From Massilia sp. Root418 (GTDB taxonomy: Bacteria; Pseudomonadota; Gammaproteobacteria; Burkholderiales; Burkholderiaceae_D), in assembly GCF_001425265.1 (NCBI RefSeq), contig NZ_LMEC01000022.1:124001-188000 (forward strand): DNA of 64,000 nt. Direction: 5' to 3'. Shown one piece after another: positions 1 through 64,000 of this stretch. Both the position numbers and the translations under genes were made by a program. The notes under the pieces were generated by a model. It worked only from the letters and a program-made list of their open reading frames with translations. It searched no databases and was not told where the DNA came from. How positions within the stretch are numbered: position 1 is the stretch's first letter; every line of letters begins with the position of its first letter.

Positions 1-1233
1 GAACCCAACCACCAGATCCAGGTGCTGTCCAGCCTGTTCTTCCGCAACAAGGGCGCCTACATCGTCGGCAAGGGCGTCAACGGCGCGCGCGAATACCCGT
101 TCGTGGTGCCCATCCTGCACAACCGCCACGGCCAGCTGGTGCTGGACACCGTGCTGTTCGAGCAGGAGCAGATCATCATCCTGTTCTCGTTTACGCGCGC
201 CTACTTCCAGGTGGACATGGAGGTGCCCTCGGCCTATGTGCAGTTCCTGCGCACCCTGCTGCCGCGCAAGCCGCGCAGCGAGATCTACACCATCCTCGGC
301 CTGCAGAAGCAGGGCAAGACGCTGTTCTACCGCGACTACCTGCAGCACCTGAAGCATTCGTCGGACCAGTTCGACATCGCGCCCGGCATCCGCGGCCTGG
401 TCATGCTGGTGTTCGCGCTGCCGTCCTTCCCCTACGTGTTCAAGGTGATCAAGGACTTCTTCCCGGCGCCCAAGGACACCACGCGCGCGCTGGTGAAGGA
501 AAAATACCTGCTGGTGAAGCACCACGACCGCGTGGGCCGCATGGCCGACACGCTGGAGTATTCCAACGTGGCCTTCCCGCGCCACCGCATGAAGGAAGAG
601 CTGATCGACGAGATCCGCCTGCACGCGCCCTCGCTGCTGGAGGAAGACGGCGAGAACATCGTCATCAAGCACCTGTACATCGAGCGCCGCATGGTGCCGC
701 TGAATATCTGGCTGAGCAACGCCGAGCAGCAGGGCGACGAGGCGCGCATCGAGCACGGCGTGGTGGAATACGGCAACGCCATCAAGGAACTGGTGGCGGC
801 CAACATCTTCCCCGGCGACATGCTGTACAAGAACTTCGGCGTCACCCGTCACAAGCGCGTGGTGTTCTACGATTACGACGAAATCGAATACATCACCGAC
901 TGCAATTTCCGCGACATCCCCGAGGCGCGCACCGAGGAGGAAGAGATGGCGGCCGAGCCCTGGTATCACGTCGGCAAGCACGACGTGTTCCCCGAGCAGT
1001 TTGGCCGCTTCCTGCTGGGCAACGCAAAGATCCGCAAATACTTCCTGCAGCACCACGCCGACCTGTTCACGCGCGAATTCTGGCAGCGGCGCAAGGAGCG
1101 CATCGAAGCCGGCATCGTGGAAGACGTGTTCCCGTATCCGCAGCACATCCGCTTTTCGTATCAGGGCACACCTGCCATCACCCCTGCGGCGCACGTCGCG
1201 CCGACTCTTTTGGAGACCAGTGAAAATGAATGA
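1..1233 (+). CDS. aceK: Isocitrate dehydrogenase kinase/phosphatase, 3' part
   Basis: This is the C-terminal 410 codons of AceK, which reversibly phosphorylates isocitrate dehydrogenase and so controls the TCA/glyoxylate branch point. The reading frame is open from base 1, so the start lies outside the window; the full E. coli protein is about 578 residues. The kinase ATP-binding segment is visible near residues 120-160 (motif [21 protein letters not shown] region), followed by the family signature [10 protein letters not shown] and the catalytic stretch ending in FYDYDEI around residue 290. The stop overlaps the start of the next gene by 8 bases, implying translational coupling to the thiolase. 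Identification is firm; only the 5' end is missing. Confidence 0.95.
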
Positions 1234-2425
1234 TCCTATCGTTATCGTGGGCGCAGCCCGCACCCCCATGGGCGCCTTCCAGGGCGACTTCTCCGGCAAG
1301 GCCGCGCACGACCTGGGCGCGGTGGCGATCCAGGCTGCCGTCGAGCGTTCCGGCGTGGCGCCTGCCGCCGTGGAACACGTCTACTTCGGCAACTGCCTGA
1401 TGGCGGGCCAGGGCCAGGCCCCGGCGCGCCAGGCGCTGCTGAAAGCCGGCCTGCCCACTTCCACCGGCGCGGTGACCTTGTCGAAGATGTGCGGCTCGGC
1501 CATGCAGGCGGCCATCTACGCCTACGACGCACTGGCGGCCGGCAGCGCCGACGTGATCGTGGCCGGCGGCATGGAATCCATGACCAACGCGCCCTACCTC
1601 ATTCCCAAGGCGCGCGGCGGCTACCGCATCGGCCACGGCATGATGTTCGACCACATGATGTACGACGGCCTGGAAGACGCCTACTCGCGCAACGAGAAGA
1701 CCGGCGAAGGCCGTTCCATGGGCACCTTCGCAGAAGAGTGCTCGGCCAAGTACCAGTTCAGCCGCGAAGACCAGGACGCGTTCGCGATCGAGTCCGTCAA
1801 GCGCGCGCAGGCCGCCACCAATGAGGGCTGGTTCAAGTGGGAGATGGCGCCCGTGACCGTGAGCAGCCGCGCAGGCGATACCGTGATCGACAAGGATGAG
1901 GGCCCGCTGAAGGCCAGGATCGACAAGATCCCGACCCTGCGCACCGCGTTCAAGAAGGACGGCACCATCACGGCCGCCTCGTCCTCGTCCATCAACGACG
2001 GCGCCGCCGCGCTGGTGATGATGCGCGAATCGACCGCCAGGGCGCAGGGCCTGACCCCGATCGCCAAGGTGCTGGGCCACGCCACCAACGCGCTGGCGCC
2101 GGACCAGTTCACGGTGGCGCCGATCGGCGCCATCGAGAAGCTGTTCAAGAAGACCGGCTGGAGCGCCCGCGACGTGGACCTGTTCGAGATCAACGAAGCC
2201 TTCGCGGCCGTGCCGATGGCCGCCATGCGCGACCTGGACATCCCGCACAGCAAGGTGAACGTGCACGGCGGCGCCTGCGCGCTGGGCCACCCGATCGGCG
2301 CTTCCGGCGCGCGCATCATGGTCACGCTGATCGGCGCGCTCAAGCGCACCGGCGGCAAGCGCGGCGTGGCGGCGCTGTGCATCGGCGGCGGCGAAGCCAC
2401 CGCCATGGCCATCGAACTGGTGTAA
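1226..2425 (+). CDS. Acetyl-CoA C-acyltransferase (thiolase)
   Basis: A 399-residue thiolase that condenses or cleaves acyl-CoA units. The acylated cysteine is Cys89 in the motif SKMCGSA; the second catalytic pair is the His of GHPIGASG and the Cys of CIGGGEA close to the C-terminus, with NEAFA between them. I chose the ATG at 1226, which gives the usual thiolase N-terminus ([14 protein letters not shown]) and overlaps the aceK stop. The next gene begins 2 bases after its stop, so aceK, thiolase and dehydrogenase read as one transcript. Whether it works in biosynthesis (PhaA/AtoB-like) or beta-oxidation cannot be decided from the sequence; length and motifs fit an acetyl-CoA acetyltransferase. 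Confidence 0.92.
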
Positions 2426-2427
2426 GC

Positions 2428-3108
2428 ATGCCGGCCGCACTCATCATCGGCGCCTCGCGCGGCATCGGACACGAGCTGGCGCGCCAGTATTTGCACGAGG
2501 GCTGGCGCGTGATCGCCACCGCGCGCAAGCCGGACGACGTGGCCGAGCTGGCCGACATGGGTGCGGAAGCGCACGCGCTGGACGTGACGGACGTGGAAGC
2601 GGTGGCCGGCCTGGGCTGGAAGCTGGACGGCGAACAGCTGGACGTGGCCATCCTGAACGCGGGCGTGTACGGCCCCCGCCACGACGGCTTCCCCGTGCAG
2701 GCGGACTTCGACCAGGTGATGCACACCAATGTGCTGGCCGCGATGCGGCTGCTGCCCGTCCTGGCGCCGCTGGTGTGCGCGCACGGCAAGCGCGCTGGCG
2801 GCAAGCTGGCCGTTCTGTCCTCGCGCATGGGTTCGCTCAGCGAGCGCGGCCACGCGGGCGGCTCGCTGTACCGCGCCAGCAAGGCCGCGCTCAATTCGGT
2901 GCTGATCGACACCGCGCTGACCTTCGGCACCAAGGGCGTTACCTGCGTGGCGCTGCACCCGGGCTGGGTGCGCACCGAGATGGGCGGCGGCGGCGCCGAC
3001 CTGACGGTGGAGGAAAGCGCGGCCGGCATCCGGCATACGCTGGACACCGCGCCCGGCTCCACGCAGGCGGTGTTCCGCAATTACGATGGCACCCCCATCG
3101 GCTGGTAG
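2428..3108 (+). CDS. Short-chain dehydrogenase/reductase
   Basis: A 226-residue SDR-family oxidoreductase using NAD(P)H. The cofactor loop is at the very N-terminus (GASRGIGHEL, residues 8-17), the NAG motif follows in LDVAILNAGVYG, and the catalytic Ser with YxxxK is seen as SSRMGS... and YRASK. The start ATG is 2 bases after the thiolase stop. Substrate is unknown; the context next to thiolase and acyl-CoA dehydrogenase suggests an acyl or hydroxyacyl compound, but C-factor-like SDRs of this length act on many carbonyls. Confidence 0.88.
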   Translation: MPAALIIGASRGIGHELARQYLHEGWRVIATARKPDDVAELADMGAEAHALDVTDVEAVAGLGWKLDGEQLDVAILNAGVYGPRHDGFPVQADFDQVMHTNVLAAMRLLPVLAPLVCAHGKRAGGKLAVLSSRMGSLSERGHAGGSLYRASKAALNSVLIDTALTFGTKGVTCVALHPGWVRTEMGGGGADLTVEESAAGIRHTLDTAPGSTQAVFRNYDGTPIGW

Positions 3109-3115
3109 CACACAC

Positions 3116-3149
3116 GGCGGGTGACGGCGTTCCGCCTGACCCGCCCTAC
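3116..3149 (-). repeat. REP palindrome, pair A left
   Basis: Imperfect palindrome whose outer arms are GGCGGGT and ACCCGCC and which ends in CTAC (GTAG on the minus strand). It is the first half of an inverted pair with the element at 3168, separated by 18 bases. The same sequence recurs at 10451, 38771, 43772 and 48218. Confidence 0.8.
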
Positions 3150-3167
3150 GATCCACAGAACGTCAAT

Positions 3168-3201
3168 GTAGGGCGGGTTAGCGCGCAGCGCGTAACCCGC
3201 C
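3168..3201 (+). repeat. REP palindrome, pair A right
   Basis: Starts with the tetranucleotide GTAG followed by GGCGGGTTAG and closes with CGTAACCCGCC, forming a long stem-loop. It is the inverted partner of 3116-3149. A 5' GTAG before a palindrome is the hallmark of REP elements mobilised by RAYT transposases; no RAYT gene is in the window. Confidence 0.85.
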
Positions 3202-3204
3202 ATC

Positions 3205-3228
3205 CACGAAAGCACGAAAGCACGAAAG
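3205..3228 (+). repeat. Three tandem 8-bp units before a start codon
   Basis: Three exact copies of CACGAAAG, followed by a partial fourth (CACAG), end 6 bases before the ATG at 3235. They occupy the place where the ribosome binding site of the acyl-CoA dehydrogenase would be. Confidence 0.8.
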
Positions 3229-3234
3229 CACAGA

Positions 3235-4374
3235 ATGATACTGAGCGAAGAACACCAGATGATACGAGACGCCCTGCGCAGCTTTTCGCAGGAACGCCTG
3301 GCGCCCAATGCGGCGCGCTGGGACAAGGAACACCACTTCCCCAAGGAAGAGCTGAAAGAGCTGGCCGCGCTGGGCGCGTTCGGCGTGGCGGTGCCGGAGG
3401 AGCTGGGCGGCGCCGGCATGGATTACGTGTCGCTGGCCCTGGTGCTGGAGGAAATCGCGGCCGGCGACGGCGGCACGTCCACCGTCATTTCGGTGAACAA
3501 CTGCCCGGTGTGCAGCATCGCCATGATGTATGCCAACGAACAGCAGAAGCAGCAGTGGCTGCGCCCGCTGGCGCAGGGCGAGATGCTGGGCGCATTCTGC
3601 CTCACCGAGCCGCACACCGGCTCGGACGCGGCCGCGCTGCGCACCACCGCCACACGGGTTAAAGACGAACAAGGCGACGGCTACGTGATCAACGGCGTCA
3701 AGCAGTTCATCACCAGCGGCAAATACGCCGACGTGGCCATCGTCATGGCCGTCACCGACAAGGCGGCCGGCAAGAAGGGCATCAGCGCGTTCTGGGTGCC
3801 GACCAGTGCGCCGGGCTACATCGTGGCGGGCCTGGAACAGAAGATGGGCCAGCATTCGTCGGACACGGCGCAGATCCTGTTCGAGAACTGCCGCATCCCG
3901 GCCGCCAACCTGATCGGCGAGGAAGGCATGGGCTACAAGATCGCACTGTCCGGCCTGGAGGGCGGCCGCATCGGCATCGCGTCGCAGTCGGTGGGCATGG
4001 CGCGCGCGGCCTACGAGGCGGCGCTGAAGTACGCGCGCGAGCGCGAGACCTTCGGCAAGACCATCTTCGAGCACCAGTCGGTGCAGTTCAAGCTGGCCGA
4101 GATGGCCACGCAGATCGAAGCGGCGCGCCAGCTGATCCTGCACGCGGCCTCGCTCAAGGACGCCGGCCAGCCCTGCCTGAAGGAAGCAGCCATGGCCAAG
4201 CTGTTCGCTTCCGAAATGGCGGAGCGCGTGTGTTCGGACGCGATCCAGGTGCACGGCGGCTACGGCTATGTGTCCGACTTCCCGGTCGAGCGCATCTACC
4301 GCGATGTGCGCGTGTGCCAGATCTACGAAGGCACCAGCGACATCCAGAAGCTGCTGATCGCGCGCGCGCTGTAA
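3235..4374 (+). CDS. Acyl-CoA dehydrogenase
   Basis: A 379-residue flavoprotein oxidising acyl-CoA to enoyl-CoA and passing electrons to ETF. The FAD/substrate signature CLTEPHTGSDAAALRT lies near residues 122-137 and the catalytic glutamate is Glu365 in IYEGTSDIQ, the position used by short-chain and short-branched-chain enzymes. Length matches the family. It is separated from the SDR by the REP pair and tandem repeats, and the next gene's ATG overlaps its TAA stop by one base, so the response regulator is likely co-transcribed. Substrate chain length cannot be read from the sequence. Confidence 0.93.
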   Translation: MILSEEHQMIRDALRSFSQERLAPNAARWDKEHHFPKEELKELAALGAFGVAVPEELGGAGMDYVSLALVLEEIAAGDGGTSTVISVNNCPVCSIAMMYANEQQKQQWLRPLAQGEMLGAFCLTEPHTGSDAAALRTTATRVKDEQGDGYVINGVKQFITSGKYADVAIVMAVTDKAAGKKGISAFWVPTSAPGYIVAGLEQKMGQHSSDTAQILFENCRIPAANLIGEEGMGYKIALSGLEGGRIGIASQSVGMARAAYEAALKYARERETFGKTIFEHQSVQFKLAEMATQIEAARQLILHAASLKDAGQPCLKEAAMAKLFASEMAERVCSDAIQVHGGYGYVSDFPVERIYRDVRVCQIYEGTSDIQKLLIARAL

Positions 4375-5108
4375 TGGCGACCCGGCTCATGCTGGTGGAG
4401 GACGACGCCAGGCTGTCTTCCCTGATCGCGGAATACCTGGCCGCTTACGAGTTCGAGGTGGCGGTGGTGGCGCGCGGCGACGAGGCGCTGGCGCGCTTCC
4501 ACGCCTTCGGGCCCGACGTGGTGGTGCTGGACCTGATGTTGCCCGGCATGGACGGCGCCGACGTGTGCCGCCAGCTGCGCGCGCTGGGCGGCACGCCCAT
4601 CCTGGTGCTGACCGCGCGCGAGGACGATTACGACCAGGTGGCGCTGCTGGAGCACGGCGCCGACGATTTCATCAACAAGCCGGTGCAGCCGCGCGTCCTG
4701 CTGGCGCGCCTGCGCGCGCTGCTGCGGCGCGCCGGGCCGACGGCCGCGGGCGCCGTTGCCGGTGCCGCCGCCGGTGTCCCCGGTGCTGCAGCTGCGGCGC
4801 CGGGCACGCTGCAGTTCGGCGCGCTGTGCATCGCCACCAGCGACCGCCAGGTGCGCTGGCGCGGCACGCCCGTGGTGCTCAGCGGCAGCGAGTACAAGCT
4901 GCTGCTGGTGCTGGCCGAAGCGGCCGGCACGGTGCTGTCGCGCGATGCGCTGCTGAAGAAGCTGCGCGGCCTGGAATTCGACGGCATGGACCGCAGCGTG
5001 GACAACAGCATCTCCAAGTTGCGCCGCCGCTTCGACGACCACGATGCGGAACGGATCAAGACGGTGCGCGGCGAAGGCTACCTGTTCTCGCCGTCCGCCT
5101 GGCAGTAA
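4374..5108 (+). CDS. OmpR-family response regulator (RstA/CpxR type)
   Basis: A 244-residue DNA-binding response regulator. The receiver domain (residues 1-120) has acidic residues at 10-11, the phosphoacceptor Asp53 in VLDLMLPG, and Lys102 in NKPV. An Ala/Gly/Pro-rich linker (about 124-147) joins it to a winged-helix Trans_reg_C domain with the typical ending VRGEGYLF. The start overlaps the acyl-CoA dehydrogenase stop. Its natural partner is the RstB-like kinase at 8151; the two are split by a three-gene reverse-strand envelope cassette that it may control through the direct repeats at 8083. Confidence 0.93.
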   Translation: MATRLMLVEDDARLSSLIAEYLAAYEFEVAVVARGDEALARFHAFGPDVVVLDLMLPGMDGADVCRQLRALGGTPILVLTAREDDYDQVALLEHGADDFINKPVQPRVLLARLRALLRRAGPTAAGAVAGAAAGVPGAAAAAPGTLQFGALCIATSDRQVRWRGTPVVLSGSEYKLLLVLAEAAGTVLSRDALLKKLRGLEFDGMDRSVDNSISKLRRRFDDHDAERIKTVRGEGYLFSPSAWQ

Positions 5109-5148
5109 CGCGGCAGTAACGCACCAGTAGCGCGGCAGCCGGCCCGGC

Positions 5149-5868
5149 CTAGTCGTACAGCGGCGCGATCGCCAGCGGCATGTTCTGGCTGATGACCTGG
5201 CCCTGCGCCGGGGTGGCGTCGAAGCGGTAGTTGACGATGCTGAAGACCGGGCCCGGGCCGTCGCCAAACGCCGGGCCTTCGGCCGGCGGCAGCGGCGCGC
5301 TGTCCTGGCCGCCGTGCCGCAGCCGCAGCACGGCCTCGCCCTTGCGCGCGAAGGCAAACCTCACCCCCACGCAGCGCCCGCCGCGAAACGCCGCATCGGT
5401 GGCGCGCTGGTAAGCCTGCGCCTGCTCGCAGGCGGCGCGCAGGTCGGCCGCTTCGTACACGCCGTCGGCGCGCGCCACGATGGACACGCGCGGGTGGAAC
5501 GCATAGCCGCCCAGCTTGCGGTTGAGCACCAGCACGGCGTTGTCGTCGTAGGCCGCCTTCAGCAGCGGGAACACGACGCGGCCGGCCGGGTCCAGCGGCA
5601 GGTTCAGTTGCACATTCCTGGCGTTCAGGGTCAGGCGCAGGCCGTCCAGCGTGGCGCCGGGGTCGCGCGGACTGATCTGATAGTGGTTCTGCAGGAAATG
5701 CTTGGGCTTGCCGTACTTCTCGAACACCACCATGGCGCGGTAGGCGTCGCGGTAGCTGAGCCATTCGCCGTCCTGGGCCTGCGCCAGCGCGCAGGGCGCG
5801 GCAAGCCAGGCCGCCAGCAAGGGCAGCAAGGACCGCAGCAGCATCGGGGCGGCGCGCCGGGTAAGCAT
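5149..5868 (-). CDS. Exported protein of unknown function
   Basis: A 239-residue protein with a Sec signal peptide (hydrophobic stretch followed by APCALAQA). I chose the ATG at 5868, 2 bases after the stop of the MipA-like gene; longer starts would overlap that gene. The mature part begins WLSYRDAYRAM and contains two cysteines, probably disulfide-bonded. I do not recognise the family with confidence; the general layout is reminiscent of small periplasmic DUF proteins. It is last in an apparent operon lipoprotein - MipA/OmpV - this gene, converging on the response regulator. Confidence 0.7.
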   Translation of the reverse strand: MLTRRAAPMLLRSLLPLLAAWLAAPCALAQAQDGEWLSYRDAYRAMVVFEKYGKPKHFLQNHYQISPRDPGATLDGLRLTLNARNVQLNLPLDPAGRVVFPLLKAAYDDNAVLVLNRKLGGYAFHPRVSIVARADGVYEAADLRAACEQAQAYQRATDAAFRGGRCVGVRFAFARKGEAVLRLRHGGQDSAPLPPAEGPAFGDGPGPVFSIVNYRFDATPAQGQVISQNMPLAIAPLYD

Positions 5869-5870
5869 GG

Positions 5871-6755
5871 TCAGAAGCGGTAAGCCAGCGCCGACCACGC
5901 GGTCACGCTGGTGGGCCGTTCGACCAGCGGGCTGGCCTTGGCGTCGCCGGCCAGGCGCGCCGCGTGGGCGCCGCTGGTCAGCATCCAGGACGGCGCCAGG
6001 GCCCAGTTCCAGCGCACGCCCGCGTGCACGTCCTTGACGCCGCCGCCCGGTGCGTAAGGGCGGCGCACGAAGTTCGCGCCCACCAGCTCCTGCGCCGGCG
6101 TGACGCCGAACAGGGCGCGGTTGTAATGGGCGTCTGCCAGGGTGATGCCGGCGGTGAAGGACAACGTATGGTGGGGCGCCACGGCGGCCGCCACGCGCTG
6201 CAGGTCCACGGTGGCGCGCAGGCCATCGCGCTCCCGGCCGGCGCCGTACAGCACGCTATTGGCCAGGCGCCACTGCGGATTCAGATACCAGGTGAGGAAG
6301 GCGCCGCCTTCCAGGCGGCGCGGCACGTCGGGCATGCCGGTCATGCGCGTCATGGCGGGCCAGCCGCCCATGAGCAGCGGCGGCAGGGCGGTGTTGCTGC
6401 CGGTGCCGCTCAGGCCGGCGCCGGTCAGTGCGCGCCCGCGCTCGCTGCGCCCCGGATGCAGCGACAGCAGCGGACCGTATTCGAGGCCCTCGCTGCCGGA
6501 CCAGTGCATGCCGGCGCTGGCGCCCGAGATGAACACGCCGTTGCTCCACTCGGCCTGCAGCACGGGCATGAGCAGCAGGTGGCGGCCGCTGCCGCCCTCG
6601 TAGCGGTTGGCGCTCTGCAGGCCAAGGCCCAGGTACATGTCGCGGCTGCCGTCCGGCATCGGATTGGCGACCGGCGTCTGCGCGGCCGCGCCGCCGGCAG
6701 CGGCCAGCAGCGCGGTCAGGGTGAAGGAACGGGCAAGTGTCGTGGGCATGCGCAT
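5871..6755 (-). CDS. MipA/OmpV family outer-membrane protein
   Basis: A 294-residue beta-barrel of the MipA/OmpV family. A signal peptide (cleavage near AAGGAAAQ) is followed by the typical first strand MYLGLGLQSANRYEGGSGRHLLLMPVLQAEW, and the protein ends with a terminal aromatic residue (SALAYRF), as outer-membrane barrels do. Family members act as scaffolds for murein enzymes or as porin-like proteins and are often next to two-component genes, as here. There is no clear ribosome binding site; an alternative ATG lies 6 bases downstream. Confidence 0.85.
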   Translation of the reverse strand: MRMPTTLARSFTLTALLAAAGGAAAQTPVANPMPDGSRDMYLGLGLQSANRYEGGSGRHLLLMPVLQAEWSNGVFISGASAGMHWSGSEGLEYGPLLSLHPGRSERGRALTGAGLSGTGSNTALPPLLMGGWPAMTRMTGMPDVPRRLEGGAFLTWYLNPQWRLANSVLYGAGRERDGLRATVDLQRVAAAVAPHHTLSFTAGITLADAHYNRALFGVTPAQELVGANFVRRPYAPGGGVKDVHAGVRWNWALAPSWMLTSGAHAARLAGDAKASPLVERPTSVTAWSALAYRF

Positions 6756-6788
6756 GGGGTGGTAGCTCAGTGGGCGATGCCCGCCATT

Positions 6789-8018
6789 TTATATGGTCGG
6801 CGCGGGCAGGCGCTTGCTGATGAATACCACCGGCTCGTCGCTGCGGTCCGCGGTCACCATGGCACCGCGCGCGGTGAAGGAGGCGATGCAGGCCGATTTC
6901 GGTCCCGGCGGCGTGTCCGTGCTGGTGACGTACAGCTTGCCGTCCACGCGCGCCACCTCGTCCAGCTTGGTGCCGTCGCAGCCGCTGGCCACGCCGTAGA
7001 AGGCGAACAGCACCATGGATTTGCTGAAGTCCACCGCCGGCAGGGGCGCGCCGGGATTGCTGTAGCTGCTCCACAGCTGGGCCCAGGCCGCGGCGTCCTT
7101 GACCACCACGTTGGCCGCAGGCCGGTCCACCGGAATCGAGCTCAGGCTGGTCGCGATGCGGCTGAAGGCCAGCTGCTGCGGTGCGACGCGGCTGAACACC
7201 ACCGGCGCGTCGTAGCGGTCCAGCACCACCATCACGCCGGGGCTGGTGTACTGGGCGATGCATTGCTGCGCCGGGTCCACGCGGTCCTGCTCATATTGCA
7301 CCGCCAGCTTGCTGTCCGCCACGCCGACACGGGCCACGCTGACGGAGCGGCAATCGCTCTTCTCCCTGCCGGTCGTGATGCCGACCACCATCTTCTTGCT
7401 GAAATCGATCTTCGGCGGCAGGTGGATGCTGCTCAGGATGCGGTGCCAGTCGTTCCACACCGCCTCGAAGGCGGCCGTGTCGGTCAGCACCACAGTGCGC
7501 GCATCGTCGATGCCGGTGTAGGGGCTTTGCACCAGCACTTCCATGGCAAGCGAGGCGCCGTCGGCCGGCAGCACGTTGACGATCTCGACCTTGTGGCCGG
7601 CGCCCAGGCCGAGGTCGGGCTGCTCCAGGTTGTTCAGCATGGTGTCGAACTGGGCGAGGTTGCTCTGGTCGGTGCAGCTGCTGCGCAGCCCGGAGAGCAT
7701 GGCGCCCGAGATGCACAGCTGCTGCGCGGGCAGGGCGCCGTGCAGGGTGCGGGCATAGGAGGCGTCCGCGCAATTTCCGGCGCGGTCCCACAGCACCTGC
7801 TTCTGGTCGATGATGAACAGCCGGTTGCGCAGCTGGGCACAGGTGCTGGCCCGCGCCATCTGGATGAAGTCGGCTTTCACCACCAGGGCCGGCGGCGACG
7901 GCTCGCCGACCGCGATGGACGCGGTCTGGCCGCCGTGGGCGGCGTCGCCGCCGCCGCTGCCGCAGGCGGTCAGCAGGGCGGCCAGGGGCAGAACAATTGC
8001 GCTTAACACTTTATTCAT
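6789..8018 (-). CDS. Lipoprotein with two tandem PrcB_C-like domains
   Basis: A 409-residue lipoprotein (lipobox LTAC, lipid-bearing Cys19) with a strong AAGGAG ribosome binding site. Residues about 174-278 and 302-403 are two diverged copies of one unit: each has a W, then PxxDFSK(K/S)MV, a Cys, and ends (M)V..DR.D.PVVF. The PxVDFSKxMV pattern resembles the C-terminal domain of PrcB-type proteins. The N-terminal 170 residues contain five Cys and match nothing I recognise. First gene of the reverse-strand cassette; function unknown but an outer-membrane or periplasmic binding/inhibitory role is plausible. Confidence 0.75.
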   Translation of the reverse strand: MNKVLSAIVLPLAALLTACGSGGGDAAHGGQTASIAVGEPSPPALVVKADFIQMARASTCAQLRNRLFIIDQKQVLWDRAGNCADASYARTLHGALPAQQLCISGAMLSGLRSSCTDQSNLAQFDTMLNNLEQPDLGLGAGHKVEIVNVLPADGASLAMEVLVQSPYTGIDDARTVVLTDTAAFEAVWNDWHRILSSIHLPPKIDFSKKMVVGITTGREKSDCRSVSVARVGVADSKLAVQYEQDRVDPAQQCIAQYTSPGVMVVLDRYDAPVVFSRVAPQQLAFSRIATSLSSIPVDRPAANVVVKDAAAWAQLWSSYSNPGAPLPAVDFSKSMVLFAFYGVASGCDGTKLDEVARVDGKLYVTSTDTPPGPKSACIASFTARGAMVTADRSDEPVVFISKRLPAPTI

Positions 8019-8082
8019 GATGGCTCCTTGGTAAGTAATGATGCCATCTTAAGCAAGGACGTGGCCGGCTTCCCCCTCCGAA

Positions 8083-8109
8083 TGTCAGTCAATTGTCATC
8101 AATTTGTAA
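8083..8109. promoter_or_regulatory. Three direct repeats, candidate OmpR-type operator
   Basis: TGTCA at 8083, TGTCA at 8094 and TGTAA at 8105 form direct repeats with exact 11-bp spacing, in the 132-base region between the divergent lipoprotein and histidine kinase genes. OmpR-family regulators bind tandem direct repeats about one helical turn apart, so this is a candidate site for the regulator at 4374. Confidence 0.5.
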
Positions 8110-8150
8110 GCACCCGGGCGCCGCCACGGTATTGCTTATAAACTAACGCC

Positions 8151-9473
8151 ATGAACCGTCTGTTTTTCCGCTTTTTCGTGCTGGTCATGCTGGCCATCAC
8201 GGCGGCCACCTTTGCCATCTACTTCGCGATCAGCCGCCTGTACGGCGATCCGCTGGAAGACATCGCCCGGCGCCAGGCGGCGGCCGAGGTGTTCCTGCTG
8301 GAGCACTATATCGACCGCGCCCCGGCCGACGAGTGGCTGGTGCGGCTGAACAAGGTGCGCGAGGTATCCAGCGTGCGCTACGAGCTGCTGCCGCTGGCGC
8401 AGGCCAGCGCCGCGCTGTCGTCGGCCGACGCCGCCCTGCTGCAGCGCGGCGGCATGGTGTTCCGGGTGGCGGACAAGGCCTTCCTGCGCCGCGTGGACCT
8501 GAGCGGCCAGCGCTATATCGGCAGCGAAGGCGAGGTACTGCGCGCCGAGGGCTTGCCGATCAATATCGCGCAAGCCCTGCAGCAGGAGGCGCTGCGCTAC
8601 GCCATCGTGGCGCTGGCCCTGCTGATCCCGATCGCGCTGTGGTCGCGCGCGCACTGGCGCGGCATGCAGACGCTGGCGCGCGTGGCCGACGAGTTCGGCG
8701 CCGGCCGGCTATCGGCGCGGGCGCGCATGGCACCGGGCGCCAGCATCTACCCGCTGGCCGAACGCATGGACCACATGGCCGACCGCATCGAGCGCCTGAT
8801 GGAAGCCCAGCGCACGCTGCTGCATTCGGTATCGCATGAAATCCGCACGCCGATCGCGCGCCTGGAATTCGGCCTGGAACTGCTGCGCACGGCGGCCGCC
8901 ACGGAGGCCGGGCCGGCGCTGGAAACGCGCATCGTCGCGATGGAACAGGACGTGCGGGAATTGAACGCCCTGATGACGGAGCTGCTCGGCATGGCCAGGC
9001 TGGACAGCGGCCAAGCCATGCAGCGCCAGCCCTTCGAACTGGCGCCGGCGCTGCGCGCCTGCGTGGCGGCGCAGCCGGCCGGGCAGCACACCGAGGTGCG
9101 CATCGCCGACGGCCTGGGCCTGGTGGACGGCGACTGCCGCCTGCTGATGCGGGCCGTGGCCAATTTGCTGGGCAACGCGGCCAAATACGGGGCGGGGCGG
9201 GTGCTGCTGAACGCGGCGCGCGGCAGCGACGGCCAGCTCGTGATTGCCGTGGAGGACGACGGCCCCGGCATTCCGGCGGCAGAGCGTGCGCGCGTGTTCG
9301 CGCCCTTCTACCGCCTGGACAGCAGCCGCGACCGGGCCAGCGGCGGCTTCGGCCTGGGTCTCGCCATTGCGCACAAGGCGGTGGCGCTGCACGGCGGCAG
9401 CCTGGCGGTAGAGGATGGCGAACCAGGTGTCGGACTGGGCGGCGCGCGCTTCGTCATTCGCCTGCCGGGCTGA
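8151..9473 (+). CDS. Sensor histidine kinase (RstB type)
   Basis: A 440-residue membrane kinase. A first membrane segment at residues 7-25, a periplasmic domain of about 120 residues, a second segment near 150-165, then HAMP, HisKA and HATPase_c. The phosphorylated His229 is in HSVSHEIRTPIA; the N box is LLGNAAKYG, the G boxes DDGPGIP and GGFGLGLAIAHK. It probably pairs with the response regulator at 4374, which has no adjacent kinase. Its last 20 bases overlap the convergent YihY gene. Confidence 0.93.
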   Translation: MNRLFFRFFVLVMLAITAATFAIYFAISRLYGDPLEDIARRQAAAEVFLLEHYIDRAPADEWLVRLNKVREVSSVRYELLPLAQASAALSSADAALLQRGGMVFRVADKAFLRRVDLSGQRYIGSEGEVLRAEGLPINIAQALQQEALRYAIVALALLIPIALWSRAHWRGMQTLARVADEFGAGRLSARARMAPGASIYPLAERMDHMADRIERLMEAQRTLLHSVSHEIRTPIARLEFGLELLRTAAATEAGPALETRIVAMEQDVRELNALMTELLGMARLDSGQAMQRQPFELAPALRACVAAQPAGQHTEVRIADGLGLVDGDCRLLMRAVANLLGNAAKYGAGRVLLNAARGSDGQLVIAVEDDGPGIPAAERARVFAPFYRLDSSRDRASGGFGLGLAIAHKAVALHGGSLAVEDGEPGVGLGGARFVIRLPG

Positions 9474-10371
9474 CGGTACGCAGCGGCGGCGCAGCCTGGC
9501 CCTGCTCGTGGCGCCCCACGCGCTCGAACTCCGAGATCACCTGGGCGCCGAACAGCAGCAGGGAGGCCGCGATCTCCAGGCTGAACATGACCACGATGGC
9601 GGTGGTCAGCGAGCCGTACACGATGTTGACCTGCGAGAGCGTGCTGAAGTACCACACCAGCACGTGGCGCGCCAGTTCCCACAGCACCGTGGCGGTGACG
9701 CCGCCGATCAGCGCGTGCGCATACGACAGCCGGCCCACCGGCATGACCAGGTAGATGGAACTGAGCATCAGCACTTCGCCCAGCACGCCCAGCATATAGA
9801 GCAGCACGCCGGACACGCCGTGCAGCGACCAGGAATAGCCGAGAAACTGCAGTTCCTCCTCGCCGATCACCTGCAGCCCGCCAGCCACCAGGGTGACCAG
9901 CAAAATGCCGATGCCCAGCGACAGGATGTAGCAGTAGGGCAGGATGGCGGACACCAGGAAGTGGCGGCGCCGTATCGCCACCCGGTGCATGAAGATCACG
10001 CACATGGCGTTTTCCAGCACCGTGAAGGCCAGCGAGCTGAAGAACAGCATGGTGAGCGCCAGCAGCCAGCCGATGACGCTGCGCTGGTTGAGGAACTGGC
10101 CCACCTCGGCCACGAGGGCGCGCGACTGCCCGGGCACCAGCCATTCGAGGTAGTGGCCTATGGTGTCGAGCAGTTCGGCCGGGTCCAGCCAGTGCGACAG
10201 CACCACCACCACCAGCATCAGCAGCGGCACGATGGACAGCAGTGAATAGTAGGCGACGGCGCCCGCCAGCAGCAGCCCCTGGTTGGCCCGGAAGCCGCGC
10301 ACGCATTGCAGCGCGAAGTCCAGGGGATGGCTGGCCACCCAGGCGGCGGCCTTGCTTGTGAGCATACGCAT
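9454..10371 (-). CDS. YihY/BrkB family inner-membrane protein
   Basis: A 305-residue polytopic protein of the YihY (formerly RNase BN/BrkB) family. About six hydrophobic segments are visible, with the family motifs LLAGAVAYYSLLSIVPLL near residue 35-50 and YGSLTTAIVVMFSLEIAASLLLFGAQ near 255-280. The function of the family is unsettled; it is a membrane protein, not a nuclease. Its 3' end overlaps the kinase gene by 20 bases, and the REP pair at 10451 lies between its start and the LD-carboxypeptidase end. Confidence 0.92.
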   Translation of the reverse strand: MRMLTSKAAAWVASHPLDFALQCVRGFRANQGLLLAGAVAYYSLLSIVPLLMLVVVVLSHWLDPAELLDTIGHYLEWLVPGQSRALVAEVGQFLNQRSVIGWLLALTMLFFSSLAFTVLENAMCVIFMHRVAIRRRHFLVSAILPYCYILSLGIGILLVTLVAGGLQVIGEEELQFLGYSWSLHGVSGVLLYMLGVLGEVLMLSSIYLVMPVGRLSYAHALIGGVTATVLWELARHVLVWYFSTLSQVNIVYGSLTTAIVVMFSLEIAASLLLFGAQVISEFERVGRHEQGQAAPPLRTVSPAGE

Positions 10372-10450
10372 GGACTCATTCTACGCAGGCGCCCGGATGG
10401 CTGGCGCGCAACAGCCGGGGTGCGCGGCCGGGACGCAGGGCGGCGGGCGC

Positions 10451-10484
10451 GGCGGGTTACGCGCTGCGCGCTAACCCGCCCTAC
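10451..10484 (-). repeat. REP palindrome, pair B left
   Basis: Near-perfect palindrome GGCGGGTTACGCG/CGCGCTAACCCGCC with CTAC at the right end. Inverted partner at 10515, spacer 30 bases. Confidence 0.85.
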
Positions 10485-10514
10485 GGGGTGTGGCCGGGAC
10501 GCGATGGGGCGGGC

Positions 10515-10550
10515 GTAGGGCGGGTTAGGCGCGCAGCGCCGTAACCCGCC
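10515..10550 (+). repeat. REP palindrome, pair B right
   Basis: GTAG followed by a palindrome with arms GGCGGGTTAGGCG and CGCCGTAACCCGCC. It ends 3 bases before the stop codon of the LD-carboxypeptidase gene, so its hairpin could also end or stabilise that transcript. Confidence 0.85.
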
Positions 10551-10553
10551 GTG

Positions 10554-11657
10554 CTAGCTGACCGCCGGCTCCAGCAAGGTCAAGGTCTGCCGCTCCGCGT
10601 CCAGCGTGGCCCGCACCCCCATGGGGATGGTGAACTGGTGCCGGATGTGCCCGAACGAGTAGCCGGCCACGGCGGTCTGCTCCAGCGGCAGCAAATGCTG
10701 GTCCACGGTTTCGTTCAGGGTGAGCGAGATGTCGTCGTCCTGGTTCTCGCAGTTCTCAAAAATGCCCAGCATTACGCCGGCCGTGTTCTTCAAGCCCTGG
10801 CTCAGCTGCAGCTGCATCAGCATGCGGTCAACGCGGTAGGGCGCTTCGTTCACTTCTTCCAGGAACAGGATGCTGCCCTTGATGTCGGCGGCATACGGCG
10901 TGCCTTCCAGCGCGCTGACCAGGCACAGGTTGCCACCGGTGAGGTGGCCTGTGCACTGGCCCCCGTGCACGGTACGCACGGTGTACTGCGGCTCGGCCAC
11001 CGCCTTGTGGGCGTTGTCCTGCGACATGGAAATGGTATAGCGTTCCTGCGGCGCCATCAGCACATTTTGCAGCTGCGTCACCGCATACTCGGAAAAGGTG
11101 GACGACGCCACCGGCCCGTGGAAGGTGACCAGCCCGGCGTGCTTGTTGATGGCCAGGTGCAGGGCGGTGATGTCGGAATAGCCGATCAGCACCTTGGGAT
11201 TGGCGCGGATCAGCGCATAGTCGATGTGGGGCAGCAGCGAGATGCAGCCGGAGCCGCCGCGGATGGCCCAGATGGCGTTCACCTGCGGGTCGGCGAACAT
11301 GCCGTGCAAGTCCTCCAGGCGCTGCGCCACGGTGCCGCCGTAATTGCCGTGCACCGCGTTGATGTGCTCGCCCAGCTTGACCCGCAGGCCGAGCGATTCG
11401 ATGTTGCGCACCGCTTTGTCGATGGCCTTGGGACTGGTGTGGCCACCGGGCGCGATGATGCCGACCAGGTCGCCGGGCTCCAGGCGCGGCGGCTTGGTCA
11501 GTTGCGGCTTGCTCATGGCTTGGTTTCCTTGCGATGGGGCGCGCCTGGGACGGCCGGCCGCCGCAGCGGGGAGCGCTGCGGCGGCCAGGGCAGCGCCGGT
11601 GGCCGAAGCCACCAGGCCGCCGAAGCGGCGCCGGCTGAGGGGAGAGGTCGTCGGCAC
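10554..11657 (-). CDS. LD-carboxypeptidase (peptidase S66), Tat-type leader
   Basis: S66-family enzyme, related to LdcA, which removes the terminal D-Ala from murein tetrapeptides; MccF-type members cleave other amide bonds. Visible catalytic features are the nucleophile Ser in IGYSDIT, the Glu region FLEEVNEAPYRVDRML and the His of FGHIRHQF. The GTG at 11657 lies 10 bases after the TonB receptor stop and gives 367 residues beginning with a twin-arginine leader: SRRRF at residues 8-12, an Ala-rich hydrophobic core, then AAAAG. A second start, ATG at 11516, has an AAGGAA ribosome site and would give a 320-residue cytoplasmic enzyme like E. coli LdcA. I list the exported form; both may be made. 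Likely co-transcribed with the receptor. Confidence 0.85.
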   Translation of the reverse strand: MPTTSPLSRRRFGGLVASATGAALAAAALPAAAAGRPRRAPSQGNQAMSKPQLTKPPRLEPGDLVGIIAPGGHTSPKAIDKAVRNIESLGLRVKLGEHINAVHGNYGGTVAQRLEDLHGMFADPQVNAIWAIRGGSGCISLLPHIDYALIRANPKVLIGYSDITALHLAINKHAGLVTFHGPVASSTFSEYAVTQLQNVLMAPQERYTISMSQDNAHKAVAEPQYTVRTVHGGQCTGHLTGGNLCLVSALEGTPYAADIKGSILFLEEVNEAPYRVDRMLMQLQLSQGLKNTAGVMLGIFENCENQDDDISLTLNETVDQHLLPLEQTAVAGYSFGHIRHQFTIPMGVRATLDAERQTLTLLEPAVS

Positions 11658-11667
11658 CGCTATCCGC

Positions 11668-14427
11668 TTACATGAACTTGTACTTGAGGTTGACGGACAG
11701 CGAACGGCCGCGCGCATCGGCCACGCGCGGATCCCAGCCTGCACCCACCACTTCATCCACGTTGTGCGCGGTGAACGGCGGGGTCTTGTCGAACAGGTTC
11801 AGGATGCCCACCGTGATGGTGGCGTTCTTGTAGCCGGTGTAGGTGCCCGTCAGGTCATACTTCTCGTAGTGCTTCACGCGCGGCACGAAGCCGGCCGGCG
11901 GCGTGCCCTTGCCGCCGTTGGGCACCTGGTCGTTGTAGCCGGTGGAGAAGTTCTGCGTAAACAGCGCGCTCCAGTCGCCCTTCGCCACGCTGATGCTGGC
12001 GTTGTGCTTCCAGCGCAGGTAGATGTCGCGGCTGTTGAAGATGCCCACGTTTTCCTTGTACGGCTGGCCTTCGAATTCGGCGAACTTGAAGCTCTTCATG
12101 TAGGTGCCGTCCAGCTTGGCCACCCACTTGTAGCCTTCCACTTTGCCGTCCGCCTGCAGGCCCAGGTCGGCGCCGCGGGTTTTCAGGCCGGCCGCGTTGA
12201 TCCAGCCCGCTTCCACGTGGTCGATGACGCCGGTGGCGGGATTGCGCACGATGTACTCGGGCAGGAACTGCCAGTTGGCCAGCACCACTTGCGGGGTGCG
12301 GTTCAGGATACGGTCCTGGATGTTGATGGCCCAGAAGTCCAACGAGGCCGAGAAGCCGCGCACCGGCTCCACCACGATGCCCAGCGTGCCCTGCTTGGAG
12401 GTTTCAGGCTTCAGGCTGGGATTGCCGCCGGTGTTGTAAGCCAGGCGCGGAATGGCGCAGAACAGCGGGTTGCCCGGATTCTTGGCGCAGCCTTCCTGGT
12501 CGATGATGCCGTTCGGCAGTTCCTGCGACAGGCGGCCCGCGTACAGCTGGGTGAAGCTCGGCGCCAGGAAGCCCTTGTTGGCCGAACCGCGCAGCACCAG
12601 GTTGCTGGTCGGCTGGTAGCGGAACGACACTTTCGGGTTGGTGGTGGCGCCGATCACGCTGTAATCGTCGCGGCGCACGGCCAGCTGCACTTCCAGGTCT
12701 TTCAGCACCGGCACCAGCAGTTCGGCGTAGACCGCGCGCACGTCGCGCGAGGCGCCGCTCAGGGACGCGTTACCCGGCGACAGCAGGATCTTGGTGGCGT
12801 CCACGTCTTGCGCGAAGCCATAGGTTTCCTTGCGCAGGTCGAAGCCCGCCGCCATCGACACGGCGCCGGCCGGCAGCTGCATCACTTCGCCGGAGACCGA
12901 GCCGTCCAGCTGGGTCATGGTGGTCTTGCCGTGCTGGAAGGCGCCGATGTACTTGGTCGACTCGATCAGCTGCATCGCTTCGGCGGTCTGGCTCTGGCCC
13001 GGCGCCAGCCAGGGATTGATCTTGCCGCTGCCCAGGGCCGCGTAGATCTTGTCGGTGTAGCCGTAGCCGTCCACCAGGGCGGTCTTGGTGGTGCTTTCCG
13101 CGCGCGACAGGCCCAGCTTGTAGTCCCACTTGCCCATCAGCAGGCCTTCGGCGGCCAGCAGCAGGCGGTAGTTCTCGGTCACGTTGTTCTGCGTGCGGTC
13201 GCCCCACGGCGTGCTGCGCCACTTGTAGATGATGGGCTTGGTCTTGTCGTAGCTCGGGATGTACTGCGACAGGTCCTGGTAGTAGGGGCCGTTGACCGGG
13301 TAGGCGGCGCCGTTGGCCAGGCTGGTGGAAATCTGCACCGGCGTGAAGGAGGCGGTCGCCTCGGTGCGCGAGCCGAGCAGCTCGAAGAACACCTTGTGGT
13401 TGTCGTTGATCTTCAGGGTGCCGCGCGAGACGGCGTTGGTGCGCTCGACCGGGAAGCTGATCACATAATCGGCGCCGTAGTCGTAGGCGCAGGAATACTT
13501 GGAACGGGTGACGGCGGTGACGTCCTTCCACAGGTCGCTCTGGTACTGCGACATGCCGGGGATGGTGTCGCACTTGCCTTGCAGGCTCAGCAGGCCGGCC
13601 TGCAGGTAGGTGGTGCTGTCGCCCGGCATTTTGAAACCGGTGCCCAGCGCGGTGCCGGCGCCGGTGAGAATGTTGGCGAACGGGGTGCCGGTGGTGTCCG
13701 GCGACAGGCCGCGCGCAGGCTGGAAGCCGTTGGCGAAGTCGCGCTGCCTGGAGCTGAGCTTGTCGTTGTTGTCGTGCGTGACGGAGGCCATGATGTTCCA
13801 GCCGTCGCTTTGCAGGTCGCCCAGGCCGCCCAGCGCGGACACGCGGCGGTTCATGCCGCCGCCGTGTTCGGTGCCGTTCAGCGTGGTGGACAGTTCCAGG
13901 CCTTTATAGTCGGTCTTCAGGATGAAGTTGACCACGCCGCCGATGGCGTCGGTGCCGTAGATGGCGGAAGCGCCGTCCTTCAGGATTTCCACGCGGGCGA
14001 TGGCGCCCAGCGGGATGGAGTTCAGGTCCACCGCCTTGCCGGAGGCGCCGTGGTTGCCCACGCGGCGGCCGTTCAGCAGCACCAGCGTGGCGTTCGGGCC
14101 CAGGCCGCGCAGGGAGGCGAAGGAGGCGCCGCCGGACACGCGGTCGGCGTCGGCGCCGAACACGTTATTACCTGAGGTCATATTGTCGGCGCCGGTGCCG
14201 CTGGCGGAAATGGTGCGCAGCAGCTGCTCGGTGTCGGTGATGCCGGCCTTTTCGATCGCGTCGAAGGTGACCACCTGCACCGGCAGCGCGCCTTCCTTGG
14301 CCACGCGCTTGATGCTGGAGCCGGTGATTTCCACCCGCTGGATTTGCTGCGGGGCAGCCTGCTGAGCCATTACGGGACTTACTACACCTATCAGCGCAAT
14401 CATCTGCGCGAGCTTTTTAACCTTCAC
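11668..14427 (-). CDS. TonB-dependent outer-membrane receptor
   Basis: A 919-residue TonB-dependent transporter. The GTG at 14427 is preceded by AGGGAGAG and starts a signal peptide (VKVKKLAQMIALIGVVSPVMAQQ). The TonB box is probably VEITGSSIKR, the plug domain spans about residues 35-165 (GLGPNATLVLLNGRRVGNHG, DGASAIYGTDAIGGVVNFI), and the barrel fills the rest, ending LSVNLKYKFM. The receptor is of the large class that imports peptides, sugars or nucleosides rather than classical siderophores. Its neighbours are a peptide-binding protein upstream and an LD-carboxypeptidase directly downstream, suggesting peptides, possibly murein peptides. The substrate is inferred, not shown. Confidence 0.92.
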   Translation of the reverse strand: MKVKKLAQMIALIGVVSPVMAQQAAPQQIQRVEITGSSIKRVAKEGALPVQVVTFDAIEKAGITDTEQLLRTISASGTGADNMTSGNNVFGADADRVSGGASFASLRGLGPNATLVLLNGRRVGNHGASGKAVDLNSIPLGAIARVEILKDGASAIYGTDAIGGVVNFILKTDYKGLELSTTLNGTEHGGGMNRRVSALGGLGDLQSDGWNIMASVTHDNNDKLSSRQRDFANGFQPARGLSPDTTGTPFANILTGAGTALGTGFKMPGDSTTYLQAGLLSLQGKCDTIPGMSQYQSDLWKDVTAVTRSKYSCAYDYGADYVISFPVERTNAVSRGTLKINDNHKVFFELLGSRTEATASFTPVQISTSLANGAAYPVNGPYYQDLSQYIPSYDKTKPIIYKWRSTPWGDRTQNNVTENYRLLLAAEGLLMGKWDYKLGLSRAESTTKTALVDGYGYTDKIYAALGSGKINPWLAPGQSQTAEAMQLIESTKYIGAFQHGKTTMTQLDGSVSGEVMQLPAGAVSMAAGFDLRKETYGFAQDVDATKILLSPGNASLSGASRDVRAVYAELLVPVLKDLEVQLAVRRDDYSVIGATTNPKVSFRYQPTSNLVLRGSANKGFLAPSFTQLYAGRLSQELPNGIIDQEGCAKNPGNPLFCAIPRLAYNTGGNPSLKPETSKQGTLGIVVEPVRGFSASLDFWAINIQDRILNRTPQVVLANWQFLPEYIVRNPATGVIDHVEAGWINAAGLKTRGADLGLQADGKVEGYKWVAKLDGTYMKSFKFAEFEGQPYKENVGIFNSRDIYLRWKHNASISVAKGDWSALFTQNFSTGYNDQVPNGGKGTPPAGFVPRVKHYEKYDLTGTYTGYKNATITVGILNLFDKTPPFTAHNVDEVVGAGWDPRVADARGRSLSVNLKYKFM

Positions 14428-14587
14428 CGTACTCTCCCTTGATTTGAACGAACTCTTGACTGCCCGGCGCCGGGCACGGCGTCTTGCGCACCGCATGAAA
14501 ATTCAGAGTAGCGCTTTGCACTCCGCGCTATCCAATGAAAATAGCTCACTTGGCCATAACTTTTAGGAATGATAATAAGAAATTCAA

Positions 14588-16444
14588 TCAGGGCGCCATT
14601 TTAGTGAGCTGATTCCGCTCCGCAACGTCCAAATCAAGATAACGCCAGTTTGTGAACTCCACGGGGTGGCGGATGTAGTTTTTTAGCCACGGTTGCCGGA
14701 TATCGGCGGAAATCGGGTGGGTCAGCAGCACCCACGGGTTGTAGGCGTGGATCAGCTGGTTCATTTCCCGGTACAGCACGCGGCGCTCCGGCGTATCGCC
14801 CAGCTGGCGGGCCTGCTCGTAGCGGCGGTTGTATTCCGGCAGGTTGAAGCGCGCGTAATTGGCGCGGCCACTGTTGGGGCCGTACAACAATTGCAAGTAG
14901 TTGTCACCGTCCGGGAAGTCGGCAATCCAGTTGGTCTCGAACATCATCACCTTGCCCAGGCGCGAAGCCTTGATGATCTCGGTCTTCTTGTCGCTCTTGA
15001 ACTGCACCTGCAGGCCGATGGCGTTCAGGCCCTTGCGCCACAGCTCGTCGCGCAGGCGGCCCACCATGGACGGCTCGGAATGCATGGTCAGCAGCAGCGG
15101 CTGGCCGTTGGGCAGGGTGCGGTAGCCGTTCTTGCCGACGCGGTAGCCGTAGCGGTCCAGCAGGGCCTTCGCCAGCGCCGGGTTGTAGCTGACCGGGCTG
15201 CGGTAGGCCGGGTCGTAGCCCAGCACATTGGGCGGCAGCGGCGACTGCGCGGGCAGGGCCAGGCCTTTTTTCAGCAGGGCCACGTCCTCCGGGCTGTTGT
15301 AGCTGAGCGCGATGGCGCGCCGCAGCGCCACCTTGTCCTTGCTGTAGCCGCCGATGAGCGGGTCTTCCATGTTCATCCACATGTAGTAGGTCTGCAGCAC
15401 GGGGAAGGGCGACAGTTGCATGCCTTTTTTCGCCAGCTCGGGCTTGAGCTCGGGCGCGGCGGTGTCGGCGCGCAGCACCATGTCCTTCATGGACTCCGGC
15501 ACCTGTTCGATGTAGTCGAACTCGCCGTTCAGGAAGCCCAGCATGCGCGACTGGTATTCCTCCATGATCTTCACCTCGATGCGGTCCACCAGCGGCAGGC
15601 GCTTGCCTTCCAGCGCGGCGGCGGCGGCGCGGTATTCGGGCGCGGCGCCGGCGCCATGAAATACGGTGGGGCGGAAATCCGGGTTGGCTTGCAGGGTGAT
15701 CTTGTCGCTGCGTTTCCACTCGCCCACCATGAAGGGGCCGGTGCCGACCGGGTGGTTGCCCATCTGGCTGCCGTAGGCTTCGGCTACTTCGCGCGCGACC
15801 ACGCCGGTGGCGGGCATGGCCAGGTAGTAGAGGAAGTTGGGGTCCGGAGCACTGAGGCGGATGCGCAGCGTGTATTTGTCCAGCGCCTGCAGGCCGGGGA
15901 TGGCGGTGGCGTGGCTGAATTTGGTCTTGAGCGCCGCGTCGCCGGCGAGCTTGCCTTCCAGCAGGAACAGCCAGGGGGATTTCAGTGCGGGGTCGTACAG
16001 GCGCTTGAGGCTGTAGACGTAGTCTTCGGCGGTGACTTCGCGCTGCTTGCCCTTGAAGGCGGGATCGGGCGTGAAATGGATGCCGGGAGTGAGCTGGAAA
16101 GTGTAGGTCAGGCCGGCCTGGTCCACTTGCGGCATGGCGCGCAGGGTGTTGGGCTGCAGCGTGACCGGGCGCGCCAGGTAGTCGTAGCGCAGCAGCGGGT
16201 CGTACAGGTTTTCCAGCAGGGCCAGGGTGGCGATGTCGGAAGCGACGGCCGGGTCCAGGCCAGTTTCGCCTGTGGAGAGGAAAGCGTGCAGGACTTTCGG
16301 GGCGGCGGCCGGCGCGATGACCGGTGCGTCGGCGGCGGCGGCGTGCCCTGCGGCCAGCGCCAGCGACAGCGCAGCGGCGCCCAGCGCGCGCTGCCACGGC
16401 CTTGCCAGGTTAGCGCCCAAGTTAGCGGCCAGGTTAGCTGCCAT
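14588..16444 (-). CDS. ABC transporter substrate-binding protein, family 5
   Basis: A 618-residue periplasmic solute-binding protein of the DppA/OppA (SBP_bac_5) family. The ATG at 16444 has a GAGGAAAG ribosome site and gives a signal peptide with a curious triple (A/G)ANL repeat before the hydrophobic core LGAAALSLALAAGHAAAADA. The mature protein has the family layout (GLDPAVASDIATLALLENLYDPL near the N-terminus, AEDYVYSLKRLYDP, PVGTGPFMVGEW). No ABC permease or ATPase is adjacent, so it either serves a transporter encoded elsewhere or delivers ligand as an orphan. It precedes the TonB receptor on the same strand by 160 bases. Confidence 0.9.
   Translation of the reverse strand: MAANLAANLGANLARPWQRALGAAALSLALAAGHAAAADAPVIAPAAAPKVLHAFLSTGETGLDPAVASDIATLALLENLYDPLLRYDYLARPVTLQPNTLRAMPQVDQAGLTYTFQLTPGIHFTPDPAFKGKQREVTAEDYVYSLKRLYDPALKSPWLFLLEGKLAGDAALKTKFSHATAIPGLQALDKYTLRIRLSAPDPNFLYYLAMPATGVVAREVAEAYGSQMGNHPVGTGPFMVGEWKRSDKITLQANPDFRPTVFHGAGAAPEYRAAAAALEGKRLPLVDRIEVKIMEEYQSRMLGFLNGEFDYIEQVPESMKDMVLRADTAAPELKPELAKKGMQLSPFPVLQTYYMWMNMEDPLIGGYSKDKVALRRAIALSYNSPEDVALLKKGLALPAQSPLPPNVLGYDPAYRSPVSYNPALAKALLDRYGYRVGKNGYRTLPNGQPLLLTMHSEPSMVGRLRDELWRKGLNAIGLQVQFKSDKKTEIIKASRLGKVMMFETNWIADFPDGDNYLQLLYGPNSGRANYARFNLPEYNRRYEQARQLGDTPERRVLYREMNQLIHAYNPWVLLTHPISADIRQPWLKNYIRHPVEFTNWRYLDLDVAERNQLTKMAP
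16407..16442 (-). repeat. Three tandem 12-bp units in a signal peptide
   Basis: Three near-identical 12-bp units (AGGTTAGCGCCC and two variants on the plus strand) immediately follow the start codon of the family-5 binding protein and encode a repeated (A/G)ANL tetrapeptide at its N-terminus. Confidence 0.75.
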
Positions 16445-16565
16445 GTTCTTCTTTCCTCGCTCTATCAAAACCGCCACAGGATACGGCATCGGGCCGCTGC
16501 CTGACCATGAAATCCGGCCCGCTGCGTATAACTTTTTTGCATGTGCGGCCAGCATTCTTTCATCG

Positions 16566-16590
16566 CGGCATAATGCCGTGGCTCTATACT
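16566..16590 (+). promoter_or_regulatory. Candidate promoter with palindrome
   Basis: A perfect 13-base palindrome CGGCATAATGCCG (16566-16578) is followed by TATACT (16585-16590), a reasonable -10 element 47 bases before the start of the SpmAB-like gene. No good -35 is visible, which would fit an activator or repressor acting through the palindrome. Weak evidence. Confidence 0.3.
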
Positions 16591-16637
16591 TTGCCTGCAA
16601 AATCGCTCTGTCACCCTCGTTATCGGAAATATCGTCC

Positions 16638-17882
16638 ATGTCGCTCAATTACATCTGGTCTGGCTTCTTCCTGGTCGGCTTCGCGGCTGCCTTCGCGCAG
16701 TGGCTGTTCCTGGGCGATAACGAAATTTTCAAAAAGGTTATCGACGGCACCTTCGACTCCGCCAGGATGGGCGTAATGGACATTGCGCTGCCGCTGGCCG
16801 GCGTGATGACCTTGTGGCTGGGCATTATGAACATCGGCGAAAAAGCCGGCGTGGTGGGCTGGCTGGCCAAAGTGATCGCGCCCTTCTTCTCGCGCATCTT
16901 CCCCGAGGTGCCGAAAGACCACCCGGCCAACGGCCACATGGTGATGAATTTTTCCGCCAACCTGCTGGGCCTGGACAACGCGGCCACGCCCTTCGGCCTG
17001 AAGGCGATGGAAAGCCTGCAGACGCTCAATCCGAGCAAGGACGAGCCCACCAACGCGCAGATCATGTTCCTGGTACTGCACACCTCGGGCCTGACCCTGA
17101 TTCCGCTGGCCATCATGGCGCAGCGCTCCATCCTCGGTGCGGCCGATCCGGCCGACATCTTCATTCCCTGCATGATTGCGACCTATGTGGCCACGGTGGC
17201 GGGCATCATTGCGGTGTCCATCCGCCAGCGCATCAACCTGTTCGACAGCGTGGTGCTGTCCTGGCTGGGCGGCATGACCTCGGCCATCGTGGCGCTGATC
17301 TGGTACTTCACGCAATACCTGACCAAGGCCGAGATCGCCACCGTATCCAAGGTGGTGAGCAACGCCGTGCTGATCGGGGTGATCACGATCTTCATCGTCG
17401 GCGCGCTGCGCAAGAAGGTGAACGTGTACGAAGCCTTCATCGAAGGCGCCAAGGGCGGCATCCAGACGTCGCTCACCGTGATCCCCTACCTGGTGGGCAT
17501 GCTGGTGGCCATCAGCGTGATCCGCAACGCGGGCGTGTTCGGCTTTGTCATGAACGGCTTCAACTGGCTCTTCAGCGGCATCGGCATCAACACCGACTTC
17601 GTGCCCGCGCTGCCCACCGCGCTGATGAAGCCGCTTAGCGGCAGCGGCTCGAAAGCCATGATGATCGACGCCATGAACACCTACGGGGTGGACTCCTTCG
17701 TCGGCCGCCTGGCCTGCGTGTTCCAGGGCTCGGCCGACACCACCTTCTACATCGTGGCGCTGTACTTCGGCTCGGTCGGCATCCGCAAGACGCGTTATGC
17801 TATCTCCTGCGGCCTGATCGCCGACCTGGCCGGCGTGCTCACCGCCATCGGCGTGTCTTACGTGTTCTTCCATCAAGGATAA
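16638..17882 (+). CDS. Nucleoside-recognition (Gate) membrane protein, SpmA-SpmB fusion type
   Basis: A 414-residue polytopic membrane protein in which two nucleoside-recognition (Gate) units are fused; each corresponds to one of the spore maturation proteins SpmA and SpmB of Bacillus. Key segments are MNFSANLLGLDNAATPFGLKAM around residue 105 and the second-half motif ALPTALMKPLSGSGSKAMM around 330. In non-sporulating proteobacteria the job of this family is unknown, but its conserved placement with dacB-type genes (it ends 2 bases before the next start) hints at a role in envelope or peptidoglycan metabolism. Confidence 0.9.
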   Translation: MSLNYIWSGFFLVGFAAAFAQWLFLGDNEIFKKVIDGTFDSARMGVMDIALPLAGVMTLWLGIMNIGEKAGVVGWLAKVIAPFFSRIFPEVPKDHPANGHMVMNFSANLLGLDNAATPFGLKAMESLQTLNPSKDEPTNAQIMFLVLHTSGLTLIPLAIMAQRSILGAADPADIFIPCMIATYVATVAGIIAVSIRQRINLFDSVVLSWLGGMTSAIVALIWYFTQYLTKAEIATVSKVVSNAVLIGVITIFIVGALRKKVNVYEAFIEGAKGGIQTSLTVIPYLVGMLVAISVIRNAGVFGFVMNGFNWLFSGIGINTDFVPALPTALMKPLSGSGSKAMMIDAMNTYGVDSFVGRLACVFQGSADTTFYIVALYFGSVGIRKTRYAISCGLIADLAGVLTAIGVSYVFFHQG

Positions 17883-17884
17883 TT

Positions 17885-19585
17885 ATGTTCCGTCGCCTGA
17901 TCCTGGTTTCCCTGCTGGCCGCGGCCGGCGCCGTGCACGCCCAATTGCCGGAGCCGATGGCGCGCGCGCTGCAGGCGGCCGGCATTCCCGAGGACGCGGT
18001 GGGCGCCGTGGTGCTGCGCGGCGGCGTGCCGCTGGTGTCGCACAACCCGGACCGCCCCATGCAGCCGGCCTCGACCATGAAGCTGGTGACCACCCTGGTG
18101 GGGCTGGACCAGCTGGGGCCGGTGTTCAAGGCGCGCACTGAGCTGCGCAGCGGCGCCGAGGTGGTGAACGGCGTGCTGCAAGGCGACCTCTACCTGCGCG
18201 GCGGCGCCGATCCGGACTTCAACGAAGACGTGCTGGTGCACATGCTGGAAAAGCTGCGCACGCAAGGCATCCGTAAGATAGAAGGCGACCTGGTGCTGGA
18301 CCGCCAGCTGTTCCAGCCCGCCCGCACCGACCTGGGTCTGGCGCCGTTCGACGAGTCGCCCGAGGCCTACTACAACATCATCCCGGACGCGCTGCTGCTG
18401 AACATGAACCTGCTGCGCGTGAACCTGGCTTCGACTGGCAACAAGCTCAAGCTGGACATGCTGCCGCAGCTGGAGCGCGTGACCATCGAATCCGACATGC
18501 GCCTGGTCGACGCCGACTGCGCCAAGTGGGACGACGGCTGGAAGCTGCCGGATTACACCCGCAAGGGCAGCAAGATCATCGTGCGCCTGCACGGTACCTT
18601 CCCGAAGAATTGTAGCAAGACCACCGTGATCAACGTGCTGGAGCGCAACGACTACACCGAACGCCTGTTCCGCAGCACTTGGGCGCGCTTGGGCGGCATC
18701 TTCACCGGCACCGCGCGCGAAGCAGCGCCAGCAGCGCTTTCCGCTGCGGCATCGGCCGCCGCAACGGGCCTGGGCGCCGCCGGCCACGCCGCCGCGCCAG
18801 CCGCCCCAGCCGGCACGCGCCTGCTGGCCGAGCACGTCTCCCGCCCACTGGCCGAGGTGCTGCGCGACATCAACAAGCCGTCCGACAACGGGCTGGCCCG
18901 CACCTTGTTCCTGACGCTGGGTTCACTGGAGCCTGATCCCGTGCTGGGCAGCCGCCCCATCCCTGCACTGCCGCTGGCCGCCTCGCCGGCCGCCAGCCCT
19001 GCCGTGCTGCCCGGCGACTCGCTGAGCAGCGACACCGCAGCGCCCGCCGCCACGCAAGCAGCTCTGGCCACTGCTGCGGCTGCGGAGGCAGCCACGCCAT
19101 CCCGCAGCGCCATGATCCCGGGCGGCGGCGAAGCCATTGTCCCCGCCGCGACCAACCTGACCGCCGCCCGCGCCGAGCAAGTCATCCGTGCCTGGATGCA
19201 GCGCCACGCCATCGACGACACCGGCCTGGTGCTGGAAAACGGCTCCGGCCTGTCGCGCCTGGAACGCGTGCGCCCGGCGCAAATGGCCGGCCTGCTGCAA
19301 GCGGCGCAAAAAAGCCTGTGGATGCCCGAGTTCCTGACCAGCCTGCCCATCGCGGCAGTGGACGGCACCATGAAGCGCCGCCTGAAAGACAGCCCCGCCG
19401 CCGCCCGCGCGCGCGTGAAGACCGGCACGCTGAAAAACGTGGTCGCCATCGCCGGCTACGTGCCGGACGCGAACGGCGAACTGTGCATCGTCGTGGCCAT
19501 GATCAACCACGAACTGACCGGCAACGGCAACGGCCGCAAGGCCATAGACGCCCTGATCGACTGGGTGGCGCAGAGCGGACGATAG
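17885..19585 (+). CDS. dacB: D-alanyl-D-alanine carboxypeptidase/endopeptidase (PBP4)
   Basis: A 566-residue low-molecular-mass penicillin-binding protein that trims or cuts murein peptide cross-links in the periplasm. A signal peptide ends near AGAVHAQ. The three active-site motifs are complete: SxxK at Ser63-Lys66 (STMK), SDN at 333-335, and KTG at 512-514. Two Ala/Pro-rich low-complexity inserts (about residues 278-313 and 355-430) make it roughly 90 residues longer than E. coli DacB and lie between catalytic motifs. Starts 2 bases after the SpmAB-like gene and is surely co-transcribed with it. Confidence 0.95.
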   Translation: MFRRLILVSLLAAAGAVHAQLPEPMARALQAAGIPEDAVGAVVLRGGVPLVSHNPDRPMQPASTMKLVTTLVGLDQLGPVFKARTELRSGAEVVNGVLQGDLYLRGGADPDFNEDVLVHMLEKLRTQGIRKIEGDLVLDRQLFQPARTDLGLAPFDESPEAYYNIIPDALLLNMNLLRVNLASTGNKLKLDMLPQLERVTIESDMRLVDADCAKWDDGWKLPDYTRKGSKIIVRLHGTFPKNCSKTTVINVLERNDYTERLFRSTWARLGGIFTGTAREAAPAALSAAASAAATGLGAAGHAAAPAAPAGTRLLAEHVSRPLAEVLRDINKPSDNGLARTLFLTLGSLEPDPVLGSRPIPALPLAASPAASPAVLPGDSLSSDTAAPAATQAALATAAAAEAATPSRSAMIPGGGEAIVPAATNLTAARAEQVIRAWMQRHAIDDTGLVLENGSGLSRLERVRPAQMAGLLQAAQKSLWMPEFLTSLPIAAVDGTMKRRLKDSPAAARARVKTGTLKNVVAIAGYVPDANGELCIVVAMINHELTGNGNGRKAIDALIDWVAQSGR

Positions 19586-19857
19586 GCCCGGCCTGGCGGC
19601 AACTATCCCTGCATTATGCGGGTTCCAACTGGCGGCTCGGCTTACTCCGCCTCGCGGCACCCAGCCGTCGGGCGCCGTGACGATATCAGCCGGCTGATAG
19701 CCGCGCAATGTGTCGTCGATAGCAGAACGGAATGGCGTTTCGGGGTCCGCCACAAGCCAACTCAGCTTGTTTCAGCCACGTTTTGGCAAAGCCGCGCTTG
19801 CCACCGGCTAGCGACTGGGCTACCTTCAGGCTAATCCTACACTTCAAGGAGCCCATG
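19586..19857. other. 272-base gap, no recognised gene
   Basis: No assignable gene. On the minus strand two adjacent frames read protein-like stretches (AGGKRGFAKTWLKQAEL, then VADPETPFRSAIDDTLRG and onward to WVPRGG) that would join by one frameshift near 19755, suggesting a possible gene remnant. On the plus strand nothing resembles an MqsR-type toxin. An AAGGAG ribosome site at 19846-19851 serves the next gene. Confidence 0.4.
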
Positions 19858-20088
19858 ATGAAATGCCCGGTTTGCGGCGGCCCTGGACTGGTACGCGATA
19901 CGAGAAACCTGCAGTACAACTACCACGGGCACACCGCCACCATTCCCGATGTGACGGGTGAGTTCTGCAATGCTTGCGGGGAAGTGACACTGGACGCGGC
20001 GGAAGCCAAGCGCTACAGCGAAGCGGTGGACGCGTTCGTGGCCCACGTGGACGCCGCCGAGGACGCGCGCACTACAGCACGCGCGTAA
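19858..20088 (+). CDS. Short MqsA/YgiT-type zinc-finger protein
   Basis: A 76-residue protein matching only the N-terminal zinc-binding half of MqsA antitoxins: CPVCGGPG at residues 3-10 and CNACGEVTLD near 41-50, with the intervening VTGEF. The ATG at 19858 is 6 bases from AAGGAG; the preceding ATG at 19855 is too close. The C-terminal helix-turn-helix that binds DNA in MqsA is absent: the frame ends in DAAEDARTTARA and runs 17 bases into the convergent dipeptidase gene. No toxin gene is next to it. It is either a decayed antitoxin or a free-standing YgiT-type finger protein. Confidence 0.7.
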   Translation: MKCPVCGGPGLVRDTRNLQYNYHGHTATIPDVTGEFCNACGEVTLDAAEAKRYSEAVDAFVAHVDAAEDARTTARA

Positions 20089-20680
20089 AACTGGCGCGCA
20101 CCTGCACGCGGTCGCCGCAGTCGAAGTGCCACCATTCGCTATTGATGCCGGTGAAGCCGGCCTGGAACATGGCGCCGCGCAGCAGCTCGCGGTTGGCGAT
20201 CTGCCCGGCAGTTATCGCGCCTTTGGCCAGCATGGCCTGCTCCAGCGCCGGATGGGACAGCTCGGTCAGGTCGTCGAAGCCGGTGCCCATGTCCAGCTCG
20301 CGGCCCTGCTCGTCCAGGATGGTGATGTCCACCGCCATGCCGAAGGAATGGATGGAGCCGCGCACCGGGTCGGCTAGGTAGCCGAGCAGTTCGGTGCCTT
20401 GCAGCGCGGCCCACAGTTCCTCCTGCACGCGCTGCGGACGCAGCGCGTCCAGCACCAGCAGCTTGCAGCCGGGACGGCGCTCGGCCAGCCAGGCCACGGC
20501 TTGTTCCAGCGCGGCGGCCGCGTCGCGGTGCAGCCAGGCGCAGTCGTGTGGGGAGTACAGGTCGCGGCCGACGAAGTTGTCCGGCGTGGCGTAGCGCAAG
20601 TCGATGGCGATGCCGGCGATGCTGCTCAGATGCCGGTAGTCCGGACTGGACGGCACATCTTCGTTGCGGATGGATTTCAT
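20072..20680 (-). CDS. ddpX: D-alanyl-D-alanine dipeptidase (VanX/DdpX family)
   Basis: A 202-residue zinc dipeptidase that cuts D-Ala-D-Ala. The metal site is seen in SIHSFGMAVD (His111 and Asp118) and the catalytic EWWH at 182-185; Arg81 of DALRPQ is the usual transition-state residue. The ATG at 20680 is 2 bases after the stop of the LysR-type gene, so the two are one operon. No glycopeptide-resistance partners (VanH, VanA ligase) are present, so this is the DdpX-like, D-Ala-salvaging type, consistent with the surrounding murein genes and the DadA-like enzyme at 30075. It lacks a signal peptide and should act in the cytoplasm. Confidence 0.9.
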   Translation of the reverse strand: MKSIRNEDVPSSPDYRHLSSIAGIAIDLRYATPDNFVGRDLYSPHDCAWLHRDAAAALEQAVAWLAERRPGCKLLVLDALRPQRVQEELWAALQGTELLGYLADPVRGSIHSFGMAVDITILDEQGRELDMGTGFDDLTELSHPALEQAMLAKGAITAGQIANRELLRGAMFQAGFTGINSEWWHFDCGDRVQVRASFTRVL

Positions 20681-20682
20681 GC

Positions 20683-21585
20683 TCAGGCTTTCTTTTCCAG
20701 GCAGGCACGCGCGGCACTGGCGATGCAGCCGGCCAGCTGGCGCGCGCCGTGCGACAGCGGCGCATGGCCTGCCGTAAGCAGATACAGTTGCACCGGGATG
20801 GCCGGCGCCCACGGGCGGCGCTGCACCAGCGCGCCGGACGCGGACGCGGCCGTGAAGGGGTCGACCACGGCCATGCCGCCGCCCGCTTCCACCAGCGAGC
20901 GGGCGATCTGGTAGGTCTGCACCACCGTGTGGAACACGGGGTGCAGCCCTTGCGCTTCGCAGGCCGCCACCACCATCTCGCCCAGCGGGTCGTTGTCGGC
21001 GTGGCCGATCAGTTCGCCCGTCAGGCCGGGCGCAGCCAGGGGCGTGGCGCAGTCGGTCGCGCTCCAGGTGCCGGCGGGGGCGATCACGGTCATGACCCCT
21101 TGCGCCAGCGGCTCGGCGACAATGCCGGGGTGGCGCGGGTCCTGCAGCGACAGGGCCAGGTCGGCTTCGCCCAGGCGCAGGGTGTTGACGATTTCACTGG
21201 TGTGGTGGGTGGCCAGCTCGCAGCGCGTGCCGGGGAATTCCTTGCGCCAGGCGCTCATGGCCAGCGGCAGCACGCTGATGGCCACGGTGGGCGTGGACAC
21301 CAGGCGGATGGTTTCCAGCGCGCGGCCCTTGAGGCTGGCCGCCAGGCGGCGGATGCCCTGCAGGTCGCGGTTCAGCTTTTCCGTTTCGGCGAACAGGCGG
21401 TGCGCCTCGGGCTTGGGGTAGAGCTTGCCGCGCACGCGCTCGAACAGCGGCATGCCCAGCTGCAGCTCGCAATGCTGCAGCACCTTGGTGACGGCGGGCT
21501 GCGAAATGTGCAGCACCTGGGCCGCGCCGCTGATGGTGCCGACCTGCATAATGGCGTGGAACACTTCTATATGGCGCAGCCGCAT
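20683..21585 (-). CDS. LysR-family transcriptional regulator
   Basis: A 300-residue LysR regulator. The helix-turn-helix is in residues 1-60 (TISGAAQVLHISQPAVTKVLQHCE), followed by the usual linker helix and a periplasmic-binding-fold effector domain. It lies directly upstream of the D-Ala-D-Ala dipeptidase on the same strand and probably controls it; the effector could be D-alanine or a murein peptide, which is inference from context only. Confidence 0.92.
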   Translation of the reverse strand: MRLRHIEVFHAIMQVGTISGAAQVLHISQPAVTKVLQHCELQLGMPLFERVRGKLYPKPEAHRLFAETEKLNRDLQGIRRLAASLKGRALETIRLVSTPTVAISVLPLAMSAWRKEFPGTRCELATHHTSEIVNTLRLGEADLALSLQDPRHPGIVAEPLAQGVMTVIAPAGTWSATDCATPLAAPGLTGELIGHADNDPLGEMVVAACEAQGLHPVFHTVVQTYQIARSLVEAGGGMAVVDPFTAASASGALVQRRPWAPAIPVQLYLLTAGHAPLSHGARQLAGCIASAARACLEKKA

Positions 21586-21684
21586 TACTCTATCCTCGAT
21601 CCGGCGCCGCAGGGCCTTCCCTGCGGAATCCGTGCAGGATAGGGGAAAGCAGGGTGCGGCGCAATGCCATGGGCTTGGTGGAAC

Positions 21685-22584
21685 TCAGTGGGCCTCGGTG
21701 GGCTGTGCCGGCTCGGCGGGCTGGACCGGCGGCACCGGCGCTGCCGCCGGGGCCGCAGGAACGGCGGCCGGCAGCGGCGCCGCAGGGCGGATCACCTCGT
21801 TCTTCGGCGTCGGCGCCAGCACTTGCAGGATGGCGGCCGATTCGGCGTCCGGATTGCCGTCGAAACGCGCCGGGCGGTATTTCGACTGGAAGGCGAACAT
21901 CACGTTGCGGGTGGCTTCGTCCAGCACGCCGCTTTGCGGCACGGCGTAGCCATGCTGGGCCAGCCGTTTCTGGAACCAGGCCACGTCCGGCAGCTGGGTC
22001 TCGAATATTGCCCGCTGGGCCGCCACCTGGCCGGCGTCCGGCCAGGTGATCAGCCCCGCAGCAGCAAGCTGGTGCCACGGGAACAGCGGACCCGGGTCCT
22101 GCTTGCGCTGCGGCGCGATGTCGCTGTGGCCGAGGATGTTCTGTGGCGGAATGTTGTGGCGGGCGACAATCTGTTTCAGCAGCGGGATCAGCTGGTCCAT
22201 CTGCGCCTGCGGGAAGGGATACCAGACACGGCCTTCCGGCGTCTGCTTGAAGCCCGGATTGACAATCTCGATGCCGATCGACATGGGATTGAGGTTGCTA
22301 TACGTTTTCCAGCTGCTCACGCCGGCATGGTTGGACATGCGCGACTCGTCCACCAGGGTATAGAACTTGGGCTCGGCCTCGTCGGTCAGCAGATAGTGAC
22401 TGCTCACTTCCTGCTCGGTGAGGATCTTGATCGAGCGCGGCAGGTCGGACACCGTGTAGTGGATCACGATGAACTTGACGCGGCTGCTCTGGCTGCGCGC
22501 GGCCAGGCTGTTGTCCAGGCGCGGCGGCGGCGTGGCGCAACCCGCCAGCAGGGCGACCAGGAAGGTGAGCAGGATTTTATTCAA
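21685..22584 (-). CDS. N-acetylmuramoyl-L-alanine amidase lipoprotein (AmiD-like)
   Basis: A 299-residue outer-membrane lipoprotein (lipobox LLAGC, Cys16) of the Amidase_2 family, cleaving the bond between MurNAc and L-Ala. Zinc ligands are His42 in VIHYTVSD and the His/Asp of GHSDIAPQRKQDPGP; NPMSIGIEIVNPG is the conserved central strand. A peptidoglycan-binding fold follows (about 195-265), then a Pro/Ala tail. This layout matches E. coli AmiD, not cytoplasmic AmpD. It starts the reverse-strand group downstream of the sugar kinase. Confidence 0.92.
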   Translation of the reverse strand: MNKILLTFLVALLAGCATPPPRLDNSLAARSQSSRVKFIVIHYTVSDLPRSIKILTEQEVSSHYLLTDEAEPKFYTLVDESRMSNHAGVSSWKTYSNLNPMSIGIEIVNPGFKQTPEGRVWYPFPQAQMDQLIPLLKQIVARHNIPPQNILGHSDIAPQRKQDPGPLFPWHQLAAAGLITWPDAGQVAAQRAIFETQLPDVAWFQKRLAQHGYAVPQSGVLDEATRNVMFAFQSKYRPARFDGNPDAESAAILQVLAPTPKNEVIRPAAPLPAAVPAAPAAAPVPPVQPAEPAQPTEAH

Positions 22585-22611
22585 AACGGGTCTCCGGGCG
22601 GTTGCGTGAGG

Positions 22612-23529
22612 TTAATGTTTGGGCTGGGCCGCCATGCGGGCGGCGGCGAAATGGGGCTGGGCGGTCTTGCGGCGCAGCGGCACCTCCGGCGGCAGGGTGG
22701 CGCGCATGGTTTCCGCAATCAGCGGGTGCAGCTCGGCGGCGCGTCCCGCCAGCACCACCGGGCGCACGCCGAAGCGCGACACCAGGGCCGTGGCCAGCCG
22801 CGCCAGTTCGCGTCCGGCTTGCTGCAGGATCAGGCGGGCGGCCTGGTCGTGCTCGGCGCTGGCGGCGACTGCCAGCGCCAGCTTGCCCACTTCGCCACGC
22901 TCGCGGCCGTAGATGAACTGGCGCGAGAAGGACCAGTCGCTGCCGCCGACGTGCTCGAACACGCAGCGCGCCATGGCGGAATCTTCCCAGGCGCCCGGTT
23001 CCTCATCCTCGCGGCGCCAGATGCGGCGCAGCGCTTCGCGCGCGATCCAGAAGCCGCCGCCGCCATCGTCCAGGGTCACGCCCCGGCCGCCGGCGCGGTG
23101 GAACACGCCGCTGTCGTCGATGAAAGCGGCGATGGAGCCGGTGCCGGCGTACACCAGGTAGCCTTCGCCCGGCTGGAAACTGTCCAGGTAGGCGATTTCG
23201 ATGTCGTTGGACACGATGACGGTGTCCGGGTGCATGCCCAGCAGCTCGGCCAGCCATTCGACCAGCAGTTCGCTGTCGCCGCCGAAGCCGGTCAGCCCCG
23301 CGCACACGCGCTGCGGGCGGCCACTCGCCAGCACGTCCTCCGCCAGGGCGGAAAACGTGGCGCGCACCGCGCTGCGGCCTGCCGCGTTGCCCATCTGTAA
23401 AGCCGACAGGCCCGCCACGCTGCCTTCGGCAACGATGGTGCCGGCCGCGTCGGCCAGCGCCCAGCGCGTTTGCGTGCCGCCCGCGTCGATGCCCAGGCCC
23501 AGCGTGGTGTCCGTGTCAGATTTACCCAT
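22612..23529 (-). CDS. BadF/BadG-type N-acetylhexosamine kinase (NagK/MurK-like)
   Basis: A 305-residue kinase of the BadF/BadG/BcrA/BcrD ATPase family. The phosphate loop is GIDAGGTQTRWAL near residues 13-25 and the adenosine motif VYAGTGSIAAF near 125-135. Family members phosphorylate N-acetylglucosamine, and the clostridial MurK member phosphorylates both GlcNAc and MurNAc. With MurQ three genes upstream on the same strand, MurNAc is a likely substrate: the product MurNAc-6-phosphate is what MurQ uses. I chose the ATG at 23529, which places the phosphate loop at the normal distance. Confidence 0.85.
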   Translation of the reverse strand: MGKSDTDTTLGLGIDAGGTQTRWALADAAGTIVAEGSVAGLSALQMGNAAGRSAVRATFSALAEDVLASGRPQRVCAGLTGFGGDSELLVEWLAELLGMHPDTVIVSNDIEIAYLDSFQPGEGYLVYAGTGSIAAFIDDSGVFHRAGGRGVTLDDGGGGFWIAREALRRIWRREDEEPGAWEDSAMARCVFEHVGGSDWSFSRQFIYGRERGEVGKLALAVAASAEHDQAARLILQQAGRELARLATALVSRFGVRPVVLAGRAAELHPLIAETMRATLPPEVPLRRKTAQPHFAAARMAAQPKH

Positions 23530-23621
23530 AGTGCCAGAGTGTAAAGTGAAATGCGGCCGGGATTTAATGAAACCTTGGCCGCACACCATGCCCTAAGGTT
23601 ATAGCCAGCCTGCGGCCATGC

Positions 23622-25316
23622 TTACAACTGCGGCGATACCCGCGCGCTTTCGTTGCCCAGGCGGTCCACCGCGCTCACCACCACGGCGCGGGCCGCCACG
23701 CCCGCCTCGTCCGCCAGGGTGACTTCGCCGCGCGTGGCGGGGGCCACCGTGAAACGCCACTCCTCGCCGTAGCGCGCCCAGATGGCGAACTGGGTGGCGC
23801 TCTTGCCCGCGCTCAGTTTCAGGTCCAGCCCGGCCGTGCCGCGCCGCGCCCCCACCGTCGGCGCGCCCGGCGTGTCCGATCCCAGCCATGGCGACGGCGG
23901 GATCAGCGCGGCGCTCTGGTAGCTGACCGACTTGAGCTGGTCGCTGATGCCTTTGCGGTTCTGCATCAGCGCGGCAATGCTGAAATGCACATGGCCGATG
24001 CTGTTGACGCCCCGTCCGGCGCGGCTGCGCGTGACGCCGATCTGCTTGACGATTTCCTCCGGCTCGAACGATTTCACGCTGCCGTCGATGCGGCTGGTGT
24101 ACAGGCCCGGCCACACGTGGCGGCCGCGCGTGTTTTCGCGCAGCCAGTAGTCGAGCAGCACGTCGAACGCTTGCGGCGGCGGCGAAATGGCCCAGTACAG
24201 CTGCGGCGCCAGGTAGTCCAGCCAGCCGTTTTTCAGCCACAGTTCGGCGTCCGCGTACAGCTTGTCGTACTGGCTGAAGCCGAGGATGCCGGGCGGGCGG
24301 CGGTCCGGGCGGCCGATGCCGAAGGGACTGATGCCGAAGCGCACCCACGCTTTTTCGCGGTGGATGCCGGTGTACATGGCTTCGATCAGCTGGTTGACAT
24401 TTTGGCGGCGCCAGGAGGCGCGGTCGAGCTGGCCCCCGCCGGCCAGATAGCGTTGCCAGGCGGGCTGGTCGGGAAAGTCCAGCTCGGGACGCGGCGCCCC
24501 GCTGGCTGGGGCGTTGCCGGCTTCCAGCGCGGCCGCTTCGCCCGCCACGCCCGGCGCTTCGATCGGGTAGGGATAGAAATAGTCGTCGATGTGCACGCCG
24601 TCGATGTCGTAGCGCTTCACCACGTCCAGGATCACGTCCAGCGTGTGCCGGGACGCTTCCGCTTCGCCCGGGTCCATCCACTGGTAGCGGCCATAGGTTT
24701 TCACCGTCTGCGGCTTGGTCATGGAAATATGGTCGCGCGAGTTGGGGGACTTGGCGGTGGCGTGGCGCGCGCGGTAGGGGTTGAACCAGGCGTGCAGTTC
24801 CAGGCCGCGCGCATGGGCCTGGTCGATCCAGAACTTGAGCGGGTCGTACATGGGCGAGGGCGCCTTGCCCTGCTGGCCGGTCAGGTACTCGGTCCACGGT
24901 TCCAGCTCGGAGGGATAGATCGCGTCCGCGCTCGGGCGTACCTGCAGCACGATGGCGTTCAAATTGAGCGCCTTGGCGCGGTCCAGGATGGCGATGGCTT
25001 CGGACTGCTGCCTGGCCACCGGCAGGCCGGCGCGGCTGGGCCAGTCGATATTGGCCACGGTGGACACCCAGGCGGCGCGGAACTCGCGCGGCGCCGGCGG
25101 CGGCACGGGACCGGTCAGGCTGGACGGCGGCGCCGTCCCCGCGCCGGGTTCGGTGGCGGGCCCGGCGCCGGGCGCGGACGGCATCACCGGGCCGCTGCCC
25201 GCCGCGGGCGTGACCGGCGTGCTGGAGCAGGCGCCCAGGAAGGCCGCCACTGCGGCGGCGGCGGCGGCACTGGCGGCAGCGGCCAGGGTGTGCCGCTTGT
25301 TCGGGTCAAAAGCCAA
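23622..25316 (-). CDS. Family-10-like glycoside hydrolase lipoprotein (DigH/YngK type)
   Basis: A 564-residue GHL10 (DUF187) enzyme. The lipobox FLGAC puts Cys30 at the mature N-terminus, followed by a long Pro/Gly/Ala linker (32-75) and the barrel, with REFRAAWVSTVANIDWPS, LNAIVLQVRPSADAIY, HAWFNPYRAR and the probable catalytic acidic strand DIDGVHIDDYFYPYP. E. coli DigH, of this family, is an outer-membrane lipoprotein that cleaves denuded murein glycan strands; the surrounding amidase, kinase, AmpG-like and MurQ genes fit that role. A fibronectin-like C-terminal domain is likely (ending VDRLGNESARVSPQL). Confidence 0.88.
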   Translation of the reverse strand: MAFDPNKRHTLAAAASAAAAAAVAAFLGACSSTPVTPAAGSGPVMPSAPGAGPATEPGAGTAPPSSLTGPVPPPAPREFRAAWVSTVANIDWPSRAGLPVARQQSEAIAILDRAKALNLNAIVLQVRPSADAIYPSELEPWTEYLTGQQGKAPSPMYDPLKFWIDQAHARGLELHAWFNPYRARHATAKSPNSRDHISMTKPQTVKTYGRYQWMDPGEAEASRHTLDVILDVVKRYDIDGVHIDDYFYPYPIEAPGVAGEAAALEAGNAPASGAPRPELDFPDQPAWQRYLAGGGQLDRASWRRQNVNQLIEAMYTGIHREKAWVRFGISPFGIGRPDRRPPGILGFSQYDKLYADAELWLKNGWLDYLAPQLYWAISPPPQAFDVLLDYWLRENTRGRHVWPGLYTSRIDGSVKSFEPEEIVKQIGVTRSRAGRGVNSIGHVHFSIAALMQNRKGISDQLKSVSYQSAALIPPSPWLGSDTPGAPTVGARRGTAGLDLKLSAGKSATQFAIWARYGEEWRFTVAPATRGEVTLADEAGVAARAVVVSAVDRLGNESARVSPQL

Positions 25317-25360
25317 ATCCGTATCCTCGATTCAATTGATGCGGCCGTATTGTACCTGCC

Positions 25361-26626
25361 TCATTCCCGGCCGAAGGCCGGATCCACCTTCACCAGTGCG
25401 GTCATGATGAAGCCCGGTATGGTGGCCAGGCAGACCCACATGAAGAAGTGCTGGTAGCCCAGCATCTGCTGTATCCAGCCGCTGGCCATTTGCGGCAGCA
25501 TCATGCCCAGCGCCATGAAGCCGGTGCAGATGGCGTAATGCGCGGTCTTGTGCGGGCCGTCCGCCACCATGATCATGTACAGCATGTAGGAGGTGAAACC
25601 GAAACCGTAGCCGAACTGCTCGGCCGCCATCAGCGCGGAAATCAGGTAGATGTTCTCGGGCAAGGCGCTGGACAGGTAGACAAACACCAGGTCGGGCACG
25701 TGCACCGCGAACGCCATCGGCCACAGGCAGCGCTTGAGGCCGAAGCGCGAGATCACCACGCCGCCCGCCAGGCCGCCCAGGGTGAGCGCGATAATGCCGA
25801 TGGTGCCGTACACCAGCCCCACTTCCTGGTTGCTCAGGCCCAGGCCGCCCTTGGCGATCGGATCCAGCAGGAAGGGCACGGCCAGCTTCAGCAGCTGCGC
25901 TTCGCCCAGGCGGAACAGCAGCAGGAAGCCCAGCGTGACGGCGATGCCCTTCTTGCGGAAGAAGGAGGCGAAGGTGGCGAAGAATTCGCGGAACAGGTCG
26001 CCACCGGCGGGCGCGCGCACGTCGGCGGCGGGCCTGGGCAGCAGGAAGAAATGGTAGGCGAACAGCACGCCGAACAGGCCGGCCAGGATGAACAGCACGA
26101 TGGACCAGGCCACGTGCGGGTCGCCCAGCTGGTCGGTCAGCTGGCCGGCCAGGTAAAGCAGGCCGCCCTGGCCGGCGATCATGGCCAGCCGGTAGAAGGT
26201 GGAGCGCACCCCGACAAAGGCGGCCTGCTGCTGCTGGCGCAAGCCCAGCATGTAGAAGCCGTCGGCGGCAATATCGTGGGTGGCGGAACTGAAGGCCATC
26301 AGCCACAGCACGGCCAGGCTGGCGCGGAAGAAGTCCGGCAGATGCATGGTGAGCGCCACCCCGGCCAGCGCGGCGCCGATCACCAGCTGCAGCGCCACGA
26401 TCCACATGCGCTTGGTGCCCAGCAACTCCACCACGGGCGACCACAGCGGCTTGATCACCCACGGCAGGTACAGCCAGCCGGTGTAGAGCGCGATATCGGT
26501 ATTGGAAATGCCGGTGTTCTTGTACATCGCCACCGACAGCGTCATCACTACGACATACGGAATGCCCTGGCCGAAATACAAACTGGGGATCCACCACCAG
26601 GGGCTACGTTGAAGCGCGTCTTTCAT
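25361..26626 (-). CDS. AmpG-like muropeptide permease (MFS)
   Basis: A 421-residue major-facilitator protein of the AmpG/PAT type, with about 12 membrane helices. The N-terminus reads SLYFGQGIPYVVV...ALYTGWLYLPWVIKPLWSPVVE, the AmpG hallmark, and SSATHDIAADGFYM follows in helix 4. AmpG carries anhydro-muropeptides into the cytoplasm. The ATG at 26626 has an AAGGACGG ribosome site and lies 20 bases after the murQ stop, so murQ and this gene are one transcript. It is shorter than E. coli AmpG (491 residues), lacking the two extra C-terminal helices. Confidence 0.88.
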   Translation of the reverse strand: MKDALQRSPWWWIPSLYFGQGIPYVVVMTLSVAMYKNTGISNTDIALYTGWLYLPWVIKPLWSPVVELLGTKRMWIVALQLVIGAALAGVALTMHLPDFFRASLAVLWLMAFSSATHDIAADGFYMLGLRQQQQAAFVGVRSTFYRLAMIAGQGGLLYLAGQLTDQLGDPHVAWSIVLFILAGLFGVLFAYHFFLLPRPAADVRAPAGGDLFREFFATFASFFRKKGIAVTLGFLLLFRLGEAQLLKLAVPFLLDPIAKGGLGLSNQEVGLVYGTIGIIALTLGGLAGGVVISRFGLKRCLWPMAFAVHVPDLVFVYLSSALPENIYLISALMAAEQFGYGFGFTSYMLYMIMVADGPHKTAHYAICTGFMALGMMLPQMASGWIQQMLGYQHFFMWVCLATIPGFIMTALVKVDPAFGRE

Positions 26627-26646
26627 TCCGTCCTTGCTGTCTCGGG

Positions 26647-27534
26647 TTATTTCTGCAGCGCCGCCCTCACACTGCCTTGGGCCTGTTCCAGCGCGGCGCG
26701 CGCCTGCTCCACGCTCTGCCGGTTGAGCAGCGCGACGACAGCGACCTTGACGTGGAAGTTGCACTGCTCCAGCGTGGCGCGGGCGGCGGCTTCATCCACG
26801 CCGGTGGCGTGCATGGTCAGGCGCACGGAGCGCTGCACCAGCTTGGCGTTGGTGGGCTTCAAGTCTACCATCAGGTTGCCATACACCTTGTGCAAACGCA
26901 CCATGAGCGCGCTGGAAATGGTATTGAGCGCGATCTTCTGCGAAGTGCCCGCCTTCAGGCGGGTACTGCCGGAGATGACTTCTTCCCCGGTGTCCAGCGT
27001 GATGCCGATTTCGGCTTCCAGCGCCACCGGCGCGCCGGTATTGTTGGCCAGGCCGACTGTCAGCGCGCCGGCTTCGCGCGCCGCGTGCAGCGCGCCCAGC
27101 ACGTAGGGCGTGCCGCCCGAGGCCGCCAGCAGGAAGACCACGTCGTTGGGGCCGGGCGCCAACGCCAGCAGGTCGGCCGCGCCTTGTGCGCGGTCGTCCT
27201 CGGCGCCTTCCACCGCCTGGAACATGGCGCCGTTGCCGCCGGCCAGCAGGGCCAGCGCGCGTTCGTTGGGCCAGGAAAAGGTGGGGTTGAGTTCCACGCT
27301 GTCGAGCACGCCGAGCCGGCCCGAGGTGCCGGCGCCGGCGTAGATCAGGCGTCCGCCGGCCTGCATGCGCGGCACGGAGGCCGCCACGGCGGCGGCGATG
27401 GTCGGCGCGGCCGCCTGCACGGCGCGCACGGCGTTGAACTGGTCGTCGATGAAGGCGGACACCAGCTCGGTGTCCGGGTATTGGTCCAGCTGCGCGTGCT
27501 GCCGGCTAGGTGTTTCGGTTTTTAACATCGTCAT
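26647..27534 (-). CDS. murQ: N-acetylmuramic acid 6-phosphate etherase
   Basis: A 295-residue SIS-domain lyase that converts MurNAc-6-phosphate into GlcNAc-6-phosphate and D-lactate in the cytoplasm. The SIS motif GRLIYAGAGTSGRLGVLD and the second signature EVISGSTRLKAGTSQKIALN are complete, as are the catalytic Glu near VEGAEDD and the C-terminal UBA-like part. Starts at 27534 or 27528 (MT-MLKT); neither has a good ribosome site. First gene of the group murQ - ampG-like - digH-like - kinase - amiD-like, with a candidate operator 22 bases upstream. Confidence 0.95.
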   Translation of the reverse strand: MTMLKTETPSRQHAQLDQYPDTELVSAFIDDQFNAVRAVQAAAPTIAAAVAASVPRMQAGGRLIYAGAGTSGRLGVLDSVELNPTFSWPNERALALLAGGNGAMFQAVEGAEDDRAQGAADLLALAPGPNDVVFLLAASGGTPYVLGALHAAREAGALTVGLANNTGAPVALEAEIGITLDTGEEVISGSTRLKAGTSQKIALNTISSALMVRLHKVYGNLMVDLKPTNAKLVQRSVRLTMHATGVDEAAARATLEQCNFHVKVAVVALLNRQSVEQARAALEQAQGSVRAALQK

Positions 27535-27555
27535 CTGTCGGTAGTGATACGATGA

Positions 27556-27571
27556 GACCAGTGTAATACCA
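27556..27571. promoter_or_regulatory. Candidate GntR-type operator upstream of murQ
   Basis: GACCAGTGTAATACCA on the plus strand shares the core AGTGTAATA and flanking C's with the site at 28435 in front of the GntR gene. The pair suggests that the regulator controls both murQ and itself. TTGGTAT-type sequences are known for NagR/YvoA-family sites. Confidence 0.5.
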
Positions 27572-27673
27572 AACTGCACCCAAGCTGCAGGCCCCGTCCA
27601 TGAAAGCTCGATGCGCGGGCATGCCTAAAAGTTATGCTGCGCCATGCTGCGCGATGCTGCGGGATGCTGCAGG

Positions 27674-28417
27674 TTACGCAGGCGCCCGGCGCATTTCGGC
27701 CACGAAGTCGTAGTGGTCGCTGCGGCAATACGAGTGGGTCAGCTCCACCGCTTCGCCCGATTCCAGGTAGGCGATGCGGGTAATGAACAGCACGGCCTGG
27801 CCTTCCGGCACGTCCAGCTGGCGCGCCAGTTCGCCCGAGGCGTTCATGGCGCGGATGTGCTGCAGCGCGCGCGACGGCGCCTTGCCGGACGCGTCCAGGA
27901 ATTCATACAGGGAATCGCCGATCGCCTCCGGGCGCGGCACCACGCTTTGCGGCAGCACGCTGACCTCGTAGGCCATCACCACGTCGTCCGCCAGCCGCAG
28001 GCGCTCCAGGCGCGCCACTTTGCTGTTGGGTGAAAGGGCCAGGCTCATCTGCTCGTCCGCGCTGGCGCTGACGATGGCGCGCTTGAGCCAGCGCGAACCG
28101 GGCTTGTAGCCGCGCTGCTGCAGCTGCTCGGAAAAACTGGTGAGGTTGGACAGGGGCTGTTCGATGCGCGGGGCAATGTAGTTGCCGGAACCGCGGCGGC
28201 GCACCACGAGCCCCTGCTCCACCAGCTGGTCGATGGCTTTGCGGGCGGTAACGCGCGAGACGTTCAACAATTCGGACAACGTGCGCTCGGACGGCAGCGC
28301 CTGGTCGACCTGGTAGCGCCCATTGCGCACATCGTCGCTCAACTTGCGTGCAATCTGCATATACAGCGGCGAATTGTCTTTTGCATCGGCTTGAAATTCA
28401 ACGCTGGTCTGGCTCAT
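27674..28417 (-). CDS. GntR/HutC-family transcriptional regulator (NagR/YvoA type)
   Basis: A 247-residue regulator: an N-terminal winged helix (residues 14-82; LPSERTLSELLNVSRVTARKAIDQL) and a UTRA effector domain (about 100-240; LERLRLADDVVMAYEVS, ITRIAYLESGEAVELTHSYCRSDHYDF). NagR/YvoA members sense GlcNAc-6-phosphate or glucosamine-6-phosphate, which is the product of the MurQ reaction, so it plausibly represses murQ and the genes behind it. It lies immediately upstream of murQ on the same strand, 139 bases away. Confidence 0.9.
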   Translation of the reverse strand: MSQTSVEFQADAKDNSPLYMQIARKLSDDVRNGRYQVDQALPSERTLSELLNVSRVTARKAIDQLVEQGLVVRRRGSGNYIAPRIEQPLSNLTSFSEQLQQRGYKPGSRWLKRAIVSASADEQMSLALSPNSKVARLERLRLADDVVMAYEVSVLPQSVVPRPEAIGDSLYEFLDASGKAPSRALQHIRAMNASGELARQLDVPEGQAVLFITRIAYLESGEAVELTHSYCRSDHYDFVAEMRRAPA

Positions 28418-28434
28418 ACGGTATCTCCTAAGGC

Positions 28435-28450
28435 GTCTAGTGTAATAGCG
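28435..28450. promoter_or_regulatory. Candidate GntR-type operator upstream of its regulator
   Basis: GTCTAGTGTAATAGCG lies 18 bases before the GntR gene start and matches the murQ site at 27556 in 11 of 16 positions, including the 9-base core AGTGTAATA. It sits between the regulator and the divergent serine hydrolase gene and could control both. Confidence 0.5.
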
Positions 28451-28598
28451 ATGGCCAATTTGCGCTCATTTTTGGTTGCATGAAAATATACTGGCATCGC
28501 ATAGCGTCAAGTTATGTGCGGATGAAACGATTTCATTAGGCGCCGCCACGCCCGGCCCGTATGCTCATTCCGACAACAACTCGACAAGGAAACAGGCG

Positions 28599-29963
28599 AT
28601 GAAACCGGGTATGCGCGTACTGCTGGGATGGGCCTTGGTGGGCGGCGGACTGATGCATGCCGTGGCCGGCGATGCGGCGGCGCCTTCAGCAGCATCGGCG
28701 GCGGCCACGGCGCAGCTGGACCGCGAACTGGCCGCCGTCGTCAACGACCCGCAGCATCCGCTGTCCGGGCTGTCCGTGCTGGCCATCCGCGACGGCAAGG
28801 TGGCATATCAGCAACAGTTCGGCCTGCGCCGCATCGACACCGCCGGCACCGGCAGCACCGCCCCGGTGACGCCCGCCACCATGTTCCGCATCGCGTCCAT
28901 CTCCAAGATGATGACCACCTTCGGCCTGATGAAACTGGTGGAGGAAGGCAAGCTGGCGCTGGACGCGGATGCCGGCAGCTATCTGGGCTTCCCGCTGCGC
29001 AACCCGCACTTTCCCGGGCAGGCCATCACCCTGCGCCACCTGCTCACCCACACCTCGTCGCTGCGCGACGACGCCGGCTATTCCTGGGGCGCGGACACGG
29101 CGCTGCGCGACGTGCTGCTGCCCGGCGGCGGCAAATACGGCAGCGGCGCCATGTGGGCGCAGGGCAGCAGCGCCGCGCCCGGCGCCTACTTCACCTACTG
29201 CAACCTGAACTGGGGCGTGATCGGCACCATCATGGAGCGCGCGAGCGGCGAACGGTTCGACCGCCTGATGAAGCGCCTGCTGCTGGCGCCGATGGGCTTG
29301 CGGGGCGGCTACAACACCGCCGAGTTCTCGCCCGCCGAAGTGGCGGACACGGCCACCTTGTACCGCAAGCGCACCACCGACACGGAAGTGTGGAACCCGG
29401 CCGGCCCCTGGATCGCGCAGGTGGACAACTTTGGCGTGGCCGCGCCCGCCGCGCCGGCCGGCATCGGCGGCTACGCCGTTGGCAGCAACGCGACGCTGTT
29501 CAGTCCCACCGGCGGCCTGCGCATCTCGGCGCCGGACATGGGCAAGATCATGCTGATGCTGATCAACCAGGGCCGGCACGAAGGCAGGCAAATCCTGAAG
29601 CCGGACACGATCAGGTTGATGTTCAGCGAACAATGGACCAACAATGGGAAGAACGGCGACACCTTGCGCGGCCTGTACCACAGCTGGGGCCTGGGCGCGC
29701 AGCGCTTCCCGGACGTGCCCGGCAGCGGCAACCGCCTGGTGCAGGGCGGCGGCTTCAGCGCAGTAGGCCACCTGGGCGAAGCCTACGGCCTGGTGTCCAC
29801 CTTTGCGGTGGACCTGGAACGGCGCAACGGCCTGGTATCGCTGATCGGCGGCTTCGGCACCGACCCGGAAAGCTATCCGGGCCGGTACTCCGCGCTGGTG
29901 CGTTCCGAGGAGCTGATCCTGACGGCGCTGTACCGGCGCGCCGTGCTGGGCAGGACCGACTGA
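28599..29963 (+). CDS. Serine beta-lactamase-like protein (YfeW/PBP4B type)
   Basis: A 454-residue exported hydrolase of the class C beta-lactamase/EstB/DD-peptidase family. The ATG at 28599 is preceded by AAGGAAA and starts a signal peptide (LGWALVGGGLMHAVAG). The catalytic SxxK is Ser100-Lys103 (SISK) and the YxN motif is Tyr200-Cys-Asn202. The third motif is probably GGGFSAVGHLG, where HxG replaces KTG as in family members. E. coli yfeW, a penicillin-binding DD-carboxypeptidase of this fold, lies next to murQP, so the location beside the murQ regulator supports a murein-peptide role. Confidence 0.85.
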   Translation: MKPGMRVLLGWALVGGGLMHAVAGDAAAPSAASAAATAQLDRELAAVVNDPQHPLSGLSVLAIRDGKVAYQQQFGLRRIDTAGTGSTAPVTPATMFRIASISKMMTTFGLMKLVEEGKLALDADAGSYLGFPLRNPHFPGQAITLRHLLTHTSSLRDDAGYSWGADTALRDVLLPGGGKYGSGAMWAQGSSAAPGAYFTYCNLNWGVIGTIMERASGERFDRLMKRLLLAPMGLRGGYNTAEFSPAEVADTATLYRKRTTDTEVWNPAGPWIAQVDNFGVAAPAAPAGIGGYAVGSNATLFSPTGGLRISAPDMGKIMLMLINQGRHEGRQILKPDTIRLMFSEQWTNNGKNGDTLRGLYHSWGLGAQRFPDVPGSGNRLVQGGGFSAVGHLGEAYGLVSTFAVDLERRNGLVSLIGGFGTDPESYPGRYSALVRSEELILTALYRRAVLGRTD

Positions 29964-30074
29964 GGCGCCGGTGTTGGACATCACCCAAGGTTATGGCTTG
30001 CGCATGACGATTCATTGGAAAGAAGCAGGGCCTGCCGCCACACTCTGAAACATCTTCATTAAACGGTTCTCCAG

Positions 30075-31343
30075 ATGCAGCACGGTACACAGCAGGACGC
30101 ACAGCAGGTAGTGGTCATCGGCGGCGGCGTGGTGGGTCTGGCATCGGCCTGGTGGCTGCTGGAGGCCGGCTACCGCGTGACGCTGCTGGAACGTGCGCCC
30201 ACCGTGGGCAGCGCGTCGAGCTACCGCAACGGCGGCCAGCTGAGCTACCGCTATGTGGCGCCGCTGGCGGACGCCGGCGTGCCGCTGAAGGCGCTGCAAT
30301 GGATGTTTCAGGAGGATGGCCCGCTGCGCTTCCGTCCCGAAGCCGACCTGCGCCAGTGGCGCTGGCTGGCCAGCTTCCTGGCCAACTGCAACGCCGCCAG
30401 CAACCACCGCACCACCGCCAAGCTGCTGGAATTGGGCGAGCTGAGCCGCAACGCCATGGCGCAGCTGGAACTGGTGCTGCCGCTGTCGGAATTCGCGTGG
30501 CGCGACGCCGGCAAGCTGGTGGTGTACCGCTCCCGAAAAGTGTTCGACGCCGCCGTGGCGCGGCCGGACGCAGAAGGCAACCGCCAGGTGCTGACGGCGG
30601 CCGACACGGCGCGCATGGAACCGGCGCTGGCCGAACTGAGTCCGCAGCTGGCGGGCGGCATCTACAACAAGGGCGAAGCGGTGGCGGACTGCCATGTGTT
30701 CTGCCTGGCGCTGGAACAACGGCTGCGCGCGCATCCGCGCTTCCAGGGCGTGCTCCACGCCGAGGCGCGCGGCATCTTCGCCGAACACGGCCGCATCACC
30801 GCCATCGACACCAGCGAGGGATGGATCTCGGCGGACCAGTTCGTGCTGGCTGCCGGCATCCAGAGCCGCGACCTGGCCGCCAGCGCCGGCATCTATCTGC
30901 CGCTCTACCCGCTGAAAGGCTACAGCCTGACCGCGCCCATCCGCGCCCAGGACTGCGCGCCGGAAATCAGCGTTACCGACTTCGAACGCAAGGTGCTGTA
31001 CGCGCGCATCGGCGACAGCCTGCGCATCGCGGCCATGGTGGACATGGTGGGCGAGGACACCAGCCTGGACGGCGGCCGGGTGGCGGGCCTGAAGCGCCTG
31101 GCACGCGCCGCCATGCCGACGGCAGCCGACTACAGCCGCGCCGAAGCCTGGGCCGGCCTGCGCCCCGCCACGCCCAACAGCTCGCCCATCATCGGCGCCA
31201 CGCGCTACCCGAACCTGTGGCTGAACGTCGGCCACGGCCCGCTCGGCTTCACTTTTGCCTGCGGCACCGCCGCCCTGCTGGCCGACCTGATGCGCGGCAA
31301 ATCCACCCCCTTCGCCCTCGACGGCCTGACCCTCGCCGCCTGA
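30075..31343 (+). CDS. dadA: D-amino acid dehydrogenase (DadA type)
   Basis: A 422-residue FAD-dependent DAO-fold enzyme oxidising D-amino acids, mainly D-Ala to pyruvate, at the inner membrane. The dinucleotide motif is VVVIGGGVVGLASAWWLLEAGYRV at residues 11-34; SYRNGGQLSY and the C-terminal WAGLRPATPNSSPIIGAT...NLWLNVGHGPLGFTFACG are the DadA signatures. It may process D-Ala set free by the carboxypeptidases and the D-Ala-D-Ala dipeptidase encoded upstream. The alanine racemase that often accompanies dadA is not in the window. Confidence 0.9.
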   Translation: MQHGTQQDAQQVVVIGGGVVGLASAWWLLEAGYRVTLLERAPTVGSASSYRNGGQLSYRYVAPLADAGVPLKALQWMFQEDGPLRFRPEADLRQWRWLASFLANCNAASNHRTTAKLLELGELSRNAMAQLELVLPLSEFAWRDAGKLVVYRSRKVFDAAVARPDAEGNRQVLTAADTARMEPALAELSPQLAGGIYNKGEAVADCHVFCLALEQRLRAHPRFQGVLHAEARGIFAEHGRITAIDTSEGWISADQFVLAAGIQSRDLAASAGIYLPLYPLKGYSLTAPIRAQDCAPEISVTDFERKVLYARIGDSLRIAAMVDMVGEDTSLDGGRVAGLKRLARAAMPTAADYSRAEAWAGLRPATPNSSPIIGATRYPNLWLNVGHGPLGFTFACGTAALLADLMRGKSTPFALDGLTLAA

Positions 31344-31393
31344 CATCGGCCCCAAGACGTACCGCCGCAGCCGTTATGGCGGATAATTGCGGG

Positions 31394-31822
31394 ATGTCCA
31401 AGTCCAAATCTCCAGCGGGCTGCCCATGCGGCGGGCCGTCCTTCGCCACTTGCTGCGGCCCTTATATAGAGGGCGCGGCGCTGCCGCCCTCGGCCGAGGC
31501 GCTGATGCGCTCGCGCTACAGTGCCTACAGCCTGGGCATCGAGCCTTACCTGCAAGCCACCTGGCATCCCAGCACCCGCCCGCAAGAACCCATCATCAGC
31601 AGCGATGAAAAATTGCAATGGCTGGGACTTGAGGTAAAATCTGCTTTACGTTTACGTCAACGTAAAGCAGACCGGGCGGACAACGAGGATTTTGTTGAAT
31701 TCGTGGCACGCTTTCGCGTCAACGGACGCGGCCAGCGCCTGCACGAAGTCAGCCGCTTTCTGCGCGAGCCTTCCCCGGAAGGGCTGCGCTGGTTTTACGT
31801 AGACGGTACTTTCCCCGAATAG
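31394..31822 (+). CDS. YchJ-family protein (UPF0225)
   Basis: A 142-residue protein with an N-terminal SEC-C zinc motif (CPCGGPSFATCCGPYI) and the NTF2-like YchJ domain (LMRSRYSAYSLG, ATWHPSTRP, EFVARFRVNGRGQRLHEVSRF). Family function is unknown. I favour the ATG at 31394; another ATG lies at 31376. Its 3' third contains a perfect 13-bp inverted repeat (31640-31671) that may serve the downstream liu genes. Confidence 0.9.
   Translation: MSKSKSPAGCPCGGPSFATCCGPYIEGAALPPSAEALMRSRYSAYSLGIEPYLQATWHPSTRPQEPIISSDEKLQWLGLEVKSALRLRQRKADRADNEDFVEFVARFRVNGRGQRLHEVSRFLREPSPEGLRWFYVDGTFPE
31640..31671. promoter_or_regulatory. Perfect 13-bp inverted repeat, candidate LiuR-type operator
   Basis: TCTGCTTTACGTT and AACGTAAAGCAGA are exact inverted repeats around a 6-base centre (TACGTC), inside ychJ and 197 bases before liuB. 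The ACGT-rich palindrome resembles, as I recall them, sites of LiuR, the MerR-family repressor of leucine and isovalerate breakdown. Confidence 0.5.
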
Positions 31823-31867
31823 ACAGCCCGCGCCGGAGACAGCGCGACCAGAACAAGAGGAACCCGA

Positions 31868-33490
<1,623 letters not shown>

Positions 33491-33500
33491 GGGGAGATAT

Positions 33501-34286
33501 ATGGCTTACGAAACCCTGGAAGTGACAATCGCGGGTACACTGGCGACCGTTACGCTGAACCGGCCGGACGTGCGCAATGCGTTCAACGAGAAGACTATCA
33601 ACGAACTGGCGCTGGCGTTCGATGCGCTGGGCCGCAACGAGCTGGTACGCGCGATCGTGCTAGCGGCCAATGGCGCAGCTTTCTGCGCCGGCGGCGATTT
33701 GAACTGGATGAAGGCCATGGCGGGCTATACGCACGCCGAGAACAACGCAGACGCCATGCAGCTGGCGCAAATGCTGCGCACCATCTACCTATGCCCGAAG
33801 CCCGTGGTAGCGAAGGTGCACGGCGACTGCTACGCGGGCGGCATGGGCCTGGTGGCCGCGTGCGACGTGGTGGTGGCGGCCGACGTGGCCAACTTCTGCC
33901 TGAGCGAAGTGAAGCTGGGACTGATCCCGGCCACCATTTCACCTTATGTCATCAAAGCCATGGGCGAGCAGGCTGCGCGCCGCTACTTCCTGACCGCGGA
34001 GCGCTTTGGCGCCGCGGAAGCCTACCGCATCGGCTTCGCCCACGAGGTGGTGCCGGCGGACGGTCTCGACGCGAAAGTCGCGGAGATCGTCAAGGCGCTG
34101 CTGGGCAACAGCCCGAACGCAGTGAAGGAAGCCAAGGCGCTGGTGCGCGACGTGGCCGGCCAGCCGGTCACCGATGCGCTGCTGGCCGACACGGCACTGC
34201 GCATCGCGCACATCCGCGCGTCGGAAGAGGGCCGCGAAGGCGTCGGCTCCTTCCTGGAGAAGCGCAAGCCGGCATGGCTTGGTTAG
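33501..34286 (+). CDS. liuC: Methylglutaconyl-CoA hydratase (enoyl-CoA hydratase family)
   Basis: A 261-residue crotonase-family enzyme, hydrating 3-methylglutaconyl-CoA to HMG-CoA. Family motifs: AAFCAGGDLNWMK (oxyanion-hole Gly) and the catalytic Glu region GLVAACDVVVAADVANFCLSEVKLGLIPATIS. The ATG at 33501 follows GGGGAGA. Its 3' end overlaps an alternative ATG of bioA. Function is inferred from position between liuB and liuD/liuE. Confidence 0.9.
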   Translation: MAYETLEVTIAGTLATVTLNRPDVRNAFNEKTINELALAFDALGRNELVRAIVLAANGAAFCAGGDLNWMKAMAGYTHAENNADAMQLAQMLRTIYLCPKPVVAKVHGDCYAGGMGLVAACDVVVAADVANFCLSEVKLGLIPATISPYVIKAMGEQAARRYFLTAERFGAAEAYRIGFAHEVVPADGLDAKVAEIVKALLGNSPNAVKEAKALVRDVAGQPVTDALLADTALRIAHIRASEEGREGVGSFLEKRKPAWLG

Positions 34287-34309
34287 CTGAAAAATCGAAT
34301 GGAGTATGT

Positions 34310-35653
34310 TTGGAACCGAATTTACAAAGTGATTGGGTAGCACGCAGCCTGCGCAGTGTATGGCACCCGTGCACCCAGATGCAGCACCATGCGCCGGGGG
34401 ACCATCATGTACCGCTGATCCCGGTCAAGCATGGCCGCGGCGCATGGCTGTACGACCATGAAGGCCGCCGCTACCTGGACGCCATCAGCTCCTGGTGGGT
34501 GAACCTGTTCGGCCACGCCAACCCGCGCATCAACGCCGCGCTGAAGGAGCAGCTGGACTCGCTGGAGCACGCCATGCTGGCCGGCTTCACGCACGAGCCG
34601 GTGATCGAGCTATCCGAGCGGCTTGCCGCGCTGACGGGCCACCAGCTGGGCCACGCGTTCTACGCATCGGACGGCGCCTCCGCCGTCGAAATCGCATTGA
34701 AGATGAGCTTCCACGCCTGGCGCAACCTGGGCCAGTCGCAGAAGCAGGAATTCGTCTGCCTCAAGGGCAGCTACCACGGCGAGACCATCGGCGCGCTGGC
34801 CGTGACCGACGTGGCGCTGTTCAAGGACGCCTACGGCCCGCTGCTGCGCGCCACGCAGACGGTGATGTCGCCGGACGCGCGCCAGGCGGCGGAAGGCGAA
34901 ACCGCGCAGGACGTGGCACGCCGCGCCGCTGCCGACGTCGAGCGCCTGTTCAGGGAACGCGGCGACAAGATCGCCGCCATCATCATCGAGCCGCTGGTGC
35001 AGTGCGCCACCGGCATGGCGATGCACGACCCGCTCTACCTGCAGCTGGTGCGCGCCCTGTGCGACCAGCACTCCGTGCACCTGATCCTGGACGAAATCGC
35101 CGTCGGCTGCGGCCGCACCGGCACTTTCTTCGCCTGCGAGCAGGCCGGCATCTGGCCGGACTTCCTGTGCCTGTCGAAAGGCATCAGCGGCGGCTACCTG
35201 CCGCTGTCTCTGGTGCTCTCGCGCGACGAAATCTACCAAGCCTTCTACAGCGCCGACGTCACGCGCGGCTTCCTGCACTCGCACTCCTACACCGGCAACC
35301 CGCTGGCCTGCCGCGCCGCGCTGGCCACGCTGGACATTTTCGAGCAGGACAACGTGCTGGAAGCGAACAAGCTGCGCGCCGCGCGCCTGAGCAAGGCGCT
35401 GGAGCCGCTGGCGAACCACGAACGCATCAGGAATGCGCGCAACCGGGGCATGATCTGGGCCTTCGACGCCATCGACGCCGGCCCCACTTTTTCGCGCCGC
35501 TACTTCGCCGAAGCCACGCGCCAGGAGCTGCTGCTGCGCCCTATCGGTCCGACCATCTACCTGATGCCGCCCTATATCCTTGACGACGAGGAAATCGACG
35601 GCCTGGCCGCCCGCACCCTGTCGGTGTTCGAAGCAACGATAGCGGGTGCATGA
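34310..35653 (+). CDS. bioA: Adenosylmethionine-8-amino-7-oxononanoate aminotransferase
   Basis: A PLP aminotransferase that makes 7,8-diaminopelargonate from KAPA and S-adenosylmethionine. Signatures: [11 protein letters not shown] at the start, [46 protein letters not shown] and the PLP lysine in [16 protein letters not shown] prefer the TTG at 34310, with GGAG 5 bases upstream; it gives 447 residues and an N-terminus of usual length. An in-frame ATG at 34274 would add 12 residues and overlap liuC but has no ribosome site. Its stop overlaps the bioF start (ATGA). Confidence 0.93.
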
Positions 35654-36849
35654 TGGAACTGTTGACCAAACTCCAATCCCAGCTGGACACGCTGGAAGAA
35701 CGCAGCCTGATACGCAAGCGCCGCACGGTCGATTCCCCGACCGGCCCGCGCCTGACGGTGGACGGCCGCGAAGTGCTGTGCTTCAGCAGCAACGACTACC
35801 TGAGCCTGGCCAGCCATCCGCGCGTGATGGCGGCGCTGCAGGAAGGCGTGGCGCTGTACGGCGCCGGCAGCGGCGCCTCGCACCTGATCAGCGGCCATAG
35901 CCGCGCCCACGCGCAGCTGGAAGAACGCCTGGCCGAATTCGTCGGCCCCTACATCGAATCGCCGCGCGCGTTGTACTTCTGCACCGGCTACATGGCCAAC
36001 CTGGCCGTGCTCACCGGCCTGGCCGCGCACGACAAGGACACCGAGTTCTTCTCCGAGTCCCTGAACCACGCCTCGCTGATCGACGGCGCGCGCCTGTCGC
36101 GCACCAGCATCAAGGTGTACGGCCACGCGGACGTGGCGGCGCTGGCCGGCCTGCTGGCCGCCAGCACCGCCGCCAACAAGATCGTGGTCACCGACTCCGT
36201 GTTCAGCATGGACGGCGACCTGGCGCCGCTGCCGCAACTGCTGGCACTGTGCGAACAGCACGGCGCCTGGCTGGTGGTGGACGATGCGCACGGCTTCGGT
36301 ACGCTGGGCGAGAACGGACGCGGCGCGCTGGAGCACTTCCAGCTGCGCTCGCCCTACCTGGTCTACATGGGCACCCTGGGCAAGGCTGCCGGCGTGGGCG
36401 GCGCTTTCGTGGCCGCGCATGAAGTGGTGATCGAAACGCTGATCCAGAAAGCCCGCCCTTACATCTTCACCACCGCCGCGCCGCCGGCGCTGGCGCACGC
36501 GCTGCTGACCAGCATCGACATTATCGCCGGCGACGAGGGCCGCGCGCGCCGCGCCAACGTGCAAAGCCTGGTGAAACAGCTGCGCGCCGGCCTGCAACTG
36601 GAGCGCTGGCAGCACATGCCGTCCGACACGGCGGTGCAGCCCATCATCATCGGCGAGAACCCGGAAACCATGCGCGCCGCGGCAGCGCTGTATGCGCAGG
36701 GCCTGTGGGTGGGCGGCATCCGCCCGCCGACAGTCCCGCAGGGCACCTCGCGCCTGCGCGTGACGCTGGCCGCCGGCCACACCGCCGCCGAAGTGGACCA
36801 ATTGATCGCCGCACTGAATGCACTCGAAAGGACCAGCCATGCGCCTTGA
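35650..36849 (+). CDS. bioF: 8-amino-7-oxononanoate synthase
   Basis: A 399-residue PLP enzyme condensing pimeloyl thioester with L-alanine to KAPA. Visible motifs: [40 protein letters not shown], and the PLP lysine in [15 protein letters not shown]. The ATG overlaps the bioA stop by 4 bases and the stop overlaps the bioD start by 11 bases, so the three are translationally coupled. Confidence 0.95.
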
Positions 36850-37705
36850 GAATTCGACCATCGCGCCCACGGCCGACGCGCCCGACATCGTGGTGGTGCC
36901 GCCGGACACGGATATCGCCATCGGCGTTGCGATGCCCGCGACGCCCGCGGCGGCGCCGGAGAGCAGCGCGGCACCGGCGCCGGCCATTGCAGGCCTGCCG
37001 CCACGCTTCGCCTGCTTCGTCACCGGCACCGACACCGAAATCGGCAAGACCCTCGTTTCCTCGGCGCTGCTGCACGCGCTGGTGAAGCAGGGCGTGCGCG
37101 CCTGCGGCATGAAGCCGGTGGCGGCCGGCGCCGAGATGCGGGACGGCGAACTGCATAACGAGGATGCCGACCAGCTGGTCGCCGCCGGCAACGTGACCAT
37201 GCTGCAGTCGCTGACCACGCCCTACATGCTCAAGGAACCGGCCGCGCCGCACATCGCCGCCGCCATGGAAGGCGTGACCATCGACCTGGTGCCCATCCTG
37301 GCTGCCTATCTCGAAATCGCCGCCGCCACCGACGCGGTGGTGGTGGAAGGCGTGGGCGGCTTCCGCGTGCCCTTGAACGACAGCTTCGATACCGCCGACC
37401 TGGCGCAGCAGCTGGACCTGCCGGTGATCCTGGTAGTGGGCCTGCGGCTGGGCTGCATCAGCCATGCGCTGCTGACGGTGGAAGCCATCATCGCGCGCGG
37501 CCTGACGCTGGTGGGCTGGGTGGCCAACGAGCTGCAAACCGAGATGGATTTCGCCGACGAGAACGTGGCCGCACTGGAGCAGCGCATCCCCGCGCCTCTG
37601 CTGGGCCGCGTGCCGCGCCTGGACCAGCCGACTGCCGCCGCGGCAGCCGCGCACCTGGATTTTACGGGCCTGCCGAACTGGCCTGCCCGCCGCAACAATA
37701 TCTGA
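36839..37705 (+). CDS. bioD: Dethiobiotin synthetase with N-terminal extension
   Basis: A 288-residue ATP-dependent synthetase forming the ureido ring of dethiobiotin. The P-loop is [11 protein letters not shown], but it starts only near residue 61; typical BioD begins with it at residue 6-10. The extra 55 residues are Ala/Pro/Val-rich and of low complexity. The ATG at 36839 has AAAGGA upstream and overlaps bioF; an internal ATG about 30 codons on has no better site. Rest of the protein is standard ([24 protein letters not shown]). The extension is unlikely to be catalytic. Confidence 0.92.
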
Positions 37706-37721
37706 ACGTGAAGGAAACATG

Positions 37722-38762
37722 ATGTCCCTGCAAGAACCAAAGACCGTAGAACTGCACCGCCCAACGCCAGCCATCAAGCTGCCGGAGGCGGCCACCTGGC
37801 CGCTGGACGACGTGATGGCGCTGTTCGAGCTGCCGTTCAATGAGCTGATGTTCCGCGCCCAGGAAACCCACCGCGCCAACTTCCCGGACGGCGACGTGGA
37901 ACTGGCCACGCTGCTGTCGATCAAGACCGGCGGCTGCGAAGAAGACTGCGGCTACTGCCCGCAGGCCGCGCGCTACGATACCGGTGTGGAAGCCAAGAAG
38001 ATCCTCGGCATCGACACCGTGCTGGAAGCGGCGCGCCAGGCCAAGGAAAACGGCGCCACCCGTTTCTGCATGGGCGCTGCGTGGCGCAGCCCGAAGGACC
38101 GCGACATGGACAAGGTCGAGGAAATGGTGCGCGAAGTGAAAGCGCTGGGCCTGGAAACCTGCGCCACGCTGGGCATGCTGGAAGAGCAGCAGGCCGAGCG
38201 CCTGAAGGCCGCCGGCCTGGACTACTACAACCACAACCTGGACACCGCGCCCGAATTCTATAACAACGTGATCTCCACCCGCGAGTACCAGGACCGCCTG
38301 GACACCCTGGGCCACGTGCGCAACGCCGGCCTGAAGGTCTGCTGCGGCGGCATCGTCGGCATGGGCGAAACGCGCCTGCAGCGCGCCGGCCTGATCGCGC
38401 AGCTGGCCAACCTGAACCCGTACCCTGAATCGGTGCCGGTGAACCACCTGGTGCAGGTGGAAGGCACGCCGCTGCACGGCATGGACCCGCTGGACCCGTT
38501 CGAATTCGTGCGCACCATCGCCGTGGCCCGCATCACCATGCCGAAGGCGCGCGTGCGCCTGTCGGCAGGCCGCCGCCAGATGGGCGAAGCGGTGCAAGCG
38601 ATGTGCTTCCTGGCCGGCGCCAACTCCATCTTCTACGGCGACAAGCTGCTCACCACCGACAATCCGGAAGCGAACGACGACCGCGCGCTGCTGGCCAAGC
38701 TGGGCCTCACGACCCGCGCCAACACGCTCGAATCGGTGCAGAAGGAGAGCTGCGCCTGCTAA
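37722..38762 (+). CDS. bioB: Biotin synthase
   Basis: A 346-residue radical-SAM enzyme inserting sulfur into dethiobiotin. The radical-SAM cluster ligands are in [13 protein letters not shown] (CxxxCxxC), preceded by the usual LLSIKT, and the auxiliary [2Fe-2S] residues include the conserved Cys of GLKVCCGG and Arg of [18 protein letters not shown] at 37711-37716 favours the ATG at 37722; the ATG at 37719 is also possible. Last of the four biotin genes in the liu run. Confidence 0.96.
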
Positions 38763-38770
38763 GCCGGCAT

Positions 38771-38804
38771 GGCGGGTTACGCACTGCGTGCTAACCCGCC
38801 CTAC
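38771..38804 (-). repeat. REP palindrome, pair C left
   Basis: GGCGGGTTACGCA/TGCTAACCCGCC palindrome ending in CTAC, between bioB and liuD. Inverted partner at 38828, spacer 23 bases. Confidence 0.85.
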
Positions 38805-38827
38805 ATCATCAGCGGATCGCGAACTCC

Positions 38828-38861
38828 GTAGGGCGGGTTAGGCGGCACGCCGTAACCCGCC
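38828..38861 (+). repeat. REP palindrome, pair C right
   Basis: GTAG plus palindrome with arms GGCGGGTTAGGC and GCCGTAACCCGCC; 52 bases before the liuD start. A REP pair inside an operon can stabilise the upstream mRNA or lower downstream expression. Confidence 0.85.
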
Positions 38862-38913
38862 AGGCGCCGCCAAAAAAAATCTTCAAGCCACGAGCTGAAT
38901 AGAGAGAGACCAC

Positions 38914-40980
38914 ATGTTCAAGAAAATCCTGATTGCCAACCGTGGTGAAATTGCCTGCCGCGTCGCCGCTACCGCGCGCCGCCTGGGCATCAAGACTGTC
39001 GCTGTCTACTCGGAAGCGGACGCCAACGCCAAGCACGTCGCCGTGTGCGACGAAGCGGTGCTGATCGGCCCTGCCGCCGCCAAGGAAAGCTATCTGCGCG
39101 GCGACAAGATCATCGCCGTGGCGAAAGCCACCGGCGCGCAAGCCATCCACCCCGGCTACGGCTTCCTGTCCGAGAACGCCGAGTTCGCGGACGCCTGCGC
39201 CGAAGCGGGCCTGGTGTTCATTGGCCCGCCGGCTTCGGCGATGCGCGCCATGGGCTCCAAGTCCGCCGCCAAGTCGCTGATGGAAAAGGCCGCCGTGCCG
39301 CTGGTGCCCGGTTACCACGGCGACAATCAGGATGCCGATTTCCTGAACCGGGAGGCCGACCGCATCGGCTACCCCGTGCTGCTGAAAGCCTCCGCCGGCG
39401 GCGGCGGCAAAGGCATGCGCGTGGTGGAAAATTCGGCAGCATTCAAGGACGCGCTGGCCTCCTGCAAGCGCGAAGCGATCAGCTCCTTCGGCGACGACAA
39501 GGTGCTGGCCGAAAAATATCTGCAGCGCCCGCGCCACATCGAAATCCAGGTGTTTGCGGACACGCTGGGCAACTGCATCTACCTGTTCGAGCGCGATTGC
39601 TCGGTACAGCGCCGCCACCAGAAAGTGCTGGAAGAGGCGCCGGCGCCGAACATGACGGACGAACGCCGCGCCGCCATGGGCGACGCTGCGGTGGCGGCCG
39701 CCAAGGCCGTCGGCTACGTGGGAGCCGGCACGGTGGAATTCATCGCCAACCAGGACGGTTCGTTCTACTTCATGGAGATGAACACCCGCCTGCAGGTCGA
39801 GCACCCGGTCACCGAAATGATCACAGGCACCGACCTGGTGGAATGGCAGCTGCGCGTGGCCGCCGGCGAGCCGCTGCCGAAAAAGCAGGACGAGCTGCGC
39901 ATCCATGGCCATGCCATCGAGGCACGCATCTACGCCGAAAACCCTGAAAAGGGCTTCCTGCCTTCGATCGGCACCCTGCGCCACCTGGAGACGCCGCAAG
40001 CGGTGAACTTTGAACTGGGCGGCACATTGGCTAACGGCCTTGGCCATCCAGCCGCCGTGCGCATCGATTCCGGCGTGCGCGAGGGCGACGCCATCTCGCC
40101 GTTCTACGACCCGATGATCGCCAAGCTGATTGTCTGGGGCGCGGACCGCAAGCAGGCGCTGGCCCGCATGTCGCAGGCGCTGGCGCAATACCAGATCGTC
40201 GGCCTGGCGGCCAACATCGCCTTCCTGAAACGCCTGGTGGAAGGCGAAGCGTTTGCCACGGCCGACCTGGACACCGGCCTGATCGAACGCAACCACGACG
40301 CGCTGTTCCCGGCCGCGCAGCCCGCAGCCGAAGGCGCGCTGGCGCTGGCGGCGGTGGCACTGATCGAGGCGGAGAAGGACGCGTCGGCAGCGCAGTCCGG
40401 CACCAACGCCGCCGACCCGTGGGGCCAGGCGCTGGGCTGGCGCATGAACACGGCCTACACGCGCAGCCTGTCCTTCACGGACGACTACACGGCGGCGCAG
40501 CCGGCCAAGGCCTACAACGTGCAGATCACCTACCGCGACGCGGACTGGCTGTTCAACCGGCCCGCCAGCGCCGATACGCATCCCGAGCGTCTCAGCCTCA
40601 TGTCGCAGCAGGGCACGGACTTCAGCATCAAGCTGGGCGACACCGCCTGGCATGGCAGCGTGCGGCGCGACGGCGATGTCTTCCACGTCTTCACCGGCGG
40701 CGCGCACTACGCGCTGGCCTACAACGATCCAATGGCGCATGCCGGCGAAACCGAAGCCGAAGGCGGCCGCCTGACCGCGCCCATGCCGGGCAAGGTGGTG
40801 GCGGTGCTGGCCGAGAAGGGCAAGGACGTGAAGAAGGGCGACGCGCTGGTCATCATGGAAGCGATGAAGATGGAGCACACCATCTCCGCGCCGCACGACG
40901 GCGTGGTGGAAGAAGTGCTGTACGCGGTGGGCGACCAGGTTGCCGACGGCGCACCGCTGCTGGCATTCAGGGCCGCCTGA
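38914..40980 (+). CDS. liuD: Methylcrotonyl-CoA carboxylase biotin-carboxylase (alpha) subunit
   Basis: A 688-residue biotin-dependent carboxylase subunit. Biotin carboxylase occupies residues 1-450 (FKKILIANRGEIACRV; ATP-grasp loop KASAGGGGKGMR; EMNTRLQVEHPVTE), a linker/BT region follows, and a biotinyl domain ends the protein with Lys652 in EAMKMEHT. It pairs with liuB at 31868 and needs the biotin made by the four genes just upstream. A GAGAGAGA ribosome site precedes the ATG. Confidence 0.95.
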   Translation: MFKKILIANRGEIACRVAATARRLGIKTVAVYSEADANAKHVAVCDEAVLIGPAAAKESYLRGDKIIAVAKATGAQAIHPGYGFLSENAEFADACAEAGLVFIGPPASAMRAMGSKSAAKSLMEKAAVPLVPGYHGDNQDADFLNREADRIGYPVLLKASAGGGGKGMRVVENSAAFKDALASCKREAISSFGDDKVLAEKYLQRPRHIEIQVFADTLGNCIYLFERDCSVQRRHQKVLEEAPAPNMTDERRAAMGDAAVAAAKAVGYVGAGTVEFIANQDGSFYFMEMNTRLQVEHPVTEMITGTDLVEWQLRVAAGEPLPKKQDELRIHGHAIEARIYAENPEKGFLPSIGTLRHLETPQAVNFELGGTLANGLGHPAAVRIDSGVREGDAISPFYDPMIAKLIVWGADRKQALARMSQALAQYQIVGLAANIAFLKRLVEGEAFATADLDTGLIERNHDALFPAAQPAAEGALALAAVALIEAEKDASAAQSGTNAADPWGQALGWRMNTAYTRSLSFTDDYTAAQPAKAYNVQITYRDADWLFNRPASADTHPERLSLMSQQGTDFSIKLGDTAWHGSVRRDGDVFHVFTGGAHYALAYNDPMAHAGETEAEGGRLTAPMPGKVVAVLAEKGKDVKKGDALVIMEAMKMEHTISAPHDGVVEEVLYAVGDQVADGAPLLAFRAA

Positions 40981-40993
40981 GAAGGAGACCGGC

Positions 40994-41926
40994 ATGCGAA
41001 TTTTGCTGCACAGGGCGGATGGCCAGACCGAGCCCTGGATCAAGGACTTCGCCCGGCATCTGCCGGAAGCCGAAGTGGTGGTGTGGCGCGCCGACGAAGC
41101 ACTGCCGCCATGCGACTATGCAGTGACTTGGGCGCCGCCGGAGGCGATGCTGCAGCCGCTGGCCGCGGTGAAGGCGGTGTTCCTGACCGGCGCCGGCGCC
41201 GACGGCATCCTGAAGTTCGACGCGCAGCTGCCGCACAGCGTACCCATCGTGCGCCTCGGCGACGCCGGCATGGGCGTGCAGATGGCCGAATACGTAACGC
41301 ACGCGGTGCTGCGCTACTACCGCCGTTTCGACGAATACGAGGCGCAGGCGCGCGCCGGGCAATGGGCGCCGCTGCCGCAGCACAACCGGGAAGATTTTTC
41401 GGTGGGCGTGCTGGGCACGGGCATGCTGGGCATGCGCGTGCTGCAGGCGCTGAAGGAATTCGGTTTCCCGCTGCGCGCGTGGAGCCGCAGCGCGAAAAGC
41501 ATGGATGGCGTGCAGTGTTTCCACGGCGCGGATGGCCTGGACACCTTCCTGCGCGGCTCGCGCGTGGCCGTGTGCCTGCTGCCGCTCACGCCGGACACCG
41601 CCAACATCCTCAACCGCACCAACATGTGCAAGCTGCCGCAAGGCGCCTACCTGATCAACGTGGGGCGCGGCGCGCACGTGGCCGAGCCGGACCTGCTCAC
41701 GCTGGTGAAGTCCGGCCACATCGCCGCCGCCACGCTGGACGTGTTCCGCAACGAGCCGCTGCCGGTGCAGCACCCGTTCTGGCAAGAGCCGCGCATCACC
41801 ATCACGCCGCACATTTCGGCGCTGACGCTGCGGCGCGAAAGCGTGCAGCAGATCGCCGGCAAGATCCGCCAGATGGAGCGCGGCGAACCCGTGGCCGACG
41901 TCATCGACCGGCAATATGGATACTGA
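40994..41926 (+). CDS. Glyoxylate/hydroxypyruvate reductase (GhrA-like 2-hydroxyacid dehydrogenase)
   Basis: A 310-residue NAD(P)H-dependent D-2-hydroxyacid dehydrogenase of the GhrA group. Cofactor motif GVLGTGMLGMRVLQAL near residue 137-152, catalytic Arg in INVGRGAHV, Glu in NEPLP and the His in ITPHISALT. AAGGAG precedes the ATG, 13 bases after liuD. It is not a known step of leucine breakdown; its place inside the liu run may mean it reduces a related 2-oxoacid, or simple co-transcription. Confidence 0.9.
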   Translation: MRILLHRADGQTEPWIKDFARHLPEAEVVVWRADEALPPCDYAVTWAPPEAMLQPLAAVKAVFLTGAGADGILKFDAQLPHSVPIVRLGDAGMGVQMAEYVTHAVLRYYRRFDEYEAQARAGQWAPLPQHNREDFSVGVLGTGMLGMRVLQALKEFGFPLRAWSRSAKSMDGVQCFHGADGLDTFLRGSRVAVCLLPLTPDTANILNRTNMCKLPQGAYLINVGRGAHVAEPDLLTLVKSGHIAAATLDVFRNEPLPVQHPFWQEPRITITPHISALTLRRESVQQIAGKIRQMERGEPVADVIDRQYGY

Positions 41927-41941
41927 CCAAAGGATACCGAA

Positions 41942-42853
41942 ATGAACGCACTGCCCAAGCAAGTCAAAATCGTTGAAGTCGGTCCGCGCGACGGCCTGCA
42001 GAACGAGAAGGAAACCATCCCGGCCGAGGTGAAGACCGAACTGGTGAACCGCCTCAGCAGCGCCGGTTTCGCCAACATCGAAGCGGCCTCCTTCGTCTCG
42101 CCCAAGTGGGTGCCGCAGATGGCGACCAGCAAGGAGGTCATGGCCGCTATCGCGCGCCGGCCGGGCACCCTCTACTCCGCGCTGACGCCGAACATGCAGG
42201 GCTTCGAGGCGGCACTGGCAGCGAAAGCGGACGAGGTGGTGATCTTCGGTTCGGCCTCGGAAGCGTTCTCGCAGAAGAACATCAACTGCTCCATCGCCGA
42301 ATCGATCGCGCGCTTCGTGGACGTGGCCAAGGCGGCCAAGGGCAGCGGCCTGCGCCTGCGCGGCTCCATCAGCTGCGCGTTCGGCTGCCCCTACCAGGGC
42401 GAGGTGCCGCTGGCGGCGGTGGCCGACGTGGTGGGCCGCATGCGCGACCTGGGCTGCGATGAGATCGACATCGCCGACACCATCGGCGTGGCCACGCCGC
42501 GCAAGACGCAGGCAGTGATGGAAACGGCCATCGGCGCGTTCCGCCTGGACGGCCTGTCCGGCCACTTCCACGACACCTACGGCCAGGCCCTGGCCAATAT
42601 CTACGCCAGCCTGGAACTGGGCATCAGCATTTTCCACTCGTCGGTATCGGGACTGGGCGGCTGCCCGTACGCCAAGGGCGCCACCGGCAACGTGGCCACG
42701 GAAGACGTGCTGTACATGATGAACGGCCTGGGCATCCACACCGGCATCGACCTGGACATCGTGGTGGACGCCGGCCAGTACATCTCGCAGGTGCTGGGCC
42801 GCAAAGGCGCCAGCCGCGCCGGCAACGCCATCGCCGCCAAGCGCGCCGGCTGA
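41942..42853 (+). CDS. liuE: Hydroxymethylglutaryl-CoA lyase
   Basis: A 303-residue TIM-barrel lyase splitting HMG-CoA into acetyl-CoA and acetoacetate, the last step of leucine breakdown. The start VKIVEVGPRDGLQNEKE, the metal-binding His pair of LSGHFHDTYGQALAN and the catalytic Cys of GLGGCPYAKGATGN are all present. A strong terminator begins 10 bases after the stop. Confidence 0.96.
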   Translation: MNALPKQVKIVEVGPRDGLQNEKETIPAEVKTELVNRLSSAGFANIEAASFVSPKWVPQMATSKEVMAAIARRPGTLYSALTPNMQGFEAALAAKADEVVIFGSASEAFSQKNINCSIAESIARFVDVAKAAKGSGLRLRGSISCAFGCPYQGEVPLAAVADVVGRMRDLGCDEIDIADTIGVATPRKTQAVMETAIGAFRLDGLSGHFHDTYGQALANIYASLELGISIFHSSVSGLGGCPYAKGATGNVATEDVLYMMNGLGIHTGIDLDIVVDAGQYISQVLGRKGASRAGNAIAAKRAG

Positions 42854-42863
42854 GCAGAATAGA

Positions 42864-42899
42864 AAAAACCCGCTTGACGTTGCCATCAAGCGGGTTTTT
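42864..42899. terminator. Bidirectional rho-independent terminator
   Basis: Arms AAAAACCCGCTTGA (42864-42877) and TCAAGCGGGTTTTT (42886-42899) are perfectly complementary around an 8-base loop. It ends the liu/bio transcript on the plus strand and, 7 bases from its 3' end, the tRNA-Pro transcript on the minus strand. Confidence 0.92.
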
Positions 42900-42905
42900 A
42901 AATTT

Positions 42906-42982
42906 TGGTCGGAGTACAAGGATTCGAACCTTGGACCCCCTGGTCCCAAACCAGGTGCGCTACCGGGCTGCGCTACACTCCG
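42906..42982 (-). tRNA. tRNA-Pro (anticodon TGG)
   Basis: The minus strand folds as a standard cloverleaf of 77 bases including an encoded CCA end: acceptor CGGAGTG/TACTCCG, D arm GCGCAGCCCGGTAGCGC, anticodon arm CCTGGTTTGGGACCAGG with TGG in the loop, and T arm with GGTTCGAATCC. It reads CCA and, by wobble, other proline codons. Confidence 0.97.
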
Positions 42983-42992
42983 AAGAAGCAAG

Positions 42993-43021
42993 ATAATACA
43001 AGCTGGGTTTTCTTCGGTCAA
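42993..43021 (-). promoter_or_regulatory. Sigma-70 promoter of tRNA-Pro
   Basis: On the minus strand TTGACC (43021-43016) and TATTAT (42998-42993) are separated by exactly 17 bases, and the tRNA 5' end lies 10 bases further. An 8-bp inverted repeat (CCGAAGAA at 42980, TTCTTCGG at 43010) brackets the promoter. Confidence 0.85.
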
Positions 43022-43102
43022 GGGCAGGGACGAAAAAACTTCAGAAATGCAGGTTTTTCGTCATTGTGGGACACTGCCTGCATATTATTTGGGCAAACCA
43101 CC

Positions 43103-43753
43103 ATGCGACTGCACGCCTTTTACGCAGCGAAGGGGTACGGGACGCCGGCCACGCGGCCGGGCGGCATGGCCATCGGCGTGGCCGTCTCCATCGTGCTGCA
43201 TGTGATGCTGCTGTACCAGTCCCGCTTCGGCTGGACGCCGCCGGCGCCTGCGCTGGCGCCGCAGGAAACCATGACGGTCTGGCTGCGGCCGGCGCCGGTG
43301 GTACGCCCCATGCCGCCGCCTGCGCCGCAAGCCGTGCAGGCAGAAGCGCCGCCGAAGAGGGAAGTCCGCAAGGAGCGCACTCCGCGCAAGCCAGCGCCTG
43401 CATCGCCGCCGGCCGCCGCGCCGGCGCCCGCGGCAGAGGCGCCTGGGATGACGTGGGTGGCGCCGGCGCCGGCCGCGCCTGCGGATCCGTTTGCGGAACC
43501 GGGGCAGGCAGCGCCGAAGTTTGATATGGAGGCGGCGCGGCGTGCGGCGCGCACGGTGGCGCATGAGCGCGATCCGGCCAAGGCGGGGACGGCGGTGGGG
43601 CAATTTCCAGAGAAGCCGCTGGCCAGCGAAACGCCGCTGGCGCGCAAGATGTCGCGGGCGGCGCGTGCCGATTGCAAGGATGGGATTCCGGGGGGCTTGC
43701 TGGCGCCGCTGTTGCTGGCGATGGATAAGAAGGATAGCGGCTGCAAGTGGTAG
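43103..43753 (+). CDS. TonB-like single-anchor proline-rich protein
   Basis: A 216-residue protein with one membrane helix near residues 22-38. The helix carries Ser29-xxx-His33, the SxxxH pattern used by TonB to couple to ExbB/ExbD. A Pro/Ala/Lys-rich stretch (45-140) follows, as in TonB, but the C-terminal part is short, ends with two Cys (CKDGIPGG..., GCKW) and shows no recognisable TonB C-terminal fold. The ATG at 43103 is the first that clears the tRNA promoter. No ExbB/ExbD genes are nearby. Could be a TonB variant or an unrelated envelope protein. Confidence 0.65.
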   Translation: MRLHAFYAAKGYGTPATRPGGMAIGVAVSIVLHVMLLYQSRFGWTPPAPALAPQETMTVWLRPAPVVRPMPPPAPQAVQAEAPPKREVRKERTPRKPAPASPPAAAPAPAAEAPGMTWVAPAPAAPADPFAEPGQAAPKFDMEAARRAARTVAHERDPAKAGTAVGQFPEKPLASETPLARKMSRAARADCKDGIPGGLLAPLLLAMDKKDSGCKW

Positions 43754-43771
43754 CGGCGCTGGCGGCGCTGC

Positions 43772-43811
43772 GGCGGGTTACGCGGCGCGCTGCGCCGCTA
43801 ACCCGCCCTAC
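43772..43811 (-). repeat. REP palindrome, solitary
   Basis: GGCGGGTTACGCGGCGC/GCGCCGCTAACCCGCC with CTAC at its right end, longer than the other copies and without an inverted partner. It lies between two convergent genes and could act as a terminator-like hairpin. Confidence 0.85.
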
Positions 43812-43837
43812 GGTTGCCCGGGTGTTCGGGTGTTCGG

Positions 43838-44749
43838 TTATTCGCTGGCGCCGGATTTCATTTGCAGGGCGCGTTCGTAGAGGGCGTTTTTCTTGCGGCC
43901 GGTGATTTGCGCCGTCAGGGCGGCGGCTTGCTTGACGGGCAGCTCGGCCACCAGCAGCGCGAGGATGCGCTCGGCCTCGGCGTCCTGGGCGTCTTCCGCT
44001 TCGGCCACGCCTTCCACCAGCACCACGTATTCGCCCTTCTCGCGGTGCGCGTCGGCACCCAGCCAGGCCACGGCGTCGGACAGCGGGCAACGGTGGATTT
44101 CTTCGAACAGCTTGGTCAGCTCGCGCGCGAACACCACCTGGCGCGTGGGCTCGAAGGCCGCTGCCAGCGCCGCCGCGCATTCGACGATGCGGTGCGGTGC
44201 TTCGTAGAACACCATGGTGGCGGTGACGTTGCGCAGCTGCTGCAGCATGGTGTCGCGCTGTTTGGCCTTGGACGGCAGGAAGCCGATGAAGTGGAACTGG
44301 TCGTTCAGCAGGCCGCTGGCGGAGATGGCCGCGACGGCCGCCGAGGCGCCCGGCAGCGGCACCACGCGCAGGCCGGCGGCGCGCACCGCATCCACGATGC
44401 GCGCGCCGGGGTCGGACACGGCCGGGGTGCCGGCGTCCGACACCAGGGCGATGCGCTCGCCGGCCTGCAGCCGCGCAACCAGCGCCTCGGCCGCCTCGCG
44501 CTCGTTGTGCTGGTGGGCGGCGATGAGCGGCTTGTGCAGGCCGAAGCGGGTCATCAGCTGGGCGGTGTTGCGGGTGTCCTCGCAGGCCACGGCGTCCACC
44601 AGGCTCAAAACGTGCAATGCGCGCAGACTTATATCAGTGACATTACCGATCGGGGTCGCCACTACGTACAATGTTGCGATAGGATAGGTCTGGTTGGCTG
44701 TCTCGCCCAGGACGGGCAGGGTGGCGATGCTGGTTGCTTGTACTGTCAT
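43838..44749 (-). CDS. rsmI: 16S rRNA (cytidine1402-2'-O)-methyltransferase
   Basis: A 303-residue tetrapyrrole-methylase-fold enzyme that methylates C1402 in the decoding centre. Motifs: LYVVATPIGNVTDISLRA, ACEDTR, LVSDAGTPAVSDPG, and FYEAPHRIVE. The N-terminal 26 residues before LYVVATP are longer than in E. coli but no later start is visible. Its ATG faces the lpoA ATG only 9 bases away, the same divergent pair as in many proteobacteria. Confidence 0.95.
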   Translation of the reverse strand: MTVQATSIATLPVLGETANQTYPIATLYVVATPIGNVTDISLRALHVLSLVDAVACEDTRNTAQLMTRFGLHKPLIAAHQHNEREAAEALVARLQAGERIALVSDAGTPAVSDPGARIVDAVRAAGLRVVPLPGASAAVAAISASGLLNDQFHFIGFLPSKAKQRDTMLQQLRNVTATMVFYEAPHRIVECAAALAAAFEPTRQVVFARELTKLFEEIHRCPLSDAVAWLGADAHREKGEYVVLVEGVAEAEDAQDAEAERILALLVAELPVKQAAALTAQITGRKKNALYERALQMKSGASE

Positions 44750-44758
44750 GGAGGTTGG

Positions 44759-46057
44759 ATGCTGCCTATAAGAGTGAAATTGCTGCTGTTGTGCATGGCA
44801 GCCGGTCTGGCCAGCGCTTGCAGCACGCCGTGCGACACGCCGGGCAAATTGTGCGCGCCTGTGACGTCAATTACAAGCCCGGTTCCACCGCCATCGCAAC
44901 CGGCGCCGCCCGCGCCGGAGCGCCCGCCCGAACCGCAGGCCAAAGTGGAGACGTTTGCCATCGCCACGCCGGGCACGCAGGCGGAATCGCCGGCCGCGCT
45001 GCCGCAGCCCGGCGCCCAGCCCGCCGGTGCCGTGGCCGAAGGCAGCTACCGCATCGGCCTGATGCTGCCGCTGCGCTCGGAACCGCTGCGCGTGGCCGCC
45101 GAATCGGTGCGCGACGGCTTCATGGCGGCCTGGGAGCGCGACCGCGACGGCATTGCCGTCACCGTGATCGAAACCGGCGACGTGGCGCAGGACGTGCTGG
45201 CCGCGTACTCGGGCGCGCTGGAGCAGCAGGACATGATCGTCGGCCCGCTTGCCCGTTCGGCCGTCACCGCCGTGGCGGCAAGCCCGCTGGTGCAGAAGCC
45301 CACCATCGCCCTCAACCATCCGGAAGGCCGGGGCGGCGTCACGCTGCCGCCGCAGATGATGGTGATCGGCCTGTCCATCGAGGACGAGGCGCGCCAGGCC
45401 GCCGACTGGGCCGCGCGCGAGCAGCCGGGCGCCATCGCCTACATCCTGTCCAATCCGGCGCAATACCAGCGCCGCAGCGCCAGCGCCTTCGCCGCGCAAT
45501 GGCAGCGCCTGGGCCGCTCGGCCAAGATAGCCGAACTGAATGTGCTGAACGGCTACCTGAGCGACGCCGAACTGGTGCAACTGCGCGCCCGCCTGCAAAG
45601 CGAGCCCTCGGCCTTGGTGTACGCGGCGCTGGACGCGGACCAGGCGCGCCAGCTGCGGGTGGCGCTGCAGGCGCCGCCGCTGGGCGAGATCCCCGTCTAC
45701 GGCATCTCCTCGCTCAATCCCGGCCAGGCCAAGCAGCTGCCCGGCCCGGAACTGGACGGCGTACGCCTGCTGGACCTGCCCTGGCAGATCCAGCGCGACC
45801 ATCCGGCAGTGATGATCTATCCGCAGCCGGTGGGCAAGGACGCGGACATGGAACGCCTGTACGCGCTGGGCATCGACGCCTTCCGCGTTGCGCATGAAAT
45901 CGCGCGCAAGGCGCAGCGCAAGCAAAGCGCCGATTTCAGCCTGGACGGCGTGACCGGGCAGCTGAAAGTGCGTTTCGGCGACGGCCCGGCCGCGTTCGAG
46001 CGGCGCGCGCTGCCGGCGGTCTACAAGAACGGCGTGCCGCAACCGGTACTGCAGTGA
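44759..46057 (+). CDS. lpoA: Penicillin-binding protein activator LpoA, short form
   Basis: A 432-residue outer-membrane lipoprotein (Cys21 after LASA) of the LpoA/YraM family, activating PBP1A in gammaproteobacteria. After a Pro-rich linker (35-90) comes the periplasmic-binding-like domain (YRIGLMLPLRSEPLRVAAESVRDGFMAAWE ... LDGVRLLDLPWQI ... LYALGIDAFRVA). The N-terminal TPR domain of E. coli LpoA (678 residues) is missing. GGAGG at 44750 supports the start at 44759. First gene of lpoA-yraN-diaA-dolP-tlpA. Confidence 0.9.
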   Translation: MLPIRVKLLLLCMAAGLASACSTPCDTPGKLCAPVTSITSPVPPPSQPAPPAPERPPEPQAKVETFAIATPGTQAESPAALPQPGAQPAGAVAEGSYRIGLMLPLRSEPLRVAAESVRDGFMAAWERDRDGIAVTVIETGDVAQDVLAAYSGALEQQDMIVGPLARSAVTAVAASPLVQKPTIALNHPEGRGGVTLPPQMMVIGLSIEDEARQAADWAAREQPGAIAYILSNPAQYQRRSASAFAAQWQRLGRSAKIAELNVLNGYLSDAELVQLRARLQSEPSALVYAALDADQARQLRVALQAPPLGEIPVYGISSLNPGQAKQLPGPELDGVRLLDLPWQIQRDHPAVMIYPQPVGKDADMERLYALGIDAFRVAHEIARKAQRKQSADFSLDGVTGQLKVRFGDGPAAFERRALPAVYKNGVPQPVLQ

Positions 46058-46066
46058 GGGCACGCC

Positions 46067-46417
46067 ATGCCCCTCACCACGCGCCAGATACAGGGCAACA
46101 CGGGCGAGGATGAAGCGCTGGCGCATTTGCAGCGCCACGGCCTGGTGCTGGTGGAGCGCAACTTCCGCTGCAAGGGCGGGGAAATCGACCTGATCATGCG
46201 CGACGGCGCCGGGCTGGTATTCGTCGAAGTGCGGCAACGGGCCGGCAGCGGTTTCGGCGGCGCGGTGGCCAGCGTCACCCCGGCCAAGCAGCGCCGCCTG
46301 ATCCACGCCGCCCAGGTCTACCTGCTGCGCATCAAACCGCTGCCGCCATGCCGCTTCGACCTGGTGGCGATTGACGCCGGAAAGCTCAGCTGGCTGAAAA
46401 ACGTGCTGGAAGTGTAA
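46067..46417 (+). CDS. yraN: YraN family protein (UPF0102)
   Basis: A 116-residue restriction-endonuclease-fold protein of unknown role: GNTGEDEALAHLQRHGLVLVERNFRCKGGEIDLIMRD followed by VFVEVRQR, the conserved E, D and ExR/K positions of the fold. Starts 10 bases after lpoA and continues its operon. Confidence 0.95.
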   Translation: MPLTTRQIQGNTGEDEALAHLQRHGLVLVERNFRCKGGEIDLIMRDGAGLVFVEVRQRAGSGFGGAVASVTPAKQRRLIHAAQVYLLRIKPLPPCRFDLVAIDAGKLSWLKNVLEV

Positions 46418-46473
46418 GCATTGAATTGTAAGCATATTTTTCAGTGCTTGTCCGGTCCGGCAAGCGACTGCAC

Positions 46474-47700
<1,227 letters not shown>

Positions 47701-47702
47701 TC

Positions 47703-48212
47703 ATGTCCTCCTCCACCGCCTGGATCAAACCCGCCCTGGCCGCCGCCGTCATTGCCGGCCTGGGCGTGACCGCTTACTTCTCGCTGAACCAGCACAGCAG
47801 TGCGCCGGAGGTGACTTTCCTCGGCATCAAGGGCGAGCAGATCACGCCGGCCAGCCTGCGCGGCAAGGTGGTGATGGTGAATTTCTGGGCCACGTCCTGC
47901 TCCACCTGCGTGAAGGAAATGCCGCAGATGGTGGATACGTACAACAAGTATAAGGACAAGGGCCTGGAGTTCGTGGCGGTGGCGATGAAGGAAGATCCGC
48001 CCAACTACGTGCTGAACTTCGCCGAGACGCGCCAGCTGCCGTTCAAGGTGGCGCTGGACGTGAAAGGCGATGCAGCCAAGGCCTACGGCAACGTGGCCAT
48101 GACGCCCACCACCTTCGTCATCGACAAGGAAGGCCGCATTATCAAGCGCTATGTGGGCGAGCCGGAATTCCCGGCGCTGCACAAGCTGCTTGAGAAGGCG
48201 CTGCAGGGCTGA
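47703..48212 (+). CDS. TlpA-family thiol-disulfide protein
   Basis: A 169-residue membrane-anchored thioredoxin-fold protein. A single N-terminal helix (9-26) precedes the redoxin domain; the active site reads FWATSCSTCVKEMPQM, with CSTC in place of the more usual WCxxC, and the cis-Pro strand is VAMTPTTFVIDKEGRI. Likely reduces or oxidises periplasmic cysteines. Two bases after dolP; end of the cluster transcript, followed by a REP pair. Confidence 0.9.
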   Translation: MSSSTAWIKPALAAAVIAGLGVTAYFSLNQHSSAPEVTFLGIKGEQITPASLRGKVVMVNFWATSCSTCVKEMPQMVDTYNKYKDKGLEFVAVAMKEDPPNYVLNFAETRQLPFKVALDVKGDAAKAYGNVAMTPTTFVIDKEGRIIKRYVGEPEFPALHKLLEKALQG

Positions 48213-48217
48213 GTTCC

Positions 48218-48249
48218 GGCGGGTTACGGCTTCGCCTAACCCGCCCTAC
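48218..48249 (-). repeat. REP palindrome, pair E left
   Basis: GGCGGGTTACGGC/GCCTAACCCGCC with CTAC end; begins 5 bases after the tlpA-like stop. Spacer to the inverted partner is 13 bases. Confidence 0.85.
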
Positions 48250-48262
48250 GGTGCACGCCTGC

Positions 48263-48296
48263 GTAGGGCGGGTTGGCGCGTAGCGCGTAACCCGCC
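48263..48296 (+). repeat. REP palindrome, pair E right
   Basis: GTAG plus palindrome with arms GGCGGGTTGGCGCG and CGCGTAACCCGCC; ends 4 bases before the stop of the convergent globin-fusion gene, so the pair sits between two convergent transcripts. Confidence 0.85.
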
Positions 48297-48300
48297 AGCC

Positions 48301-49614
48301 TCAGAATCCCGTCTGCAGCGACAGATACCACCCCTTCTGCTTCTTCTTGTTAAACACGGTAATTTCGCCCAAGTTCGCGTAAGCCGCCGTAACAGACACG
48401 TTACGGTTGGGGAACCAGGCCACGAATGCATCCCAGTACGCTTTTTCCGGATCCACGCCCAGGTTGTGCGGCTTATGGCGGTACTCCGCGCCCAGCGCCA
48501 GCTTGCGGTTGATCAGATAAGCCACCGACACTTCCGGCATCACCTTGGCATGATCGCCCTGGTCGCCGCCGAAGCCGAGGATGCCCATCTGGTTGGCCTT
48601 GGTGGCGCGCAGCGTGCCGTTCACCAGCAGGCTCTGCTCGAACAGCACCTTGGTGGCGGCAACGTAGTAGTCATAGCCGCTATCGTCCTTGGCGCCCAGC
48701 TGCGTCACGTTGCTGACGCCCAGCGCGCCCAGGCCGCCCACGCCCTTGTTCTTCTTGTACATGACGCCCACCGCCACCTGCGGCAGCCACGCGTCCTGCG
48801 CGTACACCGCGTCGCCCATCAGGCGCACCTTCAGCCCGACAATATCCTGCTTGATGCGCAGGTCGTTGAGCGGTGCCAGGCTGCCCGTGAAATCCTGGCG
48901 CGCCAGCGACAGTTCCAGGCGGTCGCCCACGCCGATCGCCACGCCATAGCTGCCCAGCGCATAGTCCTGCGTTTTCACCTGCGTGTAGTGGGCGTTGGCG
49001 CCCCAGCTGTCGCGCGAGCCGTAGCCGGTGATCAGCGCCCACGGCGTGAGGCCGCCGCCGCCCGCGCCTTCCAGCTGGCTCACGCCGCCGGTAGCCAGGA
49101 ATTTGCCCAGGTCCGGCCGGGTGCCCGGCTGCACGCCGGGCGAGGCGGTGACGATGTCGCGCTGCATGGGCGCCAGCTTGGCGATCAGCTTGTTCGATAC
49201 GCTGCCCGGCACGCCATGCTGCTCCATGGCGATCTGCAGATCCTCGGCCAACGCATTGAATTGCGCGTTGGTGATCTTCAGGTCTATATGGACCGATTGC
49301 ATGTCGCGCACCGTGCCCACCCCGTCCATGGTCTTGTCGCGGTATTTGCCGGTGTACTTGCACGGGCCGCCGGCGAACTCGCAGAACTGCTCCTGCAGGC
49401 GCACGGTCAGCTGCGGCATGTCGAAATCGGTGAAGGATTCCTTGATGCGCGGGTCGCTGGTGATCAGCGCGACGAAGGTTTCGGTGATCTTCCGGATGCC
49501 TTCCTTGCCGCCCAATCCCCGGTAGGTGGAGTCTTCCGTGTAGGGCGTCTGCGCGCAGGCAAATGAAGAGGCGAGCAGCAGGCCGAGCGTGGCGGTGCGG
49601 GCGGCTTGGATCAT
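48301..49614 (-). CDS. Exported truncated hemoglobin fused to DUF3034
   Basis: A 437-residue fusion. Residues 1-21 are a Sec signal peptide (LGLLLASSFACA). Residues about 28-160 are a group 1 truncated hemoglobin: YRGLGGKEGIRKITETFVALI, TSDPRIKESF, GGPCKYTGK, the proximal His109 in MQSVHIDLKI, and PMQRDIVT at the end. Residues about 172-437 match DUF3034, a proteobacterial outer-membrane-type domain (ATGGVSQLEGAGGGGLTPWALITGYG), which ends in an aromatic residue. The globin should therefore be outside the cytoplasm. AAAGGA precedes the ATG. Function unknown; heme, NO or O2 chemistry at the envelope is an inference. Confidence 0.8.
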   Translation of the reverse strand: MIQAARTATLGLLLASSFACAQTPYTEDSTYRGLGGKEGIRKITETFVALITSDPRIKESFTDFDMPQLTVRLQEQFCEFAGGPCKYTGKYRDKTMDGVGTVRDMQSVHIDLKITNAQFNALAEDLQIAMEQHGVPGSVSNKLIAKLAPMQRDIVTASPGVQPGTRPDLGKFLATGGVSQLEGAGGGGLTPWALITGYGSRDSWGANAHYTQVKTQDYALGSYGVAIGVGDRLELSLARQDFTGSLAPLNDLRIKQDIVGLKVRLMGDAVYAQDAWLPQVAVGVMYKKNKGVGGLGALGVSNVTQLGAKDDSGYDYYVAATKVLFEQSLLVNGTLRATKANQMGILGFGGDQGDHAKVMPEVSVAYLINRKLALGAEYRHKPHNLGVDPEKAYWDAFVAWFPNRNVSVTAAYANLGEITVFNKKKQKGWYLSLQTGF

Positions 49615-49631
49615 GGGCAGTCCTTTACGCC

Positions 49632-50054
49632 TTATTTCGGATACAGGATCATCTGCGTGCAGCGGAACAGGGCAATGGTCTTGCCGGTGTCCTTGTGCAC
49701 CACGGTGGCGTCCCAGACCTGGGTGGTGCGGCCGGTGTGCGCCACCTTGGCCGTGACGGCGATGGTGCCTTCGCGCGCCGTGCCCAAGTGGTTGGATTTC
49801 AGTTCCAGCGTGGTGAAATTGACCGCGCCCTCCGGCAGGGTGGCGATGCAGCCGTAGCCGCAGGCGGTGTCGGCCAGGGTGACCACGGTGCCCGCGTGCA
49901 GGTAGCCGTTGGGCGCCAGGTGGTGGGAGGCCACCGTCAATTCCGCGCTGGCCTCGCCTGCGGCGATGGCGGTGAAATGGATGCCCATATGCCCGGGCAG
50001 CTTGCCTTCGCTGCGGGCGTTGAGCTCTTCGATACCGAATTTAGGTGCAGTCAT
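49632..50054 (-). CDS. PaaI-family acyl-CoA thioesterase
   Basis: A 140-residue hotdog-fold thioesterase. The catalytic helix region is LAPNGYLHAGTVVTLADTACGYG, and the sheet follows with NFTTLELKSNHLGTAREG and RTTQVWDATVVHKDTGKTIALFRCTQMIL. GGAAGA precedes the ATG at 50054. Substrate unknown; family members hydrolyse aryl- or short acyl-CoA. It runs toward the globin-fusion gene, 17 bases away, and may be co-transcribed with it. Confidence 0.9.
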   Translation of the reverse strand: MTAPKFGIEELNARSEGKLPGHMGIHFTAIAAGEASAELTVASHHLAPNGYLHAGTVVTLADTACGYGCIATLPEGAVNFTTLELKSNHLGTAREGTIAVTAKVAHTGRTTQVWDATVVHKDTGKTIALFRCTQMILYPK

Positions 50055-50185
50055 GCGATCTTCCATTCACTTTGTCTTAGACGAATCATAGAGAAACGCC
50101 GCCGGATTGTCGCTATTTTTACTGTTGCCGGCGGCGTTTGCATTCATATTGGAACCTGGCCCACAACAGTATTTTATTGCCATTC

Positions 50186-51241
50186 ATGGATATTCCGCTT
50201 GCTCCCCCTCCCGGCGCCGCAGCCGGGACCGTGGCCGTGTTCGGCGCCGGCTCAATCGGCGCCTACCTGGGCGGCGCGCTGCTGGGCGCGGGCACCGATG
50301 TGACCTTGCTGGGCCGGACGCGCATGCGCCGGCGCATCGCCGAACACGGCTTGCACCTGACCGACCTGCACGGCCGCGCACTGCGCCTGGACGGCGCGCG
50401 CGTGCCCTACGCGGAGGACGCCGCGGTGCTGGCGGAAGCCGCACTGATCCTGGTGACGGTAAAAAGCGCCGACACGGCAGCGGCGGCCGAGGCCATCCGC
50501 ATGCACGCGCGGCCGGACGCGCTGGTGCTCAGCCTGCAGAACGGCGTCGGCAATGCGGACACGCTGCGCCGCATCCTGCCCGGCCGGGCGGTGCTGGCCG
50601 GGATGGTGCCGTTCAACGTGGTGCAGATGCCGGACGGCCGCCTGCACCGGGGCACGGCGGGCGAGCTCATGGCGGAAGCGTCACCCGCGCTGCGCCCGTG
50701 GCTGGCCGCGTTCGCAGCGGCGCACTTGCCGATTACCGAATGCACGGATTTCGCGTCCATCCAGTGGGGCAAGCTGCTGATCAACCTGAACAATTCCGTG
50801 AACGCGCTGTCCGGCGTGCCGCTGGTGCAGCAGCTGCGCCAGCGCGGCTACCGGCGCGCGCTGGCGCTGATGGTGGACGAGGGCCGCGCAGTGCTGGCCA
50901 GGGCCGGCATCAGGCCGGCCAAAGTGGTGAGCGTCGGCCCGGCTGCCTTCTCGCTCATCCTGCGGCTGCCGGACGCGCTGTTCACCCGGGTGGCCGCCTC
51001 CATGCTGAAGATAGACCCCGAGGCGCGTTCATCGATGTGGGAAGACTTGCAGGCGGGCCGCAAGACGGAAGTGCACTACTTGAACGGCGCCATCACGGCG
51101 CTGGCCGCATCGCTGGGCATGGACGCCCCCGTCAACCGGCGCATGACCGAGCTGGTCACTGCAGCGGAGGAAAGCAAGCAGGGAGTGCTTGGCGCGGATG
51201 AGATGTTCAGAATATTGTCCTCGGCACTGTGCAGCAAGTAG
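50186..51241 (+). CDS. 2-dehydropantoate 2-reductase family protein
   Basis: A 351-residue ketopantoate reductase-like enzyme (ApbA/PanE family), reducing 2-dehydropantoate with NADPH in pantothenate synthesis or acting on a similar 2-oxoacid. Cofactor motif VAVFGAGSIGAYLGGALL at residues 13-30; VKSADT, LSLQNGVGNAD and the catalytic Lys region QWGKLLINLNNSVNALSG follow. Start at 50186; an upstream ATG at 50138 has no ribosome site. Slightly longer than E. coli PanE (303), so the true substrate is open. Confidence 0.87.
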   Translation: MDIPLAPPPGAAAGTVAVFGAGSIGAYLGGALLGAGTDVTLLGRTRMRRRIAEHGLHLTDLHGRALRLDGARVPYAEDAAVLAEAALILVTVKSADTAAAAEAIRMHARPDALVLSLQNGVGNADTLRRILPGRAVLAGMVPFNVVQMPDGRLHRGTAGELMAEASPALRPWLAAFAAAHLPITECTDFASIQWGKLLINLNNSVNALSGVPLVQQLRQRGYRRALALMVDEGRAVLARAGIRPAKVVSVGPAAFSLILRLPDALFTRVAASMLKIDPEARSSMWEDLQAGRKTEVHYLNGAITALAASLGMDAPVNRRMTELVTAAEESKQGVLGADEMFRILSSALCSK

Positions 51242-51293
51242 CTATGCTGCGTCCACTGCGGCCACCGCGCACGCGACGCTTGCGGAAAGTCAT

Positions 51294-51321
51294 TTGCAAT
51301 CACCAGGAACGGAGCCATACT
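51294..51321 (+). promoter_or_regulatory. Weak candidate promoter of the toxin-antitoxin pair
   Basis: TTGCAA (51294-51299) and CATACT (51316-51321) with a 16-base spacer lie 30 bases upstream of the antitoxin ATG. Plausible but not consensus. Confidence 0.35.
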
Positions 51322-51351
51322 TAAAAACACCGATCCATCCACGAGAAATCC

Positions 51352-51543
51352 ATGACTGCCGGCAGCAAAAACAATACAGCGCCTGCGCTTCCTACAGATG
51401 CCGACGACGGCTATGACGAATGGCTGGCTGCTGAGGTCGAAGAGGCCATCAATGATCCCCGCCCAAGCGTGCCGGGCGACGAGGTGGAACGACATTTTGC
51501 AGCCAGGCGTGCTGCACTGACAAAACGTATCAAGGGTGATTAA
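51352..51543 (+). CDS. Antitoxin, stability-determinant/StbD-like (type II TA)
   Basis: A 63-residue protein with the pattern YDEWLAAEVEEAINDPRPSVPGDEVERHFAARR, typical of antitoxins paired with RelE/ParE toxins and often called stability determinant. The polar N-terminus is followed by the amphipathic toxin-binding part. The frame is intact. The toxin gene begins 2 bases after its stop but is frameshifted. Confidence 0.8.
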   Translation: MTAGSKNNTAPALPTDADDGYDEWLAAEVEEAINDPRPSVPGDEVERHFAARRAALTKRIKGD

Positions 51544-51545
51544 CC

Positions 51546-51826
51546 TTGCTGCTGCTCTGGAGGCCAATGGCATTGGCCGACCGGGAGCGGATTATGGACT
51601 ACATCGCCAGAAACAACCCGGCGGCTGCGGTCAAACTGGACGAATTGAATTGATACGACAGAAGGTAGAGCAGTTAATCCTCCGGCCGACCCTCTACAGA
51701 GTCGGCCGCAAGCCGGGTACCCGCGAGATGGTCATACATCCGAACTACCTTGTCATTTACCGCACTCACAAGGGCTGCATCGAAATTCTGCGGGTAAAAC
51801 ACGCTGCCAGAAAGATTAGATACTAG
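51546..51826 (+). pseudogene. RelE/ParE toxin, inactivated by a 5-bp duplication
   Basis: From a TTG at 51546, directly behind the antitoxin, the frame reads LLWRPMALADRERIMDYIA and on to VKLDELN before a stop. The remainder of the toxin continues in another frame: ELIRQKVEQ ... GRKPGTREMVIHPNYLVIYRTH ... IEILRVKHAARK. The break is at AATTGAATTG (51643-51652), a 5-bp tandem duplication; removing one copy restores a single RelE/ParE-like frame of about 92 residues. The 3' end overlaps the lipA stop by 4 bases. AAGGGTG before the antitoxin stop could be the ribosome site. Confidence 0.85.
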
Positions 51827-52827
51827 TCATTCGCAACGGCTTCCAGTACGTTGTGCGCCTGTTCGTCGGCGTGGTAGGAGGAACGCACCATGGCGCCGAC
51901 GGCGGCGTGCTTGAAGCCCATCTTGTAGGCTTCTTCTTCGAACATCTTGAACACGTCCGGGTGCACGTAGCGGCGCACCGGCAGGTGGCTGTTGGACGGC
52001 GCCAGGTACTGGCCGATGGTCAGCATGTCGATGTCGTGCTCGCGCATGTCGCGCATCACCTGCAGGATTTCCTCGTCGGTCTCGCCCAGGCCCACCATGA
52101 TGCCGGATTTGGTCTTCACGCCAGGGTACATGGCCTTGAAGTCCTTCAGCAGCTTGAGCGAGTGCATGTAGTCCGAACCCGGACGCGCTTCCTTGTACAG
52201 GCGCGGCACGGTTTCCAGGTTGTGGTTCATCACGTCCGGCAGGCCGTTGGCGAAGATGTCCAGCGCCTTTTGCAGGCGGCCGCGGAAATCCGGCACCAGT
52301 ACTTCAATCTGGGTCTTGGGCGACAGTTCCTTGGTCTTGGTGATGCACTCGACGAAGTGCTGGGCGCCGCCGTCGCGCAGGTCGTCGCGGTCCACCGAGG
52401 TGATCACCACATAGCTCAGGCGCAGCTTGGCGATGGTGTTGGCCAGGTTTTGCGGCTCATCCACGTCCAGCGGATCCGGACGGCCGTGGCCGACGTCGCA
52501 GAACGGGCAGCGGCGGGTGCACTTGTCGCCCATGATCATGAAGGTGGCCGTGCCCTTGCCGAAGCATTCGCCGATGTTCGGGCAGCTGGCCTCTTCGCAC
52601 ACGGTCACCAGCTTGTTCTCGCGCAGGATCTCCTTGATCTCGTAGAAGCGGGTATTGGCCGACGCGGCCTTGACGCGGATCCAGTCCGGCTTCTTCAGGC
52701 GCTCGATCTGCTCGATGGGCGTGATCTTGATCGGAATGCGCGAGGTCTTGCTGGCGCCTTTTTGCTTTTCGCTTGCGTTGTAAGCTGGGGCGGCGGGGGC
52801 GGTGCTGGACGGGGTCTCGGTGGTCAT
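51823..52827 (-). CDS. lipA: Lipoyl synthase
   Basis: A 334-residue radical-SAM enzyme inserting two sulfurs into protein-bound octanoate. The auxiliary cluster motif [12 protein letters not shown] and the radical-SAM motif [13 protein letters not shown] are both present, along with RSSYHADEQ at the C-terminus. The ATG at 52827 is 4 bases after the lipB stop; the first 30 residues are a Pro/Ser/Ala-rich extension common in betaproteobacteria. Confidence 0.96.
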
Positions 52828-52831
52828 AGGC

Positions 52832-53515
52832 TTAAATTGATACAGTAGTTTCGTCGGCGGGAACAGCTGCCTCAAGCAGCCGCACCAGTTCGTTGGCCAG
52901 CGCCAGCTGCACGTCGGCAAGCGGCGCTTCCACTCCCATGGATCGCATATCGATGGTTTCCAGTCCGGAATAGCCGCATGGGTTAATCCAGGTGAATGGA
53001 GCAAGGTCCATGCCAACATTTAGCGACACCCCATGGTAGGTGCAGCCGTTGCCGCGCACTTTGAGGCCGAGCGCGGCGATCTTGGCGCCTTTTTTCGGGC
53101 CGCTGGCGATGTAGATGCCCGGCGCGCCCTCGATGCGCTCACCGCCGAGATTATACGCCTGCAGCACATTGATGATGGCTTGCTCGATTTTATGGACGAA
53201 TTGCCGGGCGTACAGCTTGCCGCCCGGCTTGTTGCGGCGCAGGTCCATCATGAGGTAGATCACCACCTGGCCGGGGCCGTGGTAGGTGACTTCGCCGCCG
53301 CGGTCGGTCTGCACCACCGGGATGGCGGACGCGCCGGCCAGCAGGTGGCCGCGGTCGGCGCCCAGTCCCAGCGTGAAGACCGGCGGATGCTCGACGATCC
53401 ACAGCTCGTCGGGGGTGTCGGGCGTGCGCGCGTCCGTGAAGGCGCGCATGGCGGCGAAAATGGGTTCGTACTCGGCCTGGCCGAGCTGGCGGATAATGGC
53501 CGGAGCGATAGACAT
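52832..53515 (-). CDS. lipB: Lipoyl(octanoyl) transferase
   Basis: A 227-residue acyltransferase moving octanoate from acyl carrier protein to lipoyl domains. Motifs: [18 protein letters not shown], the catalytic Lys in [17 protein letters not shown] and the catalytic Cys of [11 protein letters not shown]. Directly upstream of lipA in one transcript. Confidence 0.95.
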
Positions 53516-53557
53516 CCCGCCATTATAAGTCAGTGATGAAATACTTTCCCGGGACGC

Positions 53558-54181
53558 CTATTTTTTAGGCAAATGCGTCAGCCATTCCTGGATGGGCGCG
53601 CGCTGCCACTGGCCTTCGGCGTAATCCTTCAGCTGCTGCGGCACCTCATGGCCGCTGCGGATCAGGCGCAGCAGCATGATGGCCAGGTCGGTGTCGGCCA
53701 CGCACCAGCGGGTGAACAGGTTGGGGCCGTCCACCAGCCTCGTCGCGGCACGGATCAGCTTGTCGGCCGCCGCCAGCGCCTCGGACGACAGCGGCTGCGT
53801 GGCAGGTTCATAGAACACCGTGAGGGTGCTGCGTTCCTGGCGGATGGGCATCAGGTCGCTGCGCAGCCAGGCCTGGATCTGGCGCGCCTGGGCGCGGCGC
53901 TGCGCGTTACGCGGCAGCACGGCGTGGTATTCGGGGGCGGGAAACACTTCGTCCAGGTATTCGGTGATGGCGCTGGACTCGCTGAGCATGAAGCCGTCAT
54001 GCACCAGCAGCGGCACGCGCGCCGTCAGCGCCATGTCGCGGAAGGGCGGCTGCAGGTTGGCGCCGGCGTCCAGGTCCACGGTCTTGAGTTCAAACGGCAG
54101 CCCTTTTTCCTTCAGGGTGGCGAACACGGACAAGGCGTAGGGGCTGGTGAACTGGCTGTCGGCGTACAGGGTAAGGCTCAT
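53558..54181 (-). CDS. Glutathione S-transferase (YfcF-like)
   Basis: A 207-residue GST. The thioredoxin-like N-domain carries SQFTSPYALSVFATLKEKGLPFE with the likely catalytic Ser/Thr, the cis-Pro ARVPLLV and SESSAITEYLDEVFP glutathione-binding turn; the C-domain is helical with DTDLAIMLLRL. Closest to YfcF, which has peroxidase-like activity. It is inserted between lipB and ybeD, which are normally adjacent. Confidence 0.88.
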   Translation of the reverse strand: MSLTLYADSQFTSPYALSVFATLKEKGLPFELKTVDLDAGANLQPPFRDMALTARVPLLVHDGFMLSESSAITEYLDEVFPAPEYHAVLPRNAQRRAQARQIQAWLRSDLMPIRQERSTLTVFYEPATQPLSSEALAAADKLIRAATRLVDGPNLFTRWCVADTDLAIMLLRLIRSGHEVPQQLKDYAEGQWQRAPIQEWLTHLPKK

Positions 54182-54320
54182 GGTGCGCTCCGGCGTTATG
54201 AAGTTGGTTCCCCATGGTAAAGCCTGTCCAGGGGCTGCAAAACGATAAATATTGTCTGTTCTTGCGATTTTTTATCACAAGACTCTGCCTTTAGCCGGGC
54301 GCAGCAGGCCGAGCCCGGGC

Positions 54321-54599
54321 TTACATGACGATTTTCACCATCGGGTGGGCCGACAGTTCGGTGTACAGCGCGTCCAGCTGGGGACGGCTGGTGGCGCGCA
54401 CGGTCACAGTCAGCCCGGTGTAGTTGCCCTTGGCCGAAGGGCGCTCTTCCATTTTTCCCTTGTGGAAGGTCGGGTCGTGCTTGATGACGAGTTCCAGGAT
54501 GGTGGGAGCGAAGTCGACATGTGTCGGGCCCATTACCTTGATGGGGAAATCGCTCGGGTATTCGATGAGGGACTCGCCCGGTGGGATCGCTGATGCCAT
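54321..54599 (-). CDS. DUF493 family protein (YbeD)
   Basis: A 92-residue ferredoxin-fold protein of the YbeD/DUF493 family: ESLIEYPSDFPIKVMG at the N-terminus and TVRATSRPQLDALYTELSAHPMVKIVM at the C-terminus. YbeD precedes lipB in many proteobacteria and may allosterically affect lipoate metabolism; here a GST gene lies in between. Confidence 0.92.
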   Translation of the reverse strand: MASAIPPGESLIEYPSDFPIKVMGPTHVDFAPTILELVIKHDPTFHKGKMEERPSAKGNYTGLTVTVRATSRPQLDALYTELSAHPMVKIVM

Positions 54600-54670
54600 G
54601 ATAATTCCAGAAAATGTATGCCAGCCGATATTGTAACGCGCTCACAATATCGGCGGCATGCACGTCCTGC

Positions 54671-55483
54671 TTAGGCGTTGCTGCCCAATTGCGGCGCAGC
54701 GTGCGGCGCGGCAAGCGAGGCGGCAGGCTTGCCGGACAGGCGCTTCAGGCGGTCCAGCGCGGACTCCCCGCCCGCCGCGCCGGGATTGCTGACGGATTTG
54801 CGGATCGCATCCAGCTCCGCTGCCTGGTCGATGGGACGCTGGCCGATGTCGGCCACGATCTTCATGCCGGCCGCTTCATTGCTGACCGCCTGCGCGCGGC
54901 GGGTGAGCGCGTTCAGTGCGCTGGAGTTGCCCTGCAGGCCTTTCAGGCCGTTGAGCTGCTCCTGGCGCTCGGCGCGCACCTGCTGCAGGTCGCGCTGGGC
55001 GTTGGCCTGCGCCAGTGCTTGCAGCGCCTTCTTGGCGGCGGCGTCGAAGTCGGCCAGCTGGTGCGACAGCGCGTCGACGATCTTCTGCAGCTCGTTCATG
55101 TACTCTTCGGCGTCGGCCTGTTCCTGGATTTCCTGCGGCAGGCGGGCCTTGTTAGACTCCAGCTCGTCGCAGAACAGGTTGATGGTGGCTTCCGAGATCC
55201 GGCCCGAAGCGAGGCGCTCGCCCAGCGTTTCGGCGGCCTTCTCGTCGTTGGCGATCAGTTCCTGCAGCTTGACCACGTCCGCATGCTCCTTCTCAAAGGA
55301 GGATCGGGCGGCGGCCAGCTTTTGCGCGGTGGCGCGCAAGGTGTCGGCCAGGCGGTCGCGGTCGGCCTCGGTCGCCGTTTCAGGGTCGAAATTGGCGATC
55401 GCTTCGGAAACGCGGTCGCCCAGGGCGCCAAAGTGTTTGGTGATCAGACGCGCGGTCAAAGCCCAGCCATTCGTGTTGCTCAT
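54671..55483 (-). CDS. PspA/IM30-like coiled-coil protein (YjfJ type)
   Basis: A 270-residue, almost wholly helical protein rich in Ala, Glu, Gln and Lys, with long coiled-coil segments (about 30-190) and no signal peptide. The next gene upstream is DUF2491 (YjfK); in E. coli yjfJ (PspA/IM30 family) and yjfK are adjacent, which supports the call. Sequence similarity to PspA itself is modest, so the assignment is tentative. Confidence 0.65.
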   Translation of the reverse strand: MSNTNGWALTARLITKHFGALGDRVSEAIANFDPETATEADRDRLADTLRATAQKLAAARSSFEKEHADVVKLQELIANDEKAAETLGERLASGRISEATINLFCDELESNKARLPQEIQEQADAEEYMNELQKIVDALSHQLADFDAAAKKALQALAQANAQRDLQQVRAERQEQLNGLKGLQGNSSALNALTRRAQAVSNEAAGMKIVADIGQRPIDQAAELDAIRKSVSNPGAAGGESALDRLKRLSGKPAASLAAPHAAPQLGSNA

Positions 55484-55536
55484 GTTGTTCTTCCTTTCAG
55501 TCTTTAGATGGAACTGCCCTGTGCGTGCCGCCGTCC

Positions 55537-56319
55537 TTACTGGATGACGACACGTTCCTGCTCAACCGGTATGCCAATGACAAAATCCACATGGATACCG
55601 CGTTTTCCTGCATCGCCGTTCACGCTGCGGACAATTTCCGTGGTGATCAGCAAAAATTCCTTGCCCGCGCCGTCCAGCTCGCGCACATAGGGCATCAAGT
55701 ACATTTCCTGCAGCAGGCCGCCCATGCCGCCGGCGTCGTCGATGCGGGTTTCGGTGCCGTTGAAGGGCGCCACGAAGGGCGCATCCGGATTGCCCGCGTC
55801 GCGCAGGTATTCCAGGCCTTCCTCGGCGCCGAAGGCCAGGTCAAGGTCGCGCTCGTCCAGTCCGTGGCCGCCCAGCTGCGCGCGCCACAGGGTGTAGCTG
55901 GCGTCGCCCAGGCCGTAGCCGGCTTCGCCGGTGTAGGCTTCCTGGTCCTCGGCGGTTTCCGGGATCACCCGCGCCAGCTGGGTGCAGTACAGGATCTCGG
56001 CCACCTGGCCGTGTTCGTTCACATACACTTGCAGGAACTTCTCGTCGTCGGCGTCGTCGCCCTTGTCCAGGTAATAGCGGTACAGCTTGCCGGACAGGTT
56101 GAGCTTGATGCGCGACACGGCCAGGATGCGGGTGTCGCTGCCGTTCGGCATGCGGATCAGCGAACCGGCGGCGCTGGCGCGCAGCAACGGCGATTGCTGC
56201 AGGTTCACCAAGCTGCCGATGCGCGCGCCCAGCGGCAATTCCTGGTCCGCCGGCGCTTCGGCCATGCCGCGCTTGGTGGCGGCGCCGCGCACATAATCCA
56301 CTGCATCTTTCCAACCCAT
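55537..56319 (-). CDS. DUF2491 family protein (YjfK type)
   Basis: A 260-residue cytoplasmic protein of the DUF2491/YjfK family: LPLGARIGSLVNLQQSPLLRA near residues 29-49, FLQVYVNEHGQVAEILYCTQL and the acidic YLRDAGNPDAPFVAPFNGTETRIDD region. Function unknown. It starts 1 base after the stop of the upstream repeat-containing gene and is followed by the YjfJ-like gene, so the three form an operon. Confidence 0.85.
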   Translation of the reverse strand: MGWKDAVDYVRGAATKRGMAEAPADQELPLGARIGSLVNLQQSPLLRASAAGSLIRMPNGSDTRILAVSRIKLNLSGKLYRYYLDKGDDADDEKFLQVYVNEHGQVAEILYCTQLARVIPETAEDQEAYTGEAGYGLGDASYTLWRAQLGGHGLDERDLDLAFGAEEGLEYLRDAGNPDAPFVAPFNGTETRIDDAGGMGGLLQEMYLMPYVRELDGAGKEFLLITTEIVRSVNGDAGKRGIHVDFVIGIPVEQERVVIQ

Positions 56320-56320
56320 C

Positions 56321-57214
56321 TCAATCTCCCAAAGTGTAGTTGCGGCCGGCTTTCGGCTTCATCAGACGGCCGCGCAGCAGGCGCCAGCCGAGGTATCCCA
56401 GGCCCAGCACCATGGCCCAGCCGAACCAGCCCAGGCCGCCGGACTGCTTGCGCGCCGGCTCGGCTTGCGCCGCATCCATGCCGGCCGTGGTACCGGCGGC
56501 GGATGTACCCACCTGCGTGCCGGCGGCGGAAGCGCCGGCCGCGGCCGGGTCCACCGGGCCCAGCGAGCCGATGTCGGCCGGCACATTGCTCGGCACCGGG
56601 GCCTGGGCCGGGGCGCGGTTGGCGTGGGCCGGGGCGCTCAGGATGGAGCCCAGCACCGCGCCGGCCGCTGCGGCGCCGGCGGTGGCCAGGCGGCCGTTGC
56701 GGTCGTAACCCCGGCTGTCGTAACCGCGGTTGTCGTAGCCGCTGCGGTCGTAGCCCCGGTTGTCATAGCCGCGCTGGTCATACTGCGGCGCCTGCTGGCC
56801 GTACTGCGGGCCCTGCTGCGGCTGGCGCGGCATCACCGGGTCCAGCGGCGGCAGGGTGCGCTGCTGCGCTTCGCGGGCGGCGCGCCGGCTGTCCATGGTG
56901 CGCAGCGCGTTTTCCTCGGCCTGGCGGCGCGTCATGTCCTGCGACATGGCGGACTGGTTGCGCGTGCCGGCCGCGCTGTCCGGGGCCCGGCGCGCCGAGC
57001 CGAAGGAGCCGAACGACGTGTTGCCGCCGCGGCTGGCCGCGCTGTCGTTGCTGCTTTTAGAAGGGTTACTTCTTGCAGCGCTGCTCTTTTGCGACGAGAA
57101 TCCGCTCTTGAACGAACCGGAGCTCTTGGCCGGGCGCGTATCGGCATACGCGCCGTTCATGGCCAGCGTCATCGACAAAACCAGCGCTATCGTAGTGCGG
57201 AGAGACTTCTTCAT
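56321..57214 (-). CDS. Exported/membrane protein with GYDxR repeats, unknown function
   Basis: A 297-residue protein with a signal peptide (TIALVLSMTLAMNGAYA), a Ser/Arg/Asn-rich region, five GYD(N/R/S)xG-type pentapeptide repeats near residues 145-173, a Gly/Ala stretch, and a C-terminal membrane helix (GLGWFGWAMVLGLGYLGWRLL) followed by a basic tail. The ATG at 57214 is preceded by GAGG. Linked to DUF2491 and the YjfJ-like gene. I do not recognise its family. Confidence 0.75.
   Translation of the reverse strand: MKKSLRTTIALVLSMTLAMNGAYADTRPAKSSGSFKSGFSSQKSSAARSNPSKSSNDSAASRGGNTSFGSFGSARRAPDSAAGTRNQSAMSQDMTRRQAEENALRTMDSRRAAREAQQRTLPPLDPVMPRQPQQGPQYGQQAPQYDQRGYDNRGYDRSGYDNRGYDSRGYDRNGRLATAGAAAAGAVLGSILSAPAHANRAPAQAPVPSNVPADIGSLGPVDPAAAGASAAGTQVGTSAAGTTAGMDAAQAEPARKQSGGLGWFGWAMVLGLGYLGWRLLRGRLMKPKAGRNYTLGD
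56696..56785 (-). repeat. 15-bp coding tandem repeats (GYDxR)
   Basis: About six 15-bp units such as GGTTGTCGTAGCC-like steps on the plus strand encode repeated RGYDN/RGYDR/SGYDN pentapeptides. Copy number could vary between strains. Confidence 0.75.
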
Positions 57215-57296
57215 TGCCCCAACCTCAAAGTTGAATGAATAACAGCATAATGTCCGTGCCTGACAAATGCATCGGTAAAAAAGGACCTGCTTCACC

Positions 57297-57782
57297 ATGA
57301 CCCGCAAATACTCTGATATGAATCAACACGACGCGCTCTATACCGTGGCACGGGCGTATCCCGGCGGAATAGAGGCATTGTCGCAATGCATGGGTATTTC
57401 CGTGAACGTATTACGTAACAAATTGTCACCCACGATTGCCTCGCACTATCCCTCGTTCGAGGAGGTGTCGGCCATCATAGAACTGTGCCAGAAAGCGGGG
57501 GTGAAGGACGCGCTGCTGCCCCTGCACGCCCTGCTGACCCGGCACGGCATGGCCGCCTTCGTGGTGCCGCTGCCGGAGCAGGTGGCGAAGGATGACCTGT
57601 CGCAAACCGTGTGCCGGGTGATGAGCCAGGTGGGCGACGTGGCGGAAGCCGTTTCACAATCTTTACTTGATGGCAAGATTACACCATCCGAGGCCGATCT
57701 CATAGAGCGCGAGTTCCACGACGCGCTGTCGGCGCTGGGCGAATGGCGGGCACGCATCCGCAACCTGGCGGGCAGCAAATAA
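57297..57782 (+). CDS. Phage CII-like regulatory protein
   Basis: A 161-residue protein resembling the phage CP76/CII-type regulatory family: DALYTVARAYPGGIEALSQCMGISVNVLRNKLSPT (helix-turn-helix-like, residues 10-50), SFEEVSAIIELCQKAG, and a helical C-terminus. Such proteins occur alone in many betaproteobacterial chromosomes; there are no other phage genes here. The start could be 57297 (AAGGAC upstream) or the ATG at 57318. Divergent from the GYD-repeat gene. Confidence 0.8.
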   Translation: MTRKYSDMNQHDALYTVARAYPGGIEALSQCMGISVNVLRNKLSPTIASHYPSFEEVSAIIELCQKAGVKDALLPLHALLTRHGMAAFVVPLPEQVAKDDLSQTVCRVMSQVGDVAEAVSQSLLDGKITPSEADLIEREFHDALSALGEWRARIRNLAGSK

Positions 57783-57790
57783 CGCAGGCG

Positions 57791-57820
57791 AAAAAAAGAG
57801 CCGACTGGGAGGGCCGGCTC
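57791..57820 (-). terminator. Rho-independent terminator between convergent genes
   Basis: On the minus strand GAGCCG and CGGCTC form a stem followed directly by seven T's, a good terminator for the FecR/DUF6600 gene. It starts 9 bases after the stop of the CII-like gene and may stop that transcript too. A second, AT-rich inverted repeat (CTATTTTT at 57827, AAAAATAG at 57848) and a third GGCTCC/GGAGCC hairpin near 57873-57898 follow. Confidence 0.75.
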
Positions 57821-57984
57821 AAAGAACTATTTTTAATTGGGAAAAGAAAAAATAGTCGGGAACTTTTGACTGGCTCCACTTTATGAAAAGCGGAGCCGGC
57901 CTGCCATCGGAATGTGACGAACTGCATAATTCGCGGGCTGGACGTGCGAAATTCCGGCCTGAAATGCAGAGTTCCCGCTATGGA

Positions 57985-59991
57985 TCAGCGCTCCTTGCTG
58001 CGTTCCTCACGCTGGCGGCGGCCGCCACCTTCTTCGCGCTGCTGCTGCTGCTGCGGCGGCGGCGCCTGCATCTGTGGCCGGGGCGCTGGCTGCGCTTGCG
58101 GCGGCGGGGCCTGGTGCTGGGGCGGGGCCTGGTGCTGCGGTTGCGGTTGCGGTTGCGGTTGCGGCTGTGGCTGCGCCTGCGGCGGCGGGGCGCGGAAGGC
58201 CGGCGCTTCCCGGGCCTCCCGATGCTCGCGCTGCACCCGTTCGCGCTGCTCCCGTCCGCGCTGCTCGGCGCCTTCATCGCGCTGGCGGAACTGCGCGCCG
58301 GGCTGCGGCGCGGCTTGCGCCGGCTGCGCGAAGGGATGCTGGGCCGGCGGCTGCGGCACCGCTTGCTGCGGCTGCGGCTGCGGCTGCGGCTGCGGTTGTG
58401 GTTGCGGCTGGATCGCCTGGCGGTTCCAGCGCTGGCCCGCTTCGCGGCGCTCGCGTTCATCGTTCTGGTCCCGTTCGCGCAGCAGGCGGGAACGGCGCTC
58501 GTCGTCTCCGTTGCGGCCGTCGGCCTGCGGACGCTGGGTGGCCAGCGGCGCGGCAGGTGCGGCAGCTGCCGGCTGGGCGAACGGCGTGGCAGGCGCTTGC
58601 ATCGGCACCCGGTTCACACTGTCGCGATTATCCCGGGTCAGACCCTGGCTGATGCTGTTCCTGGGCTGGCGCTCGAAGCCGTCGCCCCGGTCGCGCCGGG
58701 TTTCGATGACGCGGCCGGGCGTCACCGCGCCGGGCGACATGCGCGTGAGCGGCAGCGGCGCGGTGGACAGCGGCACGTTGCGTGCGTCGTTCGGCGCCAG
58801 CGATAGGCGCGGCGCCTTGCCGACGTTGACGGTGCGGCGGGCGTCGAACTGTTCGCGCGGCAAGACGGTCACGCCCTCGCGGCGCACTTCGCGCTGCGGC
58901 TTCCAGCGCACGCTGTTCTGGTGGTTCCAGCCGACGCGGCGCTCATAGTCCGCCGACACCCGGTAGTAGGGCACGAAGCGGTCGCGCGGCGTGAGCGGAT
59001 ACCAGCCGATGCCGGGGCCGTTGTAGCGGTTGGCGAACGCAACGCTCCAGTTGCTGCCGCCCACCCAGCCCACCAGCGCCGGCGCCCACACCGGGCGCGA
59101 GCTGAAACGGCCCGGCGCCCAGTACCAGCGCGTGTCCAACATCACCCAGCGGCCGTAGTGCGAAGGAGCGTAGCCCCACGGCGCGTCGTCCACCCAGGTC
59201 CAGCCCCACGGGTCCAGCCAGGTCCAGCGGCCGTCGCGGTAGGGCGCCCAGCCCAGCGGCACCGAGCGGGGCGACCACAGCGGGCCGTATTCGTCGCTTT
59301 CGCGCCAGCTGCCGTACTGGTCCAGCTCTTCGTAGCCCGTGACGTCGGCCGTGACGTAGCGCAGCGACTGGGAGTTTTCGTCGCGCTTGTCGCGCGCAAT
59401 CACCCAGTCGTCGAAACGGTCGCGTTGCGCCTGGCCGGTGCTGATCCGGTCGCCCTGCACCACGGCGCGCTTGCCGGCGCGCAGGGTCAGGGCGGTGCCG
59501 CCGCCGTCCACGCTGGCCGCGCCCAGCAGCACGGACACCACGCTGGTGTCCGGCTGGCGCTCGCTGTCCACCCGCACCAGGCCCGGTTCCAGCAGGGTGA
59601 CGCGGGCTTGCGGCGTGCTCAGTTCGAAGTCGTCCAGCATTTCGCCGCTGCGCAGGCGCACGCTGGCGCTGCCGTAGTTCAGGCGCAGGCGCAGGCTGTT
59701 GTCGTCCAGCGATTCCACTTCCAGGCTGGAGTCGCCGTCCAGGCGGATGGCAGCCGAGCCGATGCGGAATTCCAGCCGCGAGCCGGGCGCGGCGGTGATG
59801 CGGGTGCCGCTGGCCACCGGCCAGTTCAGCAGGCTGCCGCTGGCTTCCTCGCCGTCGGCCTCGACCGTGACCTGGCCCTCGGCGCTGGAAATGCGGCCGA
59901 CGCGCGCAGGCGGATCGTCGTCGGCCAGCGCCAGCGTGCTGGCGGCGACCAGCGCGGTCAACAGGATCAAATGTGCAAGTTTGCGGCCCAT
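57985..59991 (-). CDS. FecR-domain/DUF6600 exported protein with Pro-Gln repeats
   Basis: A 668-residue protein: signal peptide (LILLTALVAASTLALA), FecR domain (about 28-175; GRISSAEGQVTV, FELSTPQARVTLLEPGLVRV), then a Trp/Tyr-rich DUF6600 region (about 225-345; PLGWAPYRDGRWTWLDPWGW, YGRWVMLDTRWYWAPG), then a basic/Pro/Gln-rich tail to the end with two runs of alternating Pro-Gln and many Arg/Glu. The tail is low complexity and probably disordered. Family function is unknown; surface or envelope location likely. Confidence 0.85.
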   Translation of the reverse strand: MGRKLAHLILLTALVAASTLALADDDPPARVGRISSAEGQVTVEADGEEASGSLLNWPVASGTRITAAPGSRLEFRIGSAAIRLDGDSSLEVESLDDNSLRLRLNYGSASVRLRSGEMLDDFELSTPQARVTLLEPGLVRVDSERQPDTSVVSVLLGAASVDGGGTALTLRAGKRAVVQGDRISTGQAQRDRFDDWVIARDKRDENSQSLRYVTADVTGYEELDQYGSWRESDEYGPLWSPRSVPLGWAPYRDGRWTWLDPWGWTWVDDAPWGYAPSHYGRWVMLDTRWYWAPGRFSSRPVWAPALVGWVGGSNWSVAFANRYNGPGIGWYPLTPRDRFVPYYRVSADYERRVGWNHQNSVRWKPQREVRREGVTVLPREQFDARRTVNVGKAPRLSLAPNDARNVPLSTAPLPLTRMSPGAVTPGRVIETRRDRGDGFERQPRNSISQGLTRDNRDSVNRVPMQAPATPFAQPAAAAPAAPLATQRPQADGRNGDDERRSRLLRERDQNDERERREAGQRWNRQAIQPQPQPQPQPQPQPQQAVPQPPAQHPFAQPAQAAPQPGAQFRQRDEGAEQRGREQRERVQREHREAREAPAFRAPPPQAQPQPQPQPQPQPQHQAPPQHQAPPPQAQPAPRPQMQAPPPQQQQQREEGGGRRQREERSKER
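58130..58411 (-). repeat. Pro-Gln coding microsatellites
   Basis: Two tracts of 6-bp repeats (GGTTGC/GGCTGC on the plus strand), at about 58130-58185 and 58368-58411, encode alternating Pro-Gln in the tail of the FecR/DUF6600 protein. Confidence 0.75.
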
Positions 59992-60106
59992 GGCGGCACT
60001 CCAGTGTGAGATAGGACTATTTAACGCCGCATTTGCGTTTCAGGCGATGGCGGTTACAAATCTTTTCACATAGTAGAACGCAGCGCTCGGACGCGACCAG
60101 GCGCGA

Positions 60107-60751
60107 TCAGGCGTGCGCGCCGCCGCGCTTGACGAAGAACAGGGCCGCGCCCACCGCCATCAGCAGCCCGCCGAACACGCGGTTCTGGCGCTTGACGGCG
60201 CGCGCGTCGCGGAAAAAGCGCTGCATGGAAGCGGCCAGGAAGGCGTAGCTGTGCATGACCACCAGGTCGATGGTGCACATGGTGGCGGCCAGGATCAGCA
60301 GTTGCGGCAGCAAGGGGTGGTCCTGGGCGATGAACTGCGGCAGCACGGCCACCATGAAAATGATGCCCTTGGGATTGGTGGCATTGGTGAGGAAGCCGGT
60401 CAGCACGCGCTTTTGCAGCGAGGGCAGTTCGGCCTTGGCCACGGCCGCGCCGGCCGGCGCCGCCTGCACCCTGGCGCGCCACTGGCTCAAGCCCAGCCAG
60501 ATCAGGTACAGCGCGCCCACGGTTTTCACCACGTTGAAGGCCAGTTCCGACGCCAGCAGCAGCGAGCCGACGCCGGCGCCGGCAATGGCCAGCACCAGCA
60601 GCAGGCCGGCCTGCAGGCCCAGGATGGTGCCGCTGGCCTTGCGCACGCCGTAGGACAGGCCGTGCGACATGGACAGCACCGCGCCGGAACCGGGCGAGAC
60701 GGCAATGATGGACGCGGCGATAACAAAAGTGATCCAGGTGCTGAAGGCCAT
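60107..60751 (-). CDS. LysE-family exporter
   Basis: A 214-residue, six-helix transporter of the LysE/RhtB family, exporting amino acids or related compounds. The N-terminal signature ITFVIAASIIAVSPGSGAVLSMSHGLSYGVR and FLTNATNPKGIIFMVAVLPQF are typical. The ATG at 60751 follows GGAACT. Substrate unknown; stands alone. Confidence 0.92.
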   Translation of the reverse strand: MAFSTWITFVIAASIIAVSPGSGAVLSMSHGLSYGVRKASGTILGLQAGLLLVLAIAGAGVGSLLLASELAFNVVKTVGALYLIWLGLSQWRARVQAAPAGAAVAKAELPSLQKRVLTGFLTNATNPKGIIFMVAVLPQFIAQDHPLLPQLLILAATMCTIDLVVMHSYAFLAASMQRFFRDARAVKRQNRVFGGLLMAVGAALFFVKRGGAHA

Positions 60752-60936
60752 GCTGAGTTCCAGGGCGTGTTTTTTGAGCGGCCATTGTAGCGCGGGCGGC
60801 ACGCGCCTGCGTGAACACTTGCTTGGCGACAGTTGCTTATGATGTAAGATTAGCGCTGCATCCACTTCTTCTCCCCGCACCATGAAAAAACACGCCTCCG
60901 CCCCCCTGTCCGCCGCTGTCCGGGGAGGCCGCTGAG

Positions 60937-61884
60937 ATGGCCGGCACCAGTCTGCTGGCCCTGATCGACGACATCACGACCATCCTTGATGACGTGGCCG
61001 CCATGAGCAAAGTCGCCGCCAAGAAAACCGCCGGCGTGCTGGGCGACGACCTGGCCCTGAACGCCCAGCAAGTGGCGGGCGTGAATGCCGACCGCGAGCT
61101 GCCGGTGGTGTGGGCGGTGGCGCTCGGTTCCATGAAGAACAAGGCCATTCTGGTGCCGGCCGCGCTGGCCATCAGCGCCTTCGCGCCCTGGGCCATCACG
61201 CCCTTGCTGATGCTGGGCGGCGCCTACCTGTGCTTCGAGGGCTTCGAGAAGATCGCCCACAAATACCTGCACAGCGAGCATGAGGACGAGCAGCACCATG
61301 CCGAGCTGGCGGCCGCCGTGGCCGATCCCTCGGTGGACATGGTGGCGCTGGAAAAGGACAAGATCAAGGGCGCCATCCGCACCGACTTCATCCTGTCGGC
61401 CGAGATCATCGTGATCGCGCTGGGCACGGTGGCCGGCGCGCCGTTCTCGCAGCAGGTGGCGGTGCTGGCCGGCATTGCCGTAGCCATGACGGTGGGCGTG
61501 TACGGTATCGTGGCGGCCATCGTCAAGATGGACGACGCCGGCCTGTACCTGGCGCAGCGCCCCGGCGCCGGCGCCTTCACCCAGGGACTGGGCCGCTTCC
61601 TGCTGGCGGCGGCGCCCAAGCTGATGAAATTCCTGTCGGTGGCCGGCACGCTGGCCATGTTCATGGTGGGCGGCGGCATCCTGACGCACGGCATCCCCGC
61701 CGCGCACGACGTGATCCACCACGCGGCCGAGTTCATGGGCTCCCTGCCCGGCGCGGGCGCCGTGCTGCAGGCGGTCACGCCCTCCCTGCTGGACGCCGTG
61801 GCCGGGGTGATCGCCGGCGCGCTGGTGCTGGTGGGGGTGACGGCGGCAGGCCGTTTCTTGCGCTTATTCAAACGCTCGCACTGA
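60937..61884 (+). CDS. DUF808 family membrane protein (YedI)
   Basis: A 315-residue membrane protein of the DUF808/YedI family: [43 protein letters not shown] N-terminus, then [24 protein letters not shown] and several helices, with an acidic/His-rich loop ([13 protein letters not shown]) near residue 110-125. Function unknown. Confidence 0.92.
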
Positions 61885-61944
61885 TTATTCTGGTTTGATA
61901 GCAATTCGGGCGCCGGCCGGCGCCCGGCCACACTTGGAGAGAGC

Positions 61945-62370
61945 ATGAACAAGATCACGCCGCAACGCCCCACCGCCGCCTTCGTGGGCGCCTCGTGGGC
62001 AGCCCTGCTGGTGGGCGCCGTCACCTATCTGGCCGGACTGTGGAACGCCACCATGCAGCTCAACGAGAAGGGCTATTACTTCACGCTGCTGGCCTACGGC
62101 CTGTTTGCCGCCGTGTCGCTGCAAAAGTCGGTGCGCGACCGCATGGAAGGGATCGCGGTCACCAATATGTATTTCGCGCTGTGCTGGATGTCGCTGCTGC
62201 TGGCCTTGCTGCTGCTGTCGGTGGGCCTGTGGAACGCCACCCTGGCGCCCAGCGAAAAGGGCTTTTATGCCATGTCGTTCGTGCTGAGCCTGTTTGCCGC
62301 CGTGGCAGTGCAGAAGAACGTGCGCGACAACACCGGCAACAAGGAAGCGCCGCAGTCCGGCGAGGCCTGA
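61945..62370 (+). CDS. YiaA/YiaB family inner-membrane protein
   Basis: A 141-residue, four-helix protein made of two similar halves, each with GLWNAT(M/L)...[29 protein letters not shown] sequence, the YiaA/YiaB pattern. Function unknown. TTGGAGAGAG upstream is the ribosome site; probably co-transcribed with the DUF808 gene. Confidence 0.92.
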
Positions 62371-62383
62371 ACGCGCCCTGCGG

Positions 62384-62737
62384 CTAGCCGGCGGCTTGCG
62401 CGGCCGGCTTTGCTTTCTTCTTCTTCCGCGCCGGCAGCGGCAGTGCCGCCGCCGTGCGCCGCGCCAGTTCCGTGAGCCATTCACGGTCGTCCCAGCACTC
62501 CCCCGGTATCAGAAACCACGGCTTGGCCTGCGGGTAGGGCTGCGCCTCGCGCGGCTCGCCTATCCAGGCGCGGCTGGCCGCCACCGGCTTGACGAAGAGC
62601 TGGTCGTCGCACACCAGCGCGAACATCTTGCCGTCGCAATAGATGGCGTACTCGCCGAACATTTTTCGCGCGGCCAGCGCCCCCGCCCCCGCCATCTGGT
62701 CCACCAAAAAATCCACCGTGCCCTGTTGCGATGCCAT
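62384..62737 (-). CDS. TfoX N-terminal domain protein
   Basis: A 117-residue protein with the TfoX/Sxy N-terminal domain (ARKMFGEYAIYCDGKMFALVCDDQLFVK) and a basic tail (KKKKAKP). Unlike TfoX competence regulators it lacks the C-terminal domain. Role unknown. Confidence 0.9.
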   Translation of the reverse strand: MASQQGTVDFLVDQMAGAGALAARKMFGEYAIYCDGKMFALVCDDQLFVKPVAASRAWIGEPREAQPYPQAKPWFLIPGECWDDREWLTELARRTAAALPLPARKKKKAKPAAQAAG

Positions 62738-62827
62738 TGCCGCCTCCTTTTTCTTTCGCTATCCTAGCCTACGCCTGAACTTTTTTCCCGCGCGCCGGTC
62801 ACACCCTGGGAGCGCAAGGAGACGACG

Positions 62828-64000
62828 ATGACAGACATGCAGAAGCGGTTGCAACTGGCGATGTCCGCAGCGCACATGGCGATCTGGGATTCCACTGTTG
62901 AAAACGGCAACATCGCCGACGGCACGGTGCACTGGTCGGCCGACGGCGCTGTACTGCTTGGCTTGCCGGAACGCCCCTGCGAGCAGCCATTCCGGACCTT
63001 CCTGGAGTACGTCCATCCGGACGACCGCGGCGCATTGTTCGAGCGCATGCAAGGCGCCGTGGCGCGCTGCGCCGACTACGAACTGGAGTACCGGGTGGTT
63101 TGGCAGGACGGCAGCGTGCACTGGCTGGCGGCCAAGGCCCATGCCAACTGCAACGAACAGGGCGTGCCGGAGCGCACGCTGGGCATCGTGTGGGACATCA
63201 CCGCCCGCAAGCAGCAGGAGCTGGAGACCGCCGAGCAGAAGGAGCTGGCCGAGGTGACGCTGGCCTGCATCGCCGACGGCGTGGCCACCACCGATGCGCA
63301 GGGCAACACGCGCTACCTGAACCGCGTGGCCGAGCAGCTGACCGGCTGGAGCCAGGAGACGGCGCGCGGCCTGCCGATCGAGCAGACGCTTAAACTGGTC
63401 TACGAGCAGCCGGAAAGCCGGCTGCCGCCGGCCATGCGCACCGCGCCGGAGGCCAGCACCGAGCACGTGGCCATGCGCTGCCTGCGCCTGCGCCAGTCCA
63501 TCGGCGTGAGCGACGGCACCCAGCTGGTCACGCGCGACGGCCGCCACATCGCCATCGAGGATTCGGCCGCGCCGATCTGGTCCGGCGAGGGCGACATGCT
63601 GGGCACGGTGGTAGTGTTCCGCGACGTGAGCCATGAACGCAAGCTGGCCCAGCAGCTGACCTGGTACGCCAGCCACGATACGCTTACCGGCCTGATGAAC
63701 CGGCGCGAGTTCGAGCACCAGATTGCCGCCGCGCTGCACTCGGCCAAGCACGAGGGCCATCAGCACGCGCTGCTGTACATCGACCTGGACCAGTTCAAGG
63801 TGGTCAACGACACCTGCGGCCACAGCGCCGGCGACGTGCTGCTGCAGCTGCTGGCCAAGATGCTGCAGACGCAGATGCGCGACAGCGACGTGCTGGCCCG
63901 GCTGGGGGGTGACGAGCTGGGCGTGCTGTTGCCGCACTGTCCGCCCGACCAGGCGGCGCTGATCGCCGACCAGCTGCGCCAGTCGATCAAGAGTTTCCGC
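62828..64000 (+). CDS. PAS-PAS-GGDEF diguanylate cyclase/phosphodiesterase, 5' part
   Basis: The first 391 codons of a signalling protein cut by the window end. A PAS/PAC unit (residues 1-125; EYVHPDDRGALFERM ... WLAAKAHANCNEQGVPERTLGIVWDITARK), a second PAS (about 138-255; IADGVATTDAQGNTRYLNRVAEQLTGWS), then GGDEF with ASHDTLTGLMNRREFEH and the signature RLGGDEL. The inhibitory RxxD site (RDSD) lies 5 residues before it. No membrane segment, so it is cytoplasmic. An EAL domain probably follows beyond 64000. AAGGAG is 6 bases before the ATG. Confidence 0.9.
   Translation, partial: MTDMQKRLQLAMSAAHMAIWDSTVENGNIADGTVHWSADGAVLLGLPERPCEQPFRTFLEYVHPDDRGALFERMQGAVARCADYELEYRVVWQDGSVHWLAAKAHANCNEQGVPERTLGIVWDITARKQQELETAEQKELAEVTLACIADGVATTDAQGNTRYLNRVAEQLTGWSQETARGLPIEQTLKLVYEQPESRLPPAMRTAPEASTEHVAMRCLRLRQSIGVSDGTQLVTRDGRHIAIEDSAAPIWSGEGDMLGTVVVFRDVSHERKLAQQLTWYASHDTLTGLMNRREFEHQIAAALHSAKHEGHQHALLYIDLDQFKVVNDTCGHSAGDVLLQLLAKMLQTQMRDSDVLARLGGDELGVLLPHCPPDQAALIADQLRQSIKSFR

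Follow-up and report, generated by a model that had tools for sequence, protein, structure and literature searches.

Why do about 15 genes apparently suited to cell-wall breakdown and reuse stand together in the soil-type bacterium Massilia sp. Root418? They lie at 10554..31343 of the window, the 64,000-nt stretch of contig NZ_LMEC01000022.1 that we analysed (Table 1). We consider it probable that they form a peptidoglycan-fragment catabolism cluster, conserved in the Massilia group, in which a LysR-type protein activates transcription and a NagQ-like GntR protein represses murQ. The gene set, its linkage and an operator that tracks lysR, present at six promoter regions, are evident at the level of sequence.

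Table 1. Features of the murein cluster (positions of the 64-kb window)
Feature	Position	Strand	Remark
S66 LD-carboxypeptidase (LdcA-like)	10554..11657	-	probable GTG start directly after TonB stop
TonB-dependent receptor	11668..14427	-	Pfam
Composite LysR-type operator, upstream of TonB receptor	14535..14571	+	perfect
Family-5 solute (peptide)-binding protein, SBP5	14588..16444	-	SBP_bac_5
Operator region between SBP5 and Gate	16507..16563	both	window-scan pattern: 16527-16563 (-), 1 mismatch; 16507-16543 (+), 2 mismatches
Membrane protein with Gate (nucleoside recognition) domains, putative transporter	16638..17882	+	two Gate stretches
DacB/PBP4-type D-Ala-D-Ala carboxypeptidase/endopeptidase	17885..19585	+	SxxK, SxN, KTG strings present
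M15 D-Ala-D-Ala dipeptidase	20072..20680	-	SxHxxGxAxD and EWWH present
LysR-type regulator, proposed binder of composite operator	20683..21585	-	Pfam
AmiD/AmpDh2-type amidase with PG-binding domain	21685..22584	-	lipoprotein-like N-terminus (by eye)
BadF-type kinase, proposed for MurNAc and/or GlcNAc	22612..23529	-	BcrAD_BadFG
Operator upstream of badF	23567..23603	+	perfect to window-scan pattern; last base A, 1 mismatch to strict pattern
GHL10 glycan-cleaving protein (DigH/Cwp19 domain family)	23622..25316	-	lipoprotein-like N-terminus (by eye)
AmpG-like MFS permease	25361..26626	-	Pfam
MurQ, MurNAc-6-phosphate etherase	26647..27534	-	GKRP_SIS, NCBIfam
NagQ-like direct-repeat box, murQ promoter	27555..27571	-	putative
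Operator upstream of murQ	27600..27636	+	perfect
GntR-UTRA regulator, proposed NagQ-like	27674..28417	-	Pfam
Two overlapping operators between gntR and hydrolase gene	28480..28536	one per strand	perfect
Beta-lactamase-fold hydrolase (AmpH/PBP4B-like)	28599..29963	+	SISK, YCN strings
Operator upstream of dadA	29979..30015	-	perfect
DadA, D-amino-acid dehydrogenase	30075..31343	+	DAO, NCBIfam

Gene content and conserved linkage

All 13 genes named in the original prediction were found within the cluster by Pfam, with families S66, TonB receptor, SBP_bac_5, S13 (DacB), M15, Amidase_2 plus PG-binding, BcrAD_BadFG, GHL10, MFS/AmpG-like, MurQ (GKRP_SIS), GntR-UTRA, beta-lactamase-fold hydrolase and DAO (DadA). 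Two genes had been overlooked: one for a LysR-type regulator, with both the HTH_1 and the LysR substrate domain, and one for a Gate-domain membrane protein. Reading the latter as a fused YjiH-YjiG was too weak to keep (E 0.003 to YjiG, 0.38 to YjiH).

Three enzymes scored above NCBIfam cut-offs (in brackets): MurQ with 363.8 bits (168), DadA with 421.7 (383) and PBP4/DacB with 205.5 (107.8). MurQ passed two subfamily cut-offs and fell slightly short of TIGR00274 (294.2 vs 302 bits). Below their curated cut-offs were M15 (152.8 vs 176 bits), LdcA (183.9 vs 378), the amidase scored as AmpD (79.8 vs 143) and the permease scored as AmpG (179.3 vs 350); the claim that the permease works in an AmpG-like manner stands. 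The N-terminus of the S66 protein (SRRRF) resembles a Tat export signal, and no signal peptide was evident by eye on the M15 dipeptidase.

The "YfeW-like" hydrolase is present, but it scored 41 vs 385 bits as PBP4B and 65 vs 266 as AmpH; inspection of its sequence found no HTG/KTG. The "NagR-like" regulator is a GntR-UTRA protein, and the putative box at murQ is of the NagQ direct-repeat type. The "DigH-like" glycosidase is a GHL10 protein whose sole match among solved structures was Cwp19, and we did not adopt the name DigH hydrolase for it. Cwp19 is reported to be a lytic transglycosylase (PMC6016235).

Co-location in related genomes, which the original prediction had offered as its first test, was found. 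We compared 77 loci around the BadF kinase gene, 72 of them from the genus of the window genome. Nine gene types recurred in 64-76 of these: amidase (76), GHL10 (76), AmpG (74), DacB (71), Gate (70), GntR (66), MurQ (65), M15 (65) and SBP5 (64). lysR, tonB and ldcA were unseen in many of the 20-kb loci that retained the remaining genes. Loci in Rhodocyclaceae and Rubrivivax MAGs had much of the gene set, reshuffled and reduced. Because much of the set recurs in the 77 loci and in the MAG loci, the clustering is above chance.

An operator that tracks lysR

The composite operator is ATGAAW-N14-CATNNC-N5-GNNATG, 37 bases with a T-N11-A core (T at 22, A at 34). T-N11-A palindromes are the rule for LysR-type sites. 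Six promoter regions in the cluster carry it, in one case with a mismatch. The window-scan pattern had 6 perfect copies in the window, compared to 0 in 20 Markov-1 windows. Genome-wide, the strict pattern had 5 perfect copies, all 5 inside the cluster, and the reversed-pattern control had 0. Because the pattern was first noticed by eye in the cluster itself, counts from there are not independent on their own. A one-mismatch pattern was dropped as a genome-wide test because it was too common, with matches in 130 of 148 genomes.

Other loci gave a broader comparison. There were 54 perfect copies in loci with lysR and none in 952 kb of loci lacking it; with 20 altered spacings there was 1 match, in contrast to the 54 at the true spacing. 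The halves had the same orientation toward the gene in 70 of 72 one-sided cases. Within lysR loci, the operator was present upstream of tonB (20/20), dadA (20/24), murQ (23/28), gntR (23/28), the hydrolase gene (9/13) and badF (14/28). Counts for Gate (6/24) and SBP5 (6/23) were low partly because the Gate query reached too far upstream and the sites were then filtered as intragenic.

The operator went with lysR. Among 148 genomes there were 82 perfect copies, 69 of them within 20 kb of lysR. A perfect match was present in 33 of the 38 genomes with lysR (within 20 kb of the gene in 32), compared to 4 of the 110 others; the remaining 5 lysR genomes had none. Sites were found in 27 of 28 badF loci that contained lysR, in none of 10 for which lysR was elsewhere, and in 1 of 39 without lysR. 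In all 10 genomes in which lysR had moved, sites adjoined the relocated gene and none were at the badF locus. LysR is therefore probably the dedicated regulator of the cluster. Shared control is indicated by the common operator, at the sequence level. Three more distant MAG loci (one Rubrivivax, two Proteobacteria/Pseudomonadota) also had lysR and perfect sites. Outside the order, LysR was found in none of 368 other genomes of the class (E 1e-75).

Some other DNA-binding protein could be the true binder of the operator, whose tie to lysR would then reflect common descent, although we think this unlikely. Independent changes were few: in the phylogeny, lysR changed 7 times and the sites 6 times. 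Of five supported independent pairs, 3-4 were concordant and none discordant, which falls short of significance (p 0.125-0.25 by sign test). One genome (G062) kept lysR without sites and without the TonB relative, and another (G058) kept one site without lysR. On the other side are the LysR-type core of the operator and the ten genomes with sites beside the moved lysR. In addition, LysR and GntR were the only regulators among the cluster ORFs scanned. GntR was rejected as the binder: 38 of 49 lysR-less loci hold GntR, and 37 of those 38 have no sites.

Predicted pathway and alternatives

LysR would bind the distal T-N11-A box and the proximal TTTCAT half-box and activate the TonB-LdcA, SBP5, Gate-DacB, MurQ-AmpG-GHL10, BadF-amidase-LysR-M15, hydrolase and DadA genes; the proposed signal is a peptide of murein, DAP or D-Ala. 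The NagQ-like GntR would keep murQ repressed, from a box overlapping the likely -10, as long as no amino-sugar phosphate is present. Judging from the families, the amidase and GHL10 protein would strip and cut the glycan, and DacB, LdcA and M15 would trim the peptides. The AmpG-like and Gate proteins would import the products, the BadF kinase and MurQ would convert MurNAc to GlcNAc-6-P and lactate, and DadA would oxidise D-Ala. The joint pathway drawn in the original prediction holds together as a whole, but its single steps derive from family names, among them the kinase substrate (MurNAc or GlcNAc), the GHL10 chemistry and the putative TonB and Gate cargo.

The cluster might instead serve only housekeeping, that is, turnover of the cell's own wall, with linkage by descent and an unrelated TonB cargo (iron, cobalamin). 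We regard this as a serious possibility that we would nonetheless bet against. It overlaps with catabolism of peptidoglycan fragments, which needs no foreign walls, and the two probabilities do not sum to one. The enzyme types of the cluster serve ordinary recycling elsewhere, and the loci without lysR, tonB and ldcA fit such a role. In NCBIfam, the receptor came closest to models for receptors of B12, haem and siderophores, with scores well short of every cut-off. However, AnmK and five GH3 proteins are encoded elsewhere in the genome, so ordinary recycling is not limited to the cluster. The operator at every tonB promoter in lysR loci also argues against it, as does the co-occurrence of receptor and regulator: a relative of the receptor was found in 37 of 38 lysR genomes (vs 5 of 110 others), and it adjoined lysR in the ten moved loci too.

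We give little weight to a role of BadF and MurQ chiefly in the use of GlcNAc or chitin, with murein as a side line. In NCBIfam, the kinase matched nothing but a GlcNAc kinase model (NagK_SO3507, 77.6 vs 370 bits). Among solved structures, it matched best the hexokinase 2e2n (62.1 bits) and 1zc6, a probable GlcNAc kinase (50.6), both ahead of the MurNAc/GlcNAc kinase 8zo3 (41.0). We dropped the name MurK for it because family evidence cannot separate MurNAc from GlcNAc. Some Massilia loci have a gene inserted between ampG and GHL10, which we had wrongly taken for NagZ; it is of the HGSNAT_cat (L009, L015) or, weakly, DUF5009 (L028) type, which is NagX-like, and in L022 no family was found for the inserted gene. 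The NagQ-like box at murQ would also fit GlcNAc use (PMC4494728). In contrast, the amidase, S66, M15, S13 and GHL10 genes point toward murein, and no chitinase was found among the cluster proteins scanned. MurQ is specific for MurNAc-6-P.

If catabolism of peptidoglycan fragments is the correct reading, the cluster is a compact regulon for cell-wall use with a named regulator and a 37-base operator, the genomes that lost or moved lysR are a natural experiment, and the receptor is a candidate for uptake of murein fragments. The cluster may also allow growth on the walls of other bacteria, and a link to necromass-responsive bacteria is possible. One study reports more growth of Massilia in a necromass-fed community than without necromass, although its relative share also rose in the control, and no ability to grow on that necromass alone (PMC11843093). 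A link to potential predators is also possible; Massilia varians has been described as one (PMC13364903).

Relation to known systems

The cluster resembles known wall-catabolism clusters, and the chief new finding is regulatory, the operator that tracks lysR. By titles and abstract openings, with few subscription papers covered, we found no LysR-controlled murein catabolic cluster, and likewise no such cluster for Oxalobacteraceae with N-acetylmuramic acid. The closest likeness is to the Tannerella forsythia operon Tanf_08345-08385, reported to co-regulate AmpG, a BadF-family MurNAc kinase and MurQ; a mutant of its hybrid two-component regulator GppX grew poorly on muropeptides, and this MurNAc auxotroph has a MurT transporter (PMC5388701, PMC7670621, PMC5790795). 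Unlike that single operon, the Massilia cluster has several operons, a LysR-type operator, a GntR regulator, a TonB receptor, SBP5, Gate, DacB, M15, S66 and DadA. In Bacillus subtilis, murQ-murR-murP-amiE-nagZ-ybbC also clusters MurNAc catabolism with an amidase and a glycosidase, but with a PTS transporter, an RpiR-type MurR and Gram-positive enzymes.

The best NCBIfam match of the cluster LysR was E. coli LysR, encoded beside lysA (27% identity); at 110.4 vs 288 bits it did not reach the equivalog cut-off. E. coli LysR senses DAP and controls lysA, not a murein cluster. In AmpR-AmpC, too, a LysR-type regulator is linked with a gene of the beta-lactamase fold and with fragments of murein (PMC13046382, PMC11980594). 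In contrast, the Massilia cluster is a putative catabolic regulon of several operons, and its hydrolase was far below the class C beta-lactamase cut-off (49.1 vs 415 bits). Caulobacter crescentus nag clusters combine a TonB receptor with amino-sugar genes, with GntR regulators suggested, but are GlcNAc-induced, in a species reported to lack MurQ and LdcA (PMC13046382). The Massilia receptor was below the cut-off for the SusC signature of SusC/D-type polysaccharide utilisation loci (TIGR04057, 21.9 vs 46.2 bits).

The putative murQ box resembles the TGGTATT direct repeats of NagQ regulons, whose reported cores are nagA, nagB and GlcNAc transport (PMC4494728, PMC5343134); the main text of PMC5343134 does not mention murQ. 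It suggests two-signal control; of the 77 badF loci, 20 had such a box at murQ. A more far-reaching version, which we hold only tentatively, is a regulon for peptidoglycan use, with TonB uptake of foreign muropeptides or murein peptides, in which LysR (sensing wall peptide or diaminopimelate) and the NagQ-like repressor form an AND gate. Degradation, import and catabolism would then be on only with both wall peptide and wall sugar. A second perfect NagQ-like box in the genome lies off the pathway, preceding a gene of the erythromycin-esterase family.

Gene content and conservation of the cluster

Pfam matches bore out each of the thirteen genes that the original prediction had named as parts of a joint murein turnover region. 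They also identified two more members of the cluster, encoding a LysR-type regulator and a membrane protein with a Gate domain.

Features of the cluster and of related loci
Feature	Location	Strand	Remark
Window	contig C22, 124001-188000		genome of 7.27 Mb, 26 contigs
LysR-type regulator gene (lysR)	between amidase and dipeptidase genes
Gate-domain membrane protein gene (gate)	divergent from the family-5 binding protein gene (SBP5)
Units gntR; murQ-ampG-GHL10; badF-amidase-lysR-M15; SBP5; tonB-ldcA		-	after start correction
Units gate-dacB; hydrolase; dadA		+	after start correction
Small ORF with two CxxC pairs	19857-20088, between dacB and the dipeptidase gene	+	MqsA/YgiT-type zinc-finger-like, by eye
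Inverted repeats GGCGGGTTA / TAACCCGCC	about 10430-10560, beside the LD-carboxypeptidase gene		REP-like, by eye
Other perfect NagQ-like box of this genome	contig C25, 94510-94526 (L154:1501)		directly upstream of an erythromycin-esterase-family gene
HGSNAT_cat membrane-protein gene in two related loci	L015:7137-8279; L009:6796-8331		between ampG and GHL10
Membrane-protein gene in a third related locus	L028:7554-8693		same ampG/GHL10 interval; weak DUF5009 match

The assignments of MurQ, DadA and DacB, made from sequence, are firm. The M15 dipeptidase has the family motifs and scored slightly below the equivalog cut-off (152.8 bits; cut-off 176). The amidase is near AmpDh2 (325.6 bits), a Pseudomonas enzyme. 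Judged by eye against known signal motifs, the N-termini suggest lipoproteins for the amidase and the GHL10 protein (DigH/Cwp19 domain family), export for DacB, SBP5 and the beta-lactamase-fold hydrolase, and a signal of the Tat type for the LD-carboxypeptidase. In contrast, LdcA of E. coli is cytoplasmic. The sole PDB match of the GHL10 protein was Cwp19. In passages of the cited papers, Cwp19 is reported to be a lytic transglycosylase (PMC6016235), whereas DigH is described as a hydrolase acting on denuded glycan (PMC12288456), and we therefore assigned the GHL10 protein to neither chemistry. The BadF kinase shares its Pfam family with the MurNAc kinase of Tannerella, according to a passage of PMC5790795. 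The top solved matches of the BadF kinase were a hexokinase (62.1 bits) and then a probable GlcNAc kinase (50.6 bits); the MurNAc/GlcNAc kinase 8zo3 ranked behind both (41.0 bits).

A search with the BadF kinase led to named relatives that were mostly Massilia (94% identity in Massilia sp. Root351), Pseudoduganella and Duganella, with MAGs of Rhodocyclaceae and Rubrivivax more distant. The 29 loci found in this way retained much of the gene set, and those of the Massilia group largely retained its order too. We also counted genes in ~20 kb (less in some loci) around badF in 77 of the 78 genomes, among 148 and including our own, in which badF was detected. These loci (75 plus L064 and the window) comprise 72 from the genus of the window, 3 from its family and 2 from its order. 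Conserved co-location in relatives, for which the original prediction proposed to look, was found for the genes from amidase to SBP5, present in 64-76 of the 77 loci: amidase (76), GHL10 (76), AmpG-like permease (74), DacB (71), Gate (70), GntR (66), MurQ (65), M15 (65) and SBP5 (64). The others were DadA (34), LysR (28), TonB (23), hydrolase (15) and LdcA (15); genes close to locus ends are undercounted throughout. Some lysR, badF or TonB matches had one or two in-frame stops, which may reflect either damage or the ends of genes (L045, L053, L055 and L057), as did copies in G012, G027, G038, G041, G044, G052, G068, G073 and G078.

A composite operator and its association with lysR

We first recognized a composite operator, ATGAAW-N14-CATNNC-N5-GNNATG, as an element common to upstream regions of relatives. 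With G or A as the last base, the window has six mismatch-free copies and 20 simulated windows have none; at one mismatch there was one copy in the window and two across the simulated windows. With the final G and up to one mismatch, our whole genome has eight matches: five perfect copies, all in the cluster, and three with one mismatch, one of them at badF in the cluster and the other two outside it. The reversed pattern had no match in this genome.

The second half of the operator is an inverted repeat with T-N11-A spacing (113 sites of lysR loci, strands counted apart), a spacing typical of LysR-type sites. Conservation at the positions used in the search is inflated by selection; the unselected flanks are also biased, with C at -3 in 67% and T at 8 in 61%. 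There were 54 perfect matches in 552 kb of lysR loci and none in 952 kb lacking lysR, and twenty alternative spacings together gave a single match. Thus, the exact spacing matters. The pattern is common (130/148 genomes) when one mismatch is allowed.

Perfect operators were found in 37 of the 148 genomes, and the reversed pattern matched once overall. They were present in 33 of the 38 genomes with lysR (E up to 1e-60) versus 4 of the 110 others (Fisher p 2.8e-23, kinship ignored). Sixty-nine of the 82 perfect copies, from 32 genomes, are no more than 20 kb from lysR, 8 lie elsewhere in lysR genomes, one of them at a TonB promoter on a different contig (G087), and 5 are in genomes without lysR. 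We also counted sites in non-coding DNA of the badF locus, using a slightly wider pattern and up to one mismatch; they were present in 27/28 loci with lysR there, 0/10 where the lysR of the genome lies elsewhere, and 1/39 without lysR. In those ten genomes (L053-L062), lysR is part of a compact locus, dadA-(hydrolase)-murQ-lysR-tonB-ldcA, that is separate from the badF locus and has operators adjoining lysR in 10/10, the hydrolase gene in 7/10 and only a weak ldcA fragment in L059; seven of the ten have murQ at the badF locus as well. Two genomes are exceptions: G062 has lysR and neither sites nor a TonB relative, and G058 has a single site and no lysR. In a FastTree tree of 74 loci, lysR changes seven times and sites six times, and among five independent, supported pairs three to four were concordant and none discordant (p 0.125-0.25). 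That is, the tree pattern is consistent with an operator that follows lysR, and the tree test on its own is not significant.

Promoters, a possible second regulator and a candidate signal

In lysR loci, sites were found at the promoters of tonB (20/20), dadA (20/24), murQ (23/28), gntR (23/28), hydrolase (9/13) and badF (14/28). The counts for Gate (6/24) and SBP5 (6/23) are too low, as the gene filter discarded several sites as lying in gate. LysR-type activators generally bind a recognition box distal to the gene and an activation box proximal to it. At one-sided promoters the TTTCAT half adjoins the gene in 70/72 cases, as expected of such an activator.

The murQ promoter also contains a box, TGGTATTACACTGGT, that by eye overlaps the likely -10 and resembles the direct repeats of NagQ (a passage of PMC4494728). 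Sixteen loci, several of them close kin, show both elements; the gap between operator and box is 19-21 bases in ten, 31-32 in six and never in between, and the two classes differ by about one helical turn. The position of the box and these gap classes suggest that LysR and GntR jointly control murQ. This is the weakest link of the scheme, because we detected the box in 20 of 77 loci (lysR was present in 18 of these) and the other perfect copy in our genome precedes an erythromycin-esterase-family gene (table).

The TonB receptor (E up to 1e-200) was found in 42 of 148 genomes, with identity down to 43-49% in four. Because it was present in 37/38 genomes with lysR versus 5/110 without, and its promoter had the operator in every one of the 20 lysR loci in which the receptor was seen, the two proteins, receptor and regulator, tend to co-occur. 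This fits a candidate nutrient sensed by LysR and imported by the receptor. The best family match of the cluster LysR was LysR of E. coli (27% identity, under the cut-off), whose gene adjoins lysA and which senses diaminopimelate. By this analogy, a wall-derived peptide or diaminopimelate is a reasonable guess for the effector, no more.

Relation to known systems

Clustering of such genes is already known in kind. The closest known system is the muropeptide operon of Tannerella, which differs in being controlled by GppX (passages of PMC5388701 and PMC7670621). The literature searched, by title and start of abstract, yielded no LysR-controlled murein catabolic cluster, nor this regulon and its operator; its passages on LysR-type regulators and murein concern AmpR only. 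Two further papers deal, in the passages concerned, with organisms and not with this cluster. In a soil community, Massilia grew more when necromass was supplied (its share rose in the control as well), and it did not grow on necromass alone (PMC11843093). The other paper describes an isolate of M. varians as a potential predator (PMC13364903).
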